A stretch of DNA of 64,000 bases, taken from Cytophagales bacterium (GTDB lineage: Bacteria > Bacteroidota > Bacteroidia > Cytophagales > Spirosomataceae). Shown here in pieces: positions 1 to 64,000 of this stretch. The position numbers were made by a program, and so were the translations under genes. Numbering within the stretch: position 1 is the stretch's first letter; the number at the start of each line of letters is the position of its first letter. The stretch lies in contig JANSYO010000001.1 in assembly GCA_024742395.1 (NCBI GenBank), forward strand, positions 62,001-126,000, in the 5' to 3' direction. The notes below the pieces were generated by a model. The model was not told the origin of the DNA and made no database searches. It saw only the letters and a list, made by a program, of their open reading frames with translations.

Positions 1-1325
1 AAAACCCTTTTATTGAGCCAAAAGGAAATGATCAGAACGACAACTATGAGGATGACTCATTCTCTGATAATTCCCTAACGGGCGAGATGAGAAATGAGGA
101 GGTCTTCAGTAAAGATGTACTGGAGGATGATCAGCCTTATTACAAACTCAACAATGCAGGTTCATCCGGGCCGGCGGATAGCGAGTGGCATGATTTGAGA
201 ATGTCTAGAATCACCGAAGAGCAAAGTGCCACAGAGATATATGAAGAGCAATTAAGGTTTCAAAACCTACCTGATGATATTGTGGAAATCGCCACATTTC
301 TTATACACTCAACAGACGGTAAAGGATTCTTAAATGCTAATATTGAAGAAGTTACAGACAACCTGTGCTTTGCCAGTAATAAATTCTATGAGGAAGAAAA
401 AGTGCTGAAAGTTAAGGAAATCCTTAACCGTTTTGAGCCGCTTGGCTTTGCTTCTTTTGACCTTCAGGATTACCTGATTACATTGACCAGGTTAGACACA
501 CATTTGGATGAAGAACTGAAGAACACTACTCTGAAAGTATTGCAGGAAGGTTTTGAAGATCTCTCTAAATCTAATCCGGCCAAGATTAGTGAACGACTGA
601 AAATAGAGCCTGAAAAGCTGCAGGAGTGTTTAGAATTTATCACTTCTCTAAATCCTTACCCTACCAAAGGGATGAGTTCTGGTGGTCAGGAAATTAACCA
701 TAACATTACCCCTGATTACGAGATTATCCAGGTAGACGACAAACTGATTGGCCGCCTTATTTCCAGTAAAAACTATAGCTTTTCAGTTAAAGAAGATTAT
801 GCTGCCAGCATGAAAACTACCGCCAGAAACGGTACAAATAGTTATATAAGCGGGAAGCTGAAGTCGGCTCATTGGTTAATAGATGCCATTGAGCAAAGAA
901 GAGAAACCATGACGAAAGTAATAGAAGCCATTACCTATTTACAAGGTGAATACCTGGTTTCCGGCGACTATAAAAAGCTTAGACCCATGATTTTGAAAGA
1001 TGTGGCAGAATACATTGGAATGAATATTTCTACCGTTAGCCGAGTAACCAGTAATAAATATGCCCGAACGCCTATAGGACTGGTACACTTGAAAGATTTA
1101 TTCTCAGAGGGAATTTATCTGGAAAGCGGAGAAAGAAAGAGTAATAAAGAAATTCAGGAAATGGTGATTAATCTGGTAGAACAAGAGGACAAGAAAAACC
1201 CTTTGAGTGATTTTGACATCCAAAAGATCTTGAAGAAAGAGGGCATTAACCTGACCAGAAGAACCATCACAAAATACAGAAGGGCCGAAAACATCCCTTC
1301 ATCACTTGAAAGAAAGTCTTTGTAG
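1..1325 (+). CDS. rpoN: RNA polymerase sigma-54 factor RpoN, 5' end cut by window
   Basis: The reading frame is open from base 3 to the TAG at 1323-1325, so the N-terminus lies outside the window and about 440 residues are visible. An acidic linker (NDNYEDDSFSDN) is followed by the core-binding region (ADSEWHDLRMSRITEEQSATEIYEEQL) and the C-terminal DNA-binding part, with a helix-turn-helix (ILKDVAEYIGMNISTVSRVTSNKY) and the RpoN box RRTITKYRR near the end. RpoN recognises -24/-12 promoters and needs an ATP-hydrolysing activator; one is encoded immediately downstream, and sigma-54-like promoters occur later in this window. The family is usually 470-500 residues, so only the region I end should be missing. 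Identification is secure from the RpoN box. Confidence 0.96.
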   Translation, partial: NPFIEPKGNDQNDNYEDDSFSDNSLTGEMRNEEVFSKDVLEDDQPYYKLNNAGSSGPADSEWHDLRMSRITEEQSATEIYEEQLRFQNLPDDIVEIATFLIHSTDGKGFLNANIEEVTDNLCFASNKFYEEEKVLKVKEILNRFEPLGFASFDLQDYLITLTRLDTHLDEELKNTTLKVLQEGFEDLSKSNPAKISERLKIEPEKLQECLEFITSLNPYPTKGMSSGGQEINHNITPDYEIIQVDDKLIGRLISSKNYSFSVKEDYAASMKTTARNGTNSYISGKLKSAHWLIDAIEQRRETMTKVIEAITYLQGEYLVSGDYKKLRPMILKDVAEYIGMNISTVSRVTSNKYARTPIGLVHLKDLFSEGIYLESGERKSNKEIQEMVINLVEQEDKKNPLSDFDIQKILKKEGINLTRRTITKYRRAENIPSSLERKSL

Positions 1326-1361
1326 AACAAAGACACCACGTAATTAAAGACTTACCCTTAT

Positions 1362-2858
1362 ATGAAGAAAATTTTAGTAATCGACGACGACCAGGATGTA
1401 TGCCTGTTACTTGAAAGGTTTTTGAAGAGACAAGACTTTGCCGTCTCTTTGGCTAATTCAGGAAAGAAAGGACTGGCATTACTTGAGGAAGATGTTCCGG
1501 ACTTAATTCTCTCAGATTTTAAACTGGGCGATATCAACGGGGGTGATTTACTAAAAAGTGTTAAGGAAAAGCATCCAAATTTGCCCGTAATTATCATTAC
1601 AGGTTATTCAGATATTAAAGTGGCCATCAATGTGATGAAGCATGGTGCCTTTGACTATGTCACTAAGCCCATATTCCCTGAGGAAATTCTTAATACAATT
1701 AAGAAAGCATTGAGTTCTGCTACAGAAACTGAAAGTAACTCGGATGAAGCATCTACTTCTTCAGAGTCTCAGCCTACAGAGGAGAAAAAAGCCGAGAAGG
1801 CGAGCAGTAAAAAGACCAAAAGTAAAAAGACAGGAAATATCTTCGGTACTGGTCAGGCCAGCAAAAATCTACTGAATCAAATTAACCTGGTAGCTCCTAC
1901 CAACTTCAGTGTCATCATTTATGGTGAAAGTGGTGCAGGTAAAGAAGCCGTTGCCAGAGAAATACATGCACGAAGCGAAAGAAAGAAAGAGGCTTTTGTG
2001 GCCATGGATTGTGGGGCAATAAATAAGGAACTGGCCGGAAGCGAATTATTTGGACATGAAAAGGGCTCATTTACGGGTGCTATCACTCAAAAAATTGGTC
2101 TTTTTGAACAGGCCAATGCCGGTACGCTCTTTCTGGATGAAGTGGCAAATCTTTCATATGACGTGCAGGTTTCGCTATTGAGAGTAGTGCAGGAAAGAAT
2201 GGTCAAAAGAATTGGTGGCAATAAAGAAATTAACGTGGATGTTAGAATTATTGTAGCCAGTAATGAAAGGCTTCTGAATGCAGCAAAGAAAGGAAAATTC
2301 AGAGAAGACTTGTTTTACAGGTTTAATGAATTTGAGATCAATGTTCCTGCCTTAAGACACAGAGATAAAGATATTATGCTCTTTGCTGAATACATGCTAA
2401 ATGGAGTGAATGAAGACTTAAATAAAAACATTCAAGGATTCAGTGAAGAAGTAACTGAGGTATTTATGAATTACCCTTGGTATGGTAACATCAGAGAGTT
2501 GAAAAATGTAGTAAGACGAGCCGCATTGCTTTGCCAGGGAGACATCATAAAAGTGGCTAATTTACCTTATGAGCTGGTCAATCATAACCACATTCATTTC
2601 TCAGAATCTGACCAGGAAAATTCTGAAGTCAGCAGTCACTTTTTAAAAACACCAGAAAGTGAGCTGGCCGCTGAAACTACCTTTGAGTCAAAAAATCAGG
2701 ATAAAGCTGTAAATCTTAAAGAAGTAGCACGGGAAGCCGAAGCCGAACTGATAGTACGCACCTTAAAAGAAGTAAACTTTAACAAAAGTAAGGCTGCCAG
2801 AGTCCTTAACATAGATAGAAAAACCCTTTATAATAAGATTAAATATTACGATCTGTAA
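1362..2858 (+). CDS. Sigma-54 dependent response regulator (NtrC/AtoC family)
   Basis: This is a three-part enhancer-binding protein of 498 residues. The receiver domain (about 1-120) has the acidic pocket D8-D10, phospho-acceptor D52, T80 and K102. A Ser/Lys/Glu-rich linker leads to the AAA+ domain, with Walker A GESGAGKE, the sigma-54 contact loop GSFTGA (Ala to Ser at the second position of the usual GAFTGA) and Walker B GTLFLDE. The end is a Fis-type helix-turn-helix (NKSKAARVLNIDRKTLYNKI). It starts 36 bp after rpoN and is followed after 1 bp by a histidine kinase gene, so the kinase is the natural phosphodonor. It is a candidate activator for the sigma-54 promoters found at 33-57 kb, but nothing in the sequence proves that link. 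Confidence 0.95.
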   Translation: MKKILVIDDDQDVCLLLERFLKRQDFAVSLANSGKKGLALLEEDVPDLILSDFKLGDINGGDLLKSVKEKHPNLPVIIITGYSDIKVAINVMKHGAFDYVTKPIFPEEILNTIKKALSSATETESNSDEASTSSESQPTEEKKAEKASSKKTKSKKTGNIFGTGQASKNLLNQINLVAPTNFSVIIYGESGAGKEAVAREIHARSERKKEAFVAMDCGAINKELAGSELFGHEKGSFTGAITQKIGLFEQANAGTLFLDEVANLSYDVQVSLLRVVQERMVKRIGGNKEINVDVRIIVASNERLLNAAKKGKFREDLFYRFNEFEINVPALRHRDKDIMLFAEYMLNGVNEDLNKNIQGFSEEVTEVFMNYPWYGNIRELKNVVRRAALLCQGDIIKVANLPYELVNHNHIHFSESDQENSEVSSHFLKTPESELAAETTFESKNQDKAVNLKEVAREAEAELIVRTLKEVNFNKSKAARVLNIDRKTLYNKIKYYDL

Positions 2859-2859
2859 A

Positions 2860-4335
2860 ATGTCAATTGATTTTAAGAAATCGTTGGTTTCGGAGATAGT
2901 TCCTAATGTCTCAGTCTATGATGACATTAGTAACCCCATGATTATTATCTCAGACCAAACCCACGAAACCCTATATACTAACCCTTCCTATAACGAGTCC
3001 TTTTTCGCCGCATATAGTCAGTTTCACAGCAAATTTCCTGAACTCCTTAAGAAGTATGCAAGCACCGAAATCAGCAAAACAGAATTACTCATAGACTCTC
3101 CATTTGCTGAGGTAATTTGTAAAGAAATTGAACTTACGAATGGCTCCACTGCCTCTCTGTACATCTTAAAAAGACTGGCTTTTATAAAAGATGAAAACAG
3201 CCAAATCCATTACAAGGTATTACTCACCGCCGAAAGAGAGCTAAATTTTGGTTGCTGGCGGAACAATGTAATTGATGACCGTATTTTCTGGTCTGATGGT
3301 ATGGCAAGAATTTTCGGCTATGAAGATGCCCTTTCCATCAAAGAAGAGAAGAATTTAAAAAACCTACTTAAATACATACATGAAGAGGATCTGGAGAAAG
3401 CTTTAACTAATTTCAAGGAACGTGTAGGAGGTTCAAAAGACACCGGCACTACAGATATAAGAATTCGGAAAATAGACGGTACTATTCGGTATGTCAGGTT
3501 TAAAACTCATTTTATAGACAGAGAGGGGAGCAAAGTCATAAGCCTGAAAGGCACAATCAAAGACATAACCGAAGATCGCAGAAATGAGTTAATAAAACAG
3601 CAGCAACTCTCAGATCTTAATAAGTCAAACGATGCCTTAACGCAGTTTGCCTACACCGCTTCACATGATTTACAGGAACCTCTAAGAAAAATAGAAGCCT
3701 ATGGAAGCAGGCTTAGAACCAGCTTAGCTGAGAATCTGGATGAAAAATCAGAAAGGTACCTGGATAGAATGTCGGGTGCCGTGAAGAGAATGAGTCAGTT
3801 AATAGACGATATTTTGACGCTATCACGACTTTCATCAATTAACACTGAACATGAAGAAGTAGATTTAACAAACGTACTGGAGGGTATTGTAAATGATTAT
3901 GAGGAATCAATAAAGCAGTCAAATGCAGTAATTAATTATAAGCTCCCCAAAGTAATGGGAATAAAATCTCAGCTTCATCAGTTGTTTCAAAACCTCATAA
4001 GCAATGCCATTAAATTCAAAAATGAGGATAAAGATCCTGAGATAAATATCAACTATACAAAGGCAAAAAAAGCAGAAAAAGAAGCCGTGGGCCTAGACAC
4101 AAACTCTGATTATTACATCGTTACCGTAAAAGATAATGGTTTGGGTTTTGAAGACAAGTTCAATGACATTGTCTTTGTGCCTTTTAAGCGACTCCATGGA
4201 AGATCCGAATATCCGGGAACCGGTATCGGGCTGGCCATTTGTAAAAAAGTAATAGAAAACCATAACGGTGTTATTCTGGTAAACTCAAAAGAAAATATAG
4301 GAACTACATTCTCCATTTATTTACCCATAAAATAA
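2860..4335 (+). CDS. PAS-domain sensor histidine kinase
   Basis: The protein is 491 residues with no evident membrane segment, so it is probably a cytoplasmic sensor. The N-terminal half holds PAS-like folds; the clearer one spans about residues 130-240 (LNFGCWRNNVIDDRIFWSDG through the PAC-like end GTIKDITEDR). A HisKA domain follows with the phospho-acceptor motif ASHDLQEPLRKI, then a HATPase domain with N box NLISNAIKFK, G1 box VKDNGLGFE and G2 box GTGIGLAICKK. The start ATG lies 1 bp after the stop of the sigma-54 activator, indicating translational coupling and a probable cognate pair. Ligand unknown. Confidence 0.92.
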   Translation: MSIDFKKSLVSEIVPNVSVYDDISNPMIIISDQTHETLYTNPSYNESFFAAYSQFHSKFPELLKKYASTEISKTELLIDSPFAEVICKEIELTNGSTASLYILKRLAFIKDENSQIHYKVLLTAERELNFGCWRNNVIDDRIFWSDGMARIFGYEDALSIKEEKNLKNLLKYIHEEDLEKALTNFKERVGGSKDTGTTDIRIRKIDGTIRYVRFKTHFIDREGSKVISLKGTIKDITEDRRNELIKQQQLSDLNKSNDALTQFAYTASHDLQEPLRKIEAYGSRLRTSLAENLDEKSERYLDRMSGAVKRMSQLIDDILTLSRLSSINTEHEEVDLTNVLEGIVNDYEESIKQSNAVINYKLPKVMGIKSQLHQLFQNLISNAIKFKNEDKDPEININYTKAKKAEKEAVGLDTNSDYYIVTVKDNGLGFEDKFNDIVFVPFKRLHGRSEYPGTGIGLAICKKVIENHNGVILVNSKENIGTTFSIYLPIK

Positions 4336-4339
4336 GCCA

Positions 4340-5761
4340 ATGCAAAAGGTAAAGCTTCTGTTAGTAGAAGATGACGAAGAGGATTTTGAACTGTTTCAGG
4401 ATACCCTTGATGAGATATCCTCTTATAATTTTGAAGTCACCTGGGCCAATACTTTCAAGCAGGGAATTGCCAAAATTGAATCAGAGGAGTTTGATTTATT
4501 TGTAATTGATTACATTTTGGGAGCCTATTCAGGCTTGGATTTGTGCCAGGAAATCATGTTGCTGAGCAAACCCACACCTATTATTTTGCTAACTGGCAAA
4601 GGTGATCAGGCTATTGATGAGAAAGCCTCAGATATGGGTGTGAGTAACTTCCTGATTAAGCGAGAAATCAATTCCGTAAACCTGGAAAGAAGTATTCGTT
4701 ATTCACTGAAACAGGCAGAAATACTGGCAGCTTTAAAGGTAAGCGAATCAAAGTACAGGGCTGTACTGGAACAATCAAAAGACATTTTATTTATTGCCAA
4801 CACCAACTGTAAAATACTCAGTGTCAGCGATTCACTAGAATCTATCACAGGCTATAGGCCCGAAGAACTTGGAGAAAATGGCTTGCTGACATTGGTCACA
4901 GACGAAAAGCTCAGGACTAAATTTAAAGAAACCATCTTGGCTCAAAAAAGCATTCTGAGCGAAAAAATAACCATTACCTGCAAAAACGGAGACATCAAAA
5001 CGGTGATTCTCACCTGTAATTACCAGGATACGTATAACAATCAAAACTTCCTTCACGGTGTAATAATTGACAAGACAGATGAGATAAAAGCACAGAGAAA
5101 CAAATTGGTTTACGAAAAACTGGAGTCTACCTCCAGATTTATGAGAACTCTGGCACACGAGGTAAGAAATCCACTCTCAAATATTTCTTTGGCCATTGAA
5201 GGCATGGAGGCCGAAGAAGAAGAGGTTTCTCCTTACTTATCTATAATTAAAAGAAACTCAGGCAGAATAGACAGTATTATCACCAAAGTACTTAACAGTG
5301 CTCAAATAGAAGAAAAAGCTTTTGAACCACTCAATATCATTGAAATCATTCAGAAAACTATTGAAACCGTTGAAGATAAAGCCAAGCTTAAAGGGATAGA
5401 ACTGATTGTAAAATTACCCGCCGAGCCACTAATCCTGCCTTTAAATGAGGAACAAATTTCTTTGGCCATTTCCAATCTACTTGTTAACGCTGTAGAAGCC
5501 ATTGATGATAATAAAGACGGAATCATTCAGGTTTATCTTGACGGCACTGAGTTAATTATTTCTGACAATGGCCCTGGAATCTCTAAAGAAGATCAGAGCA
5601 AAATATTTGAGCCTTACTTTACAAAGAAAACAAATGGCATAGGGCTTGGTCTGGCCAGCAGCCTAAGTATTCTCAAAGCCCATCAGATAGAAATAGATCT
5701 CGTTTCAGACCTTAATTCTGGTGCAACTTTTAAGTTAAAATTACCTCTAAATGAGGCCTAA
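4340..5761 (+). CDS. REC-PAS histidine kinase (N-terminal receiver hybrid)
   Basis: The 473-residue protein has an N-terminal receiver domain (KLLLVEDDEEDFELF, with the phospho-acceptor Asp in LFVIDYILG), a PAS domain (SKYRAVLEQSKDILFIANTNC, about residues 135-250), a HisKA domain with AHEVRNPLSNISLAIEG, and a HATPase domain with NLLVNAVEAI, ISDNGPGIS and GIGLGLAS. Its H-box is of the NtrB-like HEVRNPL type, unlike the HDLQEPL type of the kinase just upstream, so the two are not recent duplicates. Only 4 bp separate it from the upstream kinase gene, so the activator and two kinases form one transcription unit. The receiver could take phosphate from the upstream kinase and so connect the two, which is inference. 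Confidence 0.92.
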   Translation: MQKVKLLLVEDDEEDFELFQDTLDEISSYNFEVTWANTFKQGIAKIESEEFDLFVIDYILGAYSGLDLCQEIMLLSKPTPIILLTGKGDQAIDEKASDMGVSNFLIKREINSVNLERSIRYSLKQAEILAALKVSESKYRAVLEQSKDILFIANTNCKILSVSDSLESITGYRPEELGENGLLTLVTDEKLRTKFKETILAQKSILSEKITITCKNGDIKTVILTCNYQDTYNNQNFLHGVIIDKTDEIKAQRNKLVYEKLESTSRFMRTLAHEVRNPLSNISLAIEGMEAEEEEVSPYLSIIKRNSGRIDSIITKVLNSAQIEEKAFEPLNIIEIIQKTIETVEDKAKLKGIELIVKLPAEPLILPLNEEQISLAISNLLVNAVEAIDDNKDGIIQVYLDGTELIISDNGPGISKEDQSKIFEPYFTKKTNGIGLGLASSLSILKAHQIEIDLVSDLNSGATFKLKLPLNEA

Positions 5762-5791
5762 AGGTGACTAGCAGGGCTTTTAAAAGGCCAC

Positions 5792-5809
5792 TGTAGAATA
5801 ATGTCTACA
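5792..5809. promoter_or_regulatory. 18-bp palindrome TGTAGA-N6-TCTACA
   Basis: A perfect inverted repeat with 6-bp arms lies between the kinase gene and the YihY-type gene, 37 bp before the latter's ATG. An identical pair of arms with the same spacing recurs at 30594-30611, and an 11/12 match occurs at 16338-16355, each upstream of an envelope-protein gene. It is probably an operator, regulator unknown. Confidence 0.5.
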
Positions 5810-5846
5810 CCGTTCTTTGTGGAACAATAATCTATTCTTACTAGAT

Positions 5847-6785
5847 ATGAAGAATAGTGTAAGCATATCTATAATCTTTAAAGCCTTAAAGCAAACGGTA
5901 CTCAATTTTGGGGACTATAAAATTCCGAAAAAGAGTGCTTCACTTGCATATTATACCACTTTTGCTCTGGCTCCTATATTTTATTTTATCCTTTCTATAG
6001 GCAGTCTTTTCTGGGGAGATGAAATTTTAAGTGGTGAGATTTTCACGAAGCTTCAAGACTTTGTAGGCCTTGATATTGCTGAAACACTTCAGGGTATCTT
6101 AAGTCGTACCACACTTGAAGGGCAATCAAACATTGCCACTTTAGTCAGCCTCTCCACACTACTTATTGCAGCAACAGGAGTTTTTGTAGAAATGCAGGAC
6201 TCTATTAATGATATCTGGAGTGTAGAAGCCAAACCTCAGGGAGCTGGTATCATGTCTTTTATCAAAGACAGGCTGCTGAGCTTTTCCATCATTGTAGCCT
6301 TAGGATTCTTATTTCTTGTTTCGATGCTAATTAACTCAGCTATCGATGTGCTTCATGACAAAATAGAAGAGAATGTCAGTCAACTCTCGCTTATCCTCAC
6401 GGCCGTGTTAAATAACCTTATTCTAATCTTATTAATCAGCCTGTTATTTTTCCTGATTTTCAAGATTTTACCCGATGTGAAATTTAACGTAAAGGTTTCT
6501 TTAACAGGGGCTTTACTTACTACAGCACTATTTTTGGCAGGAAGGTACTTCATTGGCCTTTATCTATCTAATTCGGAGTTAAACTCGGTGTTCGGAGCAG
6601 GTGGAACCGTGGTAATCTTATTGTCATGGGTTTACTATACATCTATTATTTTGTATTTCGGAGCAGCTTTTACAAAGAATGTGGCTTTAGTTTCTAAAGA
6701 GAAAATAAGCTCAAGTGAACATGCCAACTTCGTAGAAAAAAAAACTAAAAAAATAAGTGATGAGCGTATGAGAGAGGTTTCCTAA
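5847..6785 (+). CDS. YihY/BrkB (virulence factor BrkB) family membrane protein
   Basis: This is an integral inner-membrane protein of 312 residues with about six hydrophobic segments. It carries the family hallmark near the N-terminus (KKSASLAYYTTFALAPIFYFIL), the central LLIAATGVFVEMQDSINDIWSV segment, and a C-terminal FGAGGTVVILLSWVYYTSIILYFGAAFTK segment. A Lys-rich cytoplasmic tail ends it. The molecular function of the family is unsettled; older ribonuclease BN annotations are considered wrong. The frame also offers an upstream ATG at 5817, but MKNSVS at 5847 fits the family start better and leaves the palindrome at 5792-5809 well clear of the coding region. Confidence 0.9.
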   Translation: MKNSVSISIIFKALKQTVLNFGDYKIPKKSASLAYYTTFALAPIFYFILSIGSLFWGDEILSGEIFTKLQDFVGLDIAETLQGILSRTTLEGQSNIATLVSLSTLLIAATGVFVEMQDSINDIWSVEAKPQGAGIMSFIKDRLLSFSIIVALGFLFLVSMLINSAIDVLHDKIEENVSQLSLILTAVLNNLILILLISLLFFLIFKILPDVKFNVKVSLTGALLTTALFLAGRYFIGLYLSNSELNSVFGAGGTVVILLSWVYYTSIILYFGAAFTKNVALVSKEKISSSEHANFVEKKTKKISDERMREVS

Positions 6786-6803
6786 AACGTCAAAGAATAA
6801 ACC

Positions 6804-7805
6804 ATGTTTACAATTCATTTCAAGAAAACACCCGAAATCACAGATGCTGAAGGTCAGTCAGTGGTTTCTGAAAAGAAAGAAGACTGCGGGGTCTTTCACC
6901 ATCACTTATGCAATGACCACATGGATGGGAGGATTACCGCCTACAAAACTGCAGATGAAATCACTTTCATTATGCTTGATTTACAGATTCATAAAGATAC
7001 CTGTATTACACTCAAAAATCCGGAATCGATAAGAAAAGGGATGCATCTTTTTTATAATAGCGGTAGCGACTTACATATTAAGAAACAAGATTGTGAAAAG
7101 TATAATGAACTACAAAACGGGCATTTATACATCAGCTTACCCAAAGACAAAACCAATTATACGCTTTGTCTGAAACCCAATGCCCGCTTCAAAACCATTG
7201 TTATTCAGACCAACTTTCTTGACTTGTTGAATGACAACTTTTGCCCCAATGGCAATCTTCCTCAAAATCTGGAAAATGCAAAAAATGGAGTCTATAATGA
7301 AAGAATTCAAAAGAAGCCATTGAATAATCAAATGAAGGAGCTGGTAAACAAATGTCTAACCAATGCTCAGGAAGGACTTGAAAAAAGAATTAATCTTGAA
7401 GCTCACTGTAAAGAGTTAATGGCATTGGCTATTGGCACTATTGGCCGATACAAAAATACATATGCAAACTCTGCCGATTGCCTTAGCACTAAAGAGAAAG
7501 AGGCGATTATCAGAGCTGCCGAAATTATGGAAGAACAATACGCCAACCCTCCGCTTCAAAGGGAATTGGCGAAAATGGTAGGTTTAAATGTTAATAAACT
7601 TACCAATGGTTTTAAACTGGTGTACGGCTGTACCATTAACAAATACGGTCTGAAAATCAGAATGAATAAAGCCAAGAGCTTGCTTTTATCTGAAGACAAG
7701 GTGGCTGTTTTTGAAGTATCAGAAAGGATTGGCTTTAATAATACTTCTTACTTCATAAAGAAGTTTAAAGAGGAGTTTGGTGAGTATCCCGGTGAGTACG
7801 TGTAG
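6804..7805 (+). CDS. AraC-family transcriptional regulator
   Basis: The protein is 333 residues. The N-terminal two thirds is a ligand-binding or dimerisation region that I cannot assign to a named fold; it contains a His cluster (GVFHHHLCNDHMDG). The C-terminal 95 residues form an AraC-type double helix-turn-helix: EIMEEQYANPPLQRELAKMVGLNVNKLTNGFK, then the second motif VFEVSERIGFNNTSYFIKKFKEEFGEYPGEYV. It begins 18 bp after the YihY-type gene on the same strand and is probably co-transcribed. A GC-rich hairpin follows at 7928-7946. Targets unknown. Confidence 0.9.
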   Translation: MFTIHFKKTPEITDAEGQSVVSEKKEDCGVFHHHLCNDHMDGRITAYKTADEITFIMLDLQIHKDTCITLKNPESIRKGMHLFYNSGSDLHIKKQDCEKYNELQNGHLYISLPKDKTNYTLCLKPNARFKTIVIQTNFLDLLNDNFCPNGNLPQNLENAKNGVYNERIQKKPLNNQMKELVNKCLTNAQEGLEKRINLEAHCKELMALAIGTIGRYKNTYANSADCLSTKEKEAIIRAAEIMEEQYANPPLQRELAKMVGLNVNKLTNGFKLVYGCTINKYGLKIRMNKAKSLLLSEDKVAVFEVSERIGFNNTSYFIKKFKEEFGEYPGEYV

Positions 7806-7927
7806 AGAATAATACACAATTGTGTCAGCTGCTGGGATAATTGTGCTACAATATTTTACTGTGCTATCTTGATTTTTGCCACGCTATCGAGATGAAGGAG
7901 TAGTGGCTTTCACTTGTTAGTTAGAGT

Positions 7928-7946
7928 GCCCGGCTTTTGGCCGGGC
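7928..7946. terminator. GC-rich hairpin between convergent genes
   Basis: The inverted repeat GCCCGGC-TTTTG-GCCGGGC has a perfect 7-bp stem. It lies between the AraC gene (plus) and an unknown minus-strand gene whose stop is 14 bp further on. No long T tract follows on either side, so it may be a weak bidirectional terminator. Confidence 0.5.
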
Positions 7947-7959
7947 CTCATTTCAAATC

Positions 7960-8421
7960 TTAATAAAGAGCATAATCATTTGGTAAGCCAGACTTAAGGC
8001 AAAGAATGTACCTTTTGATTTCTTCCTGAATACACTTTAACTGTGAGAAATCAATACTGGATAAAAGCTCTTCAAAAGACCGCACCAGCCAGAGATCGCC
8101 CAATTGTAAAGATAGATTTACAGTTAGGCCATTCGTAGTGGATTTTGCCATGGCATAATAAAGACCACTCTTCAAAGGCTTTTTCTCCTCATCCTCAAGG
8201 TCTTCTGCATGCCTTTCCATCTCCTGAAGTCTCTCTTCCAGAGAAATTAATGACTCTGTAGACTGAAACCAGCAGTTTTTAAAACGCTCTTTTTCTTGTG
8301 GACTAATGAACTCCATGTTAGCGGCATGTTCATACGCTTCTTTTCTAAGCCTCATCGTTGACCTAAAATCCAAAAGGCTGCTAAAAACAATTTTGACAGG
8401 ATTTAACATGATAAATTTCAT
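7960..8421 (-). CDS. Hypothetical protein, 153 aa
   Basis: I do not recognise a family. The protein is soluble, charged and mostly helical, with an N-terminal segment LNPVKIVFSSLLDFRSTMRLRKEAYEHA, a heptad-like Glu/Arg-rich stretch (SLEERLQEMERHAEDLEDEEKK) that could be a coiled coil, and a C-terminal half with conserved-looking LQLGDLWLVRSFEELLSSI. ATGs at 8421 and 8409 are both possible starts. It is transcribed divergently from tamB and convergently with the AraC gene. The 154 bp upstream holds a palindrome TTCCAC-TAATT-GTGGAA near 8491-8507 that could control either divergent gene. Confidence 0.6.
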   Translation of the reverse strand: MKFIMLNPVKIVFSSLLDFRSTMRLRKEAYEHAANMEFISPQEKERFKNCWFQSTESLISLEERLQEMERHAEDLEDEEKKPLKSGLYYAMAKSTTNGLTVNLSLQLGDLWLVRSFEELLSSIDFSQLKCIQEEIKRYILCLKSGLPNDYALY

Positions 8422-8575
8422 TTTTCAAATCACACAAAAGAAATGTTCCCCAGCCAATTCATTCGTTATATTGAGGAATAGAGTCATGCTTTCCACTAAT
8501 TGTGGAATTGTTTTTTAATAGTGATAGAAAATAGTCGGTTCTTTGTATCGACAAAAATTCTTTTTTGAAGAAAAT

Positions 8576-11500
8576 ATGCGTCTAGCCGCTAAGGTTTTAT
8601 TATGGATTCTGGCTGTTCTTATAGCTTTAATGCTAGGGCTTGCTCTATACATTAATTCGCCATTGGGTCAAAAAACAGTGCGTAATCAACTTGATAAATT
8701 TATTGGGAATAAAATCAATACAGAATATCAACTTGGTGAAATAAAATACAGTATTCCAGACTGGATCATCATCAATGATCTCTATCTCGAAGATCAGTCA
8801 AAAGACACACTTGTAAAAGCCACCGAAATACGCATTGATCTCGATATGCTGGCCCTCTTAAAAAGTACTGTTGCAATAAATAAAGTAGAACTTAAAGACG
8901 GTTTGGTAAAGCTTTACAATACAGAGAATAAATCCGAATTCAACTATCAGTTTCTTATTGATGCCTTTGCCGGAGATTCCACATCGGAGGAGCCCACCCA
9001 AGCCGCCACTGCTACGTCTGAAAACAACTTTAATTTAAGCTCTGCCTTCTTAGAGAATACCCGATTTGAATATACCGATTTCAGCTCAGGAATAATTTTC
9101 AAAACTAAACTCGGAGAGGCTGCGGTAGATTTTAATGAAATTGACCTCAACAAAAACTTGTATGATATACAGAAAGTAGAAGTCCAAAAAAGTCTTGTCT
9201 CCTTTACAAGCTTCCCTCCTACATTACCTAATGAAAATTCTGAAGAATCAGAGCCATTAAACTTAAATGTTGGTCGCACATTATTTGAAGACATCAGCTG
9301 GGTTTACAACGGGAGAGATGTAGGAATTGAAAACAAAATTGACGTTGAAAAAGCAGAGGTGAGATTTGAAGAAATTAACCTGACAGATCAAAGAATAAGA
9401 CTTGCAATGGCAGACTTCGATAAAGCTGACATTGAAGTTTTCATGAAAAAACCCGAACTGCTTACAGAACCATCAGAAGAACCCGCTGCATCCTGGAAAA
9501 TTAGCGGAAGTGATATTGACCTTAAAAACTCCATGGTGCATTACAAAGACTTAGAGGTTCCTTCTAATGGTAACAAAAGTGAATTTAACCCTTCTGACAT
9601 TCTATTAAGCGAAAGCAATATTTCTCTGGCCTCCTTCTTATACAATGGCAATGAGATAAGTGGAATAGTAAAACCTAGTTCTTTTAAGGAGCAATCCGGC
9701 CTAATAGTCAGTAATCTCAGCACAGAGTTTGCCTATACAGATAAGCTTATTTCACTTAAAGAATTTCAATTCAACACCAGAGGCTCAGAATTGGATACAG
9801 ATCTTTCCTTAGCCTACAAGAACCTCGATGCCTTTATAGATAGTCCTCAATCGGCAACAATTGACCTTAACCTAAGAAAAGCAAACCTGCTAATTGAAGA
9901 TTTATTTCATTTAAGTGCTGCTTTGAAAGAATATCCCACTTTACTAAAAAACAGAAGCAAAAAGCTGGTAGCCAGTGGTAATATTAAAGGCAAGAACGGA
10001 GACTTCCTGATTGATAAATTCAAAATAAATCTGGGCCCCGAAAACAGGATTAATCTGGATGGCTATGTAGCAGGAGTAACAAACTTGCAAAACCTAAAAA
10101 CAGATTTAACCATCAGTAACTCTCAGCTACAGAAAGACCTACTTTTAAGTTTAAGCCCTGAAGATCAAGACTTATCAGACTATCAAATACCTCCCAAACT
10201 TGGCATGGAAGGAAAAATTACGGGCAATGAAAAAGCTGTGGATATTGATGCAAAATTCATAACGGATTACGGAAACCTTAATTTTGACGGGATCATTGAA
10301 AACGTATCAAGCGACAGCTTAAGAAGTTTTGCGGGAAATATAATGACAGAGAAGTTTCAGGTGAATAAATTCTTTGTCGAGGATATGGGATTAGGGATGG
10401 TATCTGCAGATATTAAACTGGCGGCAGATGCCACTTTTAGTAAATTAAACGCTGAAGGTTATATCGCAGAAATTGAATACCAGAATTATCTCTATCGTAA
10501 CATTAACCTCAATGCCGCCTTTGCCGATAGCGTTGTGACTCTCACCGGTAATTCCACTGATGCTAATGCCAATATGACTGCTGACTTTACCAGCAACCTC
10601 CGCAGTGAACAGATGTCTTTTGACGGTATATTGAATATTAAAAATTTGAATCTGGCCAGGCTGAATTTAGCGGAGTACGAGAATGATGTTAAAGGGGAGT
10701 TTGTGATTGACATGAACTATCTTAATCATAAAGCACTTGAAGGTAATTTGGCTGTGAGCAGGTTAAAAGTGGGCTCGGCTCCATCAGCCGACTTAAAAGC
10801 CTTATTTACACATGAAAACAATATCCAGAAAGCCGATATAAACTCGCCATTCTTCGTGGCTTCTTTACAAGGGGACGGAAACCTTGAAGATATTTACAAC
10901 ACTATAAATGAAGCTTTTCAAAGCCGCGTAGACTCAGCAGGCATGCTCATGGAAAACGTGAGAGGCGAAATGAAATTAAAGGGGAAACTCCTTTGGCACC
11001 CGATCTGGACAGAGCTCGTCCCTGAAATGAGATTCGAGCAGCCTATTGTCTTTAATGGGGGAGTAAAGAATGGCACTTACAGTGCAGATATCACCATGAA
11101 CTCTCTTACCTATGATCTGTATACCATAAATGGCCTTTATGCCGAAATGATGGGTCAGCAAGGAGCTTTAGCAGCTGAAACATTAATTGAGGACATTGAT
11201 TTAGATGGGTATAATTTAAGAGAAAATCAGCTCAATTTCTTTCTGGACAACAGCGTAGCCTCGGTAAGGTTTGAGTCAAGAGATAGTACCAATTCTATAA
11301 AACATGCTGCTGATTTTAAATACTCGTTCCAGAATGAGCATCCCGAGATTACCATCAATGAATTAACGTTTGAAGGCAACGTTTTTGACTCAAACAAAGA
11401 AACAATCACATTCTCAAATTTTGAGAAAGTGCTGGTTAATAACCTTACTCTGAAAAACAAGGAGCAGCAAATCAGAATAAATGGATCTGAGGAACAGCTT

Positions 11501-13456
11501 AATCTTGACATTTCAAATTTTCAGATTTCTCCACTTTATGAGTTTTACAATACTTCAGACATTAAAGTAAACGGACTACTTTATGCCAATGTACAGCTGG
11601 AGAATGAGCTCAGCAACATAAAAGGCAAGGCTAATATAAGAGCTGACAAACTAACTGTAGATAATGAAAGCATAGGAGAAATAACGGTAGACGTAAAAGA
11701 ATTAACAGAAGAAGGTGTCACAGTAAAGGGTGCAATTAACGGTGCCCGAAGTATGGCCACGTTTGACGGGAAAGTTAGCCTTGATGAGGCTTTAACAACC
11801 TTTATGAATATTGATTTGGAAAGGCTTGATGCCGCCTTTATCAAAGCCTTCAGTTTTGGTCAGGTTACCAAGGCTTCTGGTATAGTTAACGGCAATATCA
11901 AATTAAATGGCTCTTTGACAGACCCTGAACCCGTAGGTTTTTTGGGCTTCAAAAAGTTTAAAATTACTCCGGCGTATTTGGGTGTACCTCTGGCTATAGA
12001 TGGTCAGGAAATGAAATTCAATAAGAAGCAGATAAACCTCAATAATTTCGTAGTCCAAGACTCCCTCAATCAAAAAATGATCTTCGATGGGAATGTAAAC
12101 TGGGCATCTCTTGAAGCCATTCGATATAACTTAAGTCTGAAAACAACTGACTTTTTACTCTTAAGTACTACAGCTCAAGATAACGACCTGGTGTATGGAA
12201 CATTAAAGCTGGACTCTAATCTTAAGATTAAAGGTGTAGGTGATAAACCCAGTGTAGACGGCCGAATAAGAATCAGAGAAAAAAGTGACATCACTTTTGT
12301 CATGCCTACAGAAATACAGACGGCAGAAAGCCAAGGTATCGTTTATTTTGTCCCGCCTGCAGACTCTTCAAACGCGAAAGACTACTCGGCAAAACCTGAT
12401 AGTGTAAGCAGCTCAGGTTTAACAGAATTACTGAACGAAATACTCATTGAAATAGAAACCGATGAAAAGGCCAATTTTGTGGTAGTAGTAGACGAACTGA
12501 ATGGCGATCAGCTGCAGTTTAAAGGTACATCTAACTTAACTTTTGGTCTTTACCCTAACGGAGAGCCCTATTTGATTGGGAGTTTTGATCTTCTTGAAGG
12601 TTCCTATGATTTTTCTTTACAGGTCTTTAAGAGAGAGTTTAAAATTCTCAAAGGAAGCACTCTTAGCTGGAATGGTGACCCCTATGAAGCCACTCTTGAT
12701 ATCCAGGCCTCCTATGAAGTAAATACAGATATTCAGTCATTAAATGCTTTTGGTTTAGAAGTCAATCAATACGGGAAAGTGCCCATTGACGTTTTATTGA
12801 AACTTACCGGAACCATAGAAGAACCGGTTGTAAACTTCGATATCAAAGTTTCTGATAAGGCAGAAAGTTCAATCACATCACTCGTAGAGTCCTATAATAT
12901 TTTCGCTGGCTTACGTTCCAGTGAATCTGAGATGAATCAGCAGGTTTTCTCCCTGATTCTCTTCAATAGATTTTTAAGTGCCAGTGCCGTTAGCTCCTCA
13001 AACGTATTCAATACAGAATCAGTGGCCAGGCAGAGTGTTAGTAAACTTTTGACCGAGCAGCTGAATGTATTGGCCGGCAATGTCTTTGGCAATGTGGGCA
13101 TTAACTTCGGACTTAATTCATCTGTTTTAGCCGGCGAGCAAGGCAATGCTTCAAGAACGGAGTTTAATGTAGGGCTAAACCAAACTTTCCTCAAAGACAG
13201 AGTCCATGTGTCTGTAGGTAAGAATTTTGAACTGGCAAACACCACGGGTGTAGATCAAAACTCGGCAGAAATACTTGATAATATAGACGTAGAATACTTT
13301 ATAACACCCGATGGCAGATATATTCTAAAGGCCTATAGAAACAACGAATACCAAACAGTTTTAGAAGGTTTTGTGGTGCAAACCGGAGTAGGATTTGAGC
13401 TAAGAGCCAACTATGACAAATTCAAAGAGATTTTTAAGAAAAAACGCAACGAATGA
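8576..13456 (+). CDS. tamB: Translocation and assembly module protein TamB (AsmA-like)
   Basis: This is a very large inner-membrane-anchored periplasmic protein of about 1626 residues. One N-terminal membrane helix (VLLWILAVLIALMLGLALYI) is followed by a long beta-rich region of AsmA/TamB type (IDLDMLALLKSTVAINKVELKDG) and a C-terminal DUF490/TamB domain (NAFGLEVNQYGKVPIDVLLKLTGTIEEPVVNFDIKV, ending LEGFVVQTGVGFELRANYDKFKEIF). TamB proteins form a hydrophobic groove bridging the two membranes, thought to carry phospholipid or to help insert outer-membrane proteins. The start at 8576 (MRLAAKVLL) is preferred over the in-frame TTG at 8543. The stop overlaps the start of tamL by 4 bp (ATGA). Confidence 0.93.
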   Translation: MRLAAKVLLWILAVLIALMLGLALYINSPLGQKTVRNQLDKFIGNKINTEYQLGEIKYSIPDWIIINDLYLEDQSKDTLVKATEIRIDLDMLALLKSTVAINKVELKDGLVKLYNTENKSEFNYQFLIDAFAGDSTSEEPTQAATATSENNFNLSSAFLENTRFEYTDFSSGIIFKTKLGEAAVDFNEIDLNKNLYDIQKVEVQKSLVSFTSFPPTLPNENSEESEPLNLNVGRTLFEDISWVYNGRDVGIENKIDVEKAEVRFEEINLTDQRIRLAMADFDKADIEVFMKKPELLTEPSEEPAASWKISGSDIDLKNSMVHYKDLEVPSNGNKSEFNPSDILLSESNISLASFLYNGNEISGIVKPSSFKEQSGLIVSNLSTEFAYTDKLISLKEFQFNTRGSELDTDLSLAYKNLDAFIDSPQSATIDLNLRKANLLIEDLFHLSAALKEYPTLLKNRSKKLVASGNIKGKNGDFLIDKFKINLGPENRINLDGYVAGVTNLQNLKTDLTISNSQLQKDLLLSLSPEDQDLSDYQIPPKLGMEGKITGNEKAVDIDAKFITDYGNLNFDGIIENVSSDSLRSFAGNIMTEKFQVNKFFVEDMGLGMVSADIKLAADATFSKLNAEGYIAEIEYQNYLYRNINLNAAFADSVVTLTGNSTDANANMTADFTSNLRSEQMSFDGILNIKNLNLARLNLAEYENDVKGEFVIDMNYLNHKALEGNLAVSRLKVGSAPSADLKALFTHENNIQKADINSPFFVASLQGDGNLEDIYNTINEAFQSRVDSAGMLMENVRGEMKLKGKLLWHPIWTELVPEMRFEQPIVFNGGVKNGTYSADITMNSLTYDLYTINGLYAEMMGQQGALAAETLIEDIDLDGYNLRENQLNFFLDNSVASVRFESRDSTNSIKHAADFKYSFQNEHPEITINELTFEGNVFDSNKETITFSNFEKVLVNNLTLKNKEQQIRINGSEEQLNLDISNFQISPLYEFYNTSDIKVNGLLYANVQLENELSNIKGKANIRADKLTVDNESIGEITVDVKELTEEGVTVKGAINGARSMATFDGKVSLDEALTTFMNIDLERLDAAFIKAFSFGQVTKASGIVNGNIKLNGSLTDPEPVGFLGFKKFKITPAYLGVPLAIDGQEMKFNKKQINLNNFVVQDSLNQKMIFDGNVNWASLEAIRYNLSLKTTDFLLLSTTAQDNDLVYGTLKLDSNLKIKGVGDKPSVDGRIRIREKSDITFVMPTEIQTAESQGIVYFVPPADSSNAKDYSAKPDSVSSSGLTELLNEILIEIETDEKANFVVVVDELNGDQLQFKGTSNLTFGLYPNGEPYLIGSFDLLEGSYDFSLQVFKREFKILKGSTLSWNGDPYEATLDIQASYEVNTDIQSLNAFGLEVNQYGKVPIDVLLKLTGTIEEPVVNFDIKVSDKAESSITSLVESYNIFAGLRSSESEMNQQVFSLILFNRFLSASAVSSSNVFNTESVARQSVSKLLTEQLNVLAGNVFGNVGINFGLNSSVLAGEQGNASRTEFNVGLNQTFLKDRVHVSVGKNFELANTTGVDQNSAEILDNIDVEYFITPDGRYILKAYRNNEYQTVLEGFVVQTGVGFELRANYDKFKEIFKKKRNE

Positions 13457-15774
13457 GAAACTACACAGCCATACTTTTACTGCTGCTTACCTCGTGTAGT
13501 ATTTCTAAAAAACTGCCTGAGGGGCAAAAAGTCTATTCAGGTGCAGAAGTTAAAATTAACAGAGCCAATACCAATGTATCCTACACAGAAGCTAAAGACC
13601 TGGAAGAGCTATTGTCAAACAATACCTTTCCCAGAAAAAACACCTTGGTTTTCGGTTTCCCGCTAAAAGTCTGGTTTCATTATGTCATAGGGGAGCCAAA
13701 AAAGAAAAAAGGAATAAGAAACTTTCTGCAGGACAAAATAGGGGAAAAACCCGTGTTCTTTAGTCCGGGAAACATTGAGTTAAATGAAAAAAACCTCGAA
13801 AACATAGCTGAAAACGAAGGGTATTTTAAAACTAAGGTTCAAGGCACTGGCAAGTCAAAGAAAATAACAGAAAGTGTTCTCTATGAAGCGAATGTTCAGA
13901 ATAGATATTACCTGAATGATATTGCGTATGACACCATTCAGTTTCGGATTTCAGATAATCCTGAAGCTCTTTTTTCCAGGTCTTTATTGAAAAAAGATGC
14001 ACACTATTCGCTGCAAACCATCGCCAATGAAAGGAAAAGAATAGCCGACGAATTGCAAAATCAGGGCTACTACCTTCTTGATAGCGATAAAATCATTGTA
14101 GAAGTAGATACTAACCTGAACAACAATGGAGCCAACCTGAATATTAAACTGAAAACTGAGTACCTGAATTACATCACTAAAAAGTTTAAAATTCAGGATG
14201 TCAATATCTACACCAGTTACAGAGGAGCAGGGGTTCAAAAAGATACACTAAAAACATCGCTTTCAAATCTTCAGGAAAACGGACTTCAGGTTTTCCAGTC
14301 TGGCAGATACTATAAATCAAAAGTGTTTGAAGAAGCTATAACCGTAAGGGCCGGCGACTTTTACTCCCGAAAAAGTCAGGAGGCTTCTTATAACCGGCTG
14401 TCTAACCTGCAGAACTTTAAGTTCATCAGAAACAAATTTGACATAGCCAAGGATAGCTCAGATAACCTCCTGAATGTTTCTTACTTTTTAACTCCGGTAG
14501 AACGAAAAACACTTAAGCTGCAACTTAACGGTTATACGAAAAACAATGGACTCTTTGGTACCGAACTGGGAGCCGTCTGGATGAACCGAAACTTCTTTCA
14601 TGCTGCCGAGATTTTCCAGCTGGAATTCAACGTTGGCCGGGATTTACAATTCAGCTCAAACGGTGTTAAAAGCAATTTTACACGCTATAAAATTAAGTCG
14701 GAGCTGATCTTCCCCAGGTTCGTTTTACTCTTTAAAGGCATTAATCAAACAGAAGGTGGCGGTATCCCAAAAACATCTGTTTCTCTCTCTTATGAAGAGC
14801 AGCAGCAGAATAATCTGTATACGCAAACCAGCCTGAACTCAGGCCTGAAATATTACTGGAGAAAGAATGCAGAATATGAGCATACACTGAGTCCTATATA
14901 TGTAAATCTTATTAAGCCTAGAAATATCACAGATCAGTTTGTAGAAACTGTTCTTAATAGTGATAACCCGGCAGATTTGCAGCGTTATTTTGAAATACTA
15001 GATAGCCGTTTAGTTATTGGTATTGAATATGAACTAAACTACATGCCGGCCTGGGCTCAAGACAAGAACAATACCTTAAATATGAACATTGGGCTGGATG
15101 TGGCCGGCAACCTTGCCAGCCTGCTTTCCGGGAAAAACAAAGTCTCAGAAAACTCTTCCAGAACGCTCTTCGGAGTGCCTTTTGATCAGTTTGGTAAGAT
15201 CACCTTTGAAACTAAATATTACAAAAAATTCAGAAGTCTTACCTGGGCCTCCAGAGTTATTTCAGGTTTTGGGCTGCCCTATGGTAATTCTACCATAATG
15301 CCCAAGTTTAAACAATACTTCTCAGGTGGCAGTAACAGCCTCAGAGGTTTTAGAGCCAGATCAGTAGGCCCTGGCATTGTTTCTCCAGATCTGGCAAACT
15401 CATTCGTTTTTGGGAATAACATCACAGGAGATATCAAACTGGAATTCAATACTGAATTAAGATATAAATTCACTGAGATGCTGGAATTGGCCGCCTTTTA
15501 TGATACAGGGAATATCTGGTTCTACTCAGAGAATTCTGCTTTTGGTGAAGAAGGAAAGTTTAGCAATAACTTCTTAAAAGAACTGGCAGCTGATGTGGGT
15601 TTAGGCCTAAGATTAGACTTCACTTATCTGGTTTTACGTGGTGATCTGGCCATACCGGTTAGAAAGCCATGGCTTACAGAAAAGCCCAATGTCTGGAATG
15701 AAATTAGTCTGGGAAATAAAACATGGAGACAAGAGAATCTTGTCTTTTCACTGGCCATAGCCAGACCCTTCTAA
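13453..15774 (+). CDS. tamL: Translocation and assembly module lipoprotein TamL (BamA/TamA family)
   Basis: The 773-residue protein has a lipoprotein signal (ending LLLLLTSC, lipidated Cys near residue 15), which distinguishes the Bacteroidota TamL form from proteobacterial TamA. Three or more POTRA-like domains follow (for example YYLNDIAYDTIQFRISDN and FKIQDVNIYTSYRGAG), then an Omp85 16-strand barrel with the lid-lock type motif SLRGFRARSVGPG near residue 635 and a terminal strand ending LVFSLAIARPF. It starts inside the last codons of tamB, so the partners are translationally coupled and presumably form one trans-envelope machine. Gene order here is tamB then tamL. Confidence 0.92.
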   Translation: MRNYTAILLLLLTSCSISKKLPEGQKVYSGAEVKINRANTNVSYTEAKDLEELLSNNTFPRKNTLVFGFPLKVWFHYVIGEPKKKKGIRNFLQDKIGEKPVFFSPGNIELNEKNLENIAENEGYFKTKVQGTGKSKKITESVLYEANVQNRYYLNDIAYDTIQFRISDNPEALFSRSLLKKDAHYSLQTIANERKRIADELQNQGYYLLDSDKIIVEVDTNLNNNGANLNIKLKTEYLNYITKKFKIQDVNIYTSYRGAGVQKDTLKTSLSNLQENGLQVFQSGRYYKSKVFEEAITVRAGDFYSRKSQEASYNRLSNLQNFKFIRNKFDIAKDSSDNLLNVSYFLTPVERKTLKLQLNGYTKNNGLFGTELGAVWMNRNFFHAAEIFQLEFNVGRDLQFSSNGVKSNFTRYKIKSELIFPRFVLLFKGINQTEGGGIPKTSVSLSYEEQQQNNLYTQTSLNSGLKYYWRKNAEYEHTLSPIYVNLIKPRNITDQFVETVLNSDNPADLQRYFEILDSRLVIGIEYELNYMPAWAQDKNNTLNMNIGLDVAGNLASLLSGKNKVSENSSRTLFGVPFDQFGKITFETKYYKKFRSLTWASRVISGFGLPYGNSTIMPKFKQYFSGGSNSLRGFRARSVGPGIVSPDLANSFVFGNNITGDIKLEFNTELRYKFTEMLELAAFYDTGNIWFYSENSAFGEEGKFSNNFLKELAADVGLGLRLDFTYLVLRGDLAIPVRKPWLTEKPNVWNEISLGNKTWRQENLVFSLAIARPF

Positions 15775-16146
15775 TTATACCAAGAGACTCTTGATAGAGT
15801 TAACTAACACCTGAAAGCTCACTGGTTTTATTAAATAATCGTGTGCTCCCAAAGCCTTAGATTCATTGATGTCCTTTTCATTAGAACTGGTAGAATAAAC
15901 AATTATTCTACTCCTGTTAAGACATGACTCATTCGATAAAATCTTCAAACATTCCAGACCATTAATCTTTGGCATGTTTAAGTCTAAAAATACATAATCA
16001 GGCACAGTACAATCTCCCTTAAATTTTTCAATAAAAGAGGTGGCATTATTAAAACATTTCAGACTTGCCTGAATTCCTGTTTCCAATAAGGCCATATCGA
16101 AGATTTCCTGATCTTCCTGGTCGTCATCTACTAAATAAATCAGCAT
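15775..16146 (-). CDS. Single-domain response regulator (receiver only)
   Basis: A stand-alone CheY-like receiver of 123 residues. It has the acidic pair in LVDDDQEDQEIFD, the phospho-acceptor Asp in YVFLDLNMPKINGLE, the Ser/Thr switch in IIVYSTSS, and the Lys in YLIKPVSF. There is no output domain, so it probably acts by protein contact or in a phosphorelay. Receivers with this DDDQED beginning are often partners of phytochrome-like kinases, and a bacteriophytochrome lies 1 kb away, but that pairing is inference. The stop codon directly abuts the tamL stop on the other strand, leaving no intergenic base. Confidence 0.92.
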   Translation of the reverse strand: MLIYLVDDDQEDQEIFDMALLETGIQASLKCFNNATSFIEKFKGDCTVPDYVFLDLNMPKINGLECLKILSNESCLNRSRIIVYSTSSNEKDINESKALGAHDYLIKPVSFQVLVNSIKSLLV

Positions 16147-16337
16147 TAAGTAAAAGTAAAATGGAAACTAGAATTGTGTTTATATCGAAAGGAGTAGTGA
16201 ACAACAAAGCTACCCAAAAAATACTTAACATAATGACAGAATTGTACCAAGCAATAGCTCAAAAAAATATGAAACATGATAAGTGTCACATAATCAGCAA
16301 AATACATAATCAACACAGGCGAAATAAATTACACACT

Positions 16338-16355
16338 TGTATATAATTTTCTACA
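16338..16355. promoter_or_regulatory. 18-bp near-palindrome TGTATA-N6-TCTACA
   Basis: This differs by one base from the perfect TGTAGA-N6-TCTACA elements at 5792 and 30594 and sits 60 bp before the ATG of the OmpA-like lipoprotein gene. The 269-bp divergent region between the receiver gene and this lipoprotein gene holds no other clear feature. Confidence 0.4.
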
Positions 16356-16415
16356 CAAAACACTCGAAATATGACCGGAATTGTTATTTCCCTTTTTAGG
16401 TAAAGAACAAAAATT

Positions 16416-17069
16416 ATGAAAAAGAATAGCTTAAAAACACTTATTTTACTAACAGCCATCTCTACCTCAATAGTAGGATGCAAAACATCACAAACCAGTA
16501 CTACTGCTGATTCAGATACCATGGTTAATTACTTTCCAAAAGATAATTACTCATATCCCTTAGCAGATACGGCATTTAAATATTCTAATCAGGAATGGCT
16601 TTCAGATAATCTTGATGTAGTCATGAATGAGAAGGTGAAAAACATGATGCCTAATCTTGAAGGAAAAGCCACTATCATGCAGTTTGGTGAGGGTATTATT
16701 GTTTCACTTGATAGAGGAAATGTCTTTGGGGTTAATGATGTAACCTTAAATGAAAACACAAAAAACATACTGAGACATTTATCTTTTAATTTACAGCAAG
16801 ATCCTGATACTTACATTCTTGTAGTAGGTAGAACAGACGCTACCGGAACTCGAGAATACAATGAGTCACTGGCTTATAACAGAGCTTCTGTAGTGGCCAA
16901 TTACCTTCATGGTACAGGTGTAGATAAAGACAGACTCTTTGTAGATACCTTTGGGGAAAAATTTCCGGATTTTACCAACAGACTGGCTGCTGGAAGAGAA
17001 CTTAACAGACGTGTGGATTTTTTAATTTTACCTTCAAATTATTTAAGAGAAACCGCATCATCTAAATAA
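16416..17069 (+). CDS. OmpA-family lipoprotein
   Basis: The 217-residue precursor has a lipoprotein signal peptide (LILLTAISTSIVGC, lipidated Cys near residue 22). Its C-terminal half is an OmpA/MotB peptidoglycan-binding domain: NTKNILRHLSFNLQQDPDTYILVVGRTDATGTREYNESLAYNRASVVANYL, then GRELNRRVDFLIL. The D..G..xYN..LA.NRA..V and NRRV motifs are those that contact diaminopimelate. It should tether the outer membrane to peptidoglycan. A strong terminator follows, so it is probably monocistronic; a palindrome upstream may control it. Confidence 0.9.
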   Translation: MKKNSLKTLILLTAISTSIVGCKTSQTSTTADSDTMVNYFPKDNYSYPLADTAFKYSNQEWLSDNLDVVMNEKVKNMMPNLEGKATIMQFGEGIIVSLDRGNVFGVNDVTLNENTKNILRHLSFNLQQDPDTYILVVGRTDATGTREYNESLAYNRASVVANYLHGTGVDKDRLFVDTFGEKFPDFTNRLAAGRELNRRVDFLILPSNYLRETASSK

Positions 17070-17093
17070 GATATAGCCGCTAAGCACAATTTT

Positions 17094-17123
17094 AGCCGTA
17101 CGCATTTGCGTGCGGCTTTTTTT
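17094..17123 (+). terminator. Rho-independent terminator
   Basis: A 10-bp stem with one wobble pair (AGCCGTACGC / GCGTGCGGCT) around an ATTT loop is followed by seven Ts. It terminates the OmpA-like lipoprotein gene, and its T tract overlaps the stop codon of the convergent phytochrome gene. Confidence 0.88.
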
Positions 17124-19353
17124 AGTTCTCAGCTGTATCAAAAGTAATATAAAATGTTGCCCCTTCCTGGGGTACACCTTTGGCACTTATTTTCCCACCG
17201 TGAAGTTCCACTACTTTTTTACTAATGGCTAAACCTACTCCTGAACCTTCTTTCCCTATATCGTGAGCCCGTTTAAAAACCTGGAAAATAGATTCGGCAT
17301 AACTATTATCGAATCCTATTCCATTATCAGAGAAGGTCAATTGCAGCTTTTGTTTACCTTCCACTTTCGTCTTTTCCCAGCTTACCTTTATTTCATTTGG
17401 CCTGTCTTCTGAAGCAAACTTAATCGTATTGGTAATTAGGTTAGTAAATAGCTGACTGAGTAAAACAGCATTTCCTTTGATGGCCGGAATATCCCTTTCA
17501 ATACTGAATAGTACTGGCGAATCATCATAGGATTCAATTATCTCTGTAAGTAGTTCATTCAGATTAATACTTACAAACTCACTCTTATCATATTTAGTTT
17601 TATTGAGCTGCATAAGGTCATCGAGCAGCCGCTGCATTCTGCTGGCAGAATTATTAATTTTCTCAATAAACCTATGTGTCTTTTCCGATAATAACTCTGA
17701 ATCGTCATCCATTAAAATGGAAGCAAAAATGCGTATTTTCCTCAAGGGCTCTTTAAGATCATGAGTACTTATCCAATTGATATTTTCGAGCTCGTCATTA
17801 GCTTTTTGTAGTTCAAGAAGTAGCTCTTCCTGTCTCTTTCTTACTTGTCTGCTCCGTAAATAGTTGAGGTGCTTTTGCAAAGAGAAAACACCTTGTTTTG
17901 CAATGTCGATCTCTACCTCATCCCATACTCTACTTTGGTCACTGATTATTTCTTGCCAAGCCTCAAATGACTTACGGGGACTGAGACCTTTATCATCCTT
18001 CACAATGGCTTTCTCAGGATTGCCTGCCCATTTTATTTCTACCTTGGCTTCTTTTCTAAACCAGTAGGTGGTGCTGCTTGAATCCAGTCTGAAAAACATC
18101 AAACCAGCCAATGCTCCTTTCTTAATACCCAGATCTTTTACCAAGTTATTTGAAAACCAGAAGTCAGTCTTTTTTTCTGACATCTTTGCTTCAATTTCCT
18201 CTAGAATCTGCTTATCAGGAACAAAGCCAGCCTGAATTTTTAAGAGGTTAGAGGCACATATGAAACCATCTGCCAGCGTCATCTTTAGGATGGTAGGTAT
18301 CGTGTAAATTTCTTCCTTCTCTTTTAGTCCATTTAATTGACCTTGAAAATCCAGTAATAAAGCCTCTAGCTTTCTTTTCTTTTTATAACTCATTGCAGCT
18401 TCCTGCACTCTAATTCGTGAGCCAAGATATTGCCCCATAAAAAGTGCGGAAATTCTACCATAGAATGATAGATTCTTAGGGGAATAATGATGACAAGCTA
18501 TTAGTCCCCAAAGTTTTCCTTCAAGAATAATGGAGACAGTAAGCGTAGCTCCCACTCCCATGTTTTGCAAATAACCTATATGAATAGGGGAGACACTCCT
18601 AAGTACAGACATACTTAAGTCTACATATTCATTAGAGGCATCCTCCATTGTGGTTAGAATTGGCACCGGCTCATAATTCACATCTGATATCATTCTCACT
18701 AAGTTTCTCAAATACAACTCACGTGCCTGTGGCGGAATATCAGTATGAGGATAATGCAGACCCAAGAAATGTTCAAGATGCTCTTCCTTGCTTTCGGCAT
18801 ACACTTCGCCATTGTATTGTTCATCAAATCGATAAATCATGACACGGTCGTAGCCCGTCATTTTCTTGATTTGTTCTGCACTTTTCTCGGCTATTCCCTT
18901 CAATGTGTCAATATTGGCTGCTTCGCGGGCAAACTCCAAAGAGAGACCATTTAGAAAAGGCACTTCAGAATCATACTCATCATATGGTTCAAACTCAAGA
19001 ATCGTATGATCTGCTACTGAATGTACAATCAGATTAAGATTGACCTCTGCCAGAGATACTCGTAGTATTTCACCATTTGTATAGTCTCCTTTCTCTATCA
19101 GACTAATGAGGTCGGTGTACTGCTTTTCATTCAGAATTTCTGTAATATTCTTCTCCAGAATCTTTCTGGGCGGGTAGCCTAAATCAGCCCAGTTCTCACT
19201 ACAGTATTCTATAATTCCTGATTGGTTTATAACCAGCAGATAACCATGGGGCTGAATAGAACCAGGAATATGTATGGGTTCACTTTCGCAGTTTTCAAGG
19301 TTTACTCTATCTGTATATACAATGCTTTTAAAACTCATTCTCTTTGTAGGCAT
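17122..19353 (-). CDS. bphP: Bacteriophytochrome histidine kinase
   Basis: The 743-residue protein has the complete phytochrome photosensory core. The PAS domain carries the biliverdin-attachment Cys at about residue 21 in ENCESEPIHIPGSIQPHG. The GAF domain has the DIP motif in YPHTDIPPQARELYLRN and the chromophore His region LIACHHYSPK. A PHY domain follows. The output module is HisKA with STHDLKEPLRKIRIF and HATPase with NLITNTIKFAS, FSDNGIGFD and GSGVGLAISKK. It should sense red/far-red light through biliverdin and autophosphorylate. There is no fused receiver, so a separate partner is expected, possibly the receiver at 15775-16146. A heme oxygenase able to make the chromophore is divergent from it, 124 bp away. 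Confidence 0.96.
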   Translation of the reverse strand: MPTKRMSFKSIVYTDRVNLENCESEPIHIPGSIQPHGYLLVINQSGIIEYCSENWADLGYPPRKILEKNITEILNEKQYTDLISLIEKGDYTNGEILRVSLAEVNLNLIVHSVADHTILEFEPYDEYDSEVPFLNGLSLEFAREAANIDTLKGIAEKSAEQIKKMTGYDRVMIYRFDEQYNGEVYAESKEEHLEHFLGLHYPHTDIPPQARELYLRNLVRMISDVNYEPVPILTTMEDASNEYVDLSMSVLRSVSPIHIGYLQNMGVGATLTVSIILEGKLWGLIACHHYSPKNLSFYGRISALFMGQYLGSRIRVQEAAMSYKKKRKLEALLLDFQGQLNGLKEKEEIYTIPTILKMTLADGFICASNLLKIQAGFVPDKQILEEIEAKMSEKKTDFWFSNNLVKDLGIKKGALAGLMFFRLDSSSTTYWFRKEAKVEIKWAGNPEKAIVKDDKGLSPRKSFEAWQEIISDQSRVWDEVEIDIAKQGVFSLQKHLNYLRSRQVRKRQEELLLELQKANDELENINWISTHDLKEPLRKIRIFASILMDDDSELLSEKTHRFIEKINNSASRMQRLLDDLMQLNKTKYDKSEFVSINLNELLTEIIESYDDSPVLFSIERDIPAIKGNAVLLSQLFTNLITNTIKFASEDRPNEIKVSWEKTKVEGKQKLQLTFSDNGIGFDNSYAESIFQVFKRAHDIGKEGSGVGLAISKKVVELHGGKISAKGVPQEGATFYITFDTAEN

Positions 19354-19477
19354 CAGGTTTTTGAAATCAGGAAACCTGCGTTTGACTTAGCTGTGGCTTT
19401 CTTAAGAAGTATACAATTATACATCATTATTGACTAAAATTTTTGAAATTTGACAATTCAGAAGACACATTATACAT

Positions 19478-20044
19478 TTGACAAGATCAGAGAGCCTAAA
19501 AGAATCCACACTCCAAGAGCACCAGAAACTCGAAAAGACGGTCATTCTTCACCTCAAGAACCTTAAGGATAAAAAAGAATACGCTGATCTGCTATTAGCT
19601 TTCTATGGCTTCTATTTACCTACGGAGAAAAGGATATTGAGTTTTATCAACACTACACATCTTAAAGATTTAACTGAAAGAAGAAAAGCAGAACATCTAT
19701 TGAATGATGTTCACTCCTTAACACAGCATGTGGAAGGCCTGGCTGAATGCGAAACTATACCTGAAATAGATAATCTGGCTCAGGCAGCCGGTGCCATGTA
19801 CGTACTTGAGGGCTCCACGCTGGGTGGTCAATTTATCTCTAAAATGCTGAATGAAAAGCTTTCTTTAAATAATGAGTCTCTTCGTTTTTTTTCGGGCTAC
19901 AGAGACCAGAATAAACAGAAGTGGCTGGAGTTTACAGCTTTCTTAAATGAGATGACTTTCTCAGCCAAAGATGAAGCCTACATGCATACAGCGGCAAAAA
20001 ACACATTTGCTCTTTTTGATAAATGGCTGAAAAGCAGACTGTAG
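19478..20044 (+). CDS. bphO: Biliverdin-producing heme oxygenase
   Basis: A 188-residue, all-helical protein of the heme oxygenase superfamily. The proximal heme His is probably in STLQEHQKLEK near the N-terminus, and the distal-helix motif AMYVLEGSTLGGQFISK is characteristic. It converts heme to biliverdin, iron and CO; biliverdin is the chromophore of the divergent phytochrome, a pairing well known in bacteria. The start appears to be TTG at 19478: the frame upstream is closed by TGA at 19451, and no ATG occurs before the one inside the conserved core. It ends 132 bp before a small membrane protein gene. Confidence 0.9.
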   Translation: MTRSESLKESTLQEHQKLEKTVILHLKNLKDKKEYADLLLAFYGFYLPTEKRILSFINTTHLKDLTERRKAEHLLNDVHSLTQHVEGLAECETIPEIDNLAQAAGAMYVLEGSTLGGQFISKMLNEKLSLNNESLRFFSGYRDQNKQKWLEFTAFLNEMTFSAKDEAYMHTAAKNTFALFDKWLKSRL

Positions 20045-20175
20045 ACTCTATCCTTGTCTAAAATCCACAAGGTGTGGCAGAAGCTACACATGAAAATCTA
20101 CACTTTTTAGCTAAAACTCTGTTTCACCGAGTCGGAATTGATTTTTAACACCTTTCATCAATAACGACACAAATT

Positions 20176-20361
20176 ATGGAAACAGTTATCGCAGCCAGTA
20201 TCGCCATTGTATTCATTCTTTCTTTGGTATTGATAAAATCAACAATTTCAAAGAACGCGAATTCAAACAGCACGGCCAGATTTAATGAAAAAAGCAAAGA
20301 GTTTGACGTCAGACAAAAATTTCATCAACTGAACAAGATGTCTGCACAGATAAGAATTTGA
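20176..20361 (+). CDS. Small single-pass membrane protein, 61 aa
   Basis: One N-terminal hydrophobic helix (VIAASIAIVFILSLVLI) is followed by a polar tail rich in Asn, Ser, Lys and Gln. No family recognised. A good ATG and a strong terminator 40 bp downstream support a real monocistronic gene. The upstream 131 bp holds a near-palindrome TGTGG-N6-CTACA at 20073-20088, reminiscent of the TGTAGA/TCTACA elements but with different spacing. Confidence 0.6.
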   Translation: METVIAASIAIVFILSLVLIKSTISKNANSNSTARFNEKSKEFDVRQKFHQLNKMSAQIRI

Positions 20362-20406
20362 TATCATACAGATATTTTAGAGTAAAGGTTAAAGGGTGTT
20401 ATTTGA

Positions 20407-20437
20407 AAAAATGGGAGATGTTGTCTCCCATTTTTTT
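20407..20437 (+). terminator. Rho-independent terminator
   Basis: The stem AAAATGGGAGA / TCTCCCATTTT around a TGTTG loop is followed by more Ts. It ends the small membrane protein gene and lies just upstream of the next gene. Confidence 0.88.
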
Positions 20438-20454
20438 TGAAACCTCATATAATT

Positions 20455-21318
20455 ATGAAAACAAAAATTGCCATTCTCGTCGCTCTACTTGTTCTTCTTG
20501 CAGGAGGATACTTTGCTTTCTCTAAGCTCAGTAATGTATTCTACCCTAAAATGACTTTGTCTATACTTCAGATTAATCAAATAGGCTCGGAGGAGGCGAA
20601 TTTGGATGTAGAGGTAAGTCTAAAAAACCGTTCACCCCTTGCTATAGACTTTGAAAGCTTTAGTTTTTATGTTTCAGCAGAAAACAAAGAATTGGTAAAG
20701 ACCGATACTGCCATTCCTCTTTCTTTGAAATCATTCAGAACTACCCGTTTTAAACTTCCGGTTAAACTAAATGTACATAACATAAAATCACTCTCTGAAG
20801 AAAGCACGAAAGACAGTCTGGAATATCATTTTGGCATGTGCCTAACCAACAAAAAAAACTTCCTGCTTCCTGATACGATAAGTATAAACTCCAGTGAAAC
20901 CTTACCGGTTTACTACCTCCCAAAGGTTATGTTAACCAAAATAGAACCCATTAAAATTCTAAAAAAAGGCGGGCCTACTTTTTACCTGCACCTGCAAATC
21001 AGAAATAACAATGCTTCACCATTAGAAGTAAAACAACCTAAATATTCAGCCACATTTGAGGGCACAGATGTTCTTTTAGCAGGTCAATACCCAAAAGATC
21101 TCTACATAAAAGCTAAAAGCACAAAATACCTTAAAATACCTGTTCAAATGGAAAAGAAAACCATTCTGGAGCATGCTGGAAAGCTCCTGTTCAATAAAGA
21201 CGAACTAGATGTCAATCTCATTTTTGAAGGAAATATGGTTACCCGCAGCGAATACATTGATGGCTGTCATCTCAGAGTAATTATTAAAGGGAACTTTAAA
21301 GAATTAATAGGTTCGTAA
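20455..21318 (+). CDS. Membrane-anchored LEA-2-like envelope protein
   Basis: A protein of 287 residues beginning with one membrane helix (IAILVALLVLLAGGYFAF), then two beta-rich repeats. The first (LSILQINQIGSEEANLDVEVSLKNRSPLAIDFESFSFYVS) has the LEA14/WHy-like pattern of N-x-N/K-R-S-P-L followed by a hydrophobic strand; the second (FYLHLQIRNNNASPLEVKQPKYSATFEG) looks like a degenerate copy. The start at 20455 (MKTKIAILV) is preferred, because an upstream in-frame TTG falls inside the terminator. It is 2 bp from the next gene and co-transcribed with it. The LEA-2 assignment rests on pattern only. Confidence 0.6.
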   Translation: MKTKIAILVALLVLLAGGYFAFSKLSNVFYPKMTLSILQINQIGSEEANLDVEVSLKNRSPLAIDFESFSFYVSAENKELVKTDTAIPLSLKSFRTTRFKLPVKLNVHNIKSLSEESTKDSLEYHFGMCLTNKKNFLLPDTISINSSETLPVYYLPKVMLTKIEPIKILKKGGPTFYLHLQIRNNNASPLEVKQPKYSATFEGTDVLLAGQYPKDLYIKAKSTKYLKIPVQMEKKTILEHAGKLLFNKDELDVNLIFEGNMVTRSEYIDGCHLRVIIKGNFKELIGS

Positions 21319-21320
21319 AA

Positions 21321-22379
21321 ATGAAAAATAAGAAACTACGCTATATTGTTATTGCTCTGGCAATACTTATGGGCATTAGAGCCGCTTTACCATTCGTGGT
21401 TAAGTGGTATGTAAATAAATCATTGGCTTCTTTAGATGAGTACATGGGGCATGTAGAAGAAATAGACCTTTTTATTTTGGCGGGCTCATATACTATTAAA
21501 GACCTCAGTATAAAAAAGATTGAAAATGATACTGAAATGCCTTTTATACGTATCCCTGAAACAAATTTATCTATTCAATGGAAAGCTCTGTTTAACGGAG
21601 AATTAGTTAGTGAAATCGTCTGCCGTAATCCTGAGATAAATTTCGCCTTCTCTGATAGTCAGGAGGAAACACAAACAGGAGTAGAAGAAGACTGGACCGT
21701 ACTTCTAAAGGACCTGATGCCAATAAAACTCAATAGGTTTCAGATAATAGAGGGTAATATCAATCTGGTCAATATCATAAGCACTCCCGCCACCGACGTC
21801 ACTTTTGCCAACTTTAATGCAGAGCTGACCAATATTTCGAATGTTGAAGATAAAGATGTATTACTACCGACACCGGTGGTTGCTACGGCCAATGTGGAAG
21901 GCCTGGGTGGAAACTTTGATTTTAAGGCCCATATGAACCTTCTGAAAACCATTCCCGACTTTGAGTATGACATGAGGCTGATTGATATGCAGGCCGTAAA
22001 GCTTAATCCGATGGCAGAGCATTTTGCCAACCTCAACTTTGAAAAAGGGCAGGTAAGCCTTATCAGCGAAATGGCCGCTCAAAACGGAAAACTCAAAGGC
22101 TACTTAAAACCAATAGGCAATGACATTCAGATTTTTCAATTTAATGAAGAAAAGAAAAGAACTTTAAGTCGGTTTTTTACAGAGCTCTTTGCAGAAACCG
22201 GGAAAGTGATATTAAACAATAAAAAGAAGGATCAGGTGGCTAGCAGAATTCCGTTAGAAGGAACACTGGAAAATACCAGTTCTGATTTCTGGCCTATTCT
22301 GTTCAGCTCATTAAAAAATGCCTACATAAAGGCATTTCAAAAAACAGTGGAAGAAAAAGAGTTTTTCAGAGAGTTATAA
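21321..22379 (+). CDS. DUF748/AsmA-like envelope protein
   Basis: The 352-residue protein has an N-terminal membrane helix (YIVIALAILMGIRAALPFVVKWYV) and then the DUF748 pattern: VNKSLASLDEYMGHVEEIDLFILAGSYTIKDLSIKK, IPETNLSIQWKALFNGELVSEIVCRNPEINF, and FQIIEGNINLVNIISTPATDVTFANFNAELTNI. DUF748 proteins belong to the AsmA-like group, proposed to act in lipid or envelope homeostasis. It follows the LEA-like gene by 2 bp, forming a two-gene envelope operon. The gene is convergent with the MscS gene, with a 14-bp gap and no clear terminator. Confidence 0.8.
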   Translation: MKNKKLRYIVIALAILMGIRAALPFVVKWYVNKSLASLDEYMGHVEEIDLFILAGSYTIKDLSIKKIENDTEMPFIRIPETNLSIQWKALFNGELVSEIVCRNPEINFAFSDSQEETQTGVEEDWTVLLKDLMPIKLNRFQIIEGNINLVNIISTPATDVTFANFNAELTNISNVEDKDVLLPTPVVATANVEGLGGNFDFKAHMNLLKTIPDFEYDMRLIDMQAVKLNPMAEHFANLNFEKGQVSLISEMAAQNGKLKGYLKPIGNDIQIFQFNEEKKRTLSRFFTELFAETGKVILNNKKKDQVASRIPLEGTLENTSSDFWPILFSSLKNAYIKAFQKTVEEKEFFREL

Positions 22380-22393
22380 ATAATTGCAAGATT

Positions 22394-23257
22394 TTATCTA
22401 TTGACTACAAAAGAGTTATCGTAACTTTTCAATTCCACAATATCTCCCGGCAAATTAATTCCTGCATCTGTTAAGGCCTTATACACCTGAACTATAGCTT
22501 GCGATTGCACCTCTGCTGCGGAGAACTTTGGATCAAAAGTATTGAGCCAAAACAGGATGGTAATGTTTATGGTACTGGAACCTAATTCTGCTACCATATT
22601 TAGCGGCTTATGCTCTTCTTGTACTACACCGGGCACTTGCTCCATAACTTCCTGAATAATCTTTCGAGCCCTCTCGATATCGGCACCATAATCCAGCCCT
22701 ACCGTAAACTCTTTACGTAAAAATCCATCAATAGTGTAGTTATAAAAAGGATTCTTGAGGATTTGACCGTTCGGAATAAATACATCCTTTCCATCAAAGG
22801 TTTTAATTTGTGTATCGCGGATGTTCATTTCTAAAATCACTCCGGTAATGCCACCTACCTCTACCGTATCCCCTACTCTGAATGGTCTTTTGAAAGCCAT
22901 AATGATACCTGCCAAAAAATTCTCCCCTATATCTTTGAAAGCAAAACCTATTACAAAAGTGGAGATTCCGGCGGCGGCCAAAACACTTCCTGCTATTCCT
23001 CTCAGGCCTATTACATAAAGAAAGAACAAGATAACCAAGCCAATATTTACGGCTTTAATTACCTCATCAAAAAAGTAAATTATAAGCTTATCCTTGGCTC
23101 TTCGGAGCATCAAATTTATCGACTTCTTTCTTAGAAATCTTAAAATGATTGAGAACAAGACTACACAAGCTAAACCCAGAGCTAGTCTGGGTAAAACCTG
23201 AATAAAATCTCTGTAATATTCAATAAGCTGATCTTTGAGCACATTAATCTCTTCCAT
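22394..23257 (-). CDS. MscS-family mechanosensitive ion channel
   Basis: About 287 residues. Three membrane segments end in the pore helix IAGSVLAAAGISTFVIGFAFKDIGENFLAGIIMAF. The beta domain follows (FRVGDTVEVGGITGVILEMNIRDTQIKTFDGKDVFIPNGQILKNPFYNYT), the classic MscS signature, with a C-terminal alpha/beta domain. It should release solutes on hypo-osmotic shock. The frame runs further upstream, but the ATG at 23257 (MEEINVL) fits the family and lies 1 bp after the stop of the small gene before it, implying translational coupling. Confidence 0.93.
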   Translation of the reverse strand: MEEINVLKDQLIEYYRDFIQVLPRLALGLACVVLFSIILRFLRKKSINLMLRRAKDKLIIYFFDEVIKAVNIGLVILFFLYVIGLRGIAGSVLAAAGISTFVIGFAFKDIGENFLAGIIMAFKRPFRVGDTVEVGGITGVILEMNIRDTQIKTFDGKDVFIPNGQILKNPFYNYTIDGFLRKEFTVGLDYGADIERARKIIQEVMEQVPGVVQEEHKPLNMVAELGSSTINITILFWLNTFDPKFSAAEVQSQAIVQVYKALTDAGINLPGDIVELKSYDNSFVVNR

Positions 23258-23258
23258 T

Positions 23259-23447
23259 TTATTCGGGAGAGTTTTGCTCGTGAATCTCCTCTGTATCAGG
23301 CCCAAACCTGGAGTCTTCACCATCTAGACCTACTGTAAAAACGCCTGTTAGAAAGGCTATACCCATTAAAATAACACCAATAATAACGGTGAGAAATATG
23401 ATCTTTTTTACAGAAATTAATTGTCTTTCGTTTTTTACTTCGTTCAT
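23259..23447 (-). CDS. Small single-pass membrane protein, 62 aa
   Basis: A basic N-terminus is followed by one hydrophobic helix (IIFLTVIIGVILMGIAFLTGVF) and an acidic tail (DGEDSRFGPDTEEIHEQNSPE). No family recognised. Its stop is 1 bp from the MscS start and its own start is 25 bp from the AI-2E gene, so it sits inside an operon and could be an accessory subunit of either membrane protein. Confidence 0.7.
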   Translation of the reverse strand: MNEVKNERQLISVKKIIFLTVIIGVILMGIAFLTGVFTVGLDGEDSRFGPDTEEIHEQNSPE

Positions 23448-23472
23448 AATGATAGTTTTTAAAATGTTAATA

Positions 23473-24570
23473 TCAGGCGGCTCCGTCTAGCTGTACTTTT
23501 GACGAAACACGCTGAGACTTTTGTTCTTCGGGAAAAGTGCCCATTAGCATGCACAGAGGCTTAAGCCCTGGCACATAGCCGCATATTTCCTTAAATACTG
23601 CAGCCATAGGAATGGCTACAATTAATCCGGGTACTCCCCAGATTTTTCCGGCTATTAACAAAAACAGCAAAACCATAAACGGATTTATGTTTATCTGTTT
23701 TCCTATTACTTTAGGCGTAATAAAATTCCCTTCGAGGATCTGCACCAAACTCATCCAGGCCAATACACCTACAGAGTACCAGGCACTGTCTTTTGTTATT
23801 AGTGCAATAAATGCCGGCAATAATGAGCCTATAAAAATTCCAATATATGGTATTACACTCAGTACCGAAGCCAGAATGCCATAGAAGATGGCATCTTCAA
23901 TTCCCAGTACTAATAATCCAGCGGAATTTAAAATCGCCAGTATTCCTATAACTTTTGCCATACCTGCAAAGTAACTTTGCAATGCCTTCTGAGACGAGTC
24001 TATCATTTCGCTAAATTCTGTCCTGTCAAAAGCCTCCAGCGTTTTTAGAATTGACTTCAGGAAAAACTTAGGATACATCAGAAAAAAGAACATGTATATA
24101 GGGATCAGCACCAGATTGATAAGAAAATCAAAAGAAGCATTGATAGACCCAGAGGCATTATTAAATATAGAAGAAAGGTATTCTTCTGTTGTAATTTCTT
24201 TTTGGTAAACTTTGACCAATTTCTCTCCTAACTCATTCGTGCTTACCCTTTTAATGATTTTGTTATTGTAGTAGCTCATTTTCTCAGTAATGAGTTCTTG
24301 GCGAGAAGAGAGCTTTCCGATTTGTACAAATATTATATAAGATAAGCTCAAAAAAACCACTAAAATGGAAAGTACTCCCAGCATAGATGCCAGGCCTCGG
24401 TTAAAGTTTCTTTTGGTCAAAAAACGCACCAATGGCTCTACTGCCACGGCAAAAAGGATGGCAATAACAATAGGTATGAGAATAGACTTTAAATAGATTA
24501 AAGCCACCACCACAAGCGTACATATTATAAGTACCGCGGGTAAATCTGACCTTTTGATTTTGTTTGACAT
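23473..24570 (-). CDS. AI-2E family transporter (PerM/UPF0118)
   Basis: The 365-residue membrane protein has about seven to eight hydrophobic segments with the family core: IPIVIAILFAVAVEPLVRFLTKR near the N-terminus, GILAILNSAGLLVLGIEDAIFYGILASVLSVIPYIGIFIGSLLPA in the middle, and GNFITPKVIGKQININPFMVLLFLLIAGKIWGVPGLIVAIPMAAVFKEI at the end. Members export AI-2 or act as cation/proton antiporters; the substrate here is not deducible. It heads a minus-strand run with the 62-aa protein and MscS, suggesting osmotic or ion homeostasis. Confidence 0.9.
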   Translation of the reverse strand: MSNKIKRSDLPAVLIICTLVVVALIYLKSILIPIVIAILFAVAVEPLVRFLTKRNFNRGLASMLGVLSILVVFLSLSYIIFVQIGKLSSRQELITEKMSYYNNKIIKRVSTNELGEKLVKVYQKEITTEEYLSSIFNNASGSINASFDFLINLVLIPIYMFFFLMYPKFFLKSILKTLEAFDRTEFSEMIDSSQKALQSYFAGMAKVIGILAILNSAGLLVLGIEDAIFYGILASVLSVIPYIGIFIGSLLPAFIALITKDSAWYSVGVLAWMSLVQILEGNFITPKVIGKQININPFMVLLFLLIAGKIWGVPGLIVAIPMAAVFKEICGYVPGLKPLCMLMGTFPEEQKSQRVSSKVQLDGAA

Positions 24571-24617
24571 GCGTTTAATGGTAAGTCGTGAGTATAATTT
24601 TATTGATGGTTGTGTTT

Positions 24618-24965
24618 TTATAATTGTGTGGCTATCAGCTCGCTGATGTGCTGCAGTTTAAATGGTTTTTTCACAAAATGGTCTGCTCCATTTTGCATAG
24701 CTTGTTTTTGTACCGATGTCATTGCCGAAATCATAATAATTTTAGCCTGAGGATACATTTCTTTTATTATTCCGATATGATTAATGCCATAACCGTCAGG
24801 CAGGTTATTGTCCAGAATAACAAAATCAGGAGCAGTACTGTGGAGCTTTTTAATACCTGAGGCTAAATCACACTCATACTCTGCCAAATAGTTTTGACGC
24901 TGCAGATAGGCCTTTAAAAGCAGGCAGATATCTATCTCATCGTCTATAATTAATACTTTCTTCAT
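24618..24965 (-). CDS. Single-domain response regulator (receiver only)
   Basis: A 115-residue CheY-like receiver: VLIIDDEIDICLLLKAYL at the N-terminus, phospho-acceptor Asp in FVILDNNLPDGYGINH, Ser in IIMISAMTS, Lys in HFVKKPFKL. The beginning resembles the receiver domain of the sigma-54 activator at 1362 (VIDDDQDVCLLLERFLKRQ), but no output domain is present. It lies 47 bp upstream of the AI-2E gene on the same strand and may be co-transcribed with it. Confidence 0.92.
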   Translation of the reverse strand: MKKVLIIDDEIDICLLLKAYLQRQNYLAEYECDLASGIKKLHSTAPDFVILDNNLPDGYGINHIGIIKEMYPQAKIIMISAMTSVQKQAMQNGADHFVKKPFKLQHISELIATQL

Positions 24966-25003
24966 AATCTTACTGTTTCAAATCTCCAAAAAGCACGGTT
25001 CTC

Positions 25004-25189
25004 TTAAATCTCATCTGTGTCTCTTCTTTGCTTGAGCATTGAGGTGCCAGCAAAGAAAAAGACCAATCCTAAAATGCTTAAGGCATACGGGCTTATATTG
25101 ATAAGGTCATTTCCAAAAATGCCTACCACACCGACAACCAATGCCAGGGCTCCTAGAATAAGTAGTACTAAACCTGTAGTCTTAATCAT
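25004..25189 (-). CDS. Small two-helix membrane protein, 61 aa
   Basis: Two hydrophobic helices (TGLVLLILGALALVVGVVGIFG and YALSILGLVFFFAGTSML) are joined by a short loop, with a charged tail RRDTDEI. It resembles DUF3185-like or generic small membrane proteins, but I cannot assign a family. It lies 38 bp upstream of the receiver gene on the same strand. The 241 bp between it and the divergent small gene at 25431 carry half-elements TGTAGA (25328) and TCTACA (25305), but no full palindrome. Confidence 0.7.
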   Translation of the reverse strand: MIKTTGLVLLILGALALVVGVVGIFGNDLINISPYALSILGLVFFFAGTSMLKQRRDTDEI

Positions 25190-25430
25190 GTTGTAACTCT
25201 TTTTTCAACTAATAAATCAAAGAATCATTCCTGCCTGATAAATTGATGAGAAGGTCCTGAAAATTGAAAATCTTGTCAGAAACAGGCTTACACATTCTGT
25301 TGATTCTACACTCTTCATTATCAAACATGTAGAAACTGTGGAATAAAATACACACACCAACAGATTGAATTAAAAGTGGATGAGGGAATTGTTTTTTTAT
25401 GAGTTGATCTGAAAAAAACAAAATACTTAT

Positions 25431-25601
25431 ATGATACTATTATTCCTCTTCCTTCTTGGCATTATAGGCAGCTTAGTATATGTAATACACTATTTTGAGA
25501 AAACCCTTCCAGACAGGTCATTTAACTATTACGAGATGAAAGAGTTTCATGGCCAATATTCTAAAAACAAATGGTGGAAAGGTTTCCTTTTTTTCAAATA
25601 G
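25431..25601 (+). CDS. Small membrane protein, 56 aa
   Basis: A short gene with an ATG and 56 codons. An N-terminal helix (ILLFLFLLGIIGSLVYVIHYF) is followed by a cationic, aromatic tail (EMKEFHGQYSKNKWWKGFLFFK). The strongly amphipathic composition and in-frame ATG support translation; no family is recognised. It is divergent from the 61-aa membrane protein and lies 57 bp upstream of the ECF sigma gene, on the same strand. Confidence 0.55.
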   Translation: MILLFLFLLGIIGSLVYVIHYFEKTLPDRSFNYYEMKEFHGQYSKNKWWKGFLFFK

Positions 25602-25658
25602 AACTATCCATTCATTAGACTAATACACCGTTAATTGAACCCCTAATTCTCCAGATAT

Positions 25659-26201
25659 ATGAACTACACAGAAAGAGATCTTACAGCAGCCTTAAGACAA
25701 AATGATCAGACGGCTTTTGATTATTTGTATAAAAATTATTCAAACTCCCTGAGAATAATAATTTCACAGATAGTTTCAGAAGAAGAAAAAATAGCTGATT
25801 TGCTTCAGGACGTTTTTATGAAAATCTATTCAAAGATTTCTCATTACGATGATCTTAAAGCCTCATTGTATACCTGGATGGCCAGGATAGCACGAAATAC
25901 CGCTATAGATCATTACAGAAAATATTCAAAAAGAAGTTTTCAGACAATTTCAGACCAACACAACGATATTTTTGTTGAAGCTTCTGCTTTTGAAGTAAGT
26001 GAATCAAATGATGTGAAAAAGCAAATAGCCGAGGTGATTCCTGACAGAAAGAGATTGCTTGAGATGGTTTATATTGAAGGTTATACTTTCAAGGAAGCTG
26101 CTAACCAACTTGATATTCCAGAAGGTACTGCTAAATCAAGGGCCCGCTCGGCTTTAAAGACACTAAGAAGTGTTTACAATTACCAACTGAAAGTGGCATA
26201 G
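25659..26201 (+). CDS. ECF-type RNA polymerase sigma factor
   Basis: The 180-residue protein has sigma-70 region 2 (ADLLQDVFMKIYSKISHYDDLKASLYTWMARIARNTAIDHYRK) and region 4 (PDRKRLLEMVYIEGYTFKEAANQLDIPEGTAKSRARSALKTLRSVY). Region 2 fits the common pattern of Bacteroidota ECF factors. No anti-sigma gene follows: a terminator comes 39 bp after the stop and the next gene is on the other strand. Control must come from elsewhere, or from the small membrane protein just upstream. Confidence 0.95.
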   Translation: MNYTERDLTAALRQNDQTAFDYLYKNYSNSLRIIISQIVSEEEKIADLLQDVFMKIYSKISHYDDLKASLYTWMARIARNTAIDHYRKYSKRSFQTISDQHNDIFVEASAFEVSESNDVKKQIAEVIPDRKRLLEMVYIEGYTFKEAANQLDIPEGTAKSRARSALKTLRSVYNYQLKVA

Positions 26202-26240
26202 ACAACGAACATTCGGCTACAAAATGAATGTCAATAGAAG

Positions 26241-26265
26241 CCTTCTCCTATGCGGAGAAGGTTTT
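26241..26265 (+). terminator. Rho-independent terminator of the ECF sigma gene
   Basis: A perfect 8-bp stem CCTTCTCC / GGAGAAGG around a 5-base loop is followed by TTTT. The remaining 275-bp convergent gap to the mla operon holds only the second terminator at 26418-26449. Confidence 0.85.
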
Positions 26266-26417
26266 CTGCTTTTAGATTCACTCCTTTCTCTTTTTGTCTG
26301 TACTACATCAAAAAGAAAACAAATGCTTTCTTAAAGAGCTATTAAACTCTAATTCTGAAGGCCAAAACATAAAACCAAACCCAAGTTCTTTTTCTAATAG
26401 AATCTTGATACAAAATT

Positions 26418-26449
26418 AAAGCCCATAGAACTTTCATTCTATGGGCTTT
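26418..26449 (-). terminator. Terminator of the mlaEFD operon
   Basis: A perfect 13-bp stem AAAGCCCATAGAA / TTCTATGGGCTTT has a 6-base loop. It lies 28 bp downstream of the mlaD stop and is followed on the minus strand by TTAATTTTG. It could also work in the plus direction. Confidence 0.82.
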
Positions 26450-26476
26450 AGCTGTCTTTAGGCTGAGACTTTAGTT

Positions 26477-27490
26477 TTACTCTGAGTCCATAGCTTTGGC
26501 TGCTTCTTTTTCTCTTTCCTCCTTTTTTCTGAAGTACTTTCTAAAGAAAATGCTGTGTTGCAATGCCTCCAGGTTTTCATCAAGTTTCTCCGTACCGGAC
26601 TCTACATTTATCATTGTGCTTTTCATGTAGTCGGCCATTTCAGGATTATTGATTAATACTCCGAAAGCACTGTTTTTACTGCTGGTAATTCTATTTAAAT
26701 CTGATTTCACTTCATTTACCAAAACCTCGGCATTTCCGGCTGTTTTCTGCAATGAACTCGCTCCGCTCTCCAGGCTATTCACTGTGCTTTCTAGCTTAGG
26801 CATTATAGTTTTATTCGTTGCTAATTGATAAGGTAAACCCTGAGGATCATTTAGCTTTTTACCAAACTGATTTAAACTTTTTGCAAAGTCAGTTACTTGA
26901 TATGAGCTGGCTCTTAACTGTCCCACTGTTTGGCTAACCTCATTAAACAGCGTTTCATCTTTCAAAAACTTGCCCAGATTACCCTTACCGCTATCTATGC
27001 TGGCTATCATATTTTTCAAATCATCAGTGATTGCAAGAATATTCTTGTTATTCTCCTGCAGGGTTTTGATCATATCTTGCTGGGAGTCTTCACGACTTAT
27101 TTTAAAAATATGCCCGTCTTCAATAACGCCCTGGCTTATATTACCGCCACTAATGACCAAAATAGGGTTTCCTATTAACCCATCAGTGCTAATCTTCACA
27201 TCGGCATCTTTGAAAATATATTGCTGCGATTTTTCTTCTATCTGAAAATTCACCTTTACGCCTTTATCCGGGATAAATTCCAGCGATTCCACTGTGCCGA
27301 CCTTCACTCCTGAAAACCAAACATTATTACCCTTTGTAAGACCTGCTACATCCTGAAAAACGGCTACTGCAGATATTTTTTTAATAAACACCTTCCGCAT
27401 ACTACTGATAAGTATGATTCCGCCGGCGAATATGATTAAACCAAAGAGCATGAATAAAGCTACTTTGGCGTTTTTCTTTGTTGAGTTCAT
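26477..27490 (-). CDS. mlaD: MlaD-type MCE domain protein
   Basis: The 337-residue protein has one N-terminal membrane helix (VALFMLFGLIIFAGGIILI) and the MCE domain (KKISAVAVFQDVAGLTKGNNVWFSGVKVGTVESLEFIPDKGVKVNFQIEEK, then ISTDGLIGNPILVISGG). A long helical C-terminal region, probably coiled coil (LKNMIASIDSGKGNLGKFLKDETLFNEVSQTVGQL), ends in a charged tail (RKKEEREKEAAKAMDSE). MCE proteins form hexameric rings that shuttle phospholipid between membranes with MlaE and MlaF. It lies 10 bp after the ATPase gene in the same operon. Longer than E. coli MlaD (183 aa), as is common for Bacteroidota. Confidence 0.93.
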   Translation of the reverse strand: MNSTKKNAKVALFMLFGLIIFAGGIILISSMRKVFIKKISAVAVFQDVAGLTKGNNVWFSGVKVGTVESLEFIPDKGVKVNFQIEEKSQQYIFKDADVKISTDGLIGNPILVISGGNISQGVIEDGHIFKISREDSQQDMIKTLQENNKNILAITDDLKNMIASIDSGKGNLGKFLKDETLFNEVSQTVGQLRASSYQVTDFAKSLNQFGKKLNDPQGLPYQLATNKTIMPKLESTVNSLESGASSLQKTAGNAEVLVNEVKSDLNRITSSKNSAFGVLINNPEMADYMKSTMINVESGTEKLDENLEALQHSIFFRKYFRKKEEREKEAAKAMDSE

Positions 27491-27500
27491 GATAATCTAT

Positions 27501-28262
27501 TTAAAAATTCTTGTTGTCAATGAAGTTATAATCGTGAAACTGTTTAATCTGAGAAGAGGCCTCTGAATTGAAAACCTCCGCAAAATTTCCTGTCTTCTCA
27601 AATACCCCATCCAGCAGTACAGATACCCTGTCACCTGTTTGTTTAGCACAGGTGAGATCATGAGTAATAATAATACTACTCGCCTTAAATTCTGCTTTTA
27701 CCTGGTTTATCAGATCGTTGATTTCTACACAAGTAATAGGATCAAGACCCGCCGTAGGCTCATCATAAAGCAAAATTTTAGGATTCACAACGATCGTTCT
27801 GGCAATACCTATTCTTTTTTTCTGACCACCCGACAGTTCTGCCGGGTATTGCTTTTTAGTCTGTTCCAAGCCCACAGCTTCCAGCACTCGGTCTACTTTT
27901 TTGTCCATCTCCATTTTTGAGAGGTTTTTCAAGGCGTATTTAAGCGGAAACTCAATGTTTTCCTGAATGGTCATACTATCATACAGAGCACTATGCTGAA
28001 AACAAAAACCTACCTCAAGTCTGAGTGCGTTCAACTCAGCTTTTGTTATATTATTTAGGTCATAGCCCAAAACATTCACTTTACCCTTGTCTGCCTTTAT
28101 TAACCCACAAATGATCTTAATTAAAACGGACTTTCCGGTACCCGATTTCCCTAAAACCACCAAGTTTTCTCCGTCGTACAGATCCAGGTCTATTCCTTTC
28201 AATACGTGCAAATCGCCGAAGGATTTATACAAATCTCTAATTTCTATGACTGTATTTCTCAT
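27501..28262 (-). CDS. mlaF: MlaF-type ABC transporter ATPase
   Basis: The 253-residue ABC ATPase has Walker A (LGKSGTGKS), Q-loop FCFQHSALYDSMT, signature LSGGQKKR, Walker B ILLYDEPTAGLDP and switch His ITHDLTCAKQ. The FCFQHSALYDSMTIQENIEFPL segment is typical of MlaF/Ttg2A. Its ATG overlaps the stop of the permease gene by 4 bp, so they are translationally coupled. It drives phospholipid transport with the neighbouring MlaE and MlaD. Confidence 0.94.
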   Translation of the reverse strand: MRNTVIEIRDLYKSFGDLHVLKGIDLDLYDGENLVVLGKSGTGKSVLIKIICGLIKADKGKVNVLGYDLNNITKAELNALRLEVGFCFQHSALYDSMTIQENIEFPLKYALKNLSKMEMDKKVDRVLEAVGLEQTKKQYPAELSGGQKKRIGIARTIVVNPKILLYDEPTAGLDPITCVEINDLINQVKAEFKASSIIITHDLTCAKQTGDRVSVLLDGVFEKTGNFAEVFNSEASSQIKQFHDYNFIDNKNF

Positions 28263-29053
28263 CTGAAAGAATTAGTTACCTGAACGACAAAAATTTCTAT
28301 TATAAAAATCAAAAAGATAGACCTAACTACAGATGTATTGGCAGCCTTACCCACCCCTATGGTACCCTTTGAAGCATTATAACCACTGTAACAACTCACC
28401 ATACCTATGGTAAATCCAAAAAGTATGGCCTTTATTAAAGACGAACCTAAATCTAAAAAAGTAATGCTGTCAAAGGCGTCAAAAAGAAAAGCTCTGAGAT
28501 TAGTTTGCTCATTAACATACACATTAATGAATGAACCCGCCAGAGCTACAGCTGCTGTATAGAAAGACAAAATTGGAATGGAAATAGTACAGGCCAGCAC
28601 TCTGGTTATAACCAAAAAGTTGAACGGTCTTACCGCCGAGACCTCCATGGCGTCTATTTGTTCGGTAACCCGCATACTACCCAACTCAGCACCGATGTTT
28701 GAGCCCACTTTACCGGCTGCAATAATGGCCGTTACTAAAGCGGCCAAAGCTCTTACTATGGCAATGGAAACCAAACTGGGCAGCCATGACTCTGCTCCAA
28801 AATCTAAGAGGGAGGGTCTGGACTGCTGAGTAAATACAAGACCCGTTACAAAACCTGTCAGGCTGATTAAGCCAAGCGATTTAAGGCCTATCTGGTAACA
28901 CTGGTGTACAAATTCAGACCAGACTAAGGTTTTAAAAGAAAACTCTTTAAAAAAAAGAATGACGAAATCTACTCCTGACTTAAAGTCGAGCAACTGCCGA
29001 TCAATCTTCTCCGAAATAAAGTTTTCCCTTTTACCCGGTGGTTTTTTTAGCAT
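28259..29053 (-). CDS. mlaE: MlaE-type lipid ABC transporter permease
   Basis: The 264-residue membrane protein has the MlaE/YrbE core: GLISLTGFVTGLVFTQQSRPSL, IVRALAALVTAIIAAGKVGSNIGAELGSMRVTEQIDAMEVSAVRPFNFLVITRVLA, and KAILFGFTIGMVSCYSGYNASKGTIGVGKAANTSVV. The EQIDAMEV segment contacts the ATPase. First gene of the mlaEFD unit. Between it and the upstream DUF547 gene (110 bp) lies an imperfect hairpin TCCCTTG / CAAGGGA at 29090-29116. Confidence 0.94.
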   Translation of the reverse strand: MLKKPPGKRENFISEKIDRQLLDFKSGVDFVILFFKEFSFKTLVWSEFVHQCYQIGLKSLGLISLTGFVTGLVFTQQSRPSLLDFGAESWLPSLVSIAIVRALAALVTAIIAAGKVGSNIGAELGSMRVTEQIDAMEVSAVRPFNFLVITRVLACTISIPILSFYTAAVALAGSFINVYVNEQTNLRAFLFDAFDSITFLDLGSSLIKAILFGFTIGMVSCYSGYNASKGTIGVGKAANTSVVRSIFLIFIIEIFVVQVTNSFR

Positions 29054-29163
29054 AATTCTTAAAGGTTCTTCCTTTTATTATCTGAGATATCCCTTGCCAC
29101 AAAAGGCGACAAGGGAATCCAAAACTAAACTAATCGATTTTCAAATGAATTGTTTACAAAGAA

Positions 29164-30018
29164 TCAGAACTTTCCGTTCAGTTTCCAGCTGTAATCTGTG
29201 TAATTAAAATCTTTCTTTTCAGGGTCTACTTTGTCGTCTGAATACTTATTAATCCATTCGGCAATACTCATTTCTCTTTCGAAATCCTTTGAATACCATT
29301 TAAACAAAGGACTAATAGCCACTCCATCCTTTCCAATCTTATTCTTTTCTCTATTATTTAAAAAGACCTCTGCTTCTTCTTCAAGTTGCTTGTTAAGTTT
29401 TTTAGCGGTGTAGGCCTCATTCCTTAATCTGGGGCACGACTCTGCCGCACATACCAAGGCAAAATGATAGCGGGGATCATTCTTGTATTCTTTTCTTATG
29501 ATGCCATGCTCTATATTATTCAGATCGTATTTTTTACCATCTATCTCAATGAATTTAATATCCCAGGGGGTATTCACAAAAGGTACTTGAGTTTTAGGTC
29601 CTATGTCTTTTATACTGGCGATACCGTTATCCGCATTATTCAAAATAAGCTTAACTGTAAAAGCATTATAGGCATTTATCCAATACGCCAGTTTTTCGTC
29701 CTTTGACCAGTTCTTTGCTGGTGGATTAGCCGATACACTTGCCAGGTATTCATCAAGCTTCTTAACATCCTTCTTCATTCCTGCGTAATCTACCTCCCCT
29801 TTCTTGTTTACGTGCTCTTTGAGTAAATCGTCCCAGATTTCAGGCCCTACAAGTTCCCCTTGGTCCTTTTCTTCTAATTCCACCTTTTTCGAATCTTCAG
29901 TGACTGTTTCTTCAGCCTTTACTTCAGCAGATAGTTTTTCCTTGCTGTTTTCACTCTCATGCTGAGAACATGAAATTCCTGTAAGGCATATAGCAAATAC
30001 CCATACTAACTTTTTCAT
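29164..30018 (-). CDS. DUF547 lipoprotein
   Basis: The 284-residue precursor has a lipoprotein signal (VFAICLTGISC, Cys near residue 17) and a Glu/Lys-rich linker, then DUF547: LLKEHVNKKGEVDYAGMKKDVKKLDEYL, LAYWINAYNAFTVKLILN, LNNIEHGIIRKEYKNDPRYHFALVCAAESCPRLRNEAYTAKKLNKQLEEEAEVFLNN. The conserved Asn-Ala-Tyr-Asn, Asn-x-x-Glu-His and Cys-Pro motifs are all present. DUF547 is distantly related to papain-like/transglutaminase folds; no activity is established. It is 37 bp from the upstream outer-membrane protein gene and may be co-transcribed with it. Confidence 0.9.
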   Translation of the reverse strand: MKKLVWVFAICLTGISCSQHESENSKEKLSAEVKAEETVTEDSKKVELEEKDQGELVGPEIWDDLLKEHVNKKGEVDYAGMKKDVKKLDEYLASVSANPPAKNWSKDEKLAYWINAYNAFTVKLILNNADNGIASIKDIGPKTQVPFVNTPWDIKFIEIDGKKYDLNNIEHGIIRKEYKNDPRYHFALVCAAESCPRLRNEAYTAKKLNKQLEEEAEVFLNNREKNKIGKDGVAISPLFKWYSKDFEREMSIAEWINKYSDDKVDPEKKDFNYTDYSWKLNGKF

Positions 30019-30055
30019 AATTGTTTTTTTTTGATAATTGAATCTTCACATTCAA

Positions 30056-30520
30056 TTAATTAATGGCCAGCCTGGCCGACAAGCCAAAGACGGGTAGAGC
30101 CAAACCTGTGTAATTAATGAAGTTAAATTCGGGTTTCCAGTCTGCACTTAGATTAATCGGGATTTCCCTAAACGTATGTTCAATTCCCAAAATACCATCA
30201 GCTCCTACATGGAACTCTGTACCCAGTGGCTCGTAGCCCCTTCTTTTGGGTGCCGCACCCATATGACCCCCAAATCCATAATACCATCTCCATTGATTTG
30301 TACCAAAAGCCGATTGATGAATTTCGTACAGTAGAGTTCCTTTTAAACCTCTGCCAAAACCACTTAATAGAGCCTCTGCCGCAGTGTTTCCTCCGGTATT
30401 AAATTTTGCAGTAACTGCCGGGCCACCATGAAATCTTATACCTACGGCAGCCTTATATTGGGCCGTAACCGAAAAACTACAAGCAATCATTAGAAGGGTA
30501 AAAACAGTAATCTTCTTCAT
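30056..30520 (-). CDS. Small outer-membrane beta-barrel protein
   Basis: A precursor of about 154 residues with a Sec signal peptide (ITVFTLLMIACSFSVTAQ) and alternating-strand, Gly/aromatic-rich sequence (AVGIRFHGGPAVTAKFN, GTLLYEIHQSAFG, WRWYYGFGGHMGA, FHVGADGILGIEHTF, ALPVFGLSARLAIN). It ends near an aromatic-poor strand without a classical terminal Phe. The size fits an 8-strand barrel. The frame is open upstream, but the ATG at 30520 starts the signal peptide. A perfect TGTAGA-N6-TCTACA palindrome lies 73 bp upstream. Confidence 0.75.
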   Translation of the reverse strand: MKKITVFTLLMIACSFSVTAQYKAAVGIRFHGGPAVTAKFNTGGNTAAEALLSGFGRGLKGTLLYEIHQSAFGTNQWRWYYGFGGHMGAAPKRRGYEPLGTEFHVGADGILGIEHTFREIPINLSADWKPEFNFINYTGLALPVFGLSARLAIN

Positions 30521-30593
30521 TATTCGTTTTGTTGATATGCCATCTATACTAAAAGAGCATACCAAAACTTTATTGTCGCAATTGACAAACATT

Positions 30594-30611
30594 TGTAGAG
30601 TATTTTCTACA
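30594..30611. promoter_or_regulatory. 18-bp palindrome TGTAGA-N6-TCTACA
   Basis: The same arms and spacing as at 5792-5809, here upstream of the outer-membrane protein gene in the 416-bp divergent region shared with the first Crp/Fnr gene. Confidence 0.5.
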
Positions 30612-30656
30612 CTTCTTCCTTAAAGGCTCTACATATTCTTTCCTATATAAATAAGC

Positions 30657-30675
30657 GTTCATAAAATTTATGAAC
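30657..30675. promoter_or_regulatory. 19-bp palindrome GTTCATAAA-A-TTTATGAAC
   Basis: A perfect inverted repeat with 9-bp arms and a single central base lies midway between the divergent outer-membrane protein and Crp/Fnr genes. It is probably an operator; the regulator is unknown. The rest of the 30676-30936 stretch shows no further clear element. Confidence 0.4.
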
Positions 30676-30936
30676 TCCGGCACCCTGTTTTTACGGGCTA
30701 AAAGACACTATTGCTTGTCATGTATAAATAGAGGATAGAATAGTGCTGCAACAAAAGCTAGACCGCTATACACGAACTACATACTCTAAATGGGCACATT
30801 TGTCCGAAAAAATAGGTCAATATTCTCTTTATGGCGATGTTTGAATACGTCTAGGCGTTAACAATTAGATAAGAACCCATTCTTATTCGTGCTTTATAAA
30901 TTTTAGTGGTTCAAACTAGTAATACCCAATTAGGAT

Positions 30937-31512
30937 ATGCTGGAAGATATACTCAGGGAAAAATATAAAATAAAATCAGACAATTTAGATAAGCTAATTA
31001 GCTTATTTGAGCCTATTAATTATCCAAAAAACGCCTTTCTTATTCAACAAAGGGAGTTGTCAGAATGCCTTTTTTTTATCAGTAAAGGGCTCGCCAGAGA
31101 ATACTATACCTTTGATAATGTACATGACGAAGACAATACAACTCAGTTCATAAGAGAAGACGAGTTTTATTTTTCGATCAATTGCTACATTGATGGTAAA
31201 AGATCAGAATGCTTCACCCAGGCTTTAGAACCTGTGAAAGCCTATATTATTACCAAAGAGAATCTAGAGCGTTACTCAGAGGAAATACCCGAAATTCAAC
31301 AGTTAATTAATAATGTGCTGAAGGATTGCCTGCTTAGGTTAAGCAATAGAATTCATCTTTTCATGAAAAGCCGAAAATCATCAGACCGATACGAGCTTTT
31401 TAAAATTCAAAATCCGGAAATTACACACCGGGTGAGTGATAAATACATTGCCTCCTACCTTCAAATAAACAGTAGTACACTGAGTAGAATAAGAACTGGT
31501 GGTTTTGCCTGA
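30937..31512 (+). CDS. Crp/Fnr family regulator, copy 1
   Basis: The 191-residue protein has an N-terminal cyclic-nucleotide-binding-like barrel (FEPINYPKNAFLIQQRELSECLFFISKGLAREYYT, with EDEFYFSINCYIDGK in place of the usual GE..GE phosphate-binding cassette) and a compact C-terminal DNA-binding domain (VSDKYIASYLQINSSTLSRIRTGG). The RxA/S cAMP-binding signature is absent, so it may not bind cAMP. It is about half identical to the protein at 35901-36503, and the helix IASYLQINSSTLSRIRT is identical, predicting the same DNA target. It is convergent with the TolC gene. Confidence 0.88.
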   Translation: MLEDILREKYKIKSDNLDKLISLFEPINYPKNAFLIQQRELSECLFFISKGLAREYYTFDNVHDEDNTTQFIREDEFYFSINCYIDGKRSECFTQALEPVKAYIITKENLERYSEEIPEIQQLINNVLKDCLLRLSNRIHLFMKSRKSSDRYELFKIQNPEITHRVSDKYIASYLQINSSTLSRIRTGGFA

Positions 31513-31551
31513 GATTCAAAAGCGTTTATTTGACTACAACATCTTTTTCAT

Positions 31552-31583
31552 AAGCATTGATATTTATGATCAATGCTTTTTTA
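31552..31583 (+). terminator. Rho-independent terminator of Crp/Fnr copy 1
   Basis: A 10-bp stem AAGCATTGAT / ATCAATGCTT with a 7-base loop is followed by TTTT, overlapping the stop codon of the convergent TolC gene. Confidence 0.8.
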
Positions 31584-32888
31584 ATTCAGCGACCACACTC
31601 CTGTTTTGAAGAATTCCAACACTTTCTCTTGTAACAGAAAGCTATATTTAGCTTGTACTAAATTAGCTTTGGCTCTGTCATAATTTGTTTTGGCCAGTAT
31701 GTACTCAATGGCGTTTACGGTTCCGGCATTAATTTGAGCCTGTACAGCTTCCAGATTTTCATTATTAACCTTTACCTGCTCTTCAGCATTTTTGAATTGC
31801 TCATAAGCAATATCATAATTCTGTAATGAGGTGTAATAACTCTGCTGAATACTGAGCTTGCTTGATCTCAATTGATTCTGTGCTACCTTCTTTTGGATCA
31901 TGGCCGCCTGTACTCTTGGACTTGTTTGCAATCTTCCGAAAATGGGAATCTGAAGCCCTAATGTGACGGAGCCGTTTCGGGTGGAGTTAATTTGCTCAAA
32001 AAACATCTCCTGCGAATTTGATGAGGCATAGAAAGTGTTCCAGTCGGCAAAAAAGTTAAGCGAAGGAAGATTCTCAGCCTTTATAGATTTAGCTTGACTT
32101 TCAAAAGACTTAATCTGTGCATCCGCCGCCTTTATTTCAGGTAAATTTTCAAATACTCTCTCCATTGACACCTCCTTAAAATCCTGGCTTGCCATATTTT
32201 CAGGTAGTCTTTCAAAACTGTAATCATTATCTGGTGAAATATTTAATAGCTGGAAGAGTGCCAGTTTGGCCTGTTTAAGGTTGCCTTCAGCATTAATTTT
32301 CGCGAATTCGTCATTAGAATATTGCGTTCTCATTTGAAGAAGTTCGCTTTTACCTAACACTCCGGCTTCTGTCTGTTTGGTTACTCGGTCTAATTGCTGA
32401 GCCGAAGAAGCCACCTGAGATTTGGCCACTACCAGTAGTTCTTCTGCCTGCAATACATTTAAATAAGCCTGAATGATACGAATGGTCAAATCATTTTTCA
32501 TGGCTTCAATATTGTGCAACTCAGAAGAAACTCGAAGCTCTTTGGAGCGGATATCATGCTTCATTCTGAAGCCCTGGAAAATAGGCTGACTTAAGCTGGC
32601 CTGAGCATAAGTACTGCTATAAATTTGATTAATGTAGGCATTTGTAAACCTATCAATACTTCTACCCGTATTGGTACTTTGATAAACCTCCACTTGCATA
32701 TTCGGCAATCTATTGCTTTTAGATGCCGAGAAATTGGCTTCAGCTATTTCGGCATTTAATACAGCTCCCTGATAATCAGGATGATTTTTAATGGCCATTT
32801 CTACACACTCTTTTAAAGAAATGTTCTGGGCCTTGAGTACAGAAGTGGTAATGGCAAGGGTAATAATTGCCAGTAAAAGCTTTTTCAT
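31581..32888 (-). CDS. TolC-family outer-membrane efflux protein
   Basis: The 435-residue precursor has a signal peptide (LLLAIITLAITTSVLKAQ) followed by two OEP repeats: ISLKECVEMAIKNHPDYQGAVLNAEIAEANFSASKSNRLPNMQVEVYQS in the first half and SLNFFADWNTFYASSNSQ through LSIQQSYYTSLQNYDIAYEQFKNAEEQVKVNNENLEAVQAQINAGTVNAIEYILAKTNYDRAKANLVQAKYSFLLQEKVLEFF in the second. It should form a trimeric channel across the outer membrane and periplasm for the ABC exporters encoded nearby. It lies 30 bp downstream of the ATPase gene in a two-gene operon with a sigma-54-like promoter. Confidence 0.94.
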   Translation of the reverse strand: MKKLLLAIITLAITTSVLKAQNISLKECVEMAIKNHPDYQGAVLNAEIAEANFSASKSNRLPNMQVEVYQSTNTGRSIDRFTNAYINQIYSSTYAQASLSQPIFQGFRMKHDIRSKELRVSSELHNIEAMKNDLTIRIIQAYLNVLQAEELLVVAKSQVASSAQQLDRVTKQTEAGVLGKSELLQMRTQYSNDEFAKINAEGNLKQAKLALFQLLNISPDNDYSFERLPENMASQDFKEVSMERVFENLPEIKAADAQIKSFESQAKSIKAENLPSLNFFADWNTFYASSNSQEMFFEQINSTRNGSVTLGLQIPIFGRLQTSPRVQAAMIQKKVAQNQLRSSKLSIQQSYYTSLQNYDIAYEQFKNAEEQVKVNNENLEAVQAQINAGTVNAIEYILAKTNYDRAKANLVQAKYSFLLQEKVLEFFKTGVWSLN

Positions 32889-32918
32889 AATTCTTAATTG
32901 TATGTCGTGGCAGAATGC

Positions 32919-33581
32919 TTAGTCTATCCAGCCGTCTTTTAATCTGATTACTCTATTGCCGTATTCGGCATTTTTTTCTGAATGGGTCACTTGAATAATC
33001 GTAACGCCGTCTTTCTCATTCAATTCTTTAAAAACCTGCATGATTTCATCTGCTTGTTCTGAGTGTAAATTGCCCGTCGGTTCATCGGCAAAGATCACTT
33101 TAGGTTCTGTGACTAAGGCTCTGGCCACACCTACTAATTGCTGCTGACCTCCAGACAGCTGACTAGGGAAAAGATCTTTTTTAGCGACAATCTGAAATCT
33201 ATCAAGAATGTCGGCTACTTTACTTTTTCTTTCTTTTCCTGATAATCCTTTATATAGCAAAGGGGTTTCTATGTTTTCGTAAACGGTGAGTTCATCTATC
33301 AAATGATACGCCTGAAAAACAAAGCCTATTGCATTTCTATGTAATTCTGTTCTTTTCTTTTCGTTCAGTTTCTGTACAGGCGAATCCATGAAATAATATT
33401 CACCTTCTGAAGCTTCTTCAAGTAAACCTAGAATATGTAAGAGTGTAGACTTACCTGAGCCAGAAGGGCCCATTATTGAGACAAATTCTCCCTCTTTTAC
33501 CTCCAAATTAACATTGCGAAGCACATAGGTTTTACCAAATCCCGCAGGATAGTATTTTGAAACATTTTGTAGTTTAATCAT
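32919..33581 (-). CDS. ABC transporter ATPase, MacB/LolD type
   Basis: The 220-residue stand-alone ATPase has Walker A (GPSGSGKST), Q-loop FVFQAYHLIDELTVYENIETPL, signature LSGGQQQLVGVARAL, Walker B VIFADEPTGNLHS and the switch His in VTHSEKNAEYGNRVI. The YHLIDELTVYENIE..L segment is typical of the LolD/MacB class that partners FtsX-type permeases. It is the only ATPase of this class in the window, while ten matching permeases without an ATPase domain follow from 37 kb on, so it is the likely shared motor. First gene of the ATPase-TolC operon, which carries the enhancer/sigma-54 arrangement also seen before the permeases. Confidence 0.94.
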   Translation of the reverse strand: MIKLQNVSKYYPAGFGKTYVLRNVNLEVKEGEFVSIMGPSGSGKSTLLHILGLLEEASEGEYYFMDSPVQKLNEKKRTELHRNAIGFVFQAYHLIDELTVYENIETPLLYKGLSGKERKSKVADILDRFQIVAKKDLFPSQLSGGQQQLVGVARALVTEPKVIFADEPTGNLHSEQADEIMQVFKELNEKDGVTIIQVTHSEKNAEYGNRVIRLKDGWID

Positions 33582-33652
33582 CTCCTTGTTTTAAATCTTA
33601 TTTCTTTTTTCTCTTCCATACCTTCCTCTATATCCTTTCACTCTAATCTAAT

Positions 33653-33669
33653 TTCCAACTTTATGCCAA
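33653..33669 (-). promoter_or_regulatory. Sigma-54-like promoter of the ATPase-TolC operon
   Basis: On the minus strand it reads TTGGCAT-N7-GAA. The -24 box is consensus (TGGCAY); in the -12 box the G is kept but C is replaced by A. It lies about 70 bp before the ATPase start codon and 65 bp downstream of the centre of the nearest enhancer palindrome. Confidence 0.65.
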
Positions 33670-33724
33670 TAATATCAACCAGCTATCTATCAATACTTTA
33701 AGCAGATTCAATTTTCTTGTATAT

Positions 33725-33758
33725 GTTCATAAACGAACAATATTGTACGAGGCCGAAC
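33725..33758 (-). promoter_or_regulatory. Tandem 14-bp palindromes (enhancer) of the ATPase-TolC operon
   Basis: GTTCATAAACGAAC (33725-33738) and GTACGAGGCCGAAC (33745-33758) start exactly 20 bp apart. Their centres lie 65 and 85 bp upstream of the -24 GG. Same architecture as at 35705, 47052 and 56964. Confidence 0.7.
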
Positions 33759-33806
33759 ATAGCCTCTCCTCAAAAACAGCCCAGGTGTAAATTAAGAAAA
33801 ACAAAA

Positions 33807-33837
33807 AAAGAGCGAGGAAATGATATCCCCGCTCTTT
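33807..33837 (-). terminator. Terminator of the lipocalin-like gene
   Basis: An 11-bp stem with one mismatch (AAAGAGCGAGG / CCCCGCTCTTT) lies 24 bp after the stop; on the minus strand it runs into TTTTTTTGTTTTT. Confidence 0.88.
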
Positions 33838-33860
33838 AAAAAGCTCATGTATGTAATTTC

Positions 33861-34355
33861 TTATTCAGACAATTTTCTGAAAAGATAGCCAGGAGCATCA
33901 AATGCAATTCCCTGATCAATCATCATTTCATTGTCACAAATTCTTAATGTTCCTTTTACAATGTTATTCTCATTGAAACCATCCATCAGGTTATCGGTAA
34001 TAACTTGAATACTTGTATAACCGTTTTCAGTTTTCTCAATCACACTGTAAGCATCTGTATATACGTTTTGGCCGTCTTTTGTTACAAACACACCACCATC
34101 TTCTTTAAATTCAACCTTGATGTTTGGAATTTCAGTGGCTGGCATCATTGAAATAATTCCTTTTAGCTGCCACTTTCCTACAATCTTCGTTTGGGCATCC
34201 GAAAGCAATGGTGGGTTATCAGCTTGTTGGTTTATACAGCTAAAGTCCTCAATACTTTCTGCTTTAATCATGTCAGAAATTTCTTCGCTCTCTACCGTCG
34301 ATGTCTCACATGCGGCGAAGCTTAATAACGCTAGTCCTAAAAATAGTTTTTTCAT
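33861..34355 (-). CDS. Lipocalin-like lipoprotein, 164 aa
   Basis: A lipoprotein signal (LFLGLALLSFAAC, Cys near residue 16), an acidic linker, then a small beta-rich domain beginning IVGKWQLKGIISM and continuing IKVEFKEDGGVFVTKDG, YTSIQVITDNL, IVKGTLRICDNEMMIDQG. The I-V-G-K-W-x-L opening is common in small lipocalin-like domains of Bacteroidota lipoproteins. It is bounded by terminators on both sides, so it is monocistronic; no sigma-54-like promoter is seen. Function unknown. Confidence 0.65.
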   Translation of the reverse strand: MKKLFLGLALLSFAACETSTVESEEISDMIKAESIEDFSCINQQADNPPLLSDAQTKIVGKWQLKGIISMMPATEIPNIKVEFKEDGGVFVTKDGQNVYTDAYSVIEKTENGYTSIQVITDNLMDGFNENNIVKGTLRICDNEMMIDQGIAFDAPGYLFRKLSE

Positions 34356-34443
34356 AATAAATTGATTGTTTCCCTTTAAATGCGAATTGCGAAATCAACG
34401 TTGTATAAGAGAAACAGAAATTTATGTAAATTGATTTAACGGC

Positions 34444-34475
34444 AGAAGCCGGTAGTAAAATTACCACCGGCTTCT
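34444..34475 (-). terminator. Terminator of the DUF4097 gene
   Basis: A 15-bp stem with one mismatch (AGAAGCCGGTAGTAA / TTACCACCGGCTTCT) lies 23 bp after the stop. The following T tract is weak. Confidence 0.7.
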
Positions 34476-34497
34476 GAGTCATTCTGATAAGGCACTA

Positions 34498-35520
34498 TTA
34501 ATTAATATACACATTGCCAGAGCTTGTAGAGATTTTCACCTGTACACCCCCTCCATTCACTGTGCCAGACACCCTGTCTTTATCAAAGGAGCCGTTGAAG
34601 TTTTTGTACTCCTTTATACTCACACGATTCCCTTTGATATCCAGGTCCATTCCTTTATTAAAGGGCATATCTACATCAATATTGCCACCGCTGCTGTGGA
34701 GCACCAGAAAATCTCCTACTTCTGTAATATCGGCATGAATGCCCCCTCCACTGGTATTGGCTTTTACACTTCCTCTGATAGCATCCAATGAAATAGACCC
34801 TCCTGAGGTAGAAGTAAAAAGTTCTCCTTCTACGCCATCCACTCTTACGCTCCCACCGCTGGTAGTAGCTCTTATACTTCCGTACATATTACCCAAGCTG
34901 ATGCCCCCACCACTGGTGGTAAGTCTAACTGTACCGGCCACATTTAAGGCTTCTATTCCTCCTCCACTGGTAGTTAAATCAATGTTATCTTCACTGTCTT
35001 TAATTTTAATACCTCCGCCTGAGGTTCTTCCTCTAACGTTACCTCTTAGACCAATAAGATCCAGTCCCCCTCCACTCGTGGTGAATTTTAAATCGCCCTC
35101 AAGGTTAGCCATTTTAATTCCGCCGCCACTGGTGTTTAATTCTGTATTGATTTGCTCCGGAGAATATACCTTAAAAGAAATAGTCAGGCCATTTTTCCAT
35201 GTCCAGCCTCTGGAGTTGTTTTTTGCAAAACACACCAACGTATTGCCCTCTTGTCTTACCTCAAGTGTATAATCTTCGAGTCTGTCTTCAATTTCACTCG
35301 CAGATAACTTACTGCCATTGCTTGATTTAACATACACTTCCACTACAGCTTCGGCATTATCTCTGCCCAATACTGTAATACTTCCGCCTGAGGTTTTCAC
35401 ATCCAGATTCCTGATTTGGGATGCCTTAAATGATTTGGTCATGTATGGGCTTGTTTGTGCAGATACGCCAAAACTTGAAGCACCTAATACTAGAAGAGTT
35501 AATAGTTTTTTCATTTTCAT
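34498..35520 (-). CDS. DUF4097 secreted beta-solenoid protein
   Basis: The 340-residue precursor has a Sec signal peptide (LLTLLVLGASSFGVSAQ). The mature part carries about ten copies of a T-S-G-G-[GS]-[IVL] unit with a period near 19-20 residues (TSGGGIKMANL, TSGGGLDLIGL, TSGGGIKIKD, TSGGGIEALN, TSGGGISLGN, TSGGSVRVDG, TSGGSISLDA, TSGGGIHADI), as expected for a right-handed beta solenoid of the DUF4097/DUF4098 group. It is exported to the periplasm or cell surface; function unknown. MKMKK at 35520 or MKK at 35514 may be the start. The gene has its own enhancer and sigma-54-like promoter of the same design as the permease operons, so it is probably in the same regulon. Confidence 0.92.
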   Translation of the reverse strand: MKMKKLLTLLVLGASSFGVSAQTSPYMTKSFKASQIRNLDVKTSGGSITVLGRDNAEAVVEVYVKSSNGSKLSASEIEDRLEDYTLEVRQEGNTLVCFAKNNSRGWTWKNGLTISFKVYSPEQINTELNTSGGGIKMANLEGDLKFTTSGGGLDLIGLRGNVRGRTSGGGIKIKDSEDNIDLTTSGGGIEALNVAGTVRLTTSGGGISLGNMYGSIRATTSGGSVRVDGVEGELFTSTSGGSISLDAIRGSVKANTSGGGIHADITEVGDFLVLHSSGGNIDVDMPFNKGMDLDIKGNRVSIKEYKNFNGSFDKDRVSGTVNGGGVQVKISTSSGNVYIN

Positions 35521-35634
35521 TATGTTTATAGTTTAAAGACATGCTACCTAGATGTCAAGTGATGATCATCGGTTGCCTACCCGAGTATATAATAGTCTGA
35601 AAATTACTATCCATCAGGGGTACTATTATGATAT

Positions 35635-35651
35635 CACAACTTATTTGCCAA
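35635..35651 (-). promoter_or_regulatory. Sigma-54-like promoter of the DUF4097 gene
   Basis: On the minus strand it reads TTGGCAA-N5-TTGTG: -24 GG intact, -12 TTG intact, with C replaced by T. It lies 63 bp downstream of the centre of the proximal palindrome and roughly 115 bp before the start codon. Confidence 0.62.
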
Positions 35652-35704
35652 AGCTATAAACCATTGATTTTTTGAATCTTATGAACTATTAGCAATTTTT
35701 ATTC

Positions 35705-35738
35705 GTTCAAATTAGAACACAGCTGTTCGAATTCGGAC
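35705..35738 (-). promoter_or_regulatory. Tandem 14-bp palindromes (enhancer) of the DUF4097 gene
   Basis: GTTCAAATTAGAAC (35705-35718) and GTTCGAATTCGGAC (35725-35738) start 20 bp apart, with centres 63 and 83 bp upstream of the -24 GG. They occupy the 380-bp region between DUF4097 and the divergent second Crp/Fnr gene; no plus-strand TGGCA box is present, so they most likely serve DUF4097. Confidence 0.7.
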
Positions 35739-35900
35739 ACAGCAATCGTTTGCATCGATAATAATTCTCGGCTTGAGTATTAATAACTATACAAACTGTT
35801 CTTTTTAGTAAAAGATCCGTAATTTTGCGTGTTGCCGAACCTATCTATTATACTGTCAAAGAACCTATAAAGAAGATTTTAAGAATTAACACAGACTAGT

Positions 35901-36503
35901 ATGATAGTTTTGCAAGAAACCTTGGGTAAAAGATATGGCATCACTGAAGAGGATGTAGAGAGAATACTTCCGCTTTTTGAGCAAGTTAATTTCCCAAAAC
36001 ACTCTTTTCTTATTCAATCAAATGAGATTTCTAAGAACCTTTTTTACATCAGTAAAGGACTGGTTAAAGAGTTCTACACCTTTGATGAAATCAATGACGA
36101 AGACAATATTACCCAATTCATGAAAGAGGGTGATTTCTATTTTTCAATTAATTCATTCTTAGAGAATAAGCCTTCAGATACCATTACTCAGGTATTGGAA
36201 CATTCTAAAATTTACATACTCTCTTTAGAGAAGATGCAAGAGTACAAGAAGGAGATTCCCGGGCTTCAGATTTTGACAAGTCAGGTTTGTCGCGACTGCC
36301 TTTTAAGACTTAGCAGCAGGATTAATATCTTTATGAAAAGTAGAAAGGCGAAAGACAGATATAACTTTTTCCTTGAAGCAAACAGAGAATTGAATAACAG
36401 ATTAAGCGATAAGAACATTGCTTCGTACCTTCAGATCAATTCTAGTACTTTAAGCCGGATCAGAACTGCCCCTTATACAGCGGTTAAAAGCGATCAAGAC
36501 TAA
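35901..36503 (+). CDS. Crp/Fnr family regulator, copy 2
   Basis: The 200-residue paralog of the protein at 30937-31512 has the same layout: barrel FEQVNFPKHSFLIQSNEISKNLFYISKGLVKEFYTFDEINDEDNITQFMKEGDFYFSIN, dimer helix CRDCLLRLSSRINIFMKSRKAKDRY, and DNA-binding end LSDKNIASYLQINSSTLSRIRTAPY. The canonical cAMP-contact residues are not evident. With copy 1 it brackets the ATPase, TolC, lipocalin and DUF4097 genes. It is divergent from DUF4097 and convergent with permease operon A. Confidence 0.88.
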   Translation: MIVLQETLGKRYGITEEDVERILPLFEQVNFPKHSFLIQSNEISKNLFYISKGLVKEFYTFDEINDEDNITQFMKEGDFYFSINSFLENKPSDTITQVLEHSKIYILSLEKMQEYKKEIPGLQILTSQVCRDCLLRLSSRINIFMKSRKAKDRYNFFLEANRELNNRLSDKNIASYLQINSSTLSRIRTAPYTAVKSDQD

Positions 36504-36712
36504 ATTGCTTTTAGCCATTGAAAAGAGAGGATGCATGCAATTATGTATGTATATTTTTTTCTGACAAATTTGGAAGAACTTTTGGAAAGCATACACCCTC
36601 ACTTTAAAAGGGCTGTCTATAATTAAATAGACATGTAAATTTGAGCAGAGTATTTCTCAAATGAAATGCACTTTTATGGAAATATCGTTTTGACCTTTCT
36701 CAAATATAAAAA

Positions 36713-36732
36713 ATGATATTTATCATATTTCT
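36713..36732 (-). terminator. Possible terminator of permease operon A
   Basis: In the 261-bp convergent gap, the minus strand carries a short AT-rich inverted repeat ATGATAAATATCAT followed by TTTTTTAT. The loop is very tight, so this is weak. A second AT-rich repeat (TGTCTAT-AATTAA-ATAGACA, 36614-36633) lies nearer the Crp/Fnr gene. Confidence 0.3.
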
Positions 36733-36764
36733 TCTTAAGAAACGCTGATTTCAAACGATTTCGG

Positions 36765-37055
36765 TCAAATTTGAGTTTTTTCCATTACCTTCTTCATTTC
36801 ATCTCTTTTCACAAAAGTAATTGGCACAAATTCATCGGTAGGTGAACCAATAAAGTAGAGCCTCCAATCATGGTCATAATCTTTTAATAAATGTTTTATA
36901 CACTCTGCTCTGTCGACTGTCGGAACAGTACAATCTTCCCAGTAAAATAATTCTACGCGATAGTGTAGCTGTTGCTTTTCACCATTGATAGTTACTTCTA
37001 TTTCTACATCTTGTTTTCCTTTGCCTTGTGGCAATGGTATTGCTATATGTGCCAT
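36765..37055 (-). CDS. Hypothetical protein, 96 aa, last gene of permease operon A
   Basis: The family is not recognised. It is soluble and beta-rich at the N-terminus (VEIEVTINGEKQQLHYRVELFYWEDC), with a helical middle (TVDRAECIKHLLKDY) and the ending WRLYFIGSPTDEFVPITFVKRDEMKKVM. No signal peptide is visible. It is 19 bp downstream of a permease gene on the same strand, so it should be made together with the four permeases and might be a cytosolic accessory; that is inference from position only. Confidence 0.7.
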   Translation of the reverse strand: MAHIAIPLPQGKGKQDVEIEVTINGEKQQLHYRVELFYWEDCTVPTVDRAECIKHLLKDYDHDWRLYFIGSPTDEFVPITFVKRDEMKKVMEKTQI

Positions 37056-37074
37056 GTGTTTTGGGGTTGGTTAA

Positions 37075-39471
37075 TTATTCGTTTTTTAATGATTCTACCG
37101 GATTAAGAAATGCCGCCTTTACTGCTTGAAAAGAAACTGTAAGAAAAGCTACTGTTAATGCTACGAGAGCGGCCACTATAAATATCCAGGCTTGCATTTC
37201 TTCGCGATATGTATAGCTAGCCAGAAACTTCTTACCTGCGAAGAATGCCAGAGGAAAGGAGATGAGCAAAGAGATAAACGTAAGGATCAAAAAGTCCTTT
37301 GTCAGTAAGCTTACAATACTTGCCGTAGAAGCCCCTATGGCTTTTCTGATACCTACTTCCTTGGTTCGTCTCTCTGAGGAAAGCAAGGCCAGCCCGAAGA
37401 GTCCAATACATGAAATGAATATGGTCAGTAATGTACTGATAAATGTGATCTCTTTCCACTTTGATTCTCTTTCATAGGCTTTTTTGTTTTCAAGGCTTTT
37501 AAATCGATAAGAGTATGACTGGTAAGGGAATAAATCTTTAAATGCAGTTTCAATATGTGCTAAACTTTCAGATTCTGACTCGGGTTTAATTTTAATATTT
37601 ACCATGCCATAACCAGTGGGTCTCATAGTAAAAAGCTGCGGACCTATCTCGCTACTGAGACTTAGATAATGATAATCTTTGACCACACCAATCACAGAAT
37701 ATTTCTTTACATCGGAATACCAAAAATCTACTTGTTGCCCTATGGGCTGTTTCCAGCCTGCTTTTTTCACAAAACTCTCGTTAACCAAAATGGCTGAGGA
37801 GGCATCAGAGGGAAAATCTTCAGAGAAATTTCTACCCGCTGTAAGCTGTAATTTTAGCAATGGCAGATAGGCTTCGTCAATAGTCTCGTAGGCAAAGTTT
37901 AATTCGTCTTTTCCATTGACCATGGCTGATTTAATCCAACCTCCACTATTTTTAGGTGCTACCCCTTTTATATTCGGGTTGCTAATGAGCTTTTCTTTAA
38001 ATATATCTACTTTCCCTTTGTCTAAATTTCTACCAAAATTGACTTCGATTATATTTTCATCGTCATATCCAAGATCCTTGTTAATCAAATAATTAAACTG
38101 ATTATATACGGTTAGTGACAACACTATTAAAAAGCCTGCCAAAGCAAATTGTACCACTACAAGTGTTCTTTGAAGATAGTTTTTACCAGAAAGCTTAAAC
38201 CGGTTATATAAAGATGTTACCGGACTTTGACTACTCAATACCAAAGCAGGATAAAAACCGGCTAAGGTACTGGTAATTACAAATGTCAAAATGTATATAC
38301 TTACTAACTGATAGTCTAGCAAATAATCAAATGACAGGGCTTTGTTTGCCAGATCATTAAACTTGGGTAAAAAGAGATGAACCAACAAAATCGCCAAAAT
38401 AAATGCCAGAAAGCCTATCAAATAAGACTCTCCCAAAAACTGATAAATAAGCTGCCTTCTGTCTCCGCCAACTACCTTTCTGAGGCCAATTTCCTTGGCT
38501 CTTTTAAGAGACTGAGAAATAGTTAAATTGATAAAGTTTATACAAGCAATTATCAACAAGAAAATTGCAATAGCCGAGAGTAAGTAAGAAAGAACAGGAT
38601 TGCTGCCGTCTTTTAAACCATTTTGTGCCAAATAATCTGTACTTAAATGAATCTTTTCAAGAGGCTGCAAAAGGTATTTTGTCTTCTCCATATCCCCGTA
38701 AGTTTCCTGCATCTCCTTGAATGTCTGTGCAGTTTCTTTTTCATAGTAGGCGGCCATAGAGGCTTCAACTTCTTCCTTTCGGGAGTTTTCTTCCAGTAGC
38801 ACAAAAGTGTTCAGGAAAAAGTTAAACCATTGTTCACCTTCTATATTTCCGGCATTATTTTCGGCATAGGCTAATAAAATGTCGAATTTAATACTTGAGT
38901 TTTGAGGAGTCTTTTTTGAAATACCTGTTACGGTATAATATTCAAATTCGTCGGCCTTTTTTATTTCTAGTGTTTCATTTAATGCATTCTTTTTCCCAAA
39001 AAATTGAAGGGCTTTTTCCTCAGAAATAACAATTGATTTCGGTTTATTTAGGGCGGTTTGTTGGTTTCCGTATATTAGTGGAAAGTTAAATACCGAAAAG
39101 AAAGAAGGGTCCACACTTAACATTTCAAAGCCTTCAACACCGTTCTGGAGTTTTATATCGTTGTATTCGCCTTTCACCCTCACATATTCTTTAATACCAG
39201 GTACATTGGCCTTAAACATAGGGCCTTGCGGGTTTCCGGTGTTGCTGTCTGAGCCACCTTTGCTTCCGTCAGGATTGTACCAATCATTTACAACCCTGTA
39301 GATTTGAGGACCCTGTTCATGAAAACGATCATAACTTACTTCGTCTTTCACATACAGCGTGATAAGCATTACAACAGCGAGGCCCAGGGATAAACCCAGA
39401 ATGTTGATTGTACTAAACACTTTATTTCGTGCGAGGTTTCTCCAAGCTATTTTAAAGTAATTTTTTAGCAT
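37075..39471 (-). CDS. MacB/FtsX-type ABC permease (array member 1)
   Basis: The 798-residue protein is built as two fused MacB-like halves. A membrane helix (about 20-42) is followed by a large periplasmic domain (45-290), three helices with FtsX motif, a further helix, a second periplasmic domain (about 460-680) and a final three-helix FtsX unit. Cytoplasmic coupling motifs RAKEIGLRKVVGG (near residue 325) and RTKEVGIRKAIGAS (about 95 residues from the end) are intact, and the tail is the array-typical NPVESLKNE. It has no ATPase domain, so it needs a separate LolD/MacB-type ATPase. Such permeases use transmembrane mechanotransmission to move substrate already in the periplasm. Fourth permease of operon A, 14 bp after the previous one. 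Confidence 0.93.
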   Translation of the reverse strand: MLKNYFKIAWRNLARNKVFSTINILGLSLGLAVVMLITLYVKDEVSYDRFHEQGPQIYRVVNDWYNPDGSKGGSDSNTGNPQGPMFKANVPGIKEYVRVKGEYNDIKLQNGVEGFEMLSVDPSFFSVFNFPLIYGNQQTALNKPKSIVISEEKALQFFGKKNALNETLEIKKADEFEYYTVTGISKKTPQNSSIKFDILLAYAENNAGNIEGEQWFNFFLNTFVLLEENSRKEEVEASMAAYYEKETAQTFKEMQETYGDMEKTKYLLQPLEKIHLSTDYLAQNGLKDGSNPVLSYLLSAIAIFLLIIACINFINLTISQSLKRAKEIGLRKVVGGDRRQLIYQFLGESYLIGFLAFILAILLVHLFLPKFNDLANKALSFDYLLDYQLVSIYILTFVITSTLAGFYPALVLSSQSPVTSLYNRFKLSGKNYLQRTLVVVQFALAGFLIVLSLTVYNQFNYLINKDLGYDDENIIEVNFGRNLDKGKVDIFKEKLISNPNIKGVAPKNSGGWIKSAMVNGKDELNFAYETIDEAYLPLLKLQLTAGRNFSEDFPSDASSAILVNESFVKKAGWKQPIGQQVDFWYSDVKKYSVIGVVKDYHYLSLSSEIGPQLFTMRPTGYGMVNIKIKPESESESLAHIETAFKDLFPYQSYSYRFKSLENKKAYERESKWKEITFISTLLTIFISCIGLFGLALLSSERRTKEVGIRKAIGASTASIVSLLTKDFLILTFISLLISFPLAFFAGKKFLASYTYREEMQAWIFIVAALVALTVAFLTVSFQAVKAAFLNPVESLKNE

Positions 39472-39485
39472 AACTAATTCCCTTT

Positions 39486-41918
39486 TTACTCACTCCTTAA
39501 AGATTTTACCGGATTCACTACTGCCGCCTTTATACTTTGATAACCAACGGTTAAAATAGCGATACAAACAGCGGACACCCCAGCCAGAACCAGCACCCAC
39601 CAGCTGATTTCGATTCTATATGAAAAATCCTGTAGCCACTTATTCATGGCATACCAGCCCAGCGGAATAGAAATTAAAATAGCCAGGCCTACCAGCTTCA
39701 GGAAATCAAAAGTAAGCCTGTAAACTATTTGCGAAACACTGGCTCCCATGACTTTTCTTACTCCTATTTCTTTCGTACGTTTCTGAGCATTAAAAGCAGC
39801 CAAACCAAACAAGCCCAGACAGGCAATAAGCAAAGAGATGAAAGTAAAGGTCATAAATATTTTCCCTAATCGCTGTTCTGTCTCATAGGTGTTATTGAAA
39901 GAATCATCCATGAAATAATGATTAAATGGTTGACCAGCTGCCACAGTACCCCATTTTTCTTCAATAGCTCCAATTGTATTGCTAAAATCGCCAGCTTCTA
40001 GCTTGACTACCAGCTTATTAGCATATTCTCCCAAATAAAAACTCAAAGCCCCTATTTCATCTTTAAATGACTCAAAATGGAAATTTTTAACGACTCCAAT
40101 AATGGTGTAAACATTCTCCGGCTCACCTCCTGGGGAATCTCCCAGCTTTCTCCCAATCGATTCTTCTGGCTGTAATCCCAGAATGGCCAGAGCTGTTTCA
40201 TTAATTATAATTCCGGTAGAATCTGTGCTGAAGCTTTTATCAAAATCTCTGCCTGCCAGCATTTCAAAATCCAAAGTTTCAACATAATCATGATCCACCC
40301 TCCAGGCTTGCATTTGGACTGTTTTATCGTTGTCACCATTGCCTAGTAAAGAATATCCATTGTCTGATCTGTTTGAGGGTGTGGGCAAGTAACTGCTTAA
40401 GGTGGCAGACTTCACTCCATTTAAACTCAAAACTTCATTCTTAAATGTTTCTACCTGTTCGCCGGCAGCATAGACATCATCAATAATCAAAATCTGGTCT
40501 TTACTATAGCCCAAATCTTTATTCTGAATAAACTTCAGTTGCTGAAAAACCACCAGTGTACTAATGATTAAGAATATTGATATAGCAAACTGAAAAACGA
40601 CCAAAGCATTTCTGACTTCTCCACCACCAGTACTGGATTCACCATCGCCTTTAAGCACCTTTACCGGAACAAACCTTGATAAAAAGAAGGAAGGGTAGCT
40701 GCCCGACACCATTCCCAGAATGGCTGTACTTACAAGAATAATCAACCAGAACATGGGGCTTAAGAATGGTATTTCAATCTCTTTACCAGAGAGCTGATTA
40801 AAGTATGGCGTAAGAACCAAAGCCAACAAAATAGCTATTAAAAGTGATAGGAAAGAGACCACGCCAGACTCCGTTAAAAATTGACGGATCAGGCCCGACT
40901 TATTAGAGCCCAGCGTTTTTCTTATGCCTACTTCTTTGGCTCTTTTTAAAGACTGGGCTGTTGAGAGGTTCATAAAATTGACTACCGCAAGCACGATCAG
41001 AAACAAGGCAATGAATGATAAAATATAAACAGTCTGTTTTGTGCCGTTTGTATTCATCTCGGCTACTCGGTTCCCAGATAGATGCAGATCTAGCAAAGAA
41101 ACTGTACTGTAGCGAATATAGTTACCATCAGCCTCAAACTTCTCTCTGTTAAGGTTCGGCATGAATTTCTCGGCATAAGGCACCATATACTTATCAAACA
41201 ATATCTGTAGGGGCTGCTGAAGATCAGCCGCTTTAGCAGATGGAATCAACTTTATGAACGTATTAAAGTTATTGCTTCCCCATTCTTGGCTTTTGGCTTC
41301 TTCATAGCCTGCCATTGACATGAAAACAGAGTAATTCCTTAAAAAGGAATTCTTAGGTAAATCAGGAATAACACCTGTCACCTGGTATGTTTCTTCATTA
41401 TTAATAGTAATACTTTGCCCTAAAGCAGAGCTGCTTCCAAAATGTTTTCTGGCAGTGGTTTCTGTCAGCACTACTGTATTAGGCTGCTCAAGGGCGGTTT
41501 TAGCGTCTCCCTCTGAGAGGTTTAGACCAAAAAACTGCAGAAAATTAGCGTCGGCAAAAGTACTCTGCTCTTCTTTTTGATTTTGAAGAGTTTCGGGTCT
41601 TCTTACCAGCATGCTGCCCCAGGTTCTGAAACGAGTAGCATCTTCTATCTGATCAAAATCCTTTTTTACCGCAGCTGCTAAGGGAGGTACAACCACGGCA
41701 AACTCCTGAGCCTGACCACCAAACTTGATATCAACATTTACTCTATGAATTCTTTCAGCATCTGCAAAGCTTTTATTATTACTGAACTCATCGACAATAT
41801 AAAGTGATATTAATAACGCCCCGGCCATACCTACAGCAAGACCAAATGTGTTTAGAAAAGTGAAAAAGGGTTGCTTTTTCAGGCTTCTCCAGGCGATTTT
41901 CAGGTTATTCTTTAACAT
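39486..41918 (-). CDS. MacB/FtsX-type ABC permease (array member 2)
   Basis: This 810-residue permease has eight predicted membrane helices (about 20-42, 292-315, 345-370, 388-408, 433-458, 685-707, 735-755, 772-792) and two periplasmic domains between them. The coupling motifs RAKEVGIRKTLGSNKSGL and RTKEIGVRKVMGASVSQI are intact; the tail is NPVKSLRSE. It is the closest relative of the next upstream permease: the N-termini share MLKNNLKIAWR, LKKQPFFTFLN and GMAGALLISLYI, and the spacers before both start codons begin with the same 16 bases. That points to a fairly recent tandem duplication. Confidence 0.94.
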   Translation of the reverse strand: MLKNNLKIAWRSLKKQPFFTFLNTFGLAVGMAGALLISLYIVDEFSNNKSFADAERIHRVNVDIKFGGQAQEFAVVVPPLAAAVKKDFDQIEDATRFRTWGSMLVRRPETLQNQKEEQSTFADANFLQFFGLNLSEGDAKTALEQPNTVVLTETTARKHFGSSSALGQSITINNEETYQVTGVIPDLPKNSFLRNYSVFMSMAGYEEAKSQEWGSNNFNTFIKLIPSAKAADLQQPLQILFDKYMVPYAEKFMPNLNREKFEADGNYIRYSTVSLLDLHLSGNRVAEMNTNGTKQTVYILSFIALFLIVLAVVNFMNLSTAQSLKRAKEVGIRKTLGSNKSGLIRQFLTESGVVSFLSLLIAILLALVLTPYFNQLSGKEIEIPFLSPMFWLIILVSTAILGMVSGSYPSFFLSRFVPVKVLKGDGESSTGGGEVRNALVVFQFAISIFLIISTLVVFQQLKFIQNKDLGYSKDQILIIDDVYAAGEQVETFKNEVLSLNGVKSATLSSYLPTPSNRSDNGYSLLGNGDNDKTVQMQAWRVDHDYVETLDFEMLAGRDFDKSFSTDSTGIIINETALAILGLQPEESIGRKLGDSPGGEPENVYTIIGVVKNFHFESFKDEIGALSFYLGEYANKLVVKLEAGDFSNTIGAIEEKWGTVAAGQPFNHYFMDDSFNNTYETEQRLGKIFMTFTFISLLIACLGLFGLAAFNAQKRTKEIGVRKVMGASVSQIVYRLTFDFLKLVGLAILISIPLGWYAMNKWLQDFSYRIEISWWVLVLAGVSAVCIAILTVGYQSIKAAVVNPVKSLRSE

Positions 41919-41971
41919 AGCTTTTAAATTAATACTTTCAAAAAAATCACGGGCTCATCCTCTCCGATACC

Positions 41972-44407
41972 CTATTCACTTCGTAAGCTTTTAACCGGAT
42001 TTACAATTGCTGCCTTAATGGCCTGATAACTCACCGTTAGGATGGCAATTACCACTGCCATAACGGCTGCCAGTATAAATGCCCACCAGGGTATCTCTAT
42101 GCGGTAGGTGAAATCTTGTAGCCATTGGTTCATAGCATACCAACCGAGTGGTAGAGATATTAGAATAGAAATGAAAACCAGCTTTAAGAAGTCTGAAGAA
42201 AGTCTTAACACTATCTGCCCTACACTGGCACCCATCACCTTTCTTACACCTATTTCTTTAATTCTTTTCTCGGCATTAAATGCGGCCAGGCCAAATAAGC
42301 CCAGGCAGGCTATCAATATTGATAGGAAAGTAAAAATCAAGAATATACGCCCTAACCTTTGTTCTGACTCATAAGTACTATTAAAGGAATCGTCTAAGAA
42401 ATAGTAATTAAAAGGCTGGCCGGGAGCAATTGCAGTCCATGCATCTTGAATATCGTCTATTGTGGCATTGAAATCTCCTGCACTCATTCGGACAATCATT
42501 TTTTCTGAATAACTGCCCATAACCATACATAAGGCACTGACATTCTCTTTTAATGATTCGAAATGAAAGTTTTCTACCACACCAATGACTGTGTAGGTAT
42601 GTACCGCTCCGCCTTGTCCCAATGGTTCTATTATTCTTGTCCCAATGGCCTCTTCCATACTTTTGCCAAACAATTTAGCCGTAGACTCATTGATTATCAT
42701 TGAAGAAGAATCAGAGATGATGGTTGGATCAAAATCGCGACCGGCAATTATCTTCATTCCCATCGTATTGATGTAATTGTGGTCCACGCTCCATTGCTGC
42801 ATATTTACATTGTCCTCAGCATTAGGTCGCCCCTCTTCGTAAAAAGTATTATCTGACCGGCTTGATGGTGTAGGCAAAAAACTACTCAGTGCCACCTCCT
42901 CTATCTGAGGCAATTGACTAATCTGATTTTTCAAAGGCTGAATTATTTGCTGTACCGATCCTAAATCATCAATAACTAAAATTTGACTCTTTTGAAATCC
43001 AACATCTTTATTCTGAATAAAATCTAATTGACGGTAAACCACCACTGTACTTAGTATAAGAAATACAGAAATGGTAAATTGGAATACCACCAACGAATTC
43101 CTGATATTTCCTCCACCTTTAATTCCACTAAAAGTGCCTTTCAAAACTTTTACCGGTGAAAACTTAGTGAGGAAAAAGGCAGGATAACTCCCGGAAAATA
43201 GGCCTAAAACCAAAGCAAAAACCACAAGCAGAAGCCAAAAAACGGGATTCATATAAGGAATACTTAGAGACTTAGAGGCCAGGTCATTAAATAAGGGTAA
43301 GAAGATAACAGATAGCACCACAGCAAAAAACAATGAAAGCAGAGCCACCAATACAGATTCGGTTAAAAATTGTCTGATTAAACCAGATTTATTGGAACCC
43401 AATGTCTTCCTTACTCCTACTTCCTTGGCTCGCTTTAGCGAATGGGCAGTAGATAGATTCATAAAATTCACTGCCGCCAGTATGATCAAGAACAATCCGA
43501 TAAAAAACAAAATATATAGATTCTGGCTACTGCTGTTTGGGCTCATCTCAGCCACTTTATCAGAGCTAAGATGAATGTCCTTTAGAGGGGTTAGTTCATA
43601 ATAAAGAAAATTGCCGGAGGCAAGAAACTCCTCATGTGTAATGTTCGGAAAAACGGTTTGAACCCAGTCCATGACATAGGTTTGTATTATTTTTTGGATT
43701 TCATTTCTAAACTCTATTGGCTTTACATTTTCGTTTAACTTGATAAATGTGGCATAATTATGACTTCCCCAGCGAGTATTTAAGGCATCATCTAAACCAG
43801 CCATCGCCAAAAAAACACTATGATCTCTCAAGAAAGAATTCTTTGGCAAATCATCTATTACACCCGTGACCGTATACAATTCTTCGTTATCTATCATTAA
43901 AGATTGACCCACAGCATTTCCTTTACCAAAATGCTTTTCGGCAGCCGTTTTGGTGATTACCATCGTGTTAGGACTTTTCAGGGCGTTTTCAGGATTCCCT
44001 TCTAATAGGGCGATATCAAAGAGATCAAAGAATGTAGAATCTGTATAGGCAGAATTACTCTCTTTTACATTCAATGTGGCATCAGACTTTCTTAAAAGTC
44101 GACTCCCCACATTTCTGAATCGCATCGCTTGTTCTACCTGAGAATAATCTTTCAGTAAAGTGGAAGCCAAAGGTGCAGGTGCTACTGCCATTTCTGAGGC
44201 TTGGCCACCGAATTTTAAATCTGCATCGACCCGATAAATTCTTTCAGAATCTGTAAACATCCGGTCAAAACTAATTTCGTCGTAGATGTATAAAGAAATC
44301 AGAAGAGCTCCGGCCATGCCTATTGCCAAACCTACTGTGTTCAGAAAAGTAAAAAAGGGTTGCTTTTTCAGGGTTCTCCAGGCGATTTTGAGATTATTCT
44401 TTAACAT
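41972..44407 (-). CDS. MacB/FtsX-type ABC permease (array member 3)
   Basis: The 811-residue sister of member 2 has the same topology. Coupling motifs are RAKEVGVRKTLGSNKSGL and RIKEIGVRKVMGASVGQI, and the tail is NPVKSLRSE. Membrane segments are more alike between the two than the periplasmic domains (for example FGGQASEMAVAPAPLAS here versus FGGQAQEFAVVVPPLAA), the pattern expected if substrate specificity is diverging while ATPase coupling is kept. Spacers of 53-54 bp on both sides put it in operon A. Confidence 0.94.
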   Translation of the reverse strand: MLKNNLKIAWRTLKKQPFFTFLNTVGLAIGMAGALLISLYIYDEISFDRMFTDSERIYRVDADLKFGGQASEMAVAPAPLASTLLKDYSQVEQAMRFRNVGSRLLRKSDATLNVKESNSAYTDSTFFDLFDIALLEGNPENALKSPNTMVITKTAAEKHFGKGNAVGQSLMIDNEELYTVTGVIDDLPKNSFLRDHSVFLAMAGLDDALNTRWGSHNYATFIKLNENVKPIEFRNEIQKIIQTYVMDWVQTVFPNITHEEFLASGNFLYYELTPLKDIHLSSDKVAEMSPNSSSQNLYILFFIGLFLIILAAVNFMNLSTAHSLKRAKEVGVRKTLGSNKSGLIRQFLTESVLVALLSLFFAVVLSVIFLPLFNDLASKSLSIPYMNPVFWLLLVVFALVLGLFSGSYPAFFLTKFSPVKVLKGTFSGIKGGGNIRNSLVVFQFTISVFLILSTVVVYRQLDFIQNKDVGFQKSQILVIDDLGSVQQIIQPLKNQISQLPQIEEVALSSFLPTPSSRSDNTFYEEGRPNAEDNVNMQQWSVDHNYINTMGMKIIAGRDFDPTIISDSSSMIINESTAKLFGKSMEEAIGTRIIEPLGQGGAVHTYTVIGVVENFHFESLKENVSALCMVMGSYSEKMIVRMSAGDFNATIDDIQDAWTAIAPGQPFNYYFLDDSFNSTYESEQRLGRIFLIFTFLSILIACLGLFGLAAFNAEKRIKEIGVRKVMGASVGQIVLRLSSDFLKLVFISILISLPLGWYAMNQWLQDFTYRIEIPWWAFILAAVMAVVIAILTVSYQAIKAAIVNPVKSLRSE

Positions 44408-44461
44408 AGCTTTTAAATTATTTTTTTATCAAATCACTAACTGATTTCTTCGGATTCAGCC

Positions 44462-46855
44462 CTATTCACTTCTTAAACTTTCTACAGGATTTATTAAGGA
44501 GGCTCTTAGGGATTTATACAAGACAGATGCAAAGGCTATTACAGCCGAAATACCTAATGAGGCCAAAAAGATTCCAATACCCACTTCGGTTTGAAACTCG
44601 AAATCCTGCAACCACTCTTTGCTAAACCACCAGGCTATAGGGGCAGCCAGCAAAAACGATACAGAGACCAAAACCACAAACTCTTTCCCAAATAACCAGA
44701 GAATACTTTCTACCGAGCCTCCTAATACTTTTCTTACTCCTATCTCTTTGGTTTTTCTTTCCACCATAAAGGATACAAGTCCGTAAAGTCCCATGGCCCC
44801 AATAAAAATGGCGATCATAGTAAATATTTTTATGAGCGAAAGTATGGTTTGCTCGCTTTGGTAAAAGCCGGCCACTTTTTCATCAACAAACTCATAGCTA
44901 AAAACTCCATCAGGATTAATCGCGGTCCATTCTTTTTCTACAGCAGCTAAACCTCCGCTAATATTTTGTGGGTTTAATTTCACAGCTACTGAATAAAATA
45001 CTTCATTAGCTGCACCAATTCCCACGGCTGAGATGTCTTCGTGAAGCGATTGATCATTGAAATCTTTTACCACTCCTACAATCGGCACCTTAACATTTCC
45101 TCCTATACTGATTCTTTTCCCCAAGGCATCTTCTGGTGAACTGAAATTCATTTTCTTTAGGAAAGTTTGGTTAACCAATAACTCCGTTAAAGTATCAGAT
45201 TGATGAATGTTCCTGCCGGCTACCAGCTCAAGTCCAAAAGTTTCTAGGTAGTCTGCATCTCCACTTCGGACAATCATCCTAAAGTCCTCCTGCTCAGTCT
45301 TATTTTCAAAAATTACACTGGTACCCCAATTGCTATCAGAAGTAGGTGAGGTAAGACAAACAGAAGTAGACCGAATGTCAGAATAGGTTTTAAGTCTCTC
45401 CTTTATCAAATGAAACTCTGTGCTTTTCATTTCTGAAGTTACCGGAACCAAAACCACAGCCTCTTTATCAAAACCCAGGTCTGCATTCTGTGCAAAACGC
45501 ATCTGTTTCACAATTACCAACATGCCAATTATTAATACCTGTGAAATGACAAATTGTACTATGATTAAGGATCTTCTCAAATTCAGGCCTCCTATATTTA
45601 CCCGATCCAGTTTGCCTTTCAAAGCAGAAATAGGTTTAAACCCGGCTAAAAGAACTCCCGGATACGAACCCGAAACAATAGTGGTTAGAACAAAGGCTGA
45701 AAAAATAAAAAGTAAAAGCCCGGGGTCTTTCAGAAAATTCATAGATACCCGGACGTCAAATAGCTCATTCATATAGGGAAAGACCAGATAAGCAAGCCCG
45801 GTTCCCAAAACTGTAGCTACAAAAGCAATCAAAGAAGTTTCTGTTAAAAACTGCCAAAAAAGCTGCTCCTTCTTACTGCCCAATGACTTTCTAACACCCA
45901 CCTCTTTTAATCTGTTAAAAACTTGTGCAGTAGCAAGATTGACAAAATTTAAACAGGCAGAAATCAAAAGAAATAAACCAATAATACCAAGTGTCCATAA
46001 AGTACGTATAGGCATTACGCCGTCATAATTTGGATTAAAATGCATTTCATTCAGAGGCTGTAACAAATACGTGTGGATATTGCTGCTTTGTGGTCTGTAT
46101 TTAGCTGGGAAAGGCTGCATAGCTGCTTCTACCTGAGCGGGATTCACTCCAGGCTTCAGCTTAATAAAGCAGTGCATATAAGAAGAAATACCACCCCATG
46201 AATCTGAATTGATAAACCAATCATTGTATTCCTTCAGCGTTTTATACGATAGATAGATCTCTGATTTTTGTGCTGTGTTGGCCGGCAGATCTTTTAGTAT
46301 GCCAATCACCGTAAAATTCAGGCTGTTATCCATTCTCATAGATTCTCCGATGGCCTTACTGGATTCCCCAAAATATTTTCTGGCCAGACTTTCAGTGATA
46401 TAGGCTTTATTGGGCTCTTCAAACTCTTTAGTAAAAGTGCCGCTTTTTAAAGGGAAATTGAATATCTCAAAGAAAGCCGGCTCGGCAAAGGTGACTCCGG
46501 CATCTTCAATATATTTGACTAGCTGTCCGTCTCTGTTTACGTTAACTTGGATATCCTGAAAAGCCACCTTTCTGGCAATACTCTCTTCAAAATCGTAATC
46601 TGTTCTTACTAATTCTCCAAGAGGACTAGGTACTCCGCTTTGGTAACTAATTACATCCCTTTTTTGCTGAGTGACAATCCTATAAATTCGGTCATCATCC
46701 TTATGAAAACTATCAAAATTTAAATGGAAACTGATATAAGCAAAAATTAGAAGACCAGAAGCAATGCTGAGCATAATACCTATAGTGTTTATTAGACCAT
46801 AAGCTTTATGTCTTTTAAGATTCCTTAAGGCTATTTTTAGGTAATTCTTTAGCAT
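44462..46855 (-). CDS. MacB/FtsX-type ABC permease (array member 4, first of operon A)
   Basis: This 797-residue member of the two-half FtsX/MacB type starts MLKNYLKIALRNLKRHKAYGLINTIG. Coupling motifs are RLKEVGVRKSLGSKKEQL and KTKEIGVRKVLGGSVESI; the tail is NPVESLRSE. It is the first gene of operon A: the 307-bp region upstream holds a pair of 14-bp palindromes and a sigma-54-like promoter about 125 bp before the ATG. Transcription should continue through three more permeases and the 96-residue unknown protein. Confidence 0.93.
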   Translation of the reverse strand: MLKNYLKIALRNLKRHKAYGLINTIGIMLSIASGLLIFAYISFHLNFDSFHKDDDRIYRIVTQQKRDVISYQSGVPSPLGELVRTDYDFEESIARKVAFQDIQVNVNRDGQLVKYIEDAGVTFAEPAFFEIFNFPLKSGTFTKEFEEPNKAYITESLARKYFGESSKAIGESMRMDNSLNFTVIGILKDLPANTAQKSEIYLSYKTLKEYNDWFINSDSWGGISSYMHCFIKLKPGVNPAQVEAAMQPFPAKYRPQSSNIHTYLLQPLNEMHFNPNYDGVMPIRTLWTLGIIGLFLLISACLNFVNLATAQVFNRLKEVGVRKSLGSKKEQLFWQFLTETSLIAFVATVLGTGLAYLVFPYMNELFDVRVSMNFLKDPGLLLFIFSAFVLTTIVSGSYPGVLLAGFKPISALKGKLDRVNIGGLNLRRSLIIVQFVISQVLIIGMLVIVKQMRFAQNADLGFDKEAVVLVPVTSEMKSTEFHLIKERLKTYSDIRSTSVCLTSPTSDSNWGTSVIFENKTEQEDFRMIVRSGDADYLETFGLELVAGRNIHQSDTLTELLVNQTFLKKMNFSSPEDALGKRISIGGNVKVPIVGVVKDFNDQSLHEDISAVGIGAANEVFYSVAVKLNPQNISGGLAAVEKEWTAINPDGVFSYEFVDEKVAGFYQSEQTILSLIKIFTMIAIFIGAMGLYGLVSFMVERKTKEIGVRKVLGGSVESILWLFGKEFVVLVSVSFLLAAPIAWWFSKEWLQDFEFQTEVGIGIFLASLGISAVIAFASVLYKSLRASLINPVESLRSE

Positions 46856-46980
46856 TATTACTCTGTTTGTCCCTTCACTCCTCCAAGACTTCTGCCTTTA
46901 TTTTCTTGAATTTAAACAGAGTCAAAAGGCTCAGAGGGTGTTGGCTTTTGCTTTTTCATAATTTGTATTGCCTAACATTT

Positions 46981-46997
46981 ATCTAATGATGTGCCAA
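46981..46997 (-). promoter_or_regulatory. Sigma-54-like promoter of permease operon A
   Basis: The minus strand reads TTGGCAC-N7-GAT: a perfect -24 box and a -12 box with the G kept and C replaced by A. The nearest enhancer palindrome centre lies 64 bp upstream of the GG. Confidence 0.68.
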
Positions 46998-47051
46998 AAT
47001 CACAACAACCTAACTATAAGATAGATAAGATATAAGTAAAGAAAAAAAAGT

Positions 47052-47085
47052 GTTCACAATCGGACGATTTAGTTCGTAGGTGAAC
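47052..47085 (-). promoter_or_regulatory. Tandem 14-bp palindromes (enhancer) of permease operon A
   Basis: GTTCACAATCGGAC (47052-47065) and GTTCGTAGGTGAAC (47072-47085) start 20 bp apart, with centres 64 and 84 bp from the -24 GG. They occupy the 307-bp gap between the first permease of operon A and the FG-GAP gene. Confidence 0.72.
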
Positions 47086-47162
47086 GGTCAGAATTGTGAC
47101 TTTGTCTTAACCATCGCAAAGCTTAGGAAGGCCTTAAGTCTAATCATGGCCTTTTAGTAGGT

Positions 47163-49136
47163 TTACTTATCCAACAAATATAAAAAACCATCTTCGGCAC
47201 CAACCAGAAGCTGTGGCCCGGATTTTTTGTTCAAATGGATAATAGTGGGAGAAGTGGTGTGACCTGCCAATGTTTGCTCTGAAACATCTCCTCTAAAAGC
47301 CATTTGTACTTTATGCTCTTTAATCCCAGTGTTTTCAAATAAGACAATGTTCTTCCCATTTACCAGCAAATCCAGATCACCATCCTTGTCCCAGTCAGCA
47401 AAACACAATTTTCGTCGACCGCTACTTCCTGCTATGCCCGTATTCAGTTGTAATGGGCCGTAATCATAATTTTGTACTTCATTTCTATTACTAAAGGCTG
47501 AGCCATGTGTTCCATAAAATATACGCTTCCCCGGCCGCAATTTAAGACTACCCCTGTAAACAAAACGCTCAAAATAGGTCAAATACCCTTGATGATCTAA
47601 CATAACAAGATCCATCATTCCGTCATTATTCCAATCTATCGCGTAGGGTGTAGTTCGCCATTGGGTTACTAATTCATTCGACATTGGAGACCACCAATTC
47701 CAGCCAGGTTTAGGAACGGAAGTCGTGTCCCAGACTATCTCCACTGCCTTGGGGTTTGTCAGTTCTGCATCTCCCTTCTTTCCTGTATTTCTCAACCACT
47801 CTACTCTCCCCCAAATAGAATTCACCAAAATATCTTTTAAGCCGTCTCCATCCCAGTCTGCCACAGAAAGAGTAGTATATCCCCATTTTGCTTCTGCAGG
47901 CCCTTGAATTGATCCATTTTCACCTGCCTGATAACGAACAGGTTTATCATTCACAGTTAAATAAACGGGTTCGGCCCAAGAACTCCCCAGATTTTCTATA
48001 AATCCAATATATCCTGCAGAATTCCCGCAGATTAAGTCCTCATCTCCATCGTCATCCCAATCTACCGCATAAGGAGTAACCAAAGCTCCAAATTTCACTT
48101 TGTCTGCTTTTTGTTTCAAATATTTAGGGTTTTCAAATTGCGGCATATTGTCTTTGATCCGTCCGGTATTTAGGAGTAAAGCTACCCGACCATCCTCATC
48201 TCCTATGATCAAATCTATATCGCCGTCAGAATCCCAGTCCACCGCAGATGGAATAATCATCTCAAGATCCATTTTTATCAGACCCCTTGCATTGCTTAAA
48301 AATCGACCAGCAGCAAAAACAGGATTACTTCTGCTACCTACGTTTTCAAACCAAGTCAATCGGTCCAGAAACTCACCACAAATCAGATCCAAATCACCAT
48401 CATTATCGAAATCATACATATTGGGAGAAGGAGCCCCATATACATCAATGGGTTTGCCATTTGCTATGATTTTACCTCTGTTTTCGTAGCTCCCTTTTAC
48501 ATTTTCGAGGTAGTATACAAAACCTCTCAAAGGACCATTTGTCCAATTCCCTTTGTCGTCAAAAGCATTGTCCCAGCCATAATCTGCCCAATCGTCAATC
48601 CCTACCAATACGTCCTGATCGCCATCTCCGTCATAGTCCACATATTTCCACTGACTGAAACGAATTTTCTTGTGATTCTTTTCAAGTTCGTTTTTATCAT
48701 AAATAGTCTGCGGATCTTTAAATACTTCCTTCCTAAAATTCTGATATTCAACACCTGCACTTGTCACCCTAGGTTCATCATTTACAAAAGATACCTGAAG
48801 GTTTTTCATTCCTTCTCCAATCCTAACACCTTTTTCAAAAACGACTTCCCCGGTATTATCTACCGATTTATTCTCAAAGAAGTACGTTCCGTTAGAAGGT
48901 TTATCCGGACATGAAACCAATAAGTCCATATCGCCATCTCCATCAAAATCCATAGGCAGTGGCCAAGCCCAAAGGCCTACTCCTAAATCCACGTTTAATT
49001 TGGGGTTATTATACTCTAAGCTCTTAAAATCATTGATCTGAGCATGTAAAGGAAATAGCAAAGAGATACCCGAAAGCACAGAAACTAAAGGAAAAAAAGG
49101 AGCAACTACGGCTTTAGCGGTTGTAAAGAAATTCAT
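47163..49136 (-). CDS. Secreted FG-GAP/VCBS repeat protein
   Basis: The 657-residue protein has a long N-terminal signal sequence (ending LLFPLHAQ) and about eight FG-GAP-type repeats, each with a calcium-binding D-x-D-G-D-x-D-L core: FDGDGDMDLLV, YDGDGDQDVLVG, FDNDGDLDLICG, WDSDGDIDLIIG, WDDDGDEDLICG, WDGDGLKDILV, WNNDGMMDLVM, WDKDGDLDLLV. The fold should be a seven- or eight-bladed propeller on the cell surface or secreted. I see no type IX secretion C-terminal domain; it ends with the propeller strand LLVGAEDGFLYLLDK. It interrupts the permease array on the same strand, with its own 241-bp upstream region containing a possible sigma-54 promoter. Role unknown. Confidence 0.9.
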   Translation of the reverse strand: MNFFTTAKAVVAPFFPLVSVLSGISLLFPLHAQINDFKSLEYNNPKLNVDLGVGLWAWPLPMDFDGDGDMDLLVSCPDKPSNGTYFFENKSVDNTGEVVFEKGVRIGEGMKNLQVSFVNDEPRVTSAGVEYQNFRKEVFKDPQTIYDKNELEKNHKKIRFSQWKYVDYDGDGDQDVLVGIDDWADYGWDNAFDDKGNWTNGPLRGFVYYLENVKGSYENRGKIIANGKPIDVYGAPSPNMYDFDNDGDLDLICGEFLDRLTWFENVGSRSNPVFAAGRFLSNARGLIKMDLEMIIPSAVDWDSDGDIDLIIGDEDGRVALLLNTGRIKDNMPQFENPKYLKQKADKVKFGALVTPYAVDWDDDGDEDLICGNSAGYIGFIENLGSSWAEPVYLTVNDKPVRYQAGENGSIQGPAEAKWGYTTLSVADWDGDGLKDILVNSIWGRVEWLRNTGKKGDAELTNPKAVEIVWDTTSVPKPGWNWWSPMSNELVTQWRTTPYAIDWNNDGMMDLVMLDHQGYLTYFERFVYRGSLKLRPGKRIFYGTHGSAFSNRNEVQNYDYGPLQLNTGIAGSSGRRKLCFADWDKDGDLDLLVNGKNIVLFENTGIKEHKVQMAFRGDVSEQTLAGHTTSPTIIHLNKKSGPQLLVGAEDGFLYLLDK

Positions 49137-49257
49137 CGCCTTTATTGGGATAGGGTGGGTTGAATAAGTCAGACAGACTTGTAAAGCAATTTACAATTAT
49201 TTCTAATCACACCGCTATACCATAAACGATATAGCTTATGCCTGAAAGCTATTCACC

Positions 49258-49274
49258 TTCAATTTAATTGCCAA
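49258..49274 (-). promoter_or_regulatory. Possible sigma-54-like promoter of the FG-GAP gene
   Basis: The minus strand reads TTGGCAA-N5-TTGAA, close to the -24/-12 elements before the permease operons, 122 bp before the ATG. The paired 14-bp palindromes are missing at the expected distance, where a terminator lies instead, so this is uncertain. Confidence 0.35.
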
Positions 49275-49320
49275 CATTTCATTCCAATGGCAGCTTGTCC
49301 TTACTGAAAAAGTTTATCAA

Positions 49321-49349
49321 AAAGGCTTCAGGTATTACCCAAAGCCTTT
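49321..49349 (-). terminator. Terminator of permease operon B
   Basis: A stem AAAGGCTT / AAGCCTTT around a 13-base loop lies about 30 bp after the stop of the last permease of operon B and runs into TTTTTGAT on the minus strand. Confidence 0.7.
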
Positions 49350-49377
49350 AGAGAAGTGAATGATGAAATAATTTAAT

Positions 49378-51801
49378 TTACTCTGATTTTATACTATGTA
49401 TAGGATTTGCTTTGGCCGCAGCTATAGTCTTGTAAATGACAGTTAAGAGACAGACCACAAGGGTACATACTACAGCAAAGAAAATTAGCCCAACCGTGTT
49501 CTCGATTCTGTAAGTGTAAGAATTTAGCCACAGGTTCATGGCATAAATACCAATTGGAATTCCAATGCTAACTGAAATGGCTACTAAAACCAGAAATTCC
49601 AATGATAGTAATCGCGTTATCTCGAAAACCGAGGCCCCTAACACTTTTCTTACTCCTATTTCCTTGGTTCTCTGCTGTGTAGTAAAAGAAACCAGGCCCC
49701 AGATTCCTAATAAACTGATTACAATAGCAAGAAAAGCAAAGGTATTTGACACCTTCTTTAGTCTTTGCTCTTCTGCGTAAATTGAAGCCATTTTATCATC
49801 TAAAAAACTAAACTGAAAAGGAACCTCTGGATTATGTTTAAGCCAAATTGACTCTATGCTTGAAAGTAAATCAGAAGTATTGCTTGCATTAAATTTAACT
49901 ATCAAATTATTCAGATCGTTATCATAAAATGTTGCCACCGGTACTATCGCATTTTTCAGCGAAAGAAAATTGTAGTCTTCAATTACCCCAACAATTTCGT
50001 ACGGCGAATCTCCGGCCTCCATATGATTATTGTGAAATTGCATTCCAATGGCCTCTTCCAAATCTATTTCAAAGGTTTTGAGAAATGTTCTATTCACCAC
50101 CATCTGGGTACCATCTGCTTCAGGAAAAACTCTACCCTTTAGAAGCTTGATATCCATGGTTTGAAAGAAGTTTTCCCTGGCCAAATTCAAGTTAACAATT
50201 TGACCGTCATCTGCGGTTCTGCCTTTTGGAAAAAGTAATTGATCATACCAAATATTCTCCGAAGGGATGAATTCTGTTCCCGTAACCTCCTCTACGGAGC
50301 TAAGATTTTCCAGATCATTCTTTAATACCTGATAATTCTCCATAGCTTTTGAAGTCTTAAGTGGTACCACCAATTTTTGGTACTGTGAGAAACCCAAATC
50401 CTTTTTATTCAGATGGGTAATTTGGTTAGTTATGACTGACACAGCATAAATCAGTAAGAAGACCATAACGAATTGAAATACTACAAGCCCATTTCTAAAT
50501 AGAAACGCCCTCTTCCCAGTTTTAAAACTCTGTTTAAGTATCCTGATTGGGTCCATCACAGATAAATACATAGCCGGATAAGACCCTGAAATCAAACCGG
50601 TCACCAGTCCTAATAAAACTATAGTAATCAACATCTTAAGGGAAAGTATATCCTGTAAAATCAATGAACCATTTAGTAGTTCATTCATTGAAGGTAGCAT
50701 GATGATTAAAATCGGCAGAGCCAATAACACTGAAAAAATAGAAATCATAATTGACTCTATTAAAAACTGATAAACCAAAGCTTTGCTTGCAGCACCATTC
50801 ACCTTGCGTACGCCTATCTCCTTGGCTCTTTTGGTGGCCTGAGCAGTAGTTAAGTTGATATAATTTATGCAGGCCATCAATTGAATAAAAAAGGCAATCC
50901 CCATTAACAAATAGAGATACTTAATATCTGACGTTTTACCCAATGGATTGGAATATTCGCTTGACCTCAAATTGATATCTTTTATGGCCAGCAGTCCCAA
51001 ACTTTTATCCATGGAGATAGACCGCAAATAATCACCGGCATTTTTTTCCAGAAAACCCGGCAGCTTGCTTTCCAGTGAGGTTAAAGTAGTATTAGGATGA
51101 ACTTTAAGATAAGTATGAACAAAATTATTGGTTCCTAATTCACTGGAGCCGGCTACATAAGAGCCCATGCCCGTGCTGGGCATACTTATTATATAATTAG
51201 GTTTTAAATGTGTTTTAATTCCTTTGTCGTCTAATACTCCGGTTACCTGAGCAATAAAATGGTCGTCACCATTTGATACCTCAATGGCCTTTCCTAAAGG
51301 ATTCTGTTCTCCGAAAAGCTTATCTTTTAATGCGGTAGAAAGTACAATGGTATTCGGTTTATCTAAAGCTGTTTTTCTATCGCCGAGCAATAAGTGAAAA
51401 CTGAATACATCGAAAAAAGTAGAATCAGCCAGATAGCCCATCTTCTCAAAAACCGCCTGCTCCGCTTTCTCCGGTTTCATTAAAAACTCATTACTTCCTA
51501 AGTCAACCACCCGGGTCTGAACCTCAATTTCTTCAAAATCCCGTTGCAATGCAGGGCCAATGCCCGGAGAAGCGGTTATAGAAACAAAATCTGCAGTACC
51601 TGAGTGTTTGTTTGTAGTAGTTACTTTAAATATCTGCTGATATCCTTCAAATTCTTCCTCAAAACCGAATTGAGACTGAACAAAGGCCAGAATGCCTAAG
51701 CAGCAAACCGTACCAACCAATAAACCCACAAGGTTTATCAGTCCGTATGATTTAAAATTGACCAAATTCCTCCAGGCTATTTTGATATAGTTACGTATCA
51801 T
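49378..51801 (-). CDS. MacB/FtsX-type ABC permease (array member 5, last of operon B)
   Basis: The 807-residue permease begins MIRNYIKIAWRNLVNFKSYGLINLVGLLVG. Coupling motifs are RAKEIGVRKVNGAASKAL and RTKEIGVRKVLGASVFEI; the tail is NPIHSIKSE, more divergent than in other members. Its 67-bp upstream spacer, start codon and first codons closely match those before member 6, although the two proteins are not especially similar. Beyond the spacer lies a decayed permease tail (51869-51931). The 228-bp gap to member 6 lacks the enhancer pair, so expression probably depends on read-through from operon B. Confidence 0.93.
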   Translation of the reverse strand: MIRNYIKIAWRNLVNFKSYGLINLVGLLVGTVCCLGILAFVQSQFGFEEEFEGYQQIFKVTTTNKHSGTADFVSITASPGIGPALQRDFEEIEVQTRVVDLGSNEFLMKPEKAEQAVFEKMGYLADSTFFDVFSFHLLLGDRKTALDKPNTIVLSTALKDKLFGEQNPLGKAIEVSNGDDHFIAQVTGVLDDKGIKTHLKPNYIISMPSTGMGSYVAGSSELGTNNFVHTYLKVHPNTTLTSLESKLPGFLEKNAGDYLRSISMDKSLGLLAIKDINLRSSEYSNPLGKTSDIKYLYLLMGIAFFIQLMACINYINLTTAQATKRAKEIGVRKVNGAASKALVYQFLIESIMISIFSVLLALPILIIMLPSMNELLNGSLILQDILSLKMLITIVLLGLVTGLISGSYPAMYLSVMDPIRILKQSFKTGKRAFLFRNGLVVFQFVMVFLLIYAVSVITNQITHLNKKDLGFSQYQKLVVPLKTSKAMENYQVLKNDLENLSSVEEVTGTEFIPSENIWYDQLLFPKGRTADDGQIVNLNLARENFFQTMDIKLLKGRVFPEADGTQMVVNRTFLKTFEIDLEEAIGMQFHNNHMEAGDSPYEIVGVIEDYNFLSLKNAIVPVATFYDNDLNNLIVKFNASNTSDLLSSIESIWLKHNPEVPFQFSFLDDKMASIYAEEQRLKKVSNTFAFLAIVISLLGIWGLVSFTTQQRTKEIGVRKVLGASVFEITRLLSLEFLVLVAISVSIGIPIGIYAMNLWLNSYTYRIENTVGLIFFAVVCTLVVCLLTVIYKTIAAAKANPIHSIKSE

Positions 51802-51931
51802 AATTCTAGTATTTAAAGCATTTTGGGTGTTATAAGTAATATGTCTCTATCTCGCTTCCAGGAGAATCCTATTCACTTCTAAAGCTCATGACAAGATCCT
51901 TTTTTTCCGCTTTGATATCCTGAAAACTTTG
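51770..51931. repeat. Imperfect direct repeat, copy 1 (flanks array member 6)
   Basis: About 160 bp (first codons of a permease, 67-bp spacer, last 20 codons of an upstream permease) are repeated at 54356-54518 with the same order and orientation. Spacer text such as TTATAAGTAATATGTCTCT is identical in both copies. Confidence 0.8.
51869..51931 (-). pseudogene. Decayed C-terminal remnant of a permease gene
   Basis: On the minus strand this reads SFQDIKAEKKDLVMSFRSE then TAG. It aligns codon for codon, without indels, to the end of array member 7 (SFQAIKAALMDPVKSLRSE then TAG), sharing 12 of 19 residues, including the Asp that member 7 has where most other members have Asn. Directly upstream the frame is closed by TAA and homology ends. 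It has no start and is not expressed as a protein. Confidence 0.85.
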
Positions 51932-52029
51932 TTAAATACAACTTACTAGAGGCATTGCAAGTGCTATGCTATGCCCCGGCAGTAGAATTGATTTAACTTT
52001 ATTATGTATATAATAGAATGGTTTTGAGT

Positions 52030-54387
52030 TTATTCATTTCTCAGACTATCAACAGGATTCATTAATGATGTTTTTATCACTTGAAAGCCAATGGTAAATA
52101 GTGTAATCATAACAGATCCTATGGCGGTCACAATAAAAACTCCCCAACTGATATTAATTCTGTAAGTATATTTTTGTAGCCACTCAGTCATGAAATACCA
52201 TGAAACTGGAGCTGCAATCAAACATGCCAACAGAACCAAAACAAGAAACTCTCTGGTCAACAGCTGTAAGAGACTGCCTACCGATGCACCCAATACCTTA
52301 CGAATACCAATCTCTTTGGTACGTTGCTCAGCAACGAAACTAGCTAAACTAAATAGACCTATACTTGATATAAATATTCCAATGAAAGTGAAAAATAAAG
52401 AGAGTTTGCTCAGCATTGCCTCCGTCTTGTATTCACTTTTAAAAACATCTTCAAGCAGAGTATACTCAAATGGATAATCAATGTGATTTTTATCAAAAGC
52501 AGCTTTCACTTGTGCAATCTGATTAGCCAAATTATCATTATCACTTAGTTTTATATAGTAATGCTGACCCACATTTTCAGAGTACATCATAACTAAAGGC
52601 TGTATTTTAGACTGCAAATTATCGTTATGAAAATCGTCCAAAACGCCAATAATACGCCCCTCTCCATTCCACATTTTTAGCTTTTGACCTATGACATTTT
52701 CAAGTGAATACCCCATGAGATTCATAGCCGTGGAATTAATTATATAATTTGAAGAGTCTGTATTACTGTTAAAATTCCTGCCGGCCAGCATTCTGATTTC
52801 CATAGTAGGTATAAATTCAGAATCACATCGAAAAATTTTAAAAATCGTAGACGAGTTGGCAGGCTTTCCATTCCAAACTGGATCTGTGGTAGTAATAGGA
52901 ATAGTGAAAACATTACTTCCCGCAAAAGTCATATTCTTCACAAATGGCAATTGCCTTACATCATTCTTTAAACCTTCATAGTGTTTAACAATTTCATCAT
53001 TTTGATTAATTACTAGTATATTATTCTTATTAAACCCCAGGTTCTTCTTATTGATAAAATCCATTTGTTTGTAAACTAATACACTCCCTATCACCAGAAG
53101 AATAGCTGTTGAAAATTGACCAGTTACTAAAATTTTACGGAGCAAGGCACCATTCGAATTTATAGAAACTCCGCCCTTCAGTGCCTTTATAGGCTTTACT
53201 TTAGAAAACCTATACGCCGGATAACTCCCTGCCACTAACCCCGTAATAACAGTAAGGATAATTAAGGCTAAAAGAAAAGCTGGATCAATTGGCATCAGCG
53301 AAATTGATTTGCCTGTTACCTGATTAAAAAGCGGCATAGATAGAAATAATAGAAAGAAAGCCAGAATCATGGATATAAATGAAGTTATAATTGCTTCAGA
53401 AATAAACTGAACAACCAAACTGGACTTCAATGCTCCTACTGATTTTCTTACCCCTATTTCTTTTCCCCGTATAGTGGATTTAGCTATAGAAATATTAATA
53501 AAATTTATACATGCCATGGCCAGAATAAACAAGGCTATTAAGCCAAAAAGGGTTACTTGCCATATTTTCCCACCTACATTTTTACCGTTTTCAAAATCAC
53601 TATGTAGCCTTAGTTTTGAGTATTGATAAATGAAAGGAGAGGTAGTACATTGGCCGCAATTCTTTTGTATCAAACCCGATATTTTTCTATTTACCTGTTC
53701 CTTCATTTTGTAGGACTTAAGCATCAATAGCGTAGAAATAGCCCCACTTTGCCAATTTTGCGTCCAGGGATTCTCCTTTAAATAAAGTTCTATCGGAAGT
53801 ACAAAGTCAACTCGTAAAGATGAGTTATCAGGAACATCATTAAAAACACTATTGACTTGCAAGGTATGATTAGAGCCTACAATGAGCATTTTACCTATAG
53901 GATCTTCATTTTTAAACAGCTTTTCAGATAACTTTTTTGATATCGAAACAGAATTGACTCCACTTAAAGGCACCTCCTTACTCCCGTTTATAATATTGAA
54001 GCTTAAAATCTTAAAGAACGCAGAATCAGCATAAATCCCATTTTCAATAAAGCTTTCGGTTTCATGTTTAATTAACAGATCGGTTGGATAACTTTGATGT
54101 GACACCAATTCTACTTCTGGTATTTCATTTTTTATTGCCTCTTTTAATTTGGATGGAGTCGCAGGATAAGTTTCTACTTTCCCATCTTCATAGGTATTAT
54201 TTACGAGTACTTTAAAAATTCTGTCTGTATTAGAATAGTGTTTATCAAAAGATAACTCATCCCATATCCATAAACCAATGAGAAGAGTTACAGTCATTCC
54301 AACAGCAAGTCCACTTATATTAATCAAAGAATAAAGTCTATTTCTGACTATATTTCTCCAGGCTATTTTAATATAGTTACGTATCAT
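52030..54387 (-). CDS. MacB/FtsX-type ABC permease (array member 6)
   Basis: This permease is about 785 residues from MIRNYIKIAWRNIVRNRLYSLINISG. That ATG (54387) is chosen because all other members start at the same motif and the spacer upstream matches that of member 5; an ATG 27 bp earlier is in frame. Coupling motifs are RGKEIGVRKSVGALKSSL and RTKEIGIRKVLGASVGSL; the tail is NPVDSLRNE. By eye it is more AT-rich than its neighbours. It is bracketed by the 160-bp direct repeats, which suggests it entered or was duplicated as a unit between members 5 and 7. Confidence 0.93.
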   Translation of the reverse strand: MIRNYIKIAWRNIVRNRLYSLINISGLAVGMTVTLLIGLWIWDELSFDKHYSNTDRIFKVLVNNTYEDGKVETYPATPSKLKEAIKNEIPEVELVSHQSYPTDLLIKHETESFIENGIYADSAFFKILSFNIINGSKEVPLSGVNSVSISKKLSEKLFKNEDPIGKMLIVGSNHTLQVNSVFNDVPDNSSLRVDFVLPIELYLKENPWTQNWQSGAISTLLMLKSYKMKEQVNRKISGLIQKNCGQCTTSPFIYQYSKLRLHSDFENGKNVGGKIWQVTLFGLIALFILAMACINFINISIAKSTIRGKEIGVRKSVGALKSSLVVQFISEAIITSFISMILAFFLLFLSMPLFNQVTGKSISLMPIDPAFLLALIILTVITGLVAGSYPAYRFSKVKPIKALKGGVSINSNGALLRKILVTGQFSTAILLVIGSVLVYKQMDFINKKNLGFNKNNILVINQNDEIVKHYEGLKNDVRQLPFVKNMTFAGSNVFTIPITTTDPVWNGKPANSSTIFKIFRCDSEFIPTMEIRMLAGRNFNSNTDSSNYIINSTAMNLMGYSLENVIGQKLKMWNGEGRIIGVLDDFHNDNLQSKIQPLVMMYSENVGQHYYIKLSDNDNLANQIAQVKAAFDKNHIDYPFEYTLLEDVFKSEYKTEAMLSKLSLFFTFIGIFISSIGLFSLASFVAEQRTKEIGIRKVLGASVGSLLQLLTREFLVLVLLACLIAAPVSWYFMTEWLQKYTYRINISWGVFIVTAIGSVMITLFTIGFQVIKTSLMNPVDSLRNE

Positions 54388-54518
54388 AATTCTAGTTTTT
54401 AATGCATTTCGCATTGTTATAAGTAATATGTCTCTTTCTCACTTCTACGATCATCCTATTCACTTCTTAAACTTTTGACAGGGTCCATTAATGCGGCTTT
54501 GATAGCCTGAAAACTCAC
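54356..54518. repeat. Imperfect direct repeat, copy 2 (flanks array member 6)
   Basis: This copy contains the working 5' end of member 6, a 68-bp spacer and the functional last 20 codons of member 7. It corresponds base for base, in order, to 51770-51931. Confidence 0.8.
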
Positions 54519-56858
54519 TGTTAATAAAGTAATTAAAATTGCTCCCACACCGGCTAAAAGAAAAATCCACCAAGCCATATTGGTTCTGTAGGTATACCTG
54601 CTCAAAAAGGCATCCATGCCCCACCAAGCCAAGGGCACAGCTATAAACATGGAGATGCACACTAACCACACGAAGTCTTTTGAAAGCATGGCCCAAAGAT
54701 TTGGTACAGAGGCCCCCAGAACTTTTCTTACTCCTATTTCTTTGGTACGTTGCTCTGCTACAAATGAAGCCAGACCGAATAAACCTAAACAACTGATCAG
54801 AATAGCCAGCACAGTAAATACACTTGCCAGAGAACCAATGCGTTCTTCCATGGCGAATTTCCGGCCATATTCTTCGTCAATAAACTGATAGTCAAAGGGA
54901 AGGCTAGGAAAATGCTCCTTAAAAACCCTTTCTATTGTAGTCAGATTTTCCTTGGCAGACTTCTCTGGATTTAACCTAAGGTTATAAAAATTAGAATTCT
55001 CATACCGGTCAAAAGCATAAATAGCCTGTTTTACCGGCTCATAAGGCGACTGGGCAATGATATCATCAACCACTCCCACAATAACCATAGGGGGGTCTAT
55101 GCTTTCTTCGTTATCGTCTCTTAACTGCAGACCTATAACATCCGTCTTGCCTATGTATTTTACAAAGGTCTTGTTCACAAGAATGGCATTAGAGTCTGTT
55201 GACATTTCTCTTGACAAATCTCTCCCTGCAATAATTTTCATTCCTAATGATTTGGCAAACTCCGGAGAGACTTCAGTCCAGGCAAAATCTTCCTGAAAGC
55301 CTTCAGGTTTACCTTCCCATAAAAAACCAGAACGGTTAGAATAGACGTCTGTAGTGGGGCTACTACTGGTAGACATCTCCACCACAGCACCACTGTTAAG
55401 AAACTGAGTTCTCATAAAATCTGCCTTACCACTGAACTCAGTAGACATGGCGGGTAATTGAACCATTCCTTCTTTATTATAACCAATAGGTCTGTTCTTT
55501 GTATGGTTTATCTGCCTCATGACTAAGGAGGTACCTATAATCAAGGCGATAGATACGGTAAACTGCATAACCACCATCACCTTTCTTGGAATGGCCGCTA
55601 GTTTACCTGCCTTAAATGTCCCTTTAAGAACCTTAACGGGCTGAAAGGAAGAAAGATACAGTGCAGGATAACTACCAGAAATTATAGCCGTAAAAGCAAT
55701 AAAACTAAGGCTAGCCAGCCAAAAAGTACCATTCAGCCATGGAAACTCAATTTGTTTGTCGGCCAGATCATTAAAGGGATTCAAGAAGAGTAAAACCAAA
55801 ATCAAGGCAATAACAAAGGCCAAAACCACCACCAAAAAAGATTCGCTTAGAAATTGATAAATTAATTGAGTTCGTAAAGAACCTATAGACTTTCTTATCC
55901 CCACTTCTTTAGCTCTTTTCTCTGATCGGGCTGTGCTCAAATTCATAAAATTAATACAGGCCAAGAACAGCACAAAAACCCCTATGACTCCAAAGAGCCA
56001 AACCAATTGAATTCTGCCACCGGCTTGGACACCATTCTCAAACAATGATCTCAGATACCAATCTTTCATGGGATGTAAAATCAACGTTGGGTTATAGTCC
56101 TGAAAATCTTCTCCGGCTGCATCGTATTTTGCCTTGGCAATTATTTTAGAAACCCCTTCTACAGTCTGATTCTCTTTCACCTGAGCAAACAACTGAAATG
56201 AATTGTTCCCCCAGCCATCCATTGAATTCTTAACCCATTCATTCTCTGCTACATATTGATCCCAGGGCATTAAATAATGGGTATCATAAAAGCTGGTATT
56301 GAATGGAAAATCTTCATAAACTGCCGTCACCTTCATATCGGTTCGGTTATTGACTTTTACGATTTCCCCTATCGCATCCTTTTCACCAAAAAGAGCTTTT
56401 GCCGTGGAAGCAGAAAGCATAATTGACTTTATCTCTTTTAAGCCCTGCTTTTGGCCCGCAATGACCTTTACGTCAAACATCTCTGGCCCGGCACTCTGCA
56501 TATAATTACCCGTCTTGTTTATTGTAATATCGCCTGCTCTTAAGTATCGAGACTGTGTCCAGGTACTCATTACTATATGCTCAAAATACTGGTTATAATT
56601 ATTTTTTAACTCAAACTCTAATGGACGCGGTATGGCCTGACCAGTACTTACTGAGCCATTAAAAGTTTGACTCTGCCAAAACTGACCTATTTTATCCTTT
56701 TTAGAAAAATAGCTATCATGTGTAAGCTCACCGCTTACCCAAAGGCCGATCATGATGGTCACAGCCATCCCTAAAGCTAAGCCTAAGACATTGATAAGTG
56801 AATAGGTAGGGTGATTCAGAAGATTTCTCCAGGCTATTTTAATGTAGTTTTTAAGCAT
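54456..56858 (-). CDS. MacB/FtsX-type ABC permease (array member 7, first of operon B)
   Basis: An 800-residue permease that begins MLKNYIKIAWRNLLNHPTYSLINVLGLALGMAV. Coupling motifs are RAKEVGIRKSIGSLRTQL and RTKEIGVRKVLGASVPNL; the tail is MDPVKSLRSE, with Asp instead of the usual Asn. It is the first gene of operon B: the 178-bp region upstream holds the enhancer palindromes and a sigma-54-like promoter only about 35 bp before the ATG. Its 3' end is the source of the remnant at 51869-51931. Confidence 0.94.
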   Translation of the reverse strand: MLKNYIKIAWRNLLNHPTYSLINVLGLALGMAVTIMIGLWVSGELTHDSYFSKKDKIGQFWQSQTFNGSVSTGQAIPRPLEFELKNNYNQYFEHIVMSTWTQSRYLRAGDITINKTGNYMQSAGPEMFDVKVIAGQKQGLKEIKSIMLSASTAKALFGEKDAIGEIVKVNNRTDMKVTAVYEDFPFNTSFYDTHYLMPWDQYVAENEWVKNSMDGWGNNSFQLFAQVKENQTVEGVSKIIAKAKYDAAGEDFQDYNPTLILHPMKDWYLRSLFENGVQAGGRIQLVWLFGVIGVFVLFLACINFMNLSTARSEKRAKEVGIRKSIGSLRTQLIYQFLSESFLVVVLAFVIALILVLLFLNPFNDLADKQIEFPWLNGTFWLASLSFIAFTAIISGSYPALYLSSFQPVKVLKGTFKAGKLAAIPRKVMVVMQFTVSIALIIGTSLVMRQINHTKNRPIGYNKEGMVQLPAMSTEFSGKADFMRTQFLNSGAVVEMSTSSSPTTDVYSNRSGFLWEGKPEGFQEDFAWTEVSPEFAKSLGMKIIAGRDLSREMSTDSNAILVNKTFVKYIGKTDVIGLQLRDDNEESIDPPMVIVGVVDDIIAQSPYEPVKQAIYAFDRYENSNFYNLRLNPEKSAKENLTTIERVFKEHFPSLPFDYQFIDEEYGRKFAMEERIGSLASVFTVLAILISCLGLFGLASFVAEQRTKEIGVRKVLGASVPNLWAMLSKDFVWLVCISMFIAVPLAWWGMDAFLSRYTYRTNMAWWIFLLAGVGAILITLLTVSFQAIKAALMDPVKSLRSE

Positions 56859-56892
56859 GCTTGTTTCTTATTAATTTTCTTCTTTCTTCAAG

Positions 56893-56909
56893 TTCACACA
56901 CCATGCCAT
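56893..56909 (-). promoter_or_regulatory. Sigma-54-like promoter of permease operon B
   Basis: The minus strand reads ATGGCAT-N7-GAA. The -24 GG is intact; in the -12 box G is kept and C replaced by A. It lies 64 bp downstream of the centre of the proximal palindrome. Confidence 0.62.
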
Positions 56910-56963
56910 GATCATAAATGATTGACTATGTTCTATTTACAATAGCTACACGACTCCAAATTT

Positions 56964-56997
56964 GTTCACTATCGAACATTTCCATTTGATTTCGTAC
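56964..56997 (-). promoter_or_regulatory. Enhancer palindromes of permease operon B
   Basis: A good copy GTTCACTATCGAAC (56964-56977) is followed 20 bp on by a degenerate copy ATTTGATTTCGTAC (56984-56997) that keeps only the GTAC half. Centres are 64 and 84 bp from the -24 GG. Confidence 0.62.
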
Positions 56998-57016
56998 AGC
57001 ATGAAGCCCTGGCGGC

Positions 57017-57040
57017 TTACTCATTCCTTTAACTTTCTAC
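57017..57040 (-). pseudogene. Short permease-tail remnant (VES-stop-RNE-stop)
   Basis: Just past, and overlapping, the stop of array member 8 in another frame, the minus strand reads GTA GAA AGT TAA AGG AAT GAG TAA. This is the array tail VESLRNE-stop with TTA changed to TAA. Only 24 bases long, so it is less certain than the remnant at 51869. Confidence 0.5.
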
Positions 57041-59439
57041 TCAATCCTCATGGCATTCACCTGATTAGCTAAAGCAGCTCTAATAGAATGATAAGCTACT
57101 GCCAGCATAGTCAGAAAGAGCACCAGCATAGCTGAATAAGCAAACACCATCGGATTAATAGAAGTACGGTAAGTGAAAGTATCTAACCAACTATCTAAAA
57201 AATAGTAAGAGATAGGAAAGGCCAGAAGACAAGAAATACCTACTAAAATGAAAAAGCTTTTGGCCAGTAAGAACACGATTTGATGACTCTCTGCTCCCAT
57301 TACTTTTCTAACTGCAATTTCCTTTTTACGCTGCTGGGTTGTGTAGGCTATTAAACCTAATAAACCCAAGAAAGCTAAAACGATAGTTAAGCCAGAGAAA
57401 GTAGAGAATAATTGCCCTCTTTTTTGATCTACTTCAAACTGAGCCTTGAAGTCCTCTTCCGCAAAAGAATACTCCATAGGTTCTTTAGGAAAGGACTTTT
57501 TATAGATTTTCTCGATAGCCGCTACCGAATTGGCAATGTCAGTGCCATCAACTTTAAACTGCATTGAGCCATTATTATGCGTGTAGGTAAGCATAAGTGG
57601 TTCTATCGGATTATAAATAGACCTCATGTGAAAGTCTTTCACTACACCTATCACATATAAATACGGCTCTGCATCGTTCCCCTGATTTTTAATTCGTTTT
57701 CCAATGGCTCCTGAACCCCAGTTCATTTTACGAACGAAAGTCTCATTCACTAATACATTGATACAAGAATCCGGCCTGTCAGAGAGCCTGAACTGACGAC
57801 CTTCAGCCATTTCTATTCCAAAGTTATCCAGGTAATTTTCGTCTATACCAAAATTATCTATTCCCTGCGAAATGAAACCTCCTTCTGTTTCTACTTCAAA
57901 AAGATTGTAGTTCTGACCCGAGGTTCCCGGCGTATAATAAGAAGTAGAAACCTGCTTAATTTTGGGATTTTGAAGAGCCTCATTTTTAATAAATTCTAAA
58001 GTGCCCACATTTCTACTTTCAATAAAAGGAAGCGAGAGCACCAAAATATTTTCTTTGTCATAGCCTAAATCTCTGTTTTGCAGAAAACTTAATTGATTGT
58101 ATATAATCCAGGTGGAAATAAGCATGATAATAGAAACTGTAAACTGAACTACTACCAGGCTTTTGCGTAGTCCGGCATTTGATGATGATTTTGAAAGTTT
58201 ACCTTTCAAGACAACCAATGGATTAAATTTTGATAGAAAAAATGCGGGATAACTACCACCAATAAATCCCGCAAGCAAAACGATGCCTAGGGTGTAGATC
58301 AACGTTAGTGGCTGAAGCAGATAAGAGAAAGAAAACGTTTTACCTGAAATCTCATTAAAAGAAGGTAAAAGCAAAGCTATAAACAGCAAACTTAGGGCAA
58401 AAGACAAGAAAGAAAGCAACATGGATTCTGTTAAAAACTGAGCAATGAGTTGCCCCTGCACTGAGCCCGAAACTTTTCGAATCCCTATTTCTTTGGCCCG
58501 TCTGGCTGAGCGGGCCGTGGTGAGGTTCATATAATTTATACAGGCAATTAATAGTAGCAATACTGCAATCGCAGAAAAAGTATAGATGTAATTTATGTTT
58601 CCTAATGGCTCTGGTTCGTACTTCAGCTTGCTTTTTAAATGAATATCTGTAATGGCTTGTGTATGATAGGTCATCGTCACCCCGAATGGCTCAAAAATAG
58701 ATTGCTGATACTTAGGATAGATATCTGTAAGCTTTTTCTCGAAAGATGAAGGCTCAAAACCCGGTTTTAAGAGTACATAAGTAAGAGCCCCGAAATTACC
58801 CCATTGGCCCGGTCTGTTCAGAAAGTCTAGTGTGGAAATAGAAATAAGTGAATTAAAAAGGACATGTGAATTCTCGGGCACATCTTCAATAACTCCGGTA
58901 ACCTTATAAACAGCTGTACCTTCTCCTTCTAAAGATTTACCCAAGGCCTCCTCGGGCTTACCGAAAAACTTAAGAGCTGTTGATTTAGTTAATACAATAT
59001 TATTTGGCCCTTCGAGTGCTGTTTTGGGGTCTCCCACTATAAATGGATGTGTAAAAACTGCGAATGCATTGCTATCAGCAAAAAACACCTTCTCAATATA
59101 TAACTCCTTTCCATTGTTTTTCAACAAGGTGTTTTCATTGCCTGGCAAATACCTGACGGCTTGTTCTACCTCACTGTAATCAGTCATAAGTGCCGGCCCC
59201 ATAACCATAGGACTAATGGCCACCTTGTCTGTTTTATCCGGCTCAACAAGCTCAGAACTTATTCGGTAAATTCTGTCTCCTTTTTCATGGTAATTGTCAA
59301 AACTCAATTCGTCTTTGACATAATAAAACAAGAGCAGACTAAAGGTTAGGCCTATAGTCAAACTGAGAATGTTCAGAGCGGTGAAACTCTTATCCATTAA
59401 GAGATTTCTCCAGGCTATTTTAATGTAATTCTTAAGCAT
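57037..59439 (-). CDS. MacB/FtsX-type ABC permease (array member 8)
   Basis: The 800-residue permease begins MLKNYIKIAWRNLLMDKSFTALNILSLTIGLTFSLLLFYYV. The first coupling motif is standard (RAKEIGIRKVSGSVQGQL); the second is altered, RKKEIAVRKVMGAESHQI, with Ala in place of the Gly that all nine other members keep. Its tail, NQVNAMRIE, is also the most divergent in the array. It is the last gene of operon C, 37 bp after member 9, and a second permease tail in another frame overlaps its stop codon. Confidence 0.93.
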   Translation of the reverse strand: MLKNYIKIAWRNLLMDKSFTALNILSLTIGLTFSLLLFYYVKDELSFDNYHEKGDRIYRISSELVEPDKTDKVAISPMVMGPALMTDYSEVEQAVRYLPGNENTLLKNNGKELYIEKVFFADSNAFAVFTHPFIVGDPKTALEGPNNIVLTKSTALKFFGKPEEALGKSLEGEGTAVYKVTGVIEDVPENSHVLFNSLISISTLDFLNRPGQWGNFGALTYVLLKPGFEPSSFEKKLTDIYPKYQQSIFEPFGVTMTYHTQAITDIHLKSKLKYEPEPLGNINYIYTFSAIAVLLLLIACINYMNLTTARSARRAKEIGIRKVSGSVQGQLIAQFLTESMLLSFLSFALSLLFIALLLPSFNEISGKTFSFSYLLQPLTLIYTLGIVLLAGFIGGSYPAFFLSKFNPLVVLKGKLSKSSSNAGLRKSLVVVQFTVSIIMLISTWIIYNQLSFLQNRDLGYDKENILVLSLPFIESRNVGTLEFIKNEALQNPKIKQVSTSYYTPGTSGQNYNLFEVETEGGFISQGIDNFGIDENYLDNFGIEMAEGRQFRLSDRPDSCINVLVNETFVRKMNWGSGAIGKRIKNQGNDAEPYLYVIGVVKDFHMRSIYNPIEPLMLTYTHNNGSMQFKVDGTDIANSVAAIEKIYKKSFPKEPMEYSFAEEDFKAQFEVDQKRGQLFSTFSGLTIVLAFLGLLGLIAYTTQQRKKEIAVRKVMGAESHQIVFLLAKSFFILVGISCLLAFPISYYFLDSWLDTFTYRTSINPMVFAYSAMLVLFLTMLAVAYHSIRAALANQVNAMRIE

Positions 59440-59476
59440 AGTTTATCAGTTTTGTGTTTTGACTATTTAAAAGGTC

Positions 59477-61933
59477 CTATTCATTTTTAAGGCTATTAAC
59501 CGGATTCATTAAAGCAGCATTGATGCTTTTATAACTGATAATCAAAAAGGTGGTCAATAGTGTTGTCATACCCGCAACTACAAAAATCCACCATTCAATA
59601 TTTATTCTGTATTCAAAGTCCTGAAGCCACATATCCATCAAATAATAACCAAGCGGAAAAGCAATCAATAAAGAAATAGAGACCAGTTTGAAGAAATCCC
59701 AGGTCAGCATTGTCACGATTTGTACAACCGAAGAACCCAGTGCTTTTCTTATTCCTATCTCTTTGAATCGTTGATCGGCAGTAAAGGTTACTAAGCCGAG
59801 AAGTCCGAGACAAGCAACAAAAATGGTAAGCATCGCAAAGACTCTAAGTACCTTATTCATATTGGCCTCTTTCTGGTAAGTTTCATTAAATAACTCATCC
59901 AAAAACGCATATTTGAACTCAATCCCTGAACCATAGTCGACCCATTTCTCTTCCATACTTTTTAATAAACCAGAAAGATCTGAAGTGCTGGTTTTAACTA
60001 TTAGGCTATAGTAAGGATTAATTGACATCATAAGAGGTTCTATCGGCTCCCTTAAAGAACGAGCATTGAAATCCTTTACAACCCCTATTACCGTAATGGT
60101 TTCTCTTCCTCCTTGTAAGTCAGTTAGTTTTCTGAATGTCTTTCCAATTGGCTCATCACTAATACCAAAAACTTTGGCGGCAGTTTCATTTATTATCACA
60201 TTTGATGTTTCATCTCCATACTCTTTCGAAAAATTTCTACCCGCTACCAGTTTCATCCCCATGGTTTCAATGTATTCCTCATCTATACCGTACTCCATTA
60301 TACGCCGAGTAAACTCAGCGTTTTCTCCGGCTTCAATGGTTTGAGAGCCCGTATCTGTAGGGCCTGCCGGGATGTATGCAGATTTGCTTATTTTTTGAAT
60401 TCTTGAATCCTTCAACAATTCTTCTTTGTAAGCATCTAGTTTATTTCCCAGTTTCCCGGCGTCTCTAAGTACAATTAATTGTTCACGTTCATAGCCTACA
60501 TCTTTACTTTGAATGAAATTCATTTGTGTATTCACCACCAATACACCAATTATTAGACAGGCTGATATAGTGAATTGAAAAACAACTAAAGAGCTTCTAA
60601 CTCCTTTGCTACTGCCTACGCTAAAACGTTTTTTGAGAGATTCTATAGGCTTAAAAGATGACATAAAGAAAGCAGGATACCCACCCGCTAACAGACTTAC
60701 CAAGAGGGTTAGAAGGACAAAAGAAAGTAAAACTTGAGGTATCACCAATGATTTGATTTCCAATGCCTTGCCAGCTAATTCATTAAAATAAGGCAGAGCC
60801 AATTTCATTATTAACAGACCAAGTAACATGGCTACCAACGTTGAGATAAATGACTCCGATAAGAACTGAAAAATGAGCTGCTTTTTATCAGAGCCAAGCA
60901 CCTTTCGCATACCTATTTCTTTTAACCTTTTTGAAGCACCGGCGGTTGAAAGATTCATAAAGTTTACACAAGCTATAAGTAGCATAAATAGGGCAATGGC
61001 TCCAAAAATGTATACCATCTTGATGTCTCCACCAGCTTCAAACTCTCCCACTCCTTTAAAATCGGAGTACAGATGAATCTCTCGAAGTGGCTGCAATAAA
61101 AAAGATAAAGAATTGCCTGAAGATAGAAATTCATCAAAATTCATCCCTAAGGCTTGCTCCATCTGTCCACTCATGTGCTTGCTGACAATTCGAGGTAGTT
61201 TTGACTCAAGAACCTCTGGTTCGGCAGATTTATCTAACAAAAGATATGTAGCATAGCTTCCAGATAACCACTGAGGCTTTTTCGATTCCTCAATACCCAA
61301 CATAGAAGCAAAGAAGTCAAAATGAAAGTGAGAGTTTTCAGGAATATCTTCAGTTACTCCGGTTACAGTGTATAACCCACCTAAATCAATATGCCCGTTA
61401 TCGTAGTATCCAATATCCTGAATATCCAGCACTTTACCCATCGGATCCTCTTCTCCAAAATACATCTTTGCCTGCTTTTCTGTCAGAATAACAGTATTTG
61501 GTTTTGTTAAAGCTTTTTCCGCATTTCCTTTTAAAAGAGGTAGTGTGAAAATGTCAAAGAAATTAGGGTCTACGAATGCCAAGGTGCCCTTATTTAAGAT
61601 TTGCTTATTGATATTAACCTTGACATCGGTATAGACTTTACCTATTCTTGTGGCATCTTCTACACCGGGTAATTCAGCTTTTAATGTTGCCGCAACGGGG
61701 GGCATTACATTAGATTCATGGATAATTTCATTACCCATTTTTCCATCCAGATTGACTCGGACAATTCTATCGGCTTTAGTATTGTACGCATCGTAACTGA
61801 GCTCATCTGCTACAAAAAGTGCAATGATCAAACAGGTAGCGATTCCGATGGCCAATCCAATAACATTGATTGAAAACATGACCTTGTTCTTGGCCAAAGA
61901 CCTAAAAGCAACTTTAATGTAATTGCGTATCAT
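59477..61933 (-). CDS. MacB/FtsX-type ABC permease (array member 9)
   Basis: An 818-residue permease beginning MIRNYIKVAFRSLAKNKVMFSINVIGLAIGIATCLIIALFV. Coupling motifs are RLKEIGMRKVLGSDKKQL and RFKEIGIRKALGSSVVQI; the tail is NPVNSLKNE. The first periplasmic domain has an insertion-like loop (LDIQDIGYYDNGHIDLGGLYTVTGV) not seen in its neighbours. It follows member 10 by only 2 bp, so the two are translationally coupled. Confidence 0.93.
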   Translation of the reverse strand: MIRNYIKVAFRSLAKNKVMFSINVIGLAIGIATCLIIALFVADELSYDAYNTKADRIVRVNLDGKMGNEIIHESNVMPPVAATLKAELPGVEDATRIGKVYTDVKVNINKQILNKGTLAFVDPNFFDIFTLPLLKGNAEKALTKPNTVILTEKQAKMYFGEEDPMGKVLDIQDIGYYDNGHIDLGGLYTVTGVTEDIPENSHFHFDFFASMLGIEESKKPQWLSGSYATYLLLDKSAEPEVLESKLPRIVSKHMSGQMEQALGMNFDEFLSSGNSLSFLLQPLREIHLYSDFKGVGEFEAGGDIKMVYIFGAIALFMLLIACVNFMNLSTAGASKRLKEIGMRKVLGSDKKQLIFQFLSESFISTLVAMLLGLLIMKLALPYFNELAGKALEIKSLVIPQVLLSFVLLTLLVSLLAGGYPAFFMSSFKPIESLKKRFSVGSSKGVRSSLVVFQFTISACLIIGVLVVNTQMNFIQSKDVGYEREQLIVLRDAGKLGNKLDAYKEELLKDSRIQKISKSAYIPAGPTDTGSQTIEAGENAEFTRRIMEYGIDEEYIETMGMKLVAGRNFSKEYGDETSNVIINETAAKVFGISDEPIGKTFRKLTDLQGGRETITVIGVVKDFNARSLREPIEPLMMSINPYYSLIVKTSTSDLSGLLKSMEEKWVDYGSGIEFKYAFLDELFNETYQKEANMNKVLRVFAMLTIFVACLGLLGLVTFTADQRFKEIGIRKALGSSVVQIVTMLTWDFFKLVSISLLIAFPLGYYLMDMWLQDFEYRINIEWWIFVVAGMTTLLTTFLIISYKSINAALMNPVNSLKNE

Positions 61934-61935
61934 AA

Positions 61936-64000
61936 CTATTCATTTTTTAAACTCTCTACAGGATTTATTGAAGCAGATCTGAACGAAAATAATCCTACGG
62001 CCGCACCGGCAACCGCTAAAACCACCATCGCAAAAAGAAACATTAATCCATAATTGACTCCATTATTGAATGTGAATAACTTGACATTGATAAACATGCC
62101 GGAAATCACTCCAAATGGAACCGCAACTACTGTGGCGATCAGTAATAATTTTAAGAATGACCAAGCCATCATTTTTATGATTTGAGAAACCTCGGCCCCC
62201 ATAACTTTTCTGATTCCGATTTCCTTCACTCGCTTTTCCGCCGAGTAAACCAGCATTCCTAATAAACCCATTAAGGCAATAATGAATATAATGACCCCGG
62301 TTATTCCGAAAAGTTTCATATCCTCTGCGGGGTAGTATCTTTCATATAAATCGGTGGCTAACCAAGAGCCTTCGGCCTCTAAATAATGGTTTTCTAAATG
62401 CCAGATTCGCTCAATTTCAGATTCAAAAAATTCATGATTTATAGACTCCTCTGTGAGAATAGAAGCAATGTGAAATTGATTTGGATTATACTGTAAAACC
62501 AATGGCTCTATTTCAAATTGATAGTTAAAATGACAGAAATTCTGAACCACACCCACAACAGTCAAAGGCTTATCCGATTCAAAAAAAACTTGTTTGCCGA
62601 TAGCCTCCTGAGAGGAGCCAAGATGTAGCCTTTCTACTGCCTTTTCGTTTAGCACTATCAAAGAAAGACTGGAGTCACTCTCAGAAGTCGGAATATTCTC
62701 TCCTGCCACAAAACTTAATCCCATATTCTGAATAAACTCTCTGTCTGCCGCATAGTAATAACTCAAGGTTCTTTCTGCCTTTGGCTCTGAGGCAATGCCT
62801 ATTCTAGCTGGCATATTCCCGAATAATTGAGATACCCTACCTACCTGCTTTACTTCTTTTAGATTCGATATTTCATGGATAACTGAGCTTTCTCCTTGGC
62901 CCTGCAAACTGAGATTATATATTCCTTTACGATTAAAATTCTCGTTTTCGGTAGCCATATAATTAAACTGATTATACATATGGCCCATCATAAAAATAAA
63001 ACCCAGGGTAACTGTAAACTGAATGACTATCAAAGCCCTACGAAAACCAACTTTTCCAAAAGTAGAGGGGGATATATTGCCTTTCAATACTTTTACAGGC
63101 TGGAAACCCGATAGAATTGTGGCCGGCATCAGTCCGGCTATCAGACCTAAAAGGAAAGTGAAAATGATAAATGAAATGATCACAAACTCGACATGGTCTA
63201 CCTCCCAGTGAATCCAGCTTACATGAAGATTATTTTTGGCCAGCCAAAGCAGAAAGAGTCCAAGACTTAGAGATAAGAATGAGATAATGACAGCTTCGCT
63301 TAAAAACTGACCTACAAGCTGTGTCCTTAAGGCACCCATTACTTTTCGAACTCCTACCTCCTTAGACCTGCTCAGAGATCTGGCAAGAGTCAAATTCACA
63401 TAATTGAAGGAAGCCAACAAAAGAATTAAAAGCGGAATGCTAAAATTGAAGTAAATGTCATTCAAATCTTCGACGTAAGGATTAAACTCAAGGCGGGTTC
63501 GTGCCGGCGAAATCTGATCAAATTCCTGGGCTTTAAAGCGTAACCTCTGATCTGAGTTAGCTAAAAAAGAGCCGGAAACTGCTTCTGATAGGTTATCTAA
63601 GACATGATCTATTTTTTTTAAATCATATCCCGGCACCAATTTAAGGTAAGTATGGCTCTGGAGGTCAGACCATTTCTCCGTTTCAGATTTATCCGCATTT
63701 TCATAGGTACTCATTGACACCATTGCATCCGCCTTAAACTGAGTTCGGGGCTTATGCTCCTTTAATACGCCGGTAATTCTAATAGCACCTTTGTCTGGGT
63801 GTTCCAGAGATTTCCCAATGGGATTCGTGTCGTTAAAATACCATTCAGCAGCCTCATGGCTAAGTACCATGGTATTAGGATCTGTAGAATAAGCCCCCTT
63901 CTCTAATGGAAAATTGAAGATTTCAAAAAACTCCGGCTCTGTGTAAATAGCATTAATATCCCTTGTTTTAAGCTTATTGCTTAGCACCCATCCAAACTCC
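61936..64000 (-). CDS. MacB/FtsX-type ABC permease (array member 10), 5' end cut by window
   Basis: The frame is open to the window edge, and the visible part begins EFGWVLSNKLKTRDINAIYTEPEFFEIFNFPL, which matches the middle of the first periplasmic domain in other members. About 687 residues are visible and roughly 110 at the N-terminus are missing. Coupling motifs are RSKEVGVRKVMGALRTQL and RVKEIGIRKVMGAEVSQI; the tail is NPVESLKNE. The array therefore continues beyond the window, and the promoter of operon C is not visible. Confidence 0.92.
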   Translation of the reverse strand, partial: EFGWVLSNKLKTRDINAIYTEPEFFEIFNFPLEKGAYSTDPNTMVLSHEAAEWYFNDTNPIGKSLEHPDKGAIRITGVLKEHKPRTQFKADAMVSMSTYENADKSETEKWSDLQSHTYLKLVPGYDLKKIDHVLDNLSEAVSGSFLANSDQRLRFKAQEFDQISPARTRLEFNPYVEDLNDIYFNFSIPLLILLLASFNYVNLTLARSLSRSKEVGVRKVMGALRTQLVGQFLSEAVIISFLSLSLGLFLLWLAKNNLHVSWIHWEVDHVEFVIISFIIFTFLLGLIAGLMPATILSGFQPVKVLKGNISPSTFGKVGFRRALIVIQFTVTLGFIFMMGHMYNQFNYMATENENFNRKGIYNLSLQGQGESSVIHEISNLKEVKQVGRVSQLFGNMPARIGIASEPKAERTLSYYYAADREFIQNMGLSFVAGENIPTSESDSSLSLIVLNEKAVERLHLGSSQEAIGKQVFFESDKPLTVVGVVQNFCHFNYQFEIEPLVLQYNPNQFHIASILTEESINHEFFESEIERIWHLENHYLEAEGSWLATDLYERYYPAEDMKLFGITGVIIFIIALMGLLGMLVYSAEKRVKEIGIRKVMGAEVSQIIKMMAWSFLKLLLIATVVAVPFGVISGMFINVKLFTFNNGVNYGLMFLFAMVVLAVAGAAVGLFSFRSASINPVESLKNE

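Follow-up and report, generated by a model that had tools for sequence, protein, structure and literature searches.

A gene cluster of a Cytophagales bacterium probably (we put it at roughly 80%) belongs to a sigma-54 regulon governed by a two-component system, in which those permeases that lack a neighbouring ATPase would share a co-induced ATPase, a MacA-like adaptor and a TolC channel, as judged from sequence comparisons. The cluster lies partly in the window, i.e. the whole 64,000-nucleotide stretch of DNA that was analysed, and continues past its end. Its order is kinase and activator, both pointing outward; the P5 operon with adaptor, ATPase 1 and permeases; the P4 and P3 operons; the P2 operon with the DUF4097 protein and a lipoprotein; and the P1 operon with ATPase 2 and TolC. 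The genes, grouped by the promoters P1 to P5, are:

31581..32888, minus strand: TolC-family outer-membrane channel (P1 operon)
32919..33581, minus strand: ATPase 2, MacB/DarD-like NBD with Walker A, signature, Walker B and H-loop intact (P1 operon)
33861..34355, minus strand: predicted lipoprotein of 164 aa, lipobox FAAC, without family match (P2 operon)
34498..35520, minus strand: DUF4097 'toastrack' protein, LiaG-like (P2 operon)
36765..37055, minus strand: 96-aa conserved cytosolic protein without family match (P3 operon)
37075..46855, minus strand: four duplicated MacB_PCD/FtsX permeases, ADOP/DarB-like (P3 operon)
47163..49136, minus strand: FG-GAP repeat protein, downstream of the P4 permeases
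49378..56858, minus strand: three duplicated permeases (P4 operon)
57037..64000, minus strand: window part of the P5 operon, with three duplicated permeases, the third beginning near 64299, past the window
L016:472-1149, just past the window end: ATPase 1 (P5 operon)
L016:1179-2429, just past the window end: HlyD/MacA-type adaptor (P5 operon)
L016:2681-4000, plus strand: activator, a sigma-54 response regulator, divergent from the P5 operon
L016:4033-5346, plus strand: histidine kinase with two TM helices, divergent from the P5 operon

The cluster thus encodes ten duplicated permeases, three behind P5, three behind P4 and four behind P3; the only other duplicated permease in the genome, on contig C271, has its own ATPase directly upstream. 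The catalytic motifs are intact in ATPase 1 as well as in ATPase 2, and further LolD/MacB-like ATPases are encoded in the genome. Relatives of the 96-aa protein adjoin regulon permeases in other genera at 56-73% identity; family searches with this protein and with the small secreted proteins described below gave no credible family.

The first-pass annotation had proposed that palindrome pairs 20 bp apart, each followed by a TGGCA element on the minus strand, mark four of these promoters. A base-by-base check places the pair starts on the minus strand at 33725/33745, 35705/35725, 47052/47072 and 56964/56984, with an offset of exactly 20 bp. All four pairs are therefore present as described, except that the distal half of P4 (56984-56997, GTACGAAATCAAAT) is degenerate and accounts for the 3 mismatches of that pair. 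The TGGCA elements lie beyond all four pairs where they had been placed, and the 63-65 bp reported from palindrome centres to the GG agree with the palindrome-to-TGGC spacers of 56, 54, 55 and 55 nt that we measured at P1 to P4:

33725..33758, minus strand: P1 enhancer, tandem palindromes GTTCGGCCTCGTAC-N6-GTTCGTTTATGAAC
33654..33668, minus strand: P1 sigma-54 element TGGCATAAAGTTGGA, spacer 56; an exact IHF-like TAAAGTATTGATA precedes it by 19 nt
35705..35738, minus strand: P2 enhancer GTCCGAATTCGAAC-N6-GTTCTAATTTGAAC, perfect GTYC/GRAC
35636..35650, minus strand: P2 sigma-54 element TGGCAAATAAGTTGT, spacer 54; an exact IHF-like AATCAATGGTTTA precedes it by 6 nt
47052..47085, minus strand: P3 enhancer GTTCACCTACGAAC-N6-GTCCGATTGTGAAC, perfect GTYC/GRAC
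46982..46996, minus strand: P3 sigma-54 element TGGCACATCATTAGA, spacer 55
56964..56997, minus strand: P4 enhancer, proximal GTTCGATAGTGAAC perfect, distal GTACGAAATCAAAT degenerate
56894..56908, minus strand: P4 sigma-54 element TGGCATGGTGTGTGA, spacer 55

A fifth pair of textbook quality (L016:2566-2599, equal to C345:128566) lies 2.6 kb beyond the window end with a sigma-54 element, TGGCACATCCTTGGCA, 55 nt downstream of it, so that there are five promoters rather than four. Across the whole 5.54 Mb genome only four paired sites have at most one mismatch, and all are on contig C345 within 33 kb, three inside the window and one, C345:128566, past its end. Paired matches with 3 mismatches are at chance level genome-wide (17 in all versus 24 for the reversed pattern). 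Once the sigma-54 element is required, the paired pattern gives 4 matches in this genome versus 0 for the reversed one; in agreement with the first-pass annotation, the paired arrangement is not a product of chance, and the pairs are not as frequent away from TGGCA boxes as they are beside them.

The same arrangement recurs widely. With the sigma-54 box at 50-58 bp, the full pattern is found in 117 of the 390 genomes of the order, and the reversed control in none of them. Within one family, 241 matches at 50-58 bp (79 genomes) stand against 30 at 20-49 bp (91 genomes). The main spacing class peaks at 53-55 bp and a second one at 64-66 bp, one helical turn further, as would be expected where a DNA loop has to bring activator and polymerase together on the same face. 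A spacing of 62-88 bp proved unsuitable as a negative control, with 163 matches in 91 genomes. Some of these are -12 boxes belonging to the same promoters, and most represent the genuine 64-66 bp class; the usable controls are the reversed pattern and the 20-49 bp spacing. While the -24 TGGCA was a search criterion, the -12 bases were left free, and they show T12 in 91%, T13 in 77% and G14 in 82% of cases. Beyond the search pattern, the palindromes carry R at position 5 and Y at position 10 (GTYCR-N4-YGRAC). The IHF consensus, WATCAANNNNTTR, occurs in 14 of 102 non-redundant spacers versus 0.6 in shuffles; its copies cluster at two distances from the -24 box, 18-19 nt and 5-7 nt, the offsets seen at P1 and P2, and may be bound by an IHF/HU protein.

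These features bear on a reading that takes the palindromes for binding sites of an ordinary repressor or of an activator of the sigma-70 type and treats the TGGCA boxes as incidental. GTTC-N6-GAAC is indeed a generic dyad, and single copies are not enriched over chance: allowing up to one mismatch, the window has 17 and shuffles have 19.5. Against this, the spacing to TGGCA is locked with helical periodicity, the -12 TTG appears though it was not imposed, and the sites are associated with a sigma-54 activator; on these three grounds we reject such a binder as highly improbable.

The P5 site sits between the adaptor-ATPase-permease operon and the divergent activator-kinase pair, and the response regulator and two-TM kinase encoded there are evidently the best candidates for the activator and the sensor. 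The regulator combines a PF00072 receiver, a PF00158 AAA+ domain (E 2.5e-67) and a PF02954 Fis-type HTH, and rpoN is present in the genome as two Sigma54_DBD genes. The regulator's sigma-54 contact loop reads GAYTDA and departs from the canonical GAFTGA. In 79 of 80 orthologues (one could not be read), as in this activator, the loop is GAFTDA, GSFTDA or GAYTDA, and the same genome's other activators have TGA or TSA at that position; with such a conserved variant, the loop chemistry may differ. By hydropathy, the kinase and nearly all of 69 relatives have two TM helices with almost no external loop, the exceptions being one with a single segment and one that is mis-framed. The kinase of this genome thus has the two helices and the very short external linker of the intramembrane-sensing type.

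Eighty activator loci fetched from named Bacteroidota served as the orthologue sample. At 59 of the 80, paired sites and sigma-54 box are kept in the same divergent gap, the -24/-12 element lying 52-56 bp past the tandem GTYC-N6-GRAC; the two palindromes are 6 bp apart in most Cytophagales, and Chitinophaga has 7 bp between them. Among the 49 family genomes scored for both, sites are present in 38 of 39 with an activator orthologue versus 0 of 10 without one (Fisher p about 1e-9, a value that overstates independence as the genomes are related). One genome (G223) seemed to have sites without an activator; its activator is in fact cut by the record start. Two genomes (G251 and G290) have the activator and no exact site, and the same holds for G114 as regards the main spacing class. 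Exact sites are likewise absent from a genus with five activator paralogues, where a search for divergent sites gave no clear motif. The absence of exact sites from this genus and from the two activator-bearing genomes points to a specificity that has drifted in places.

It might be argued that the promoters are sigma-54-dependent with palindromes bound by a different activator, e.g. the one at 1362-2858 of the window beside the second rpoN, given that the genome encodes five true sigma-54 activators and two rpoN genes. The site, however, adjoins orthologues of the L016:2681-4000 activator and not of the others, and none of the ten family genomes lacking an orthologue has sites, although they encode other activators. 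As the sites track the L016:2681-4000 orthologues, we rejected another binder, which is improbable. The first-pass annotation had inferred that one activator with RpoN co-regulates the permeases, their presumed ATPase, the TolC channel and the DUF4097 protein. The sequence evidence strongly supports this: the activator adjoins the P5 site, the site is retained at most activator loci and co-occurs with the activator, and the same promoter precedes the same gene classes at unlinked loci elsewhere.

Those gene classes were established for 101 promoters, i.e. 80 of the first spacing class (non-redundant, from 30-odd genomes) and 21 of the second, most of them at unlinked loci, with downstream genes assigned by similarity to the window proteins. 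About 85% of the 101, in a sample that favours genomes with several sites, drive duplicated MacB/ADOP permeases, the adaptor-ATPase operon, ATPase-TolC or DUF4097. By direct sequence match, 65 of the 80 first-class promoters precede regulon genes: a duplicated permease in 32 cases, adaptor-ATPase in 24, ATPase2-TolC in seven, and DUF4097 and the activator itself in one each; one further promoter precedes a PadR gene and then a duplicated permease. In the second class, 14 lie before permeases, five before PadR-type genes like those preceding ADOP permeases, and the last two before a pair of related secreted proteins, each about 238 aa long. Products encoded behind the remaining first-class promoters include a 67-83-aa signal-peptide family upstream of BlaI/BlaR1-type genes, a duplicated 95-aa signal-peptide protein and a 105-aa one, and a small share of the promoters lies before genes that have nothing to do with export. 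Purely as a lead, the short signal-peptide proteins are candidate cargo or periplasmic effectors.

The ten permeases of the cluster retain 54-58% identity in the N-terminal helix and in two cytoplasm-facing segments (after membrane blocks 1 and 3), and fall to 15-30% in their periplasmic portions. Conserved cytoplasm-facing and diverged periplasmic segments are expected if the permeases dock a common ATPase and differ in cargo. We infer ATPase sharing from co-regulation and these conserved segments only. The regulon could also be real and its ATPase unshared, the permeases using other ATPases or being mechanosensory or LolCE-like parts of separate machines that a common stress induces; genes that are regulated together need not encode a complex, and the regulon holds two different ATPases. 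Set against this are the permeases without neighbouring ATPases, the conservation of their cytoplasm-facing segments and their ties to the same ATPase, adaptor and TolC genes in many genera, and we regard unshared ATPases as possible though unlikely.

In the shared-ATPase mechanism that we propose, an envelope perturbation would be sensed in the membrane by the kinase, leading to phosphorylation of the regulator, dimers of which would occupy both palindromes. A bend of the IHF/HU type would fold the enhancer onto the promoter, where sigma-54 polymerase would be opened. Permeases without a neighbouring ATPase would then act as alternative inner-membrane modules on the co-induced ATPase, MacA-like adaptor and TolC.

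This logic is classical for NtrC/sigma-54 regulons, which likewise have a receiver-AAA+-Fis HTH activator, a partner kinase, tandem palindromes, a -24/-12 element and an IHF-like site between them; the differences lie in the GAFTDA/GSFTDA/GAYTDA loop in place of GAFTGA and in targets that are a dispersed permease repertoire. A 2025 computational study found that the FtsX-like permeases of COG0577 are enriched in sigma-54 promoters in Bacteroidia and other classes, and called this the first evidence for such regulation (PMC12316311); in contrast to the present analysis, the part of that paper considered here names no activator, enhancer, spacing, kinase or shared ATPase/adaptor/TolC core. An earlier work makes no mention of these transporters or of Bacteroidetes (Francke 2011; PMC3162934). 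A literature search of incomplete coverage found no description of this regulon; thus, the regulon, its activator and the link of orphan permeases to one ATPase/adaptor/TolC core seem undescribed.

Parallels are seen in several transport systems. BceS-type intramembrane-sensing kinases work with FtsX-type permeases (PMC3023708, PMC10314905). As in BceRS-BceAB of Firmicutes, there is a genetic link between an intramembrane-type kinase and an ABC permease of the FtsX fold whose external domain is large, and the LiaG-like protein of the regulon recalls the Lia system; unlike BceRS-BceAB, the regulator here is NtrC-type with sigma-54, the pump is MacA-MacB-TolC-like and the permeases are many. With DarBCD/MacAB-TolC the likeness is in the best NCBIfam matches, DarC for the adaptor, DarD for the ATPases and both ADOP and DarB for the permeases, which stay below the curated cut-offs of NF038007, NF038008 and NF038010 (277, 147 and 197 bits versus 375, 700 and 450); the difference is in the ten permeases per ATPase set, and no darobactin-type genes were recognised in the operons examined. 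The permeases share with ADOP (TIGR03434) the duplicated MacB_PCD-FtsX layout across the full profile length, and PadR genes beside some regulon members, but are tied to an ATPase by a regulon. The TIGR03434 cut-off of 622 bits is reached neither by the permease at 57037-59439 of the window (304.5 bits) nor in any of the 390 genomes. With two candidates scored per genome, ADOP matches are unfit as a permease count and were not used as such; many genomes have 40 to over 100 ADOP/MacB-type candidates at first look.

The analysis matches the permease expansions of Bacteroidota with an activator, a sensor and a DNA code, and suggests which ATPase, adaptor and channel may drive permeases without an ATPase of their own across an order of bacteria. 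The regulon is of more than usual interest because it allows testing which ATPase drives permeases that have none adjoining. Loss of one activator gene should silence the whole permease repertoire, and a search with the site pattern can list the repertoire of any genome, together with small secreted proteins as its possible cargo. Speculatively, the dispersed duplicated permeases of Cytophagales and Chitinophagales might be interchangeable modules of one export platform (one adaptor, one or two ATPases and TolC) that an intramembrane-sensing kinase activates as a whole via sigma-54, with the 67-105-aa signal-peptide proteins as cargo collected in the periplasm.

Across the activator clade, comprising the regulon activator itself (L016:2681-4000, in DNA past the window end) and its orthologous loci L019-L098, the sigma-54 contact loop reads GAFTDA, GSFTDA or GAYTDA in place of GAFTGA. 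Genome G119 encodes five activator paralogues, and duplicated-permease candidates are very numerous in its genus, g83. A pattern search of genomes recovered no copy of the exact regulon site in this genus, and the site specificity of its activators, judged from sequence, may have diversified.

At loci L226, L227, L229, L230 and L238, regulon promoters of the 64-66-bp spacing class are directly followed by PadR regulators, which precede long permeases of about 880-926 aa. Sigma-54 control of these permeases thus seems to be overlaid by local PadR control. At other loci (L144:1500 and 4401, L156, L192, L194, L136), regulon promoters immediately precede short signal-peptide proteins of 67-105 aa; these had no match in a family search and are possible cargo. 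The window encodes a further small protein, which is 56-73% identical across distant genera, is found close to regulon permeases or ATPase 1, and gave no credible match in a family search:

36765-37055, minus strand: 96-aa protein

Further regulators and sensors in the window are:

87-5761, plus strand: rpoN copy (ORF start precedes the window), NtrC-type activator, PAS kinase and hybrid receiver-kinase, in this order
17122-20044: phytochrome-type kinase (minus strand) and divergent heme oxygenase gene (plus strand)
30937-31512, plus strand: CRP/FNR-like gene with a cyclic-nucleotide-binding domain
35901-36503, plus strand: CRP/FNR-like gene with a cyclic-nucleotide-binding domain

Two sigma-54 genes in one genome are unusual; the other rpoN lies on contig C278. 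The phytochrome-type kinase and heme oxygenase are a predicted light-sensing pair. The two CRP/FNR-like genes flank the ATPase2-TolC and DUF4097 operons, one on each side.

In genome G342 (locus L195, around 5058), sigma-54 boxes lie on either side of a single palindrome pair, and similar two-sided arrangements occur elsewhere in its genus. The activator-kinase operon is on one side of the L195 pair and a permease on the other. This pair is a predicted bidirectional enhancer for both.
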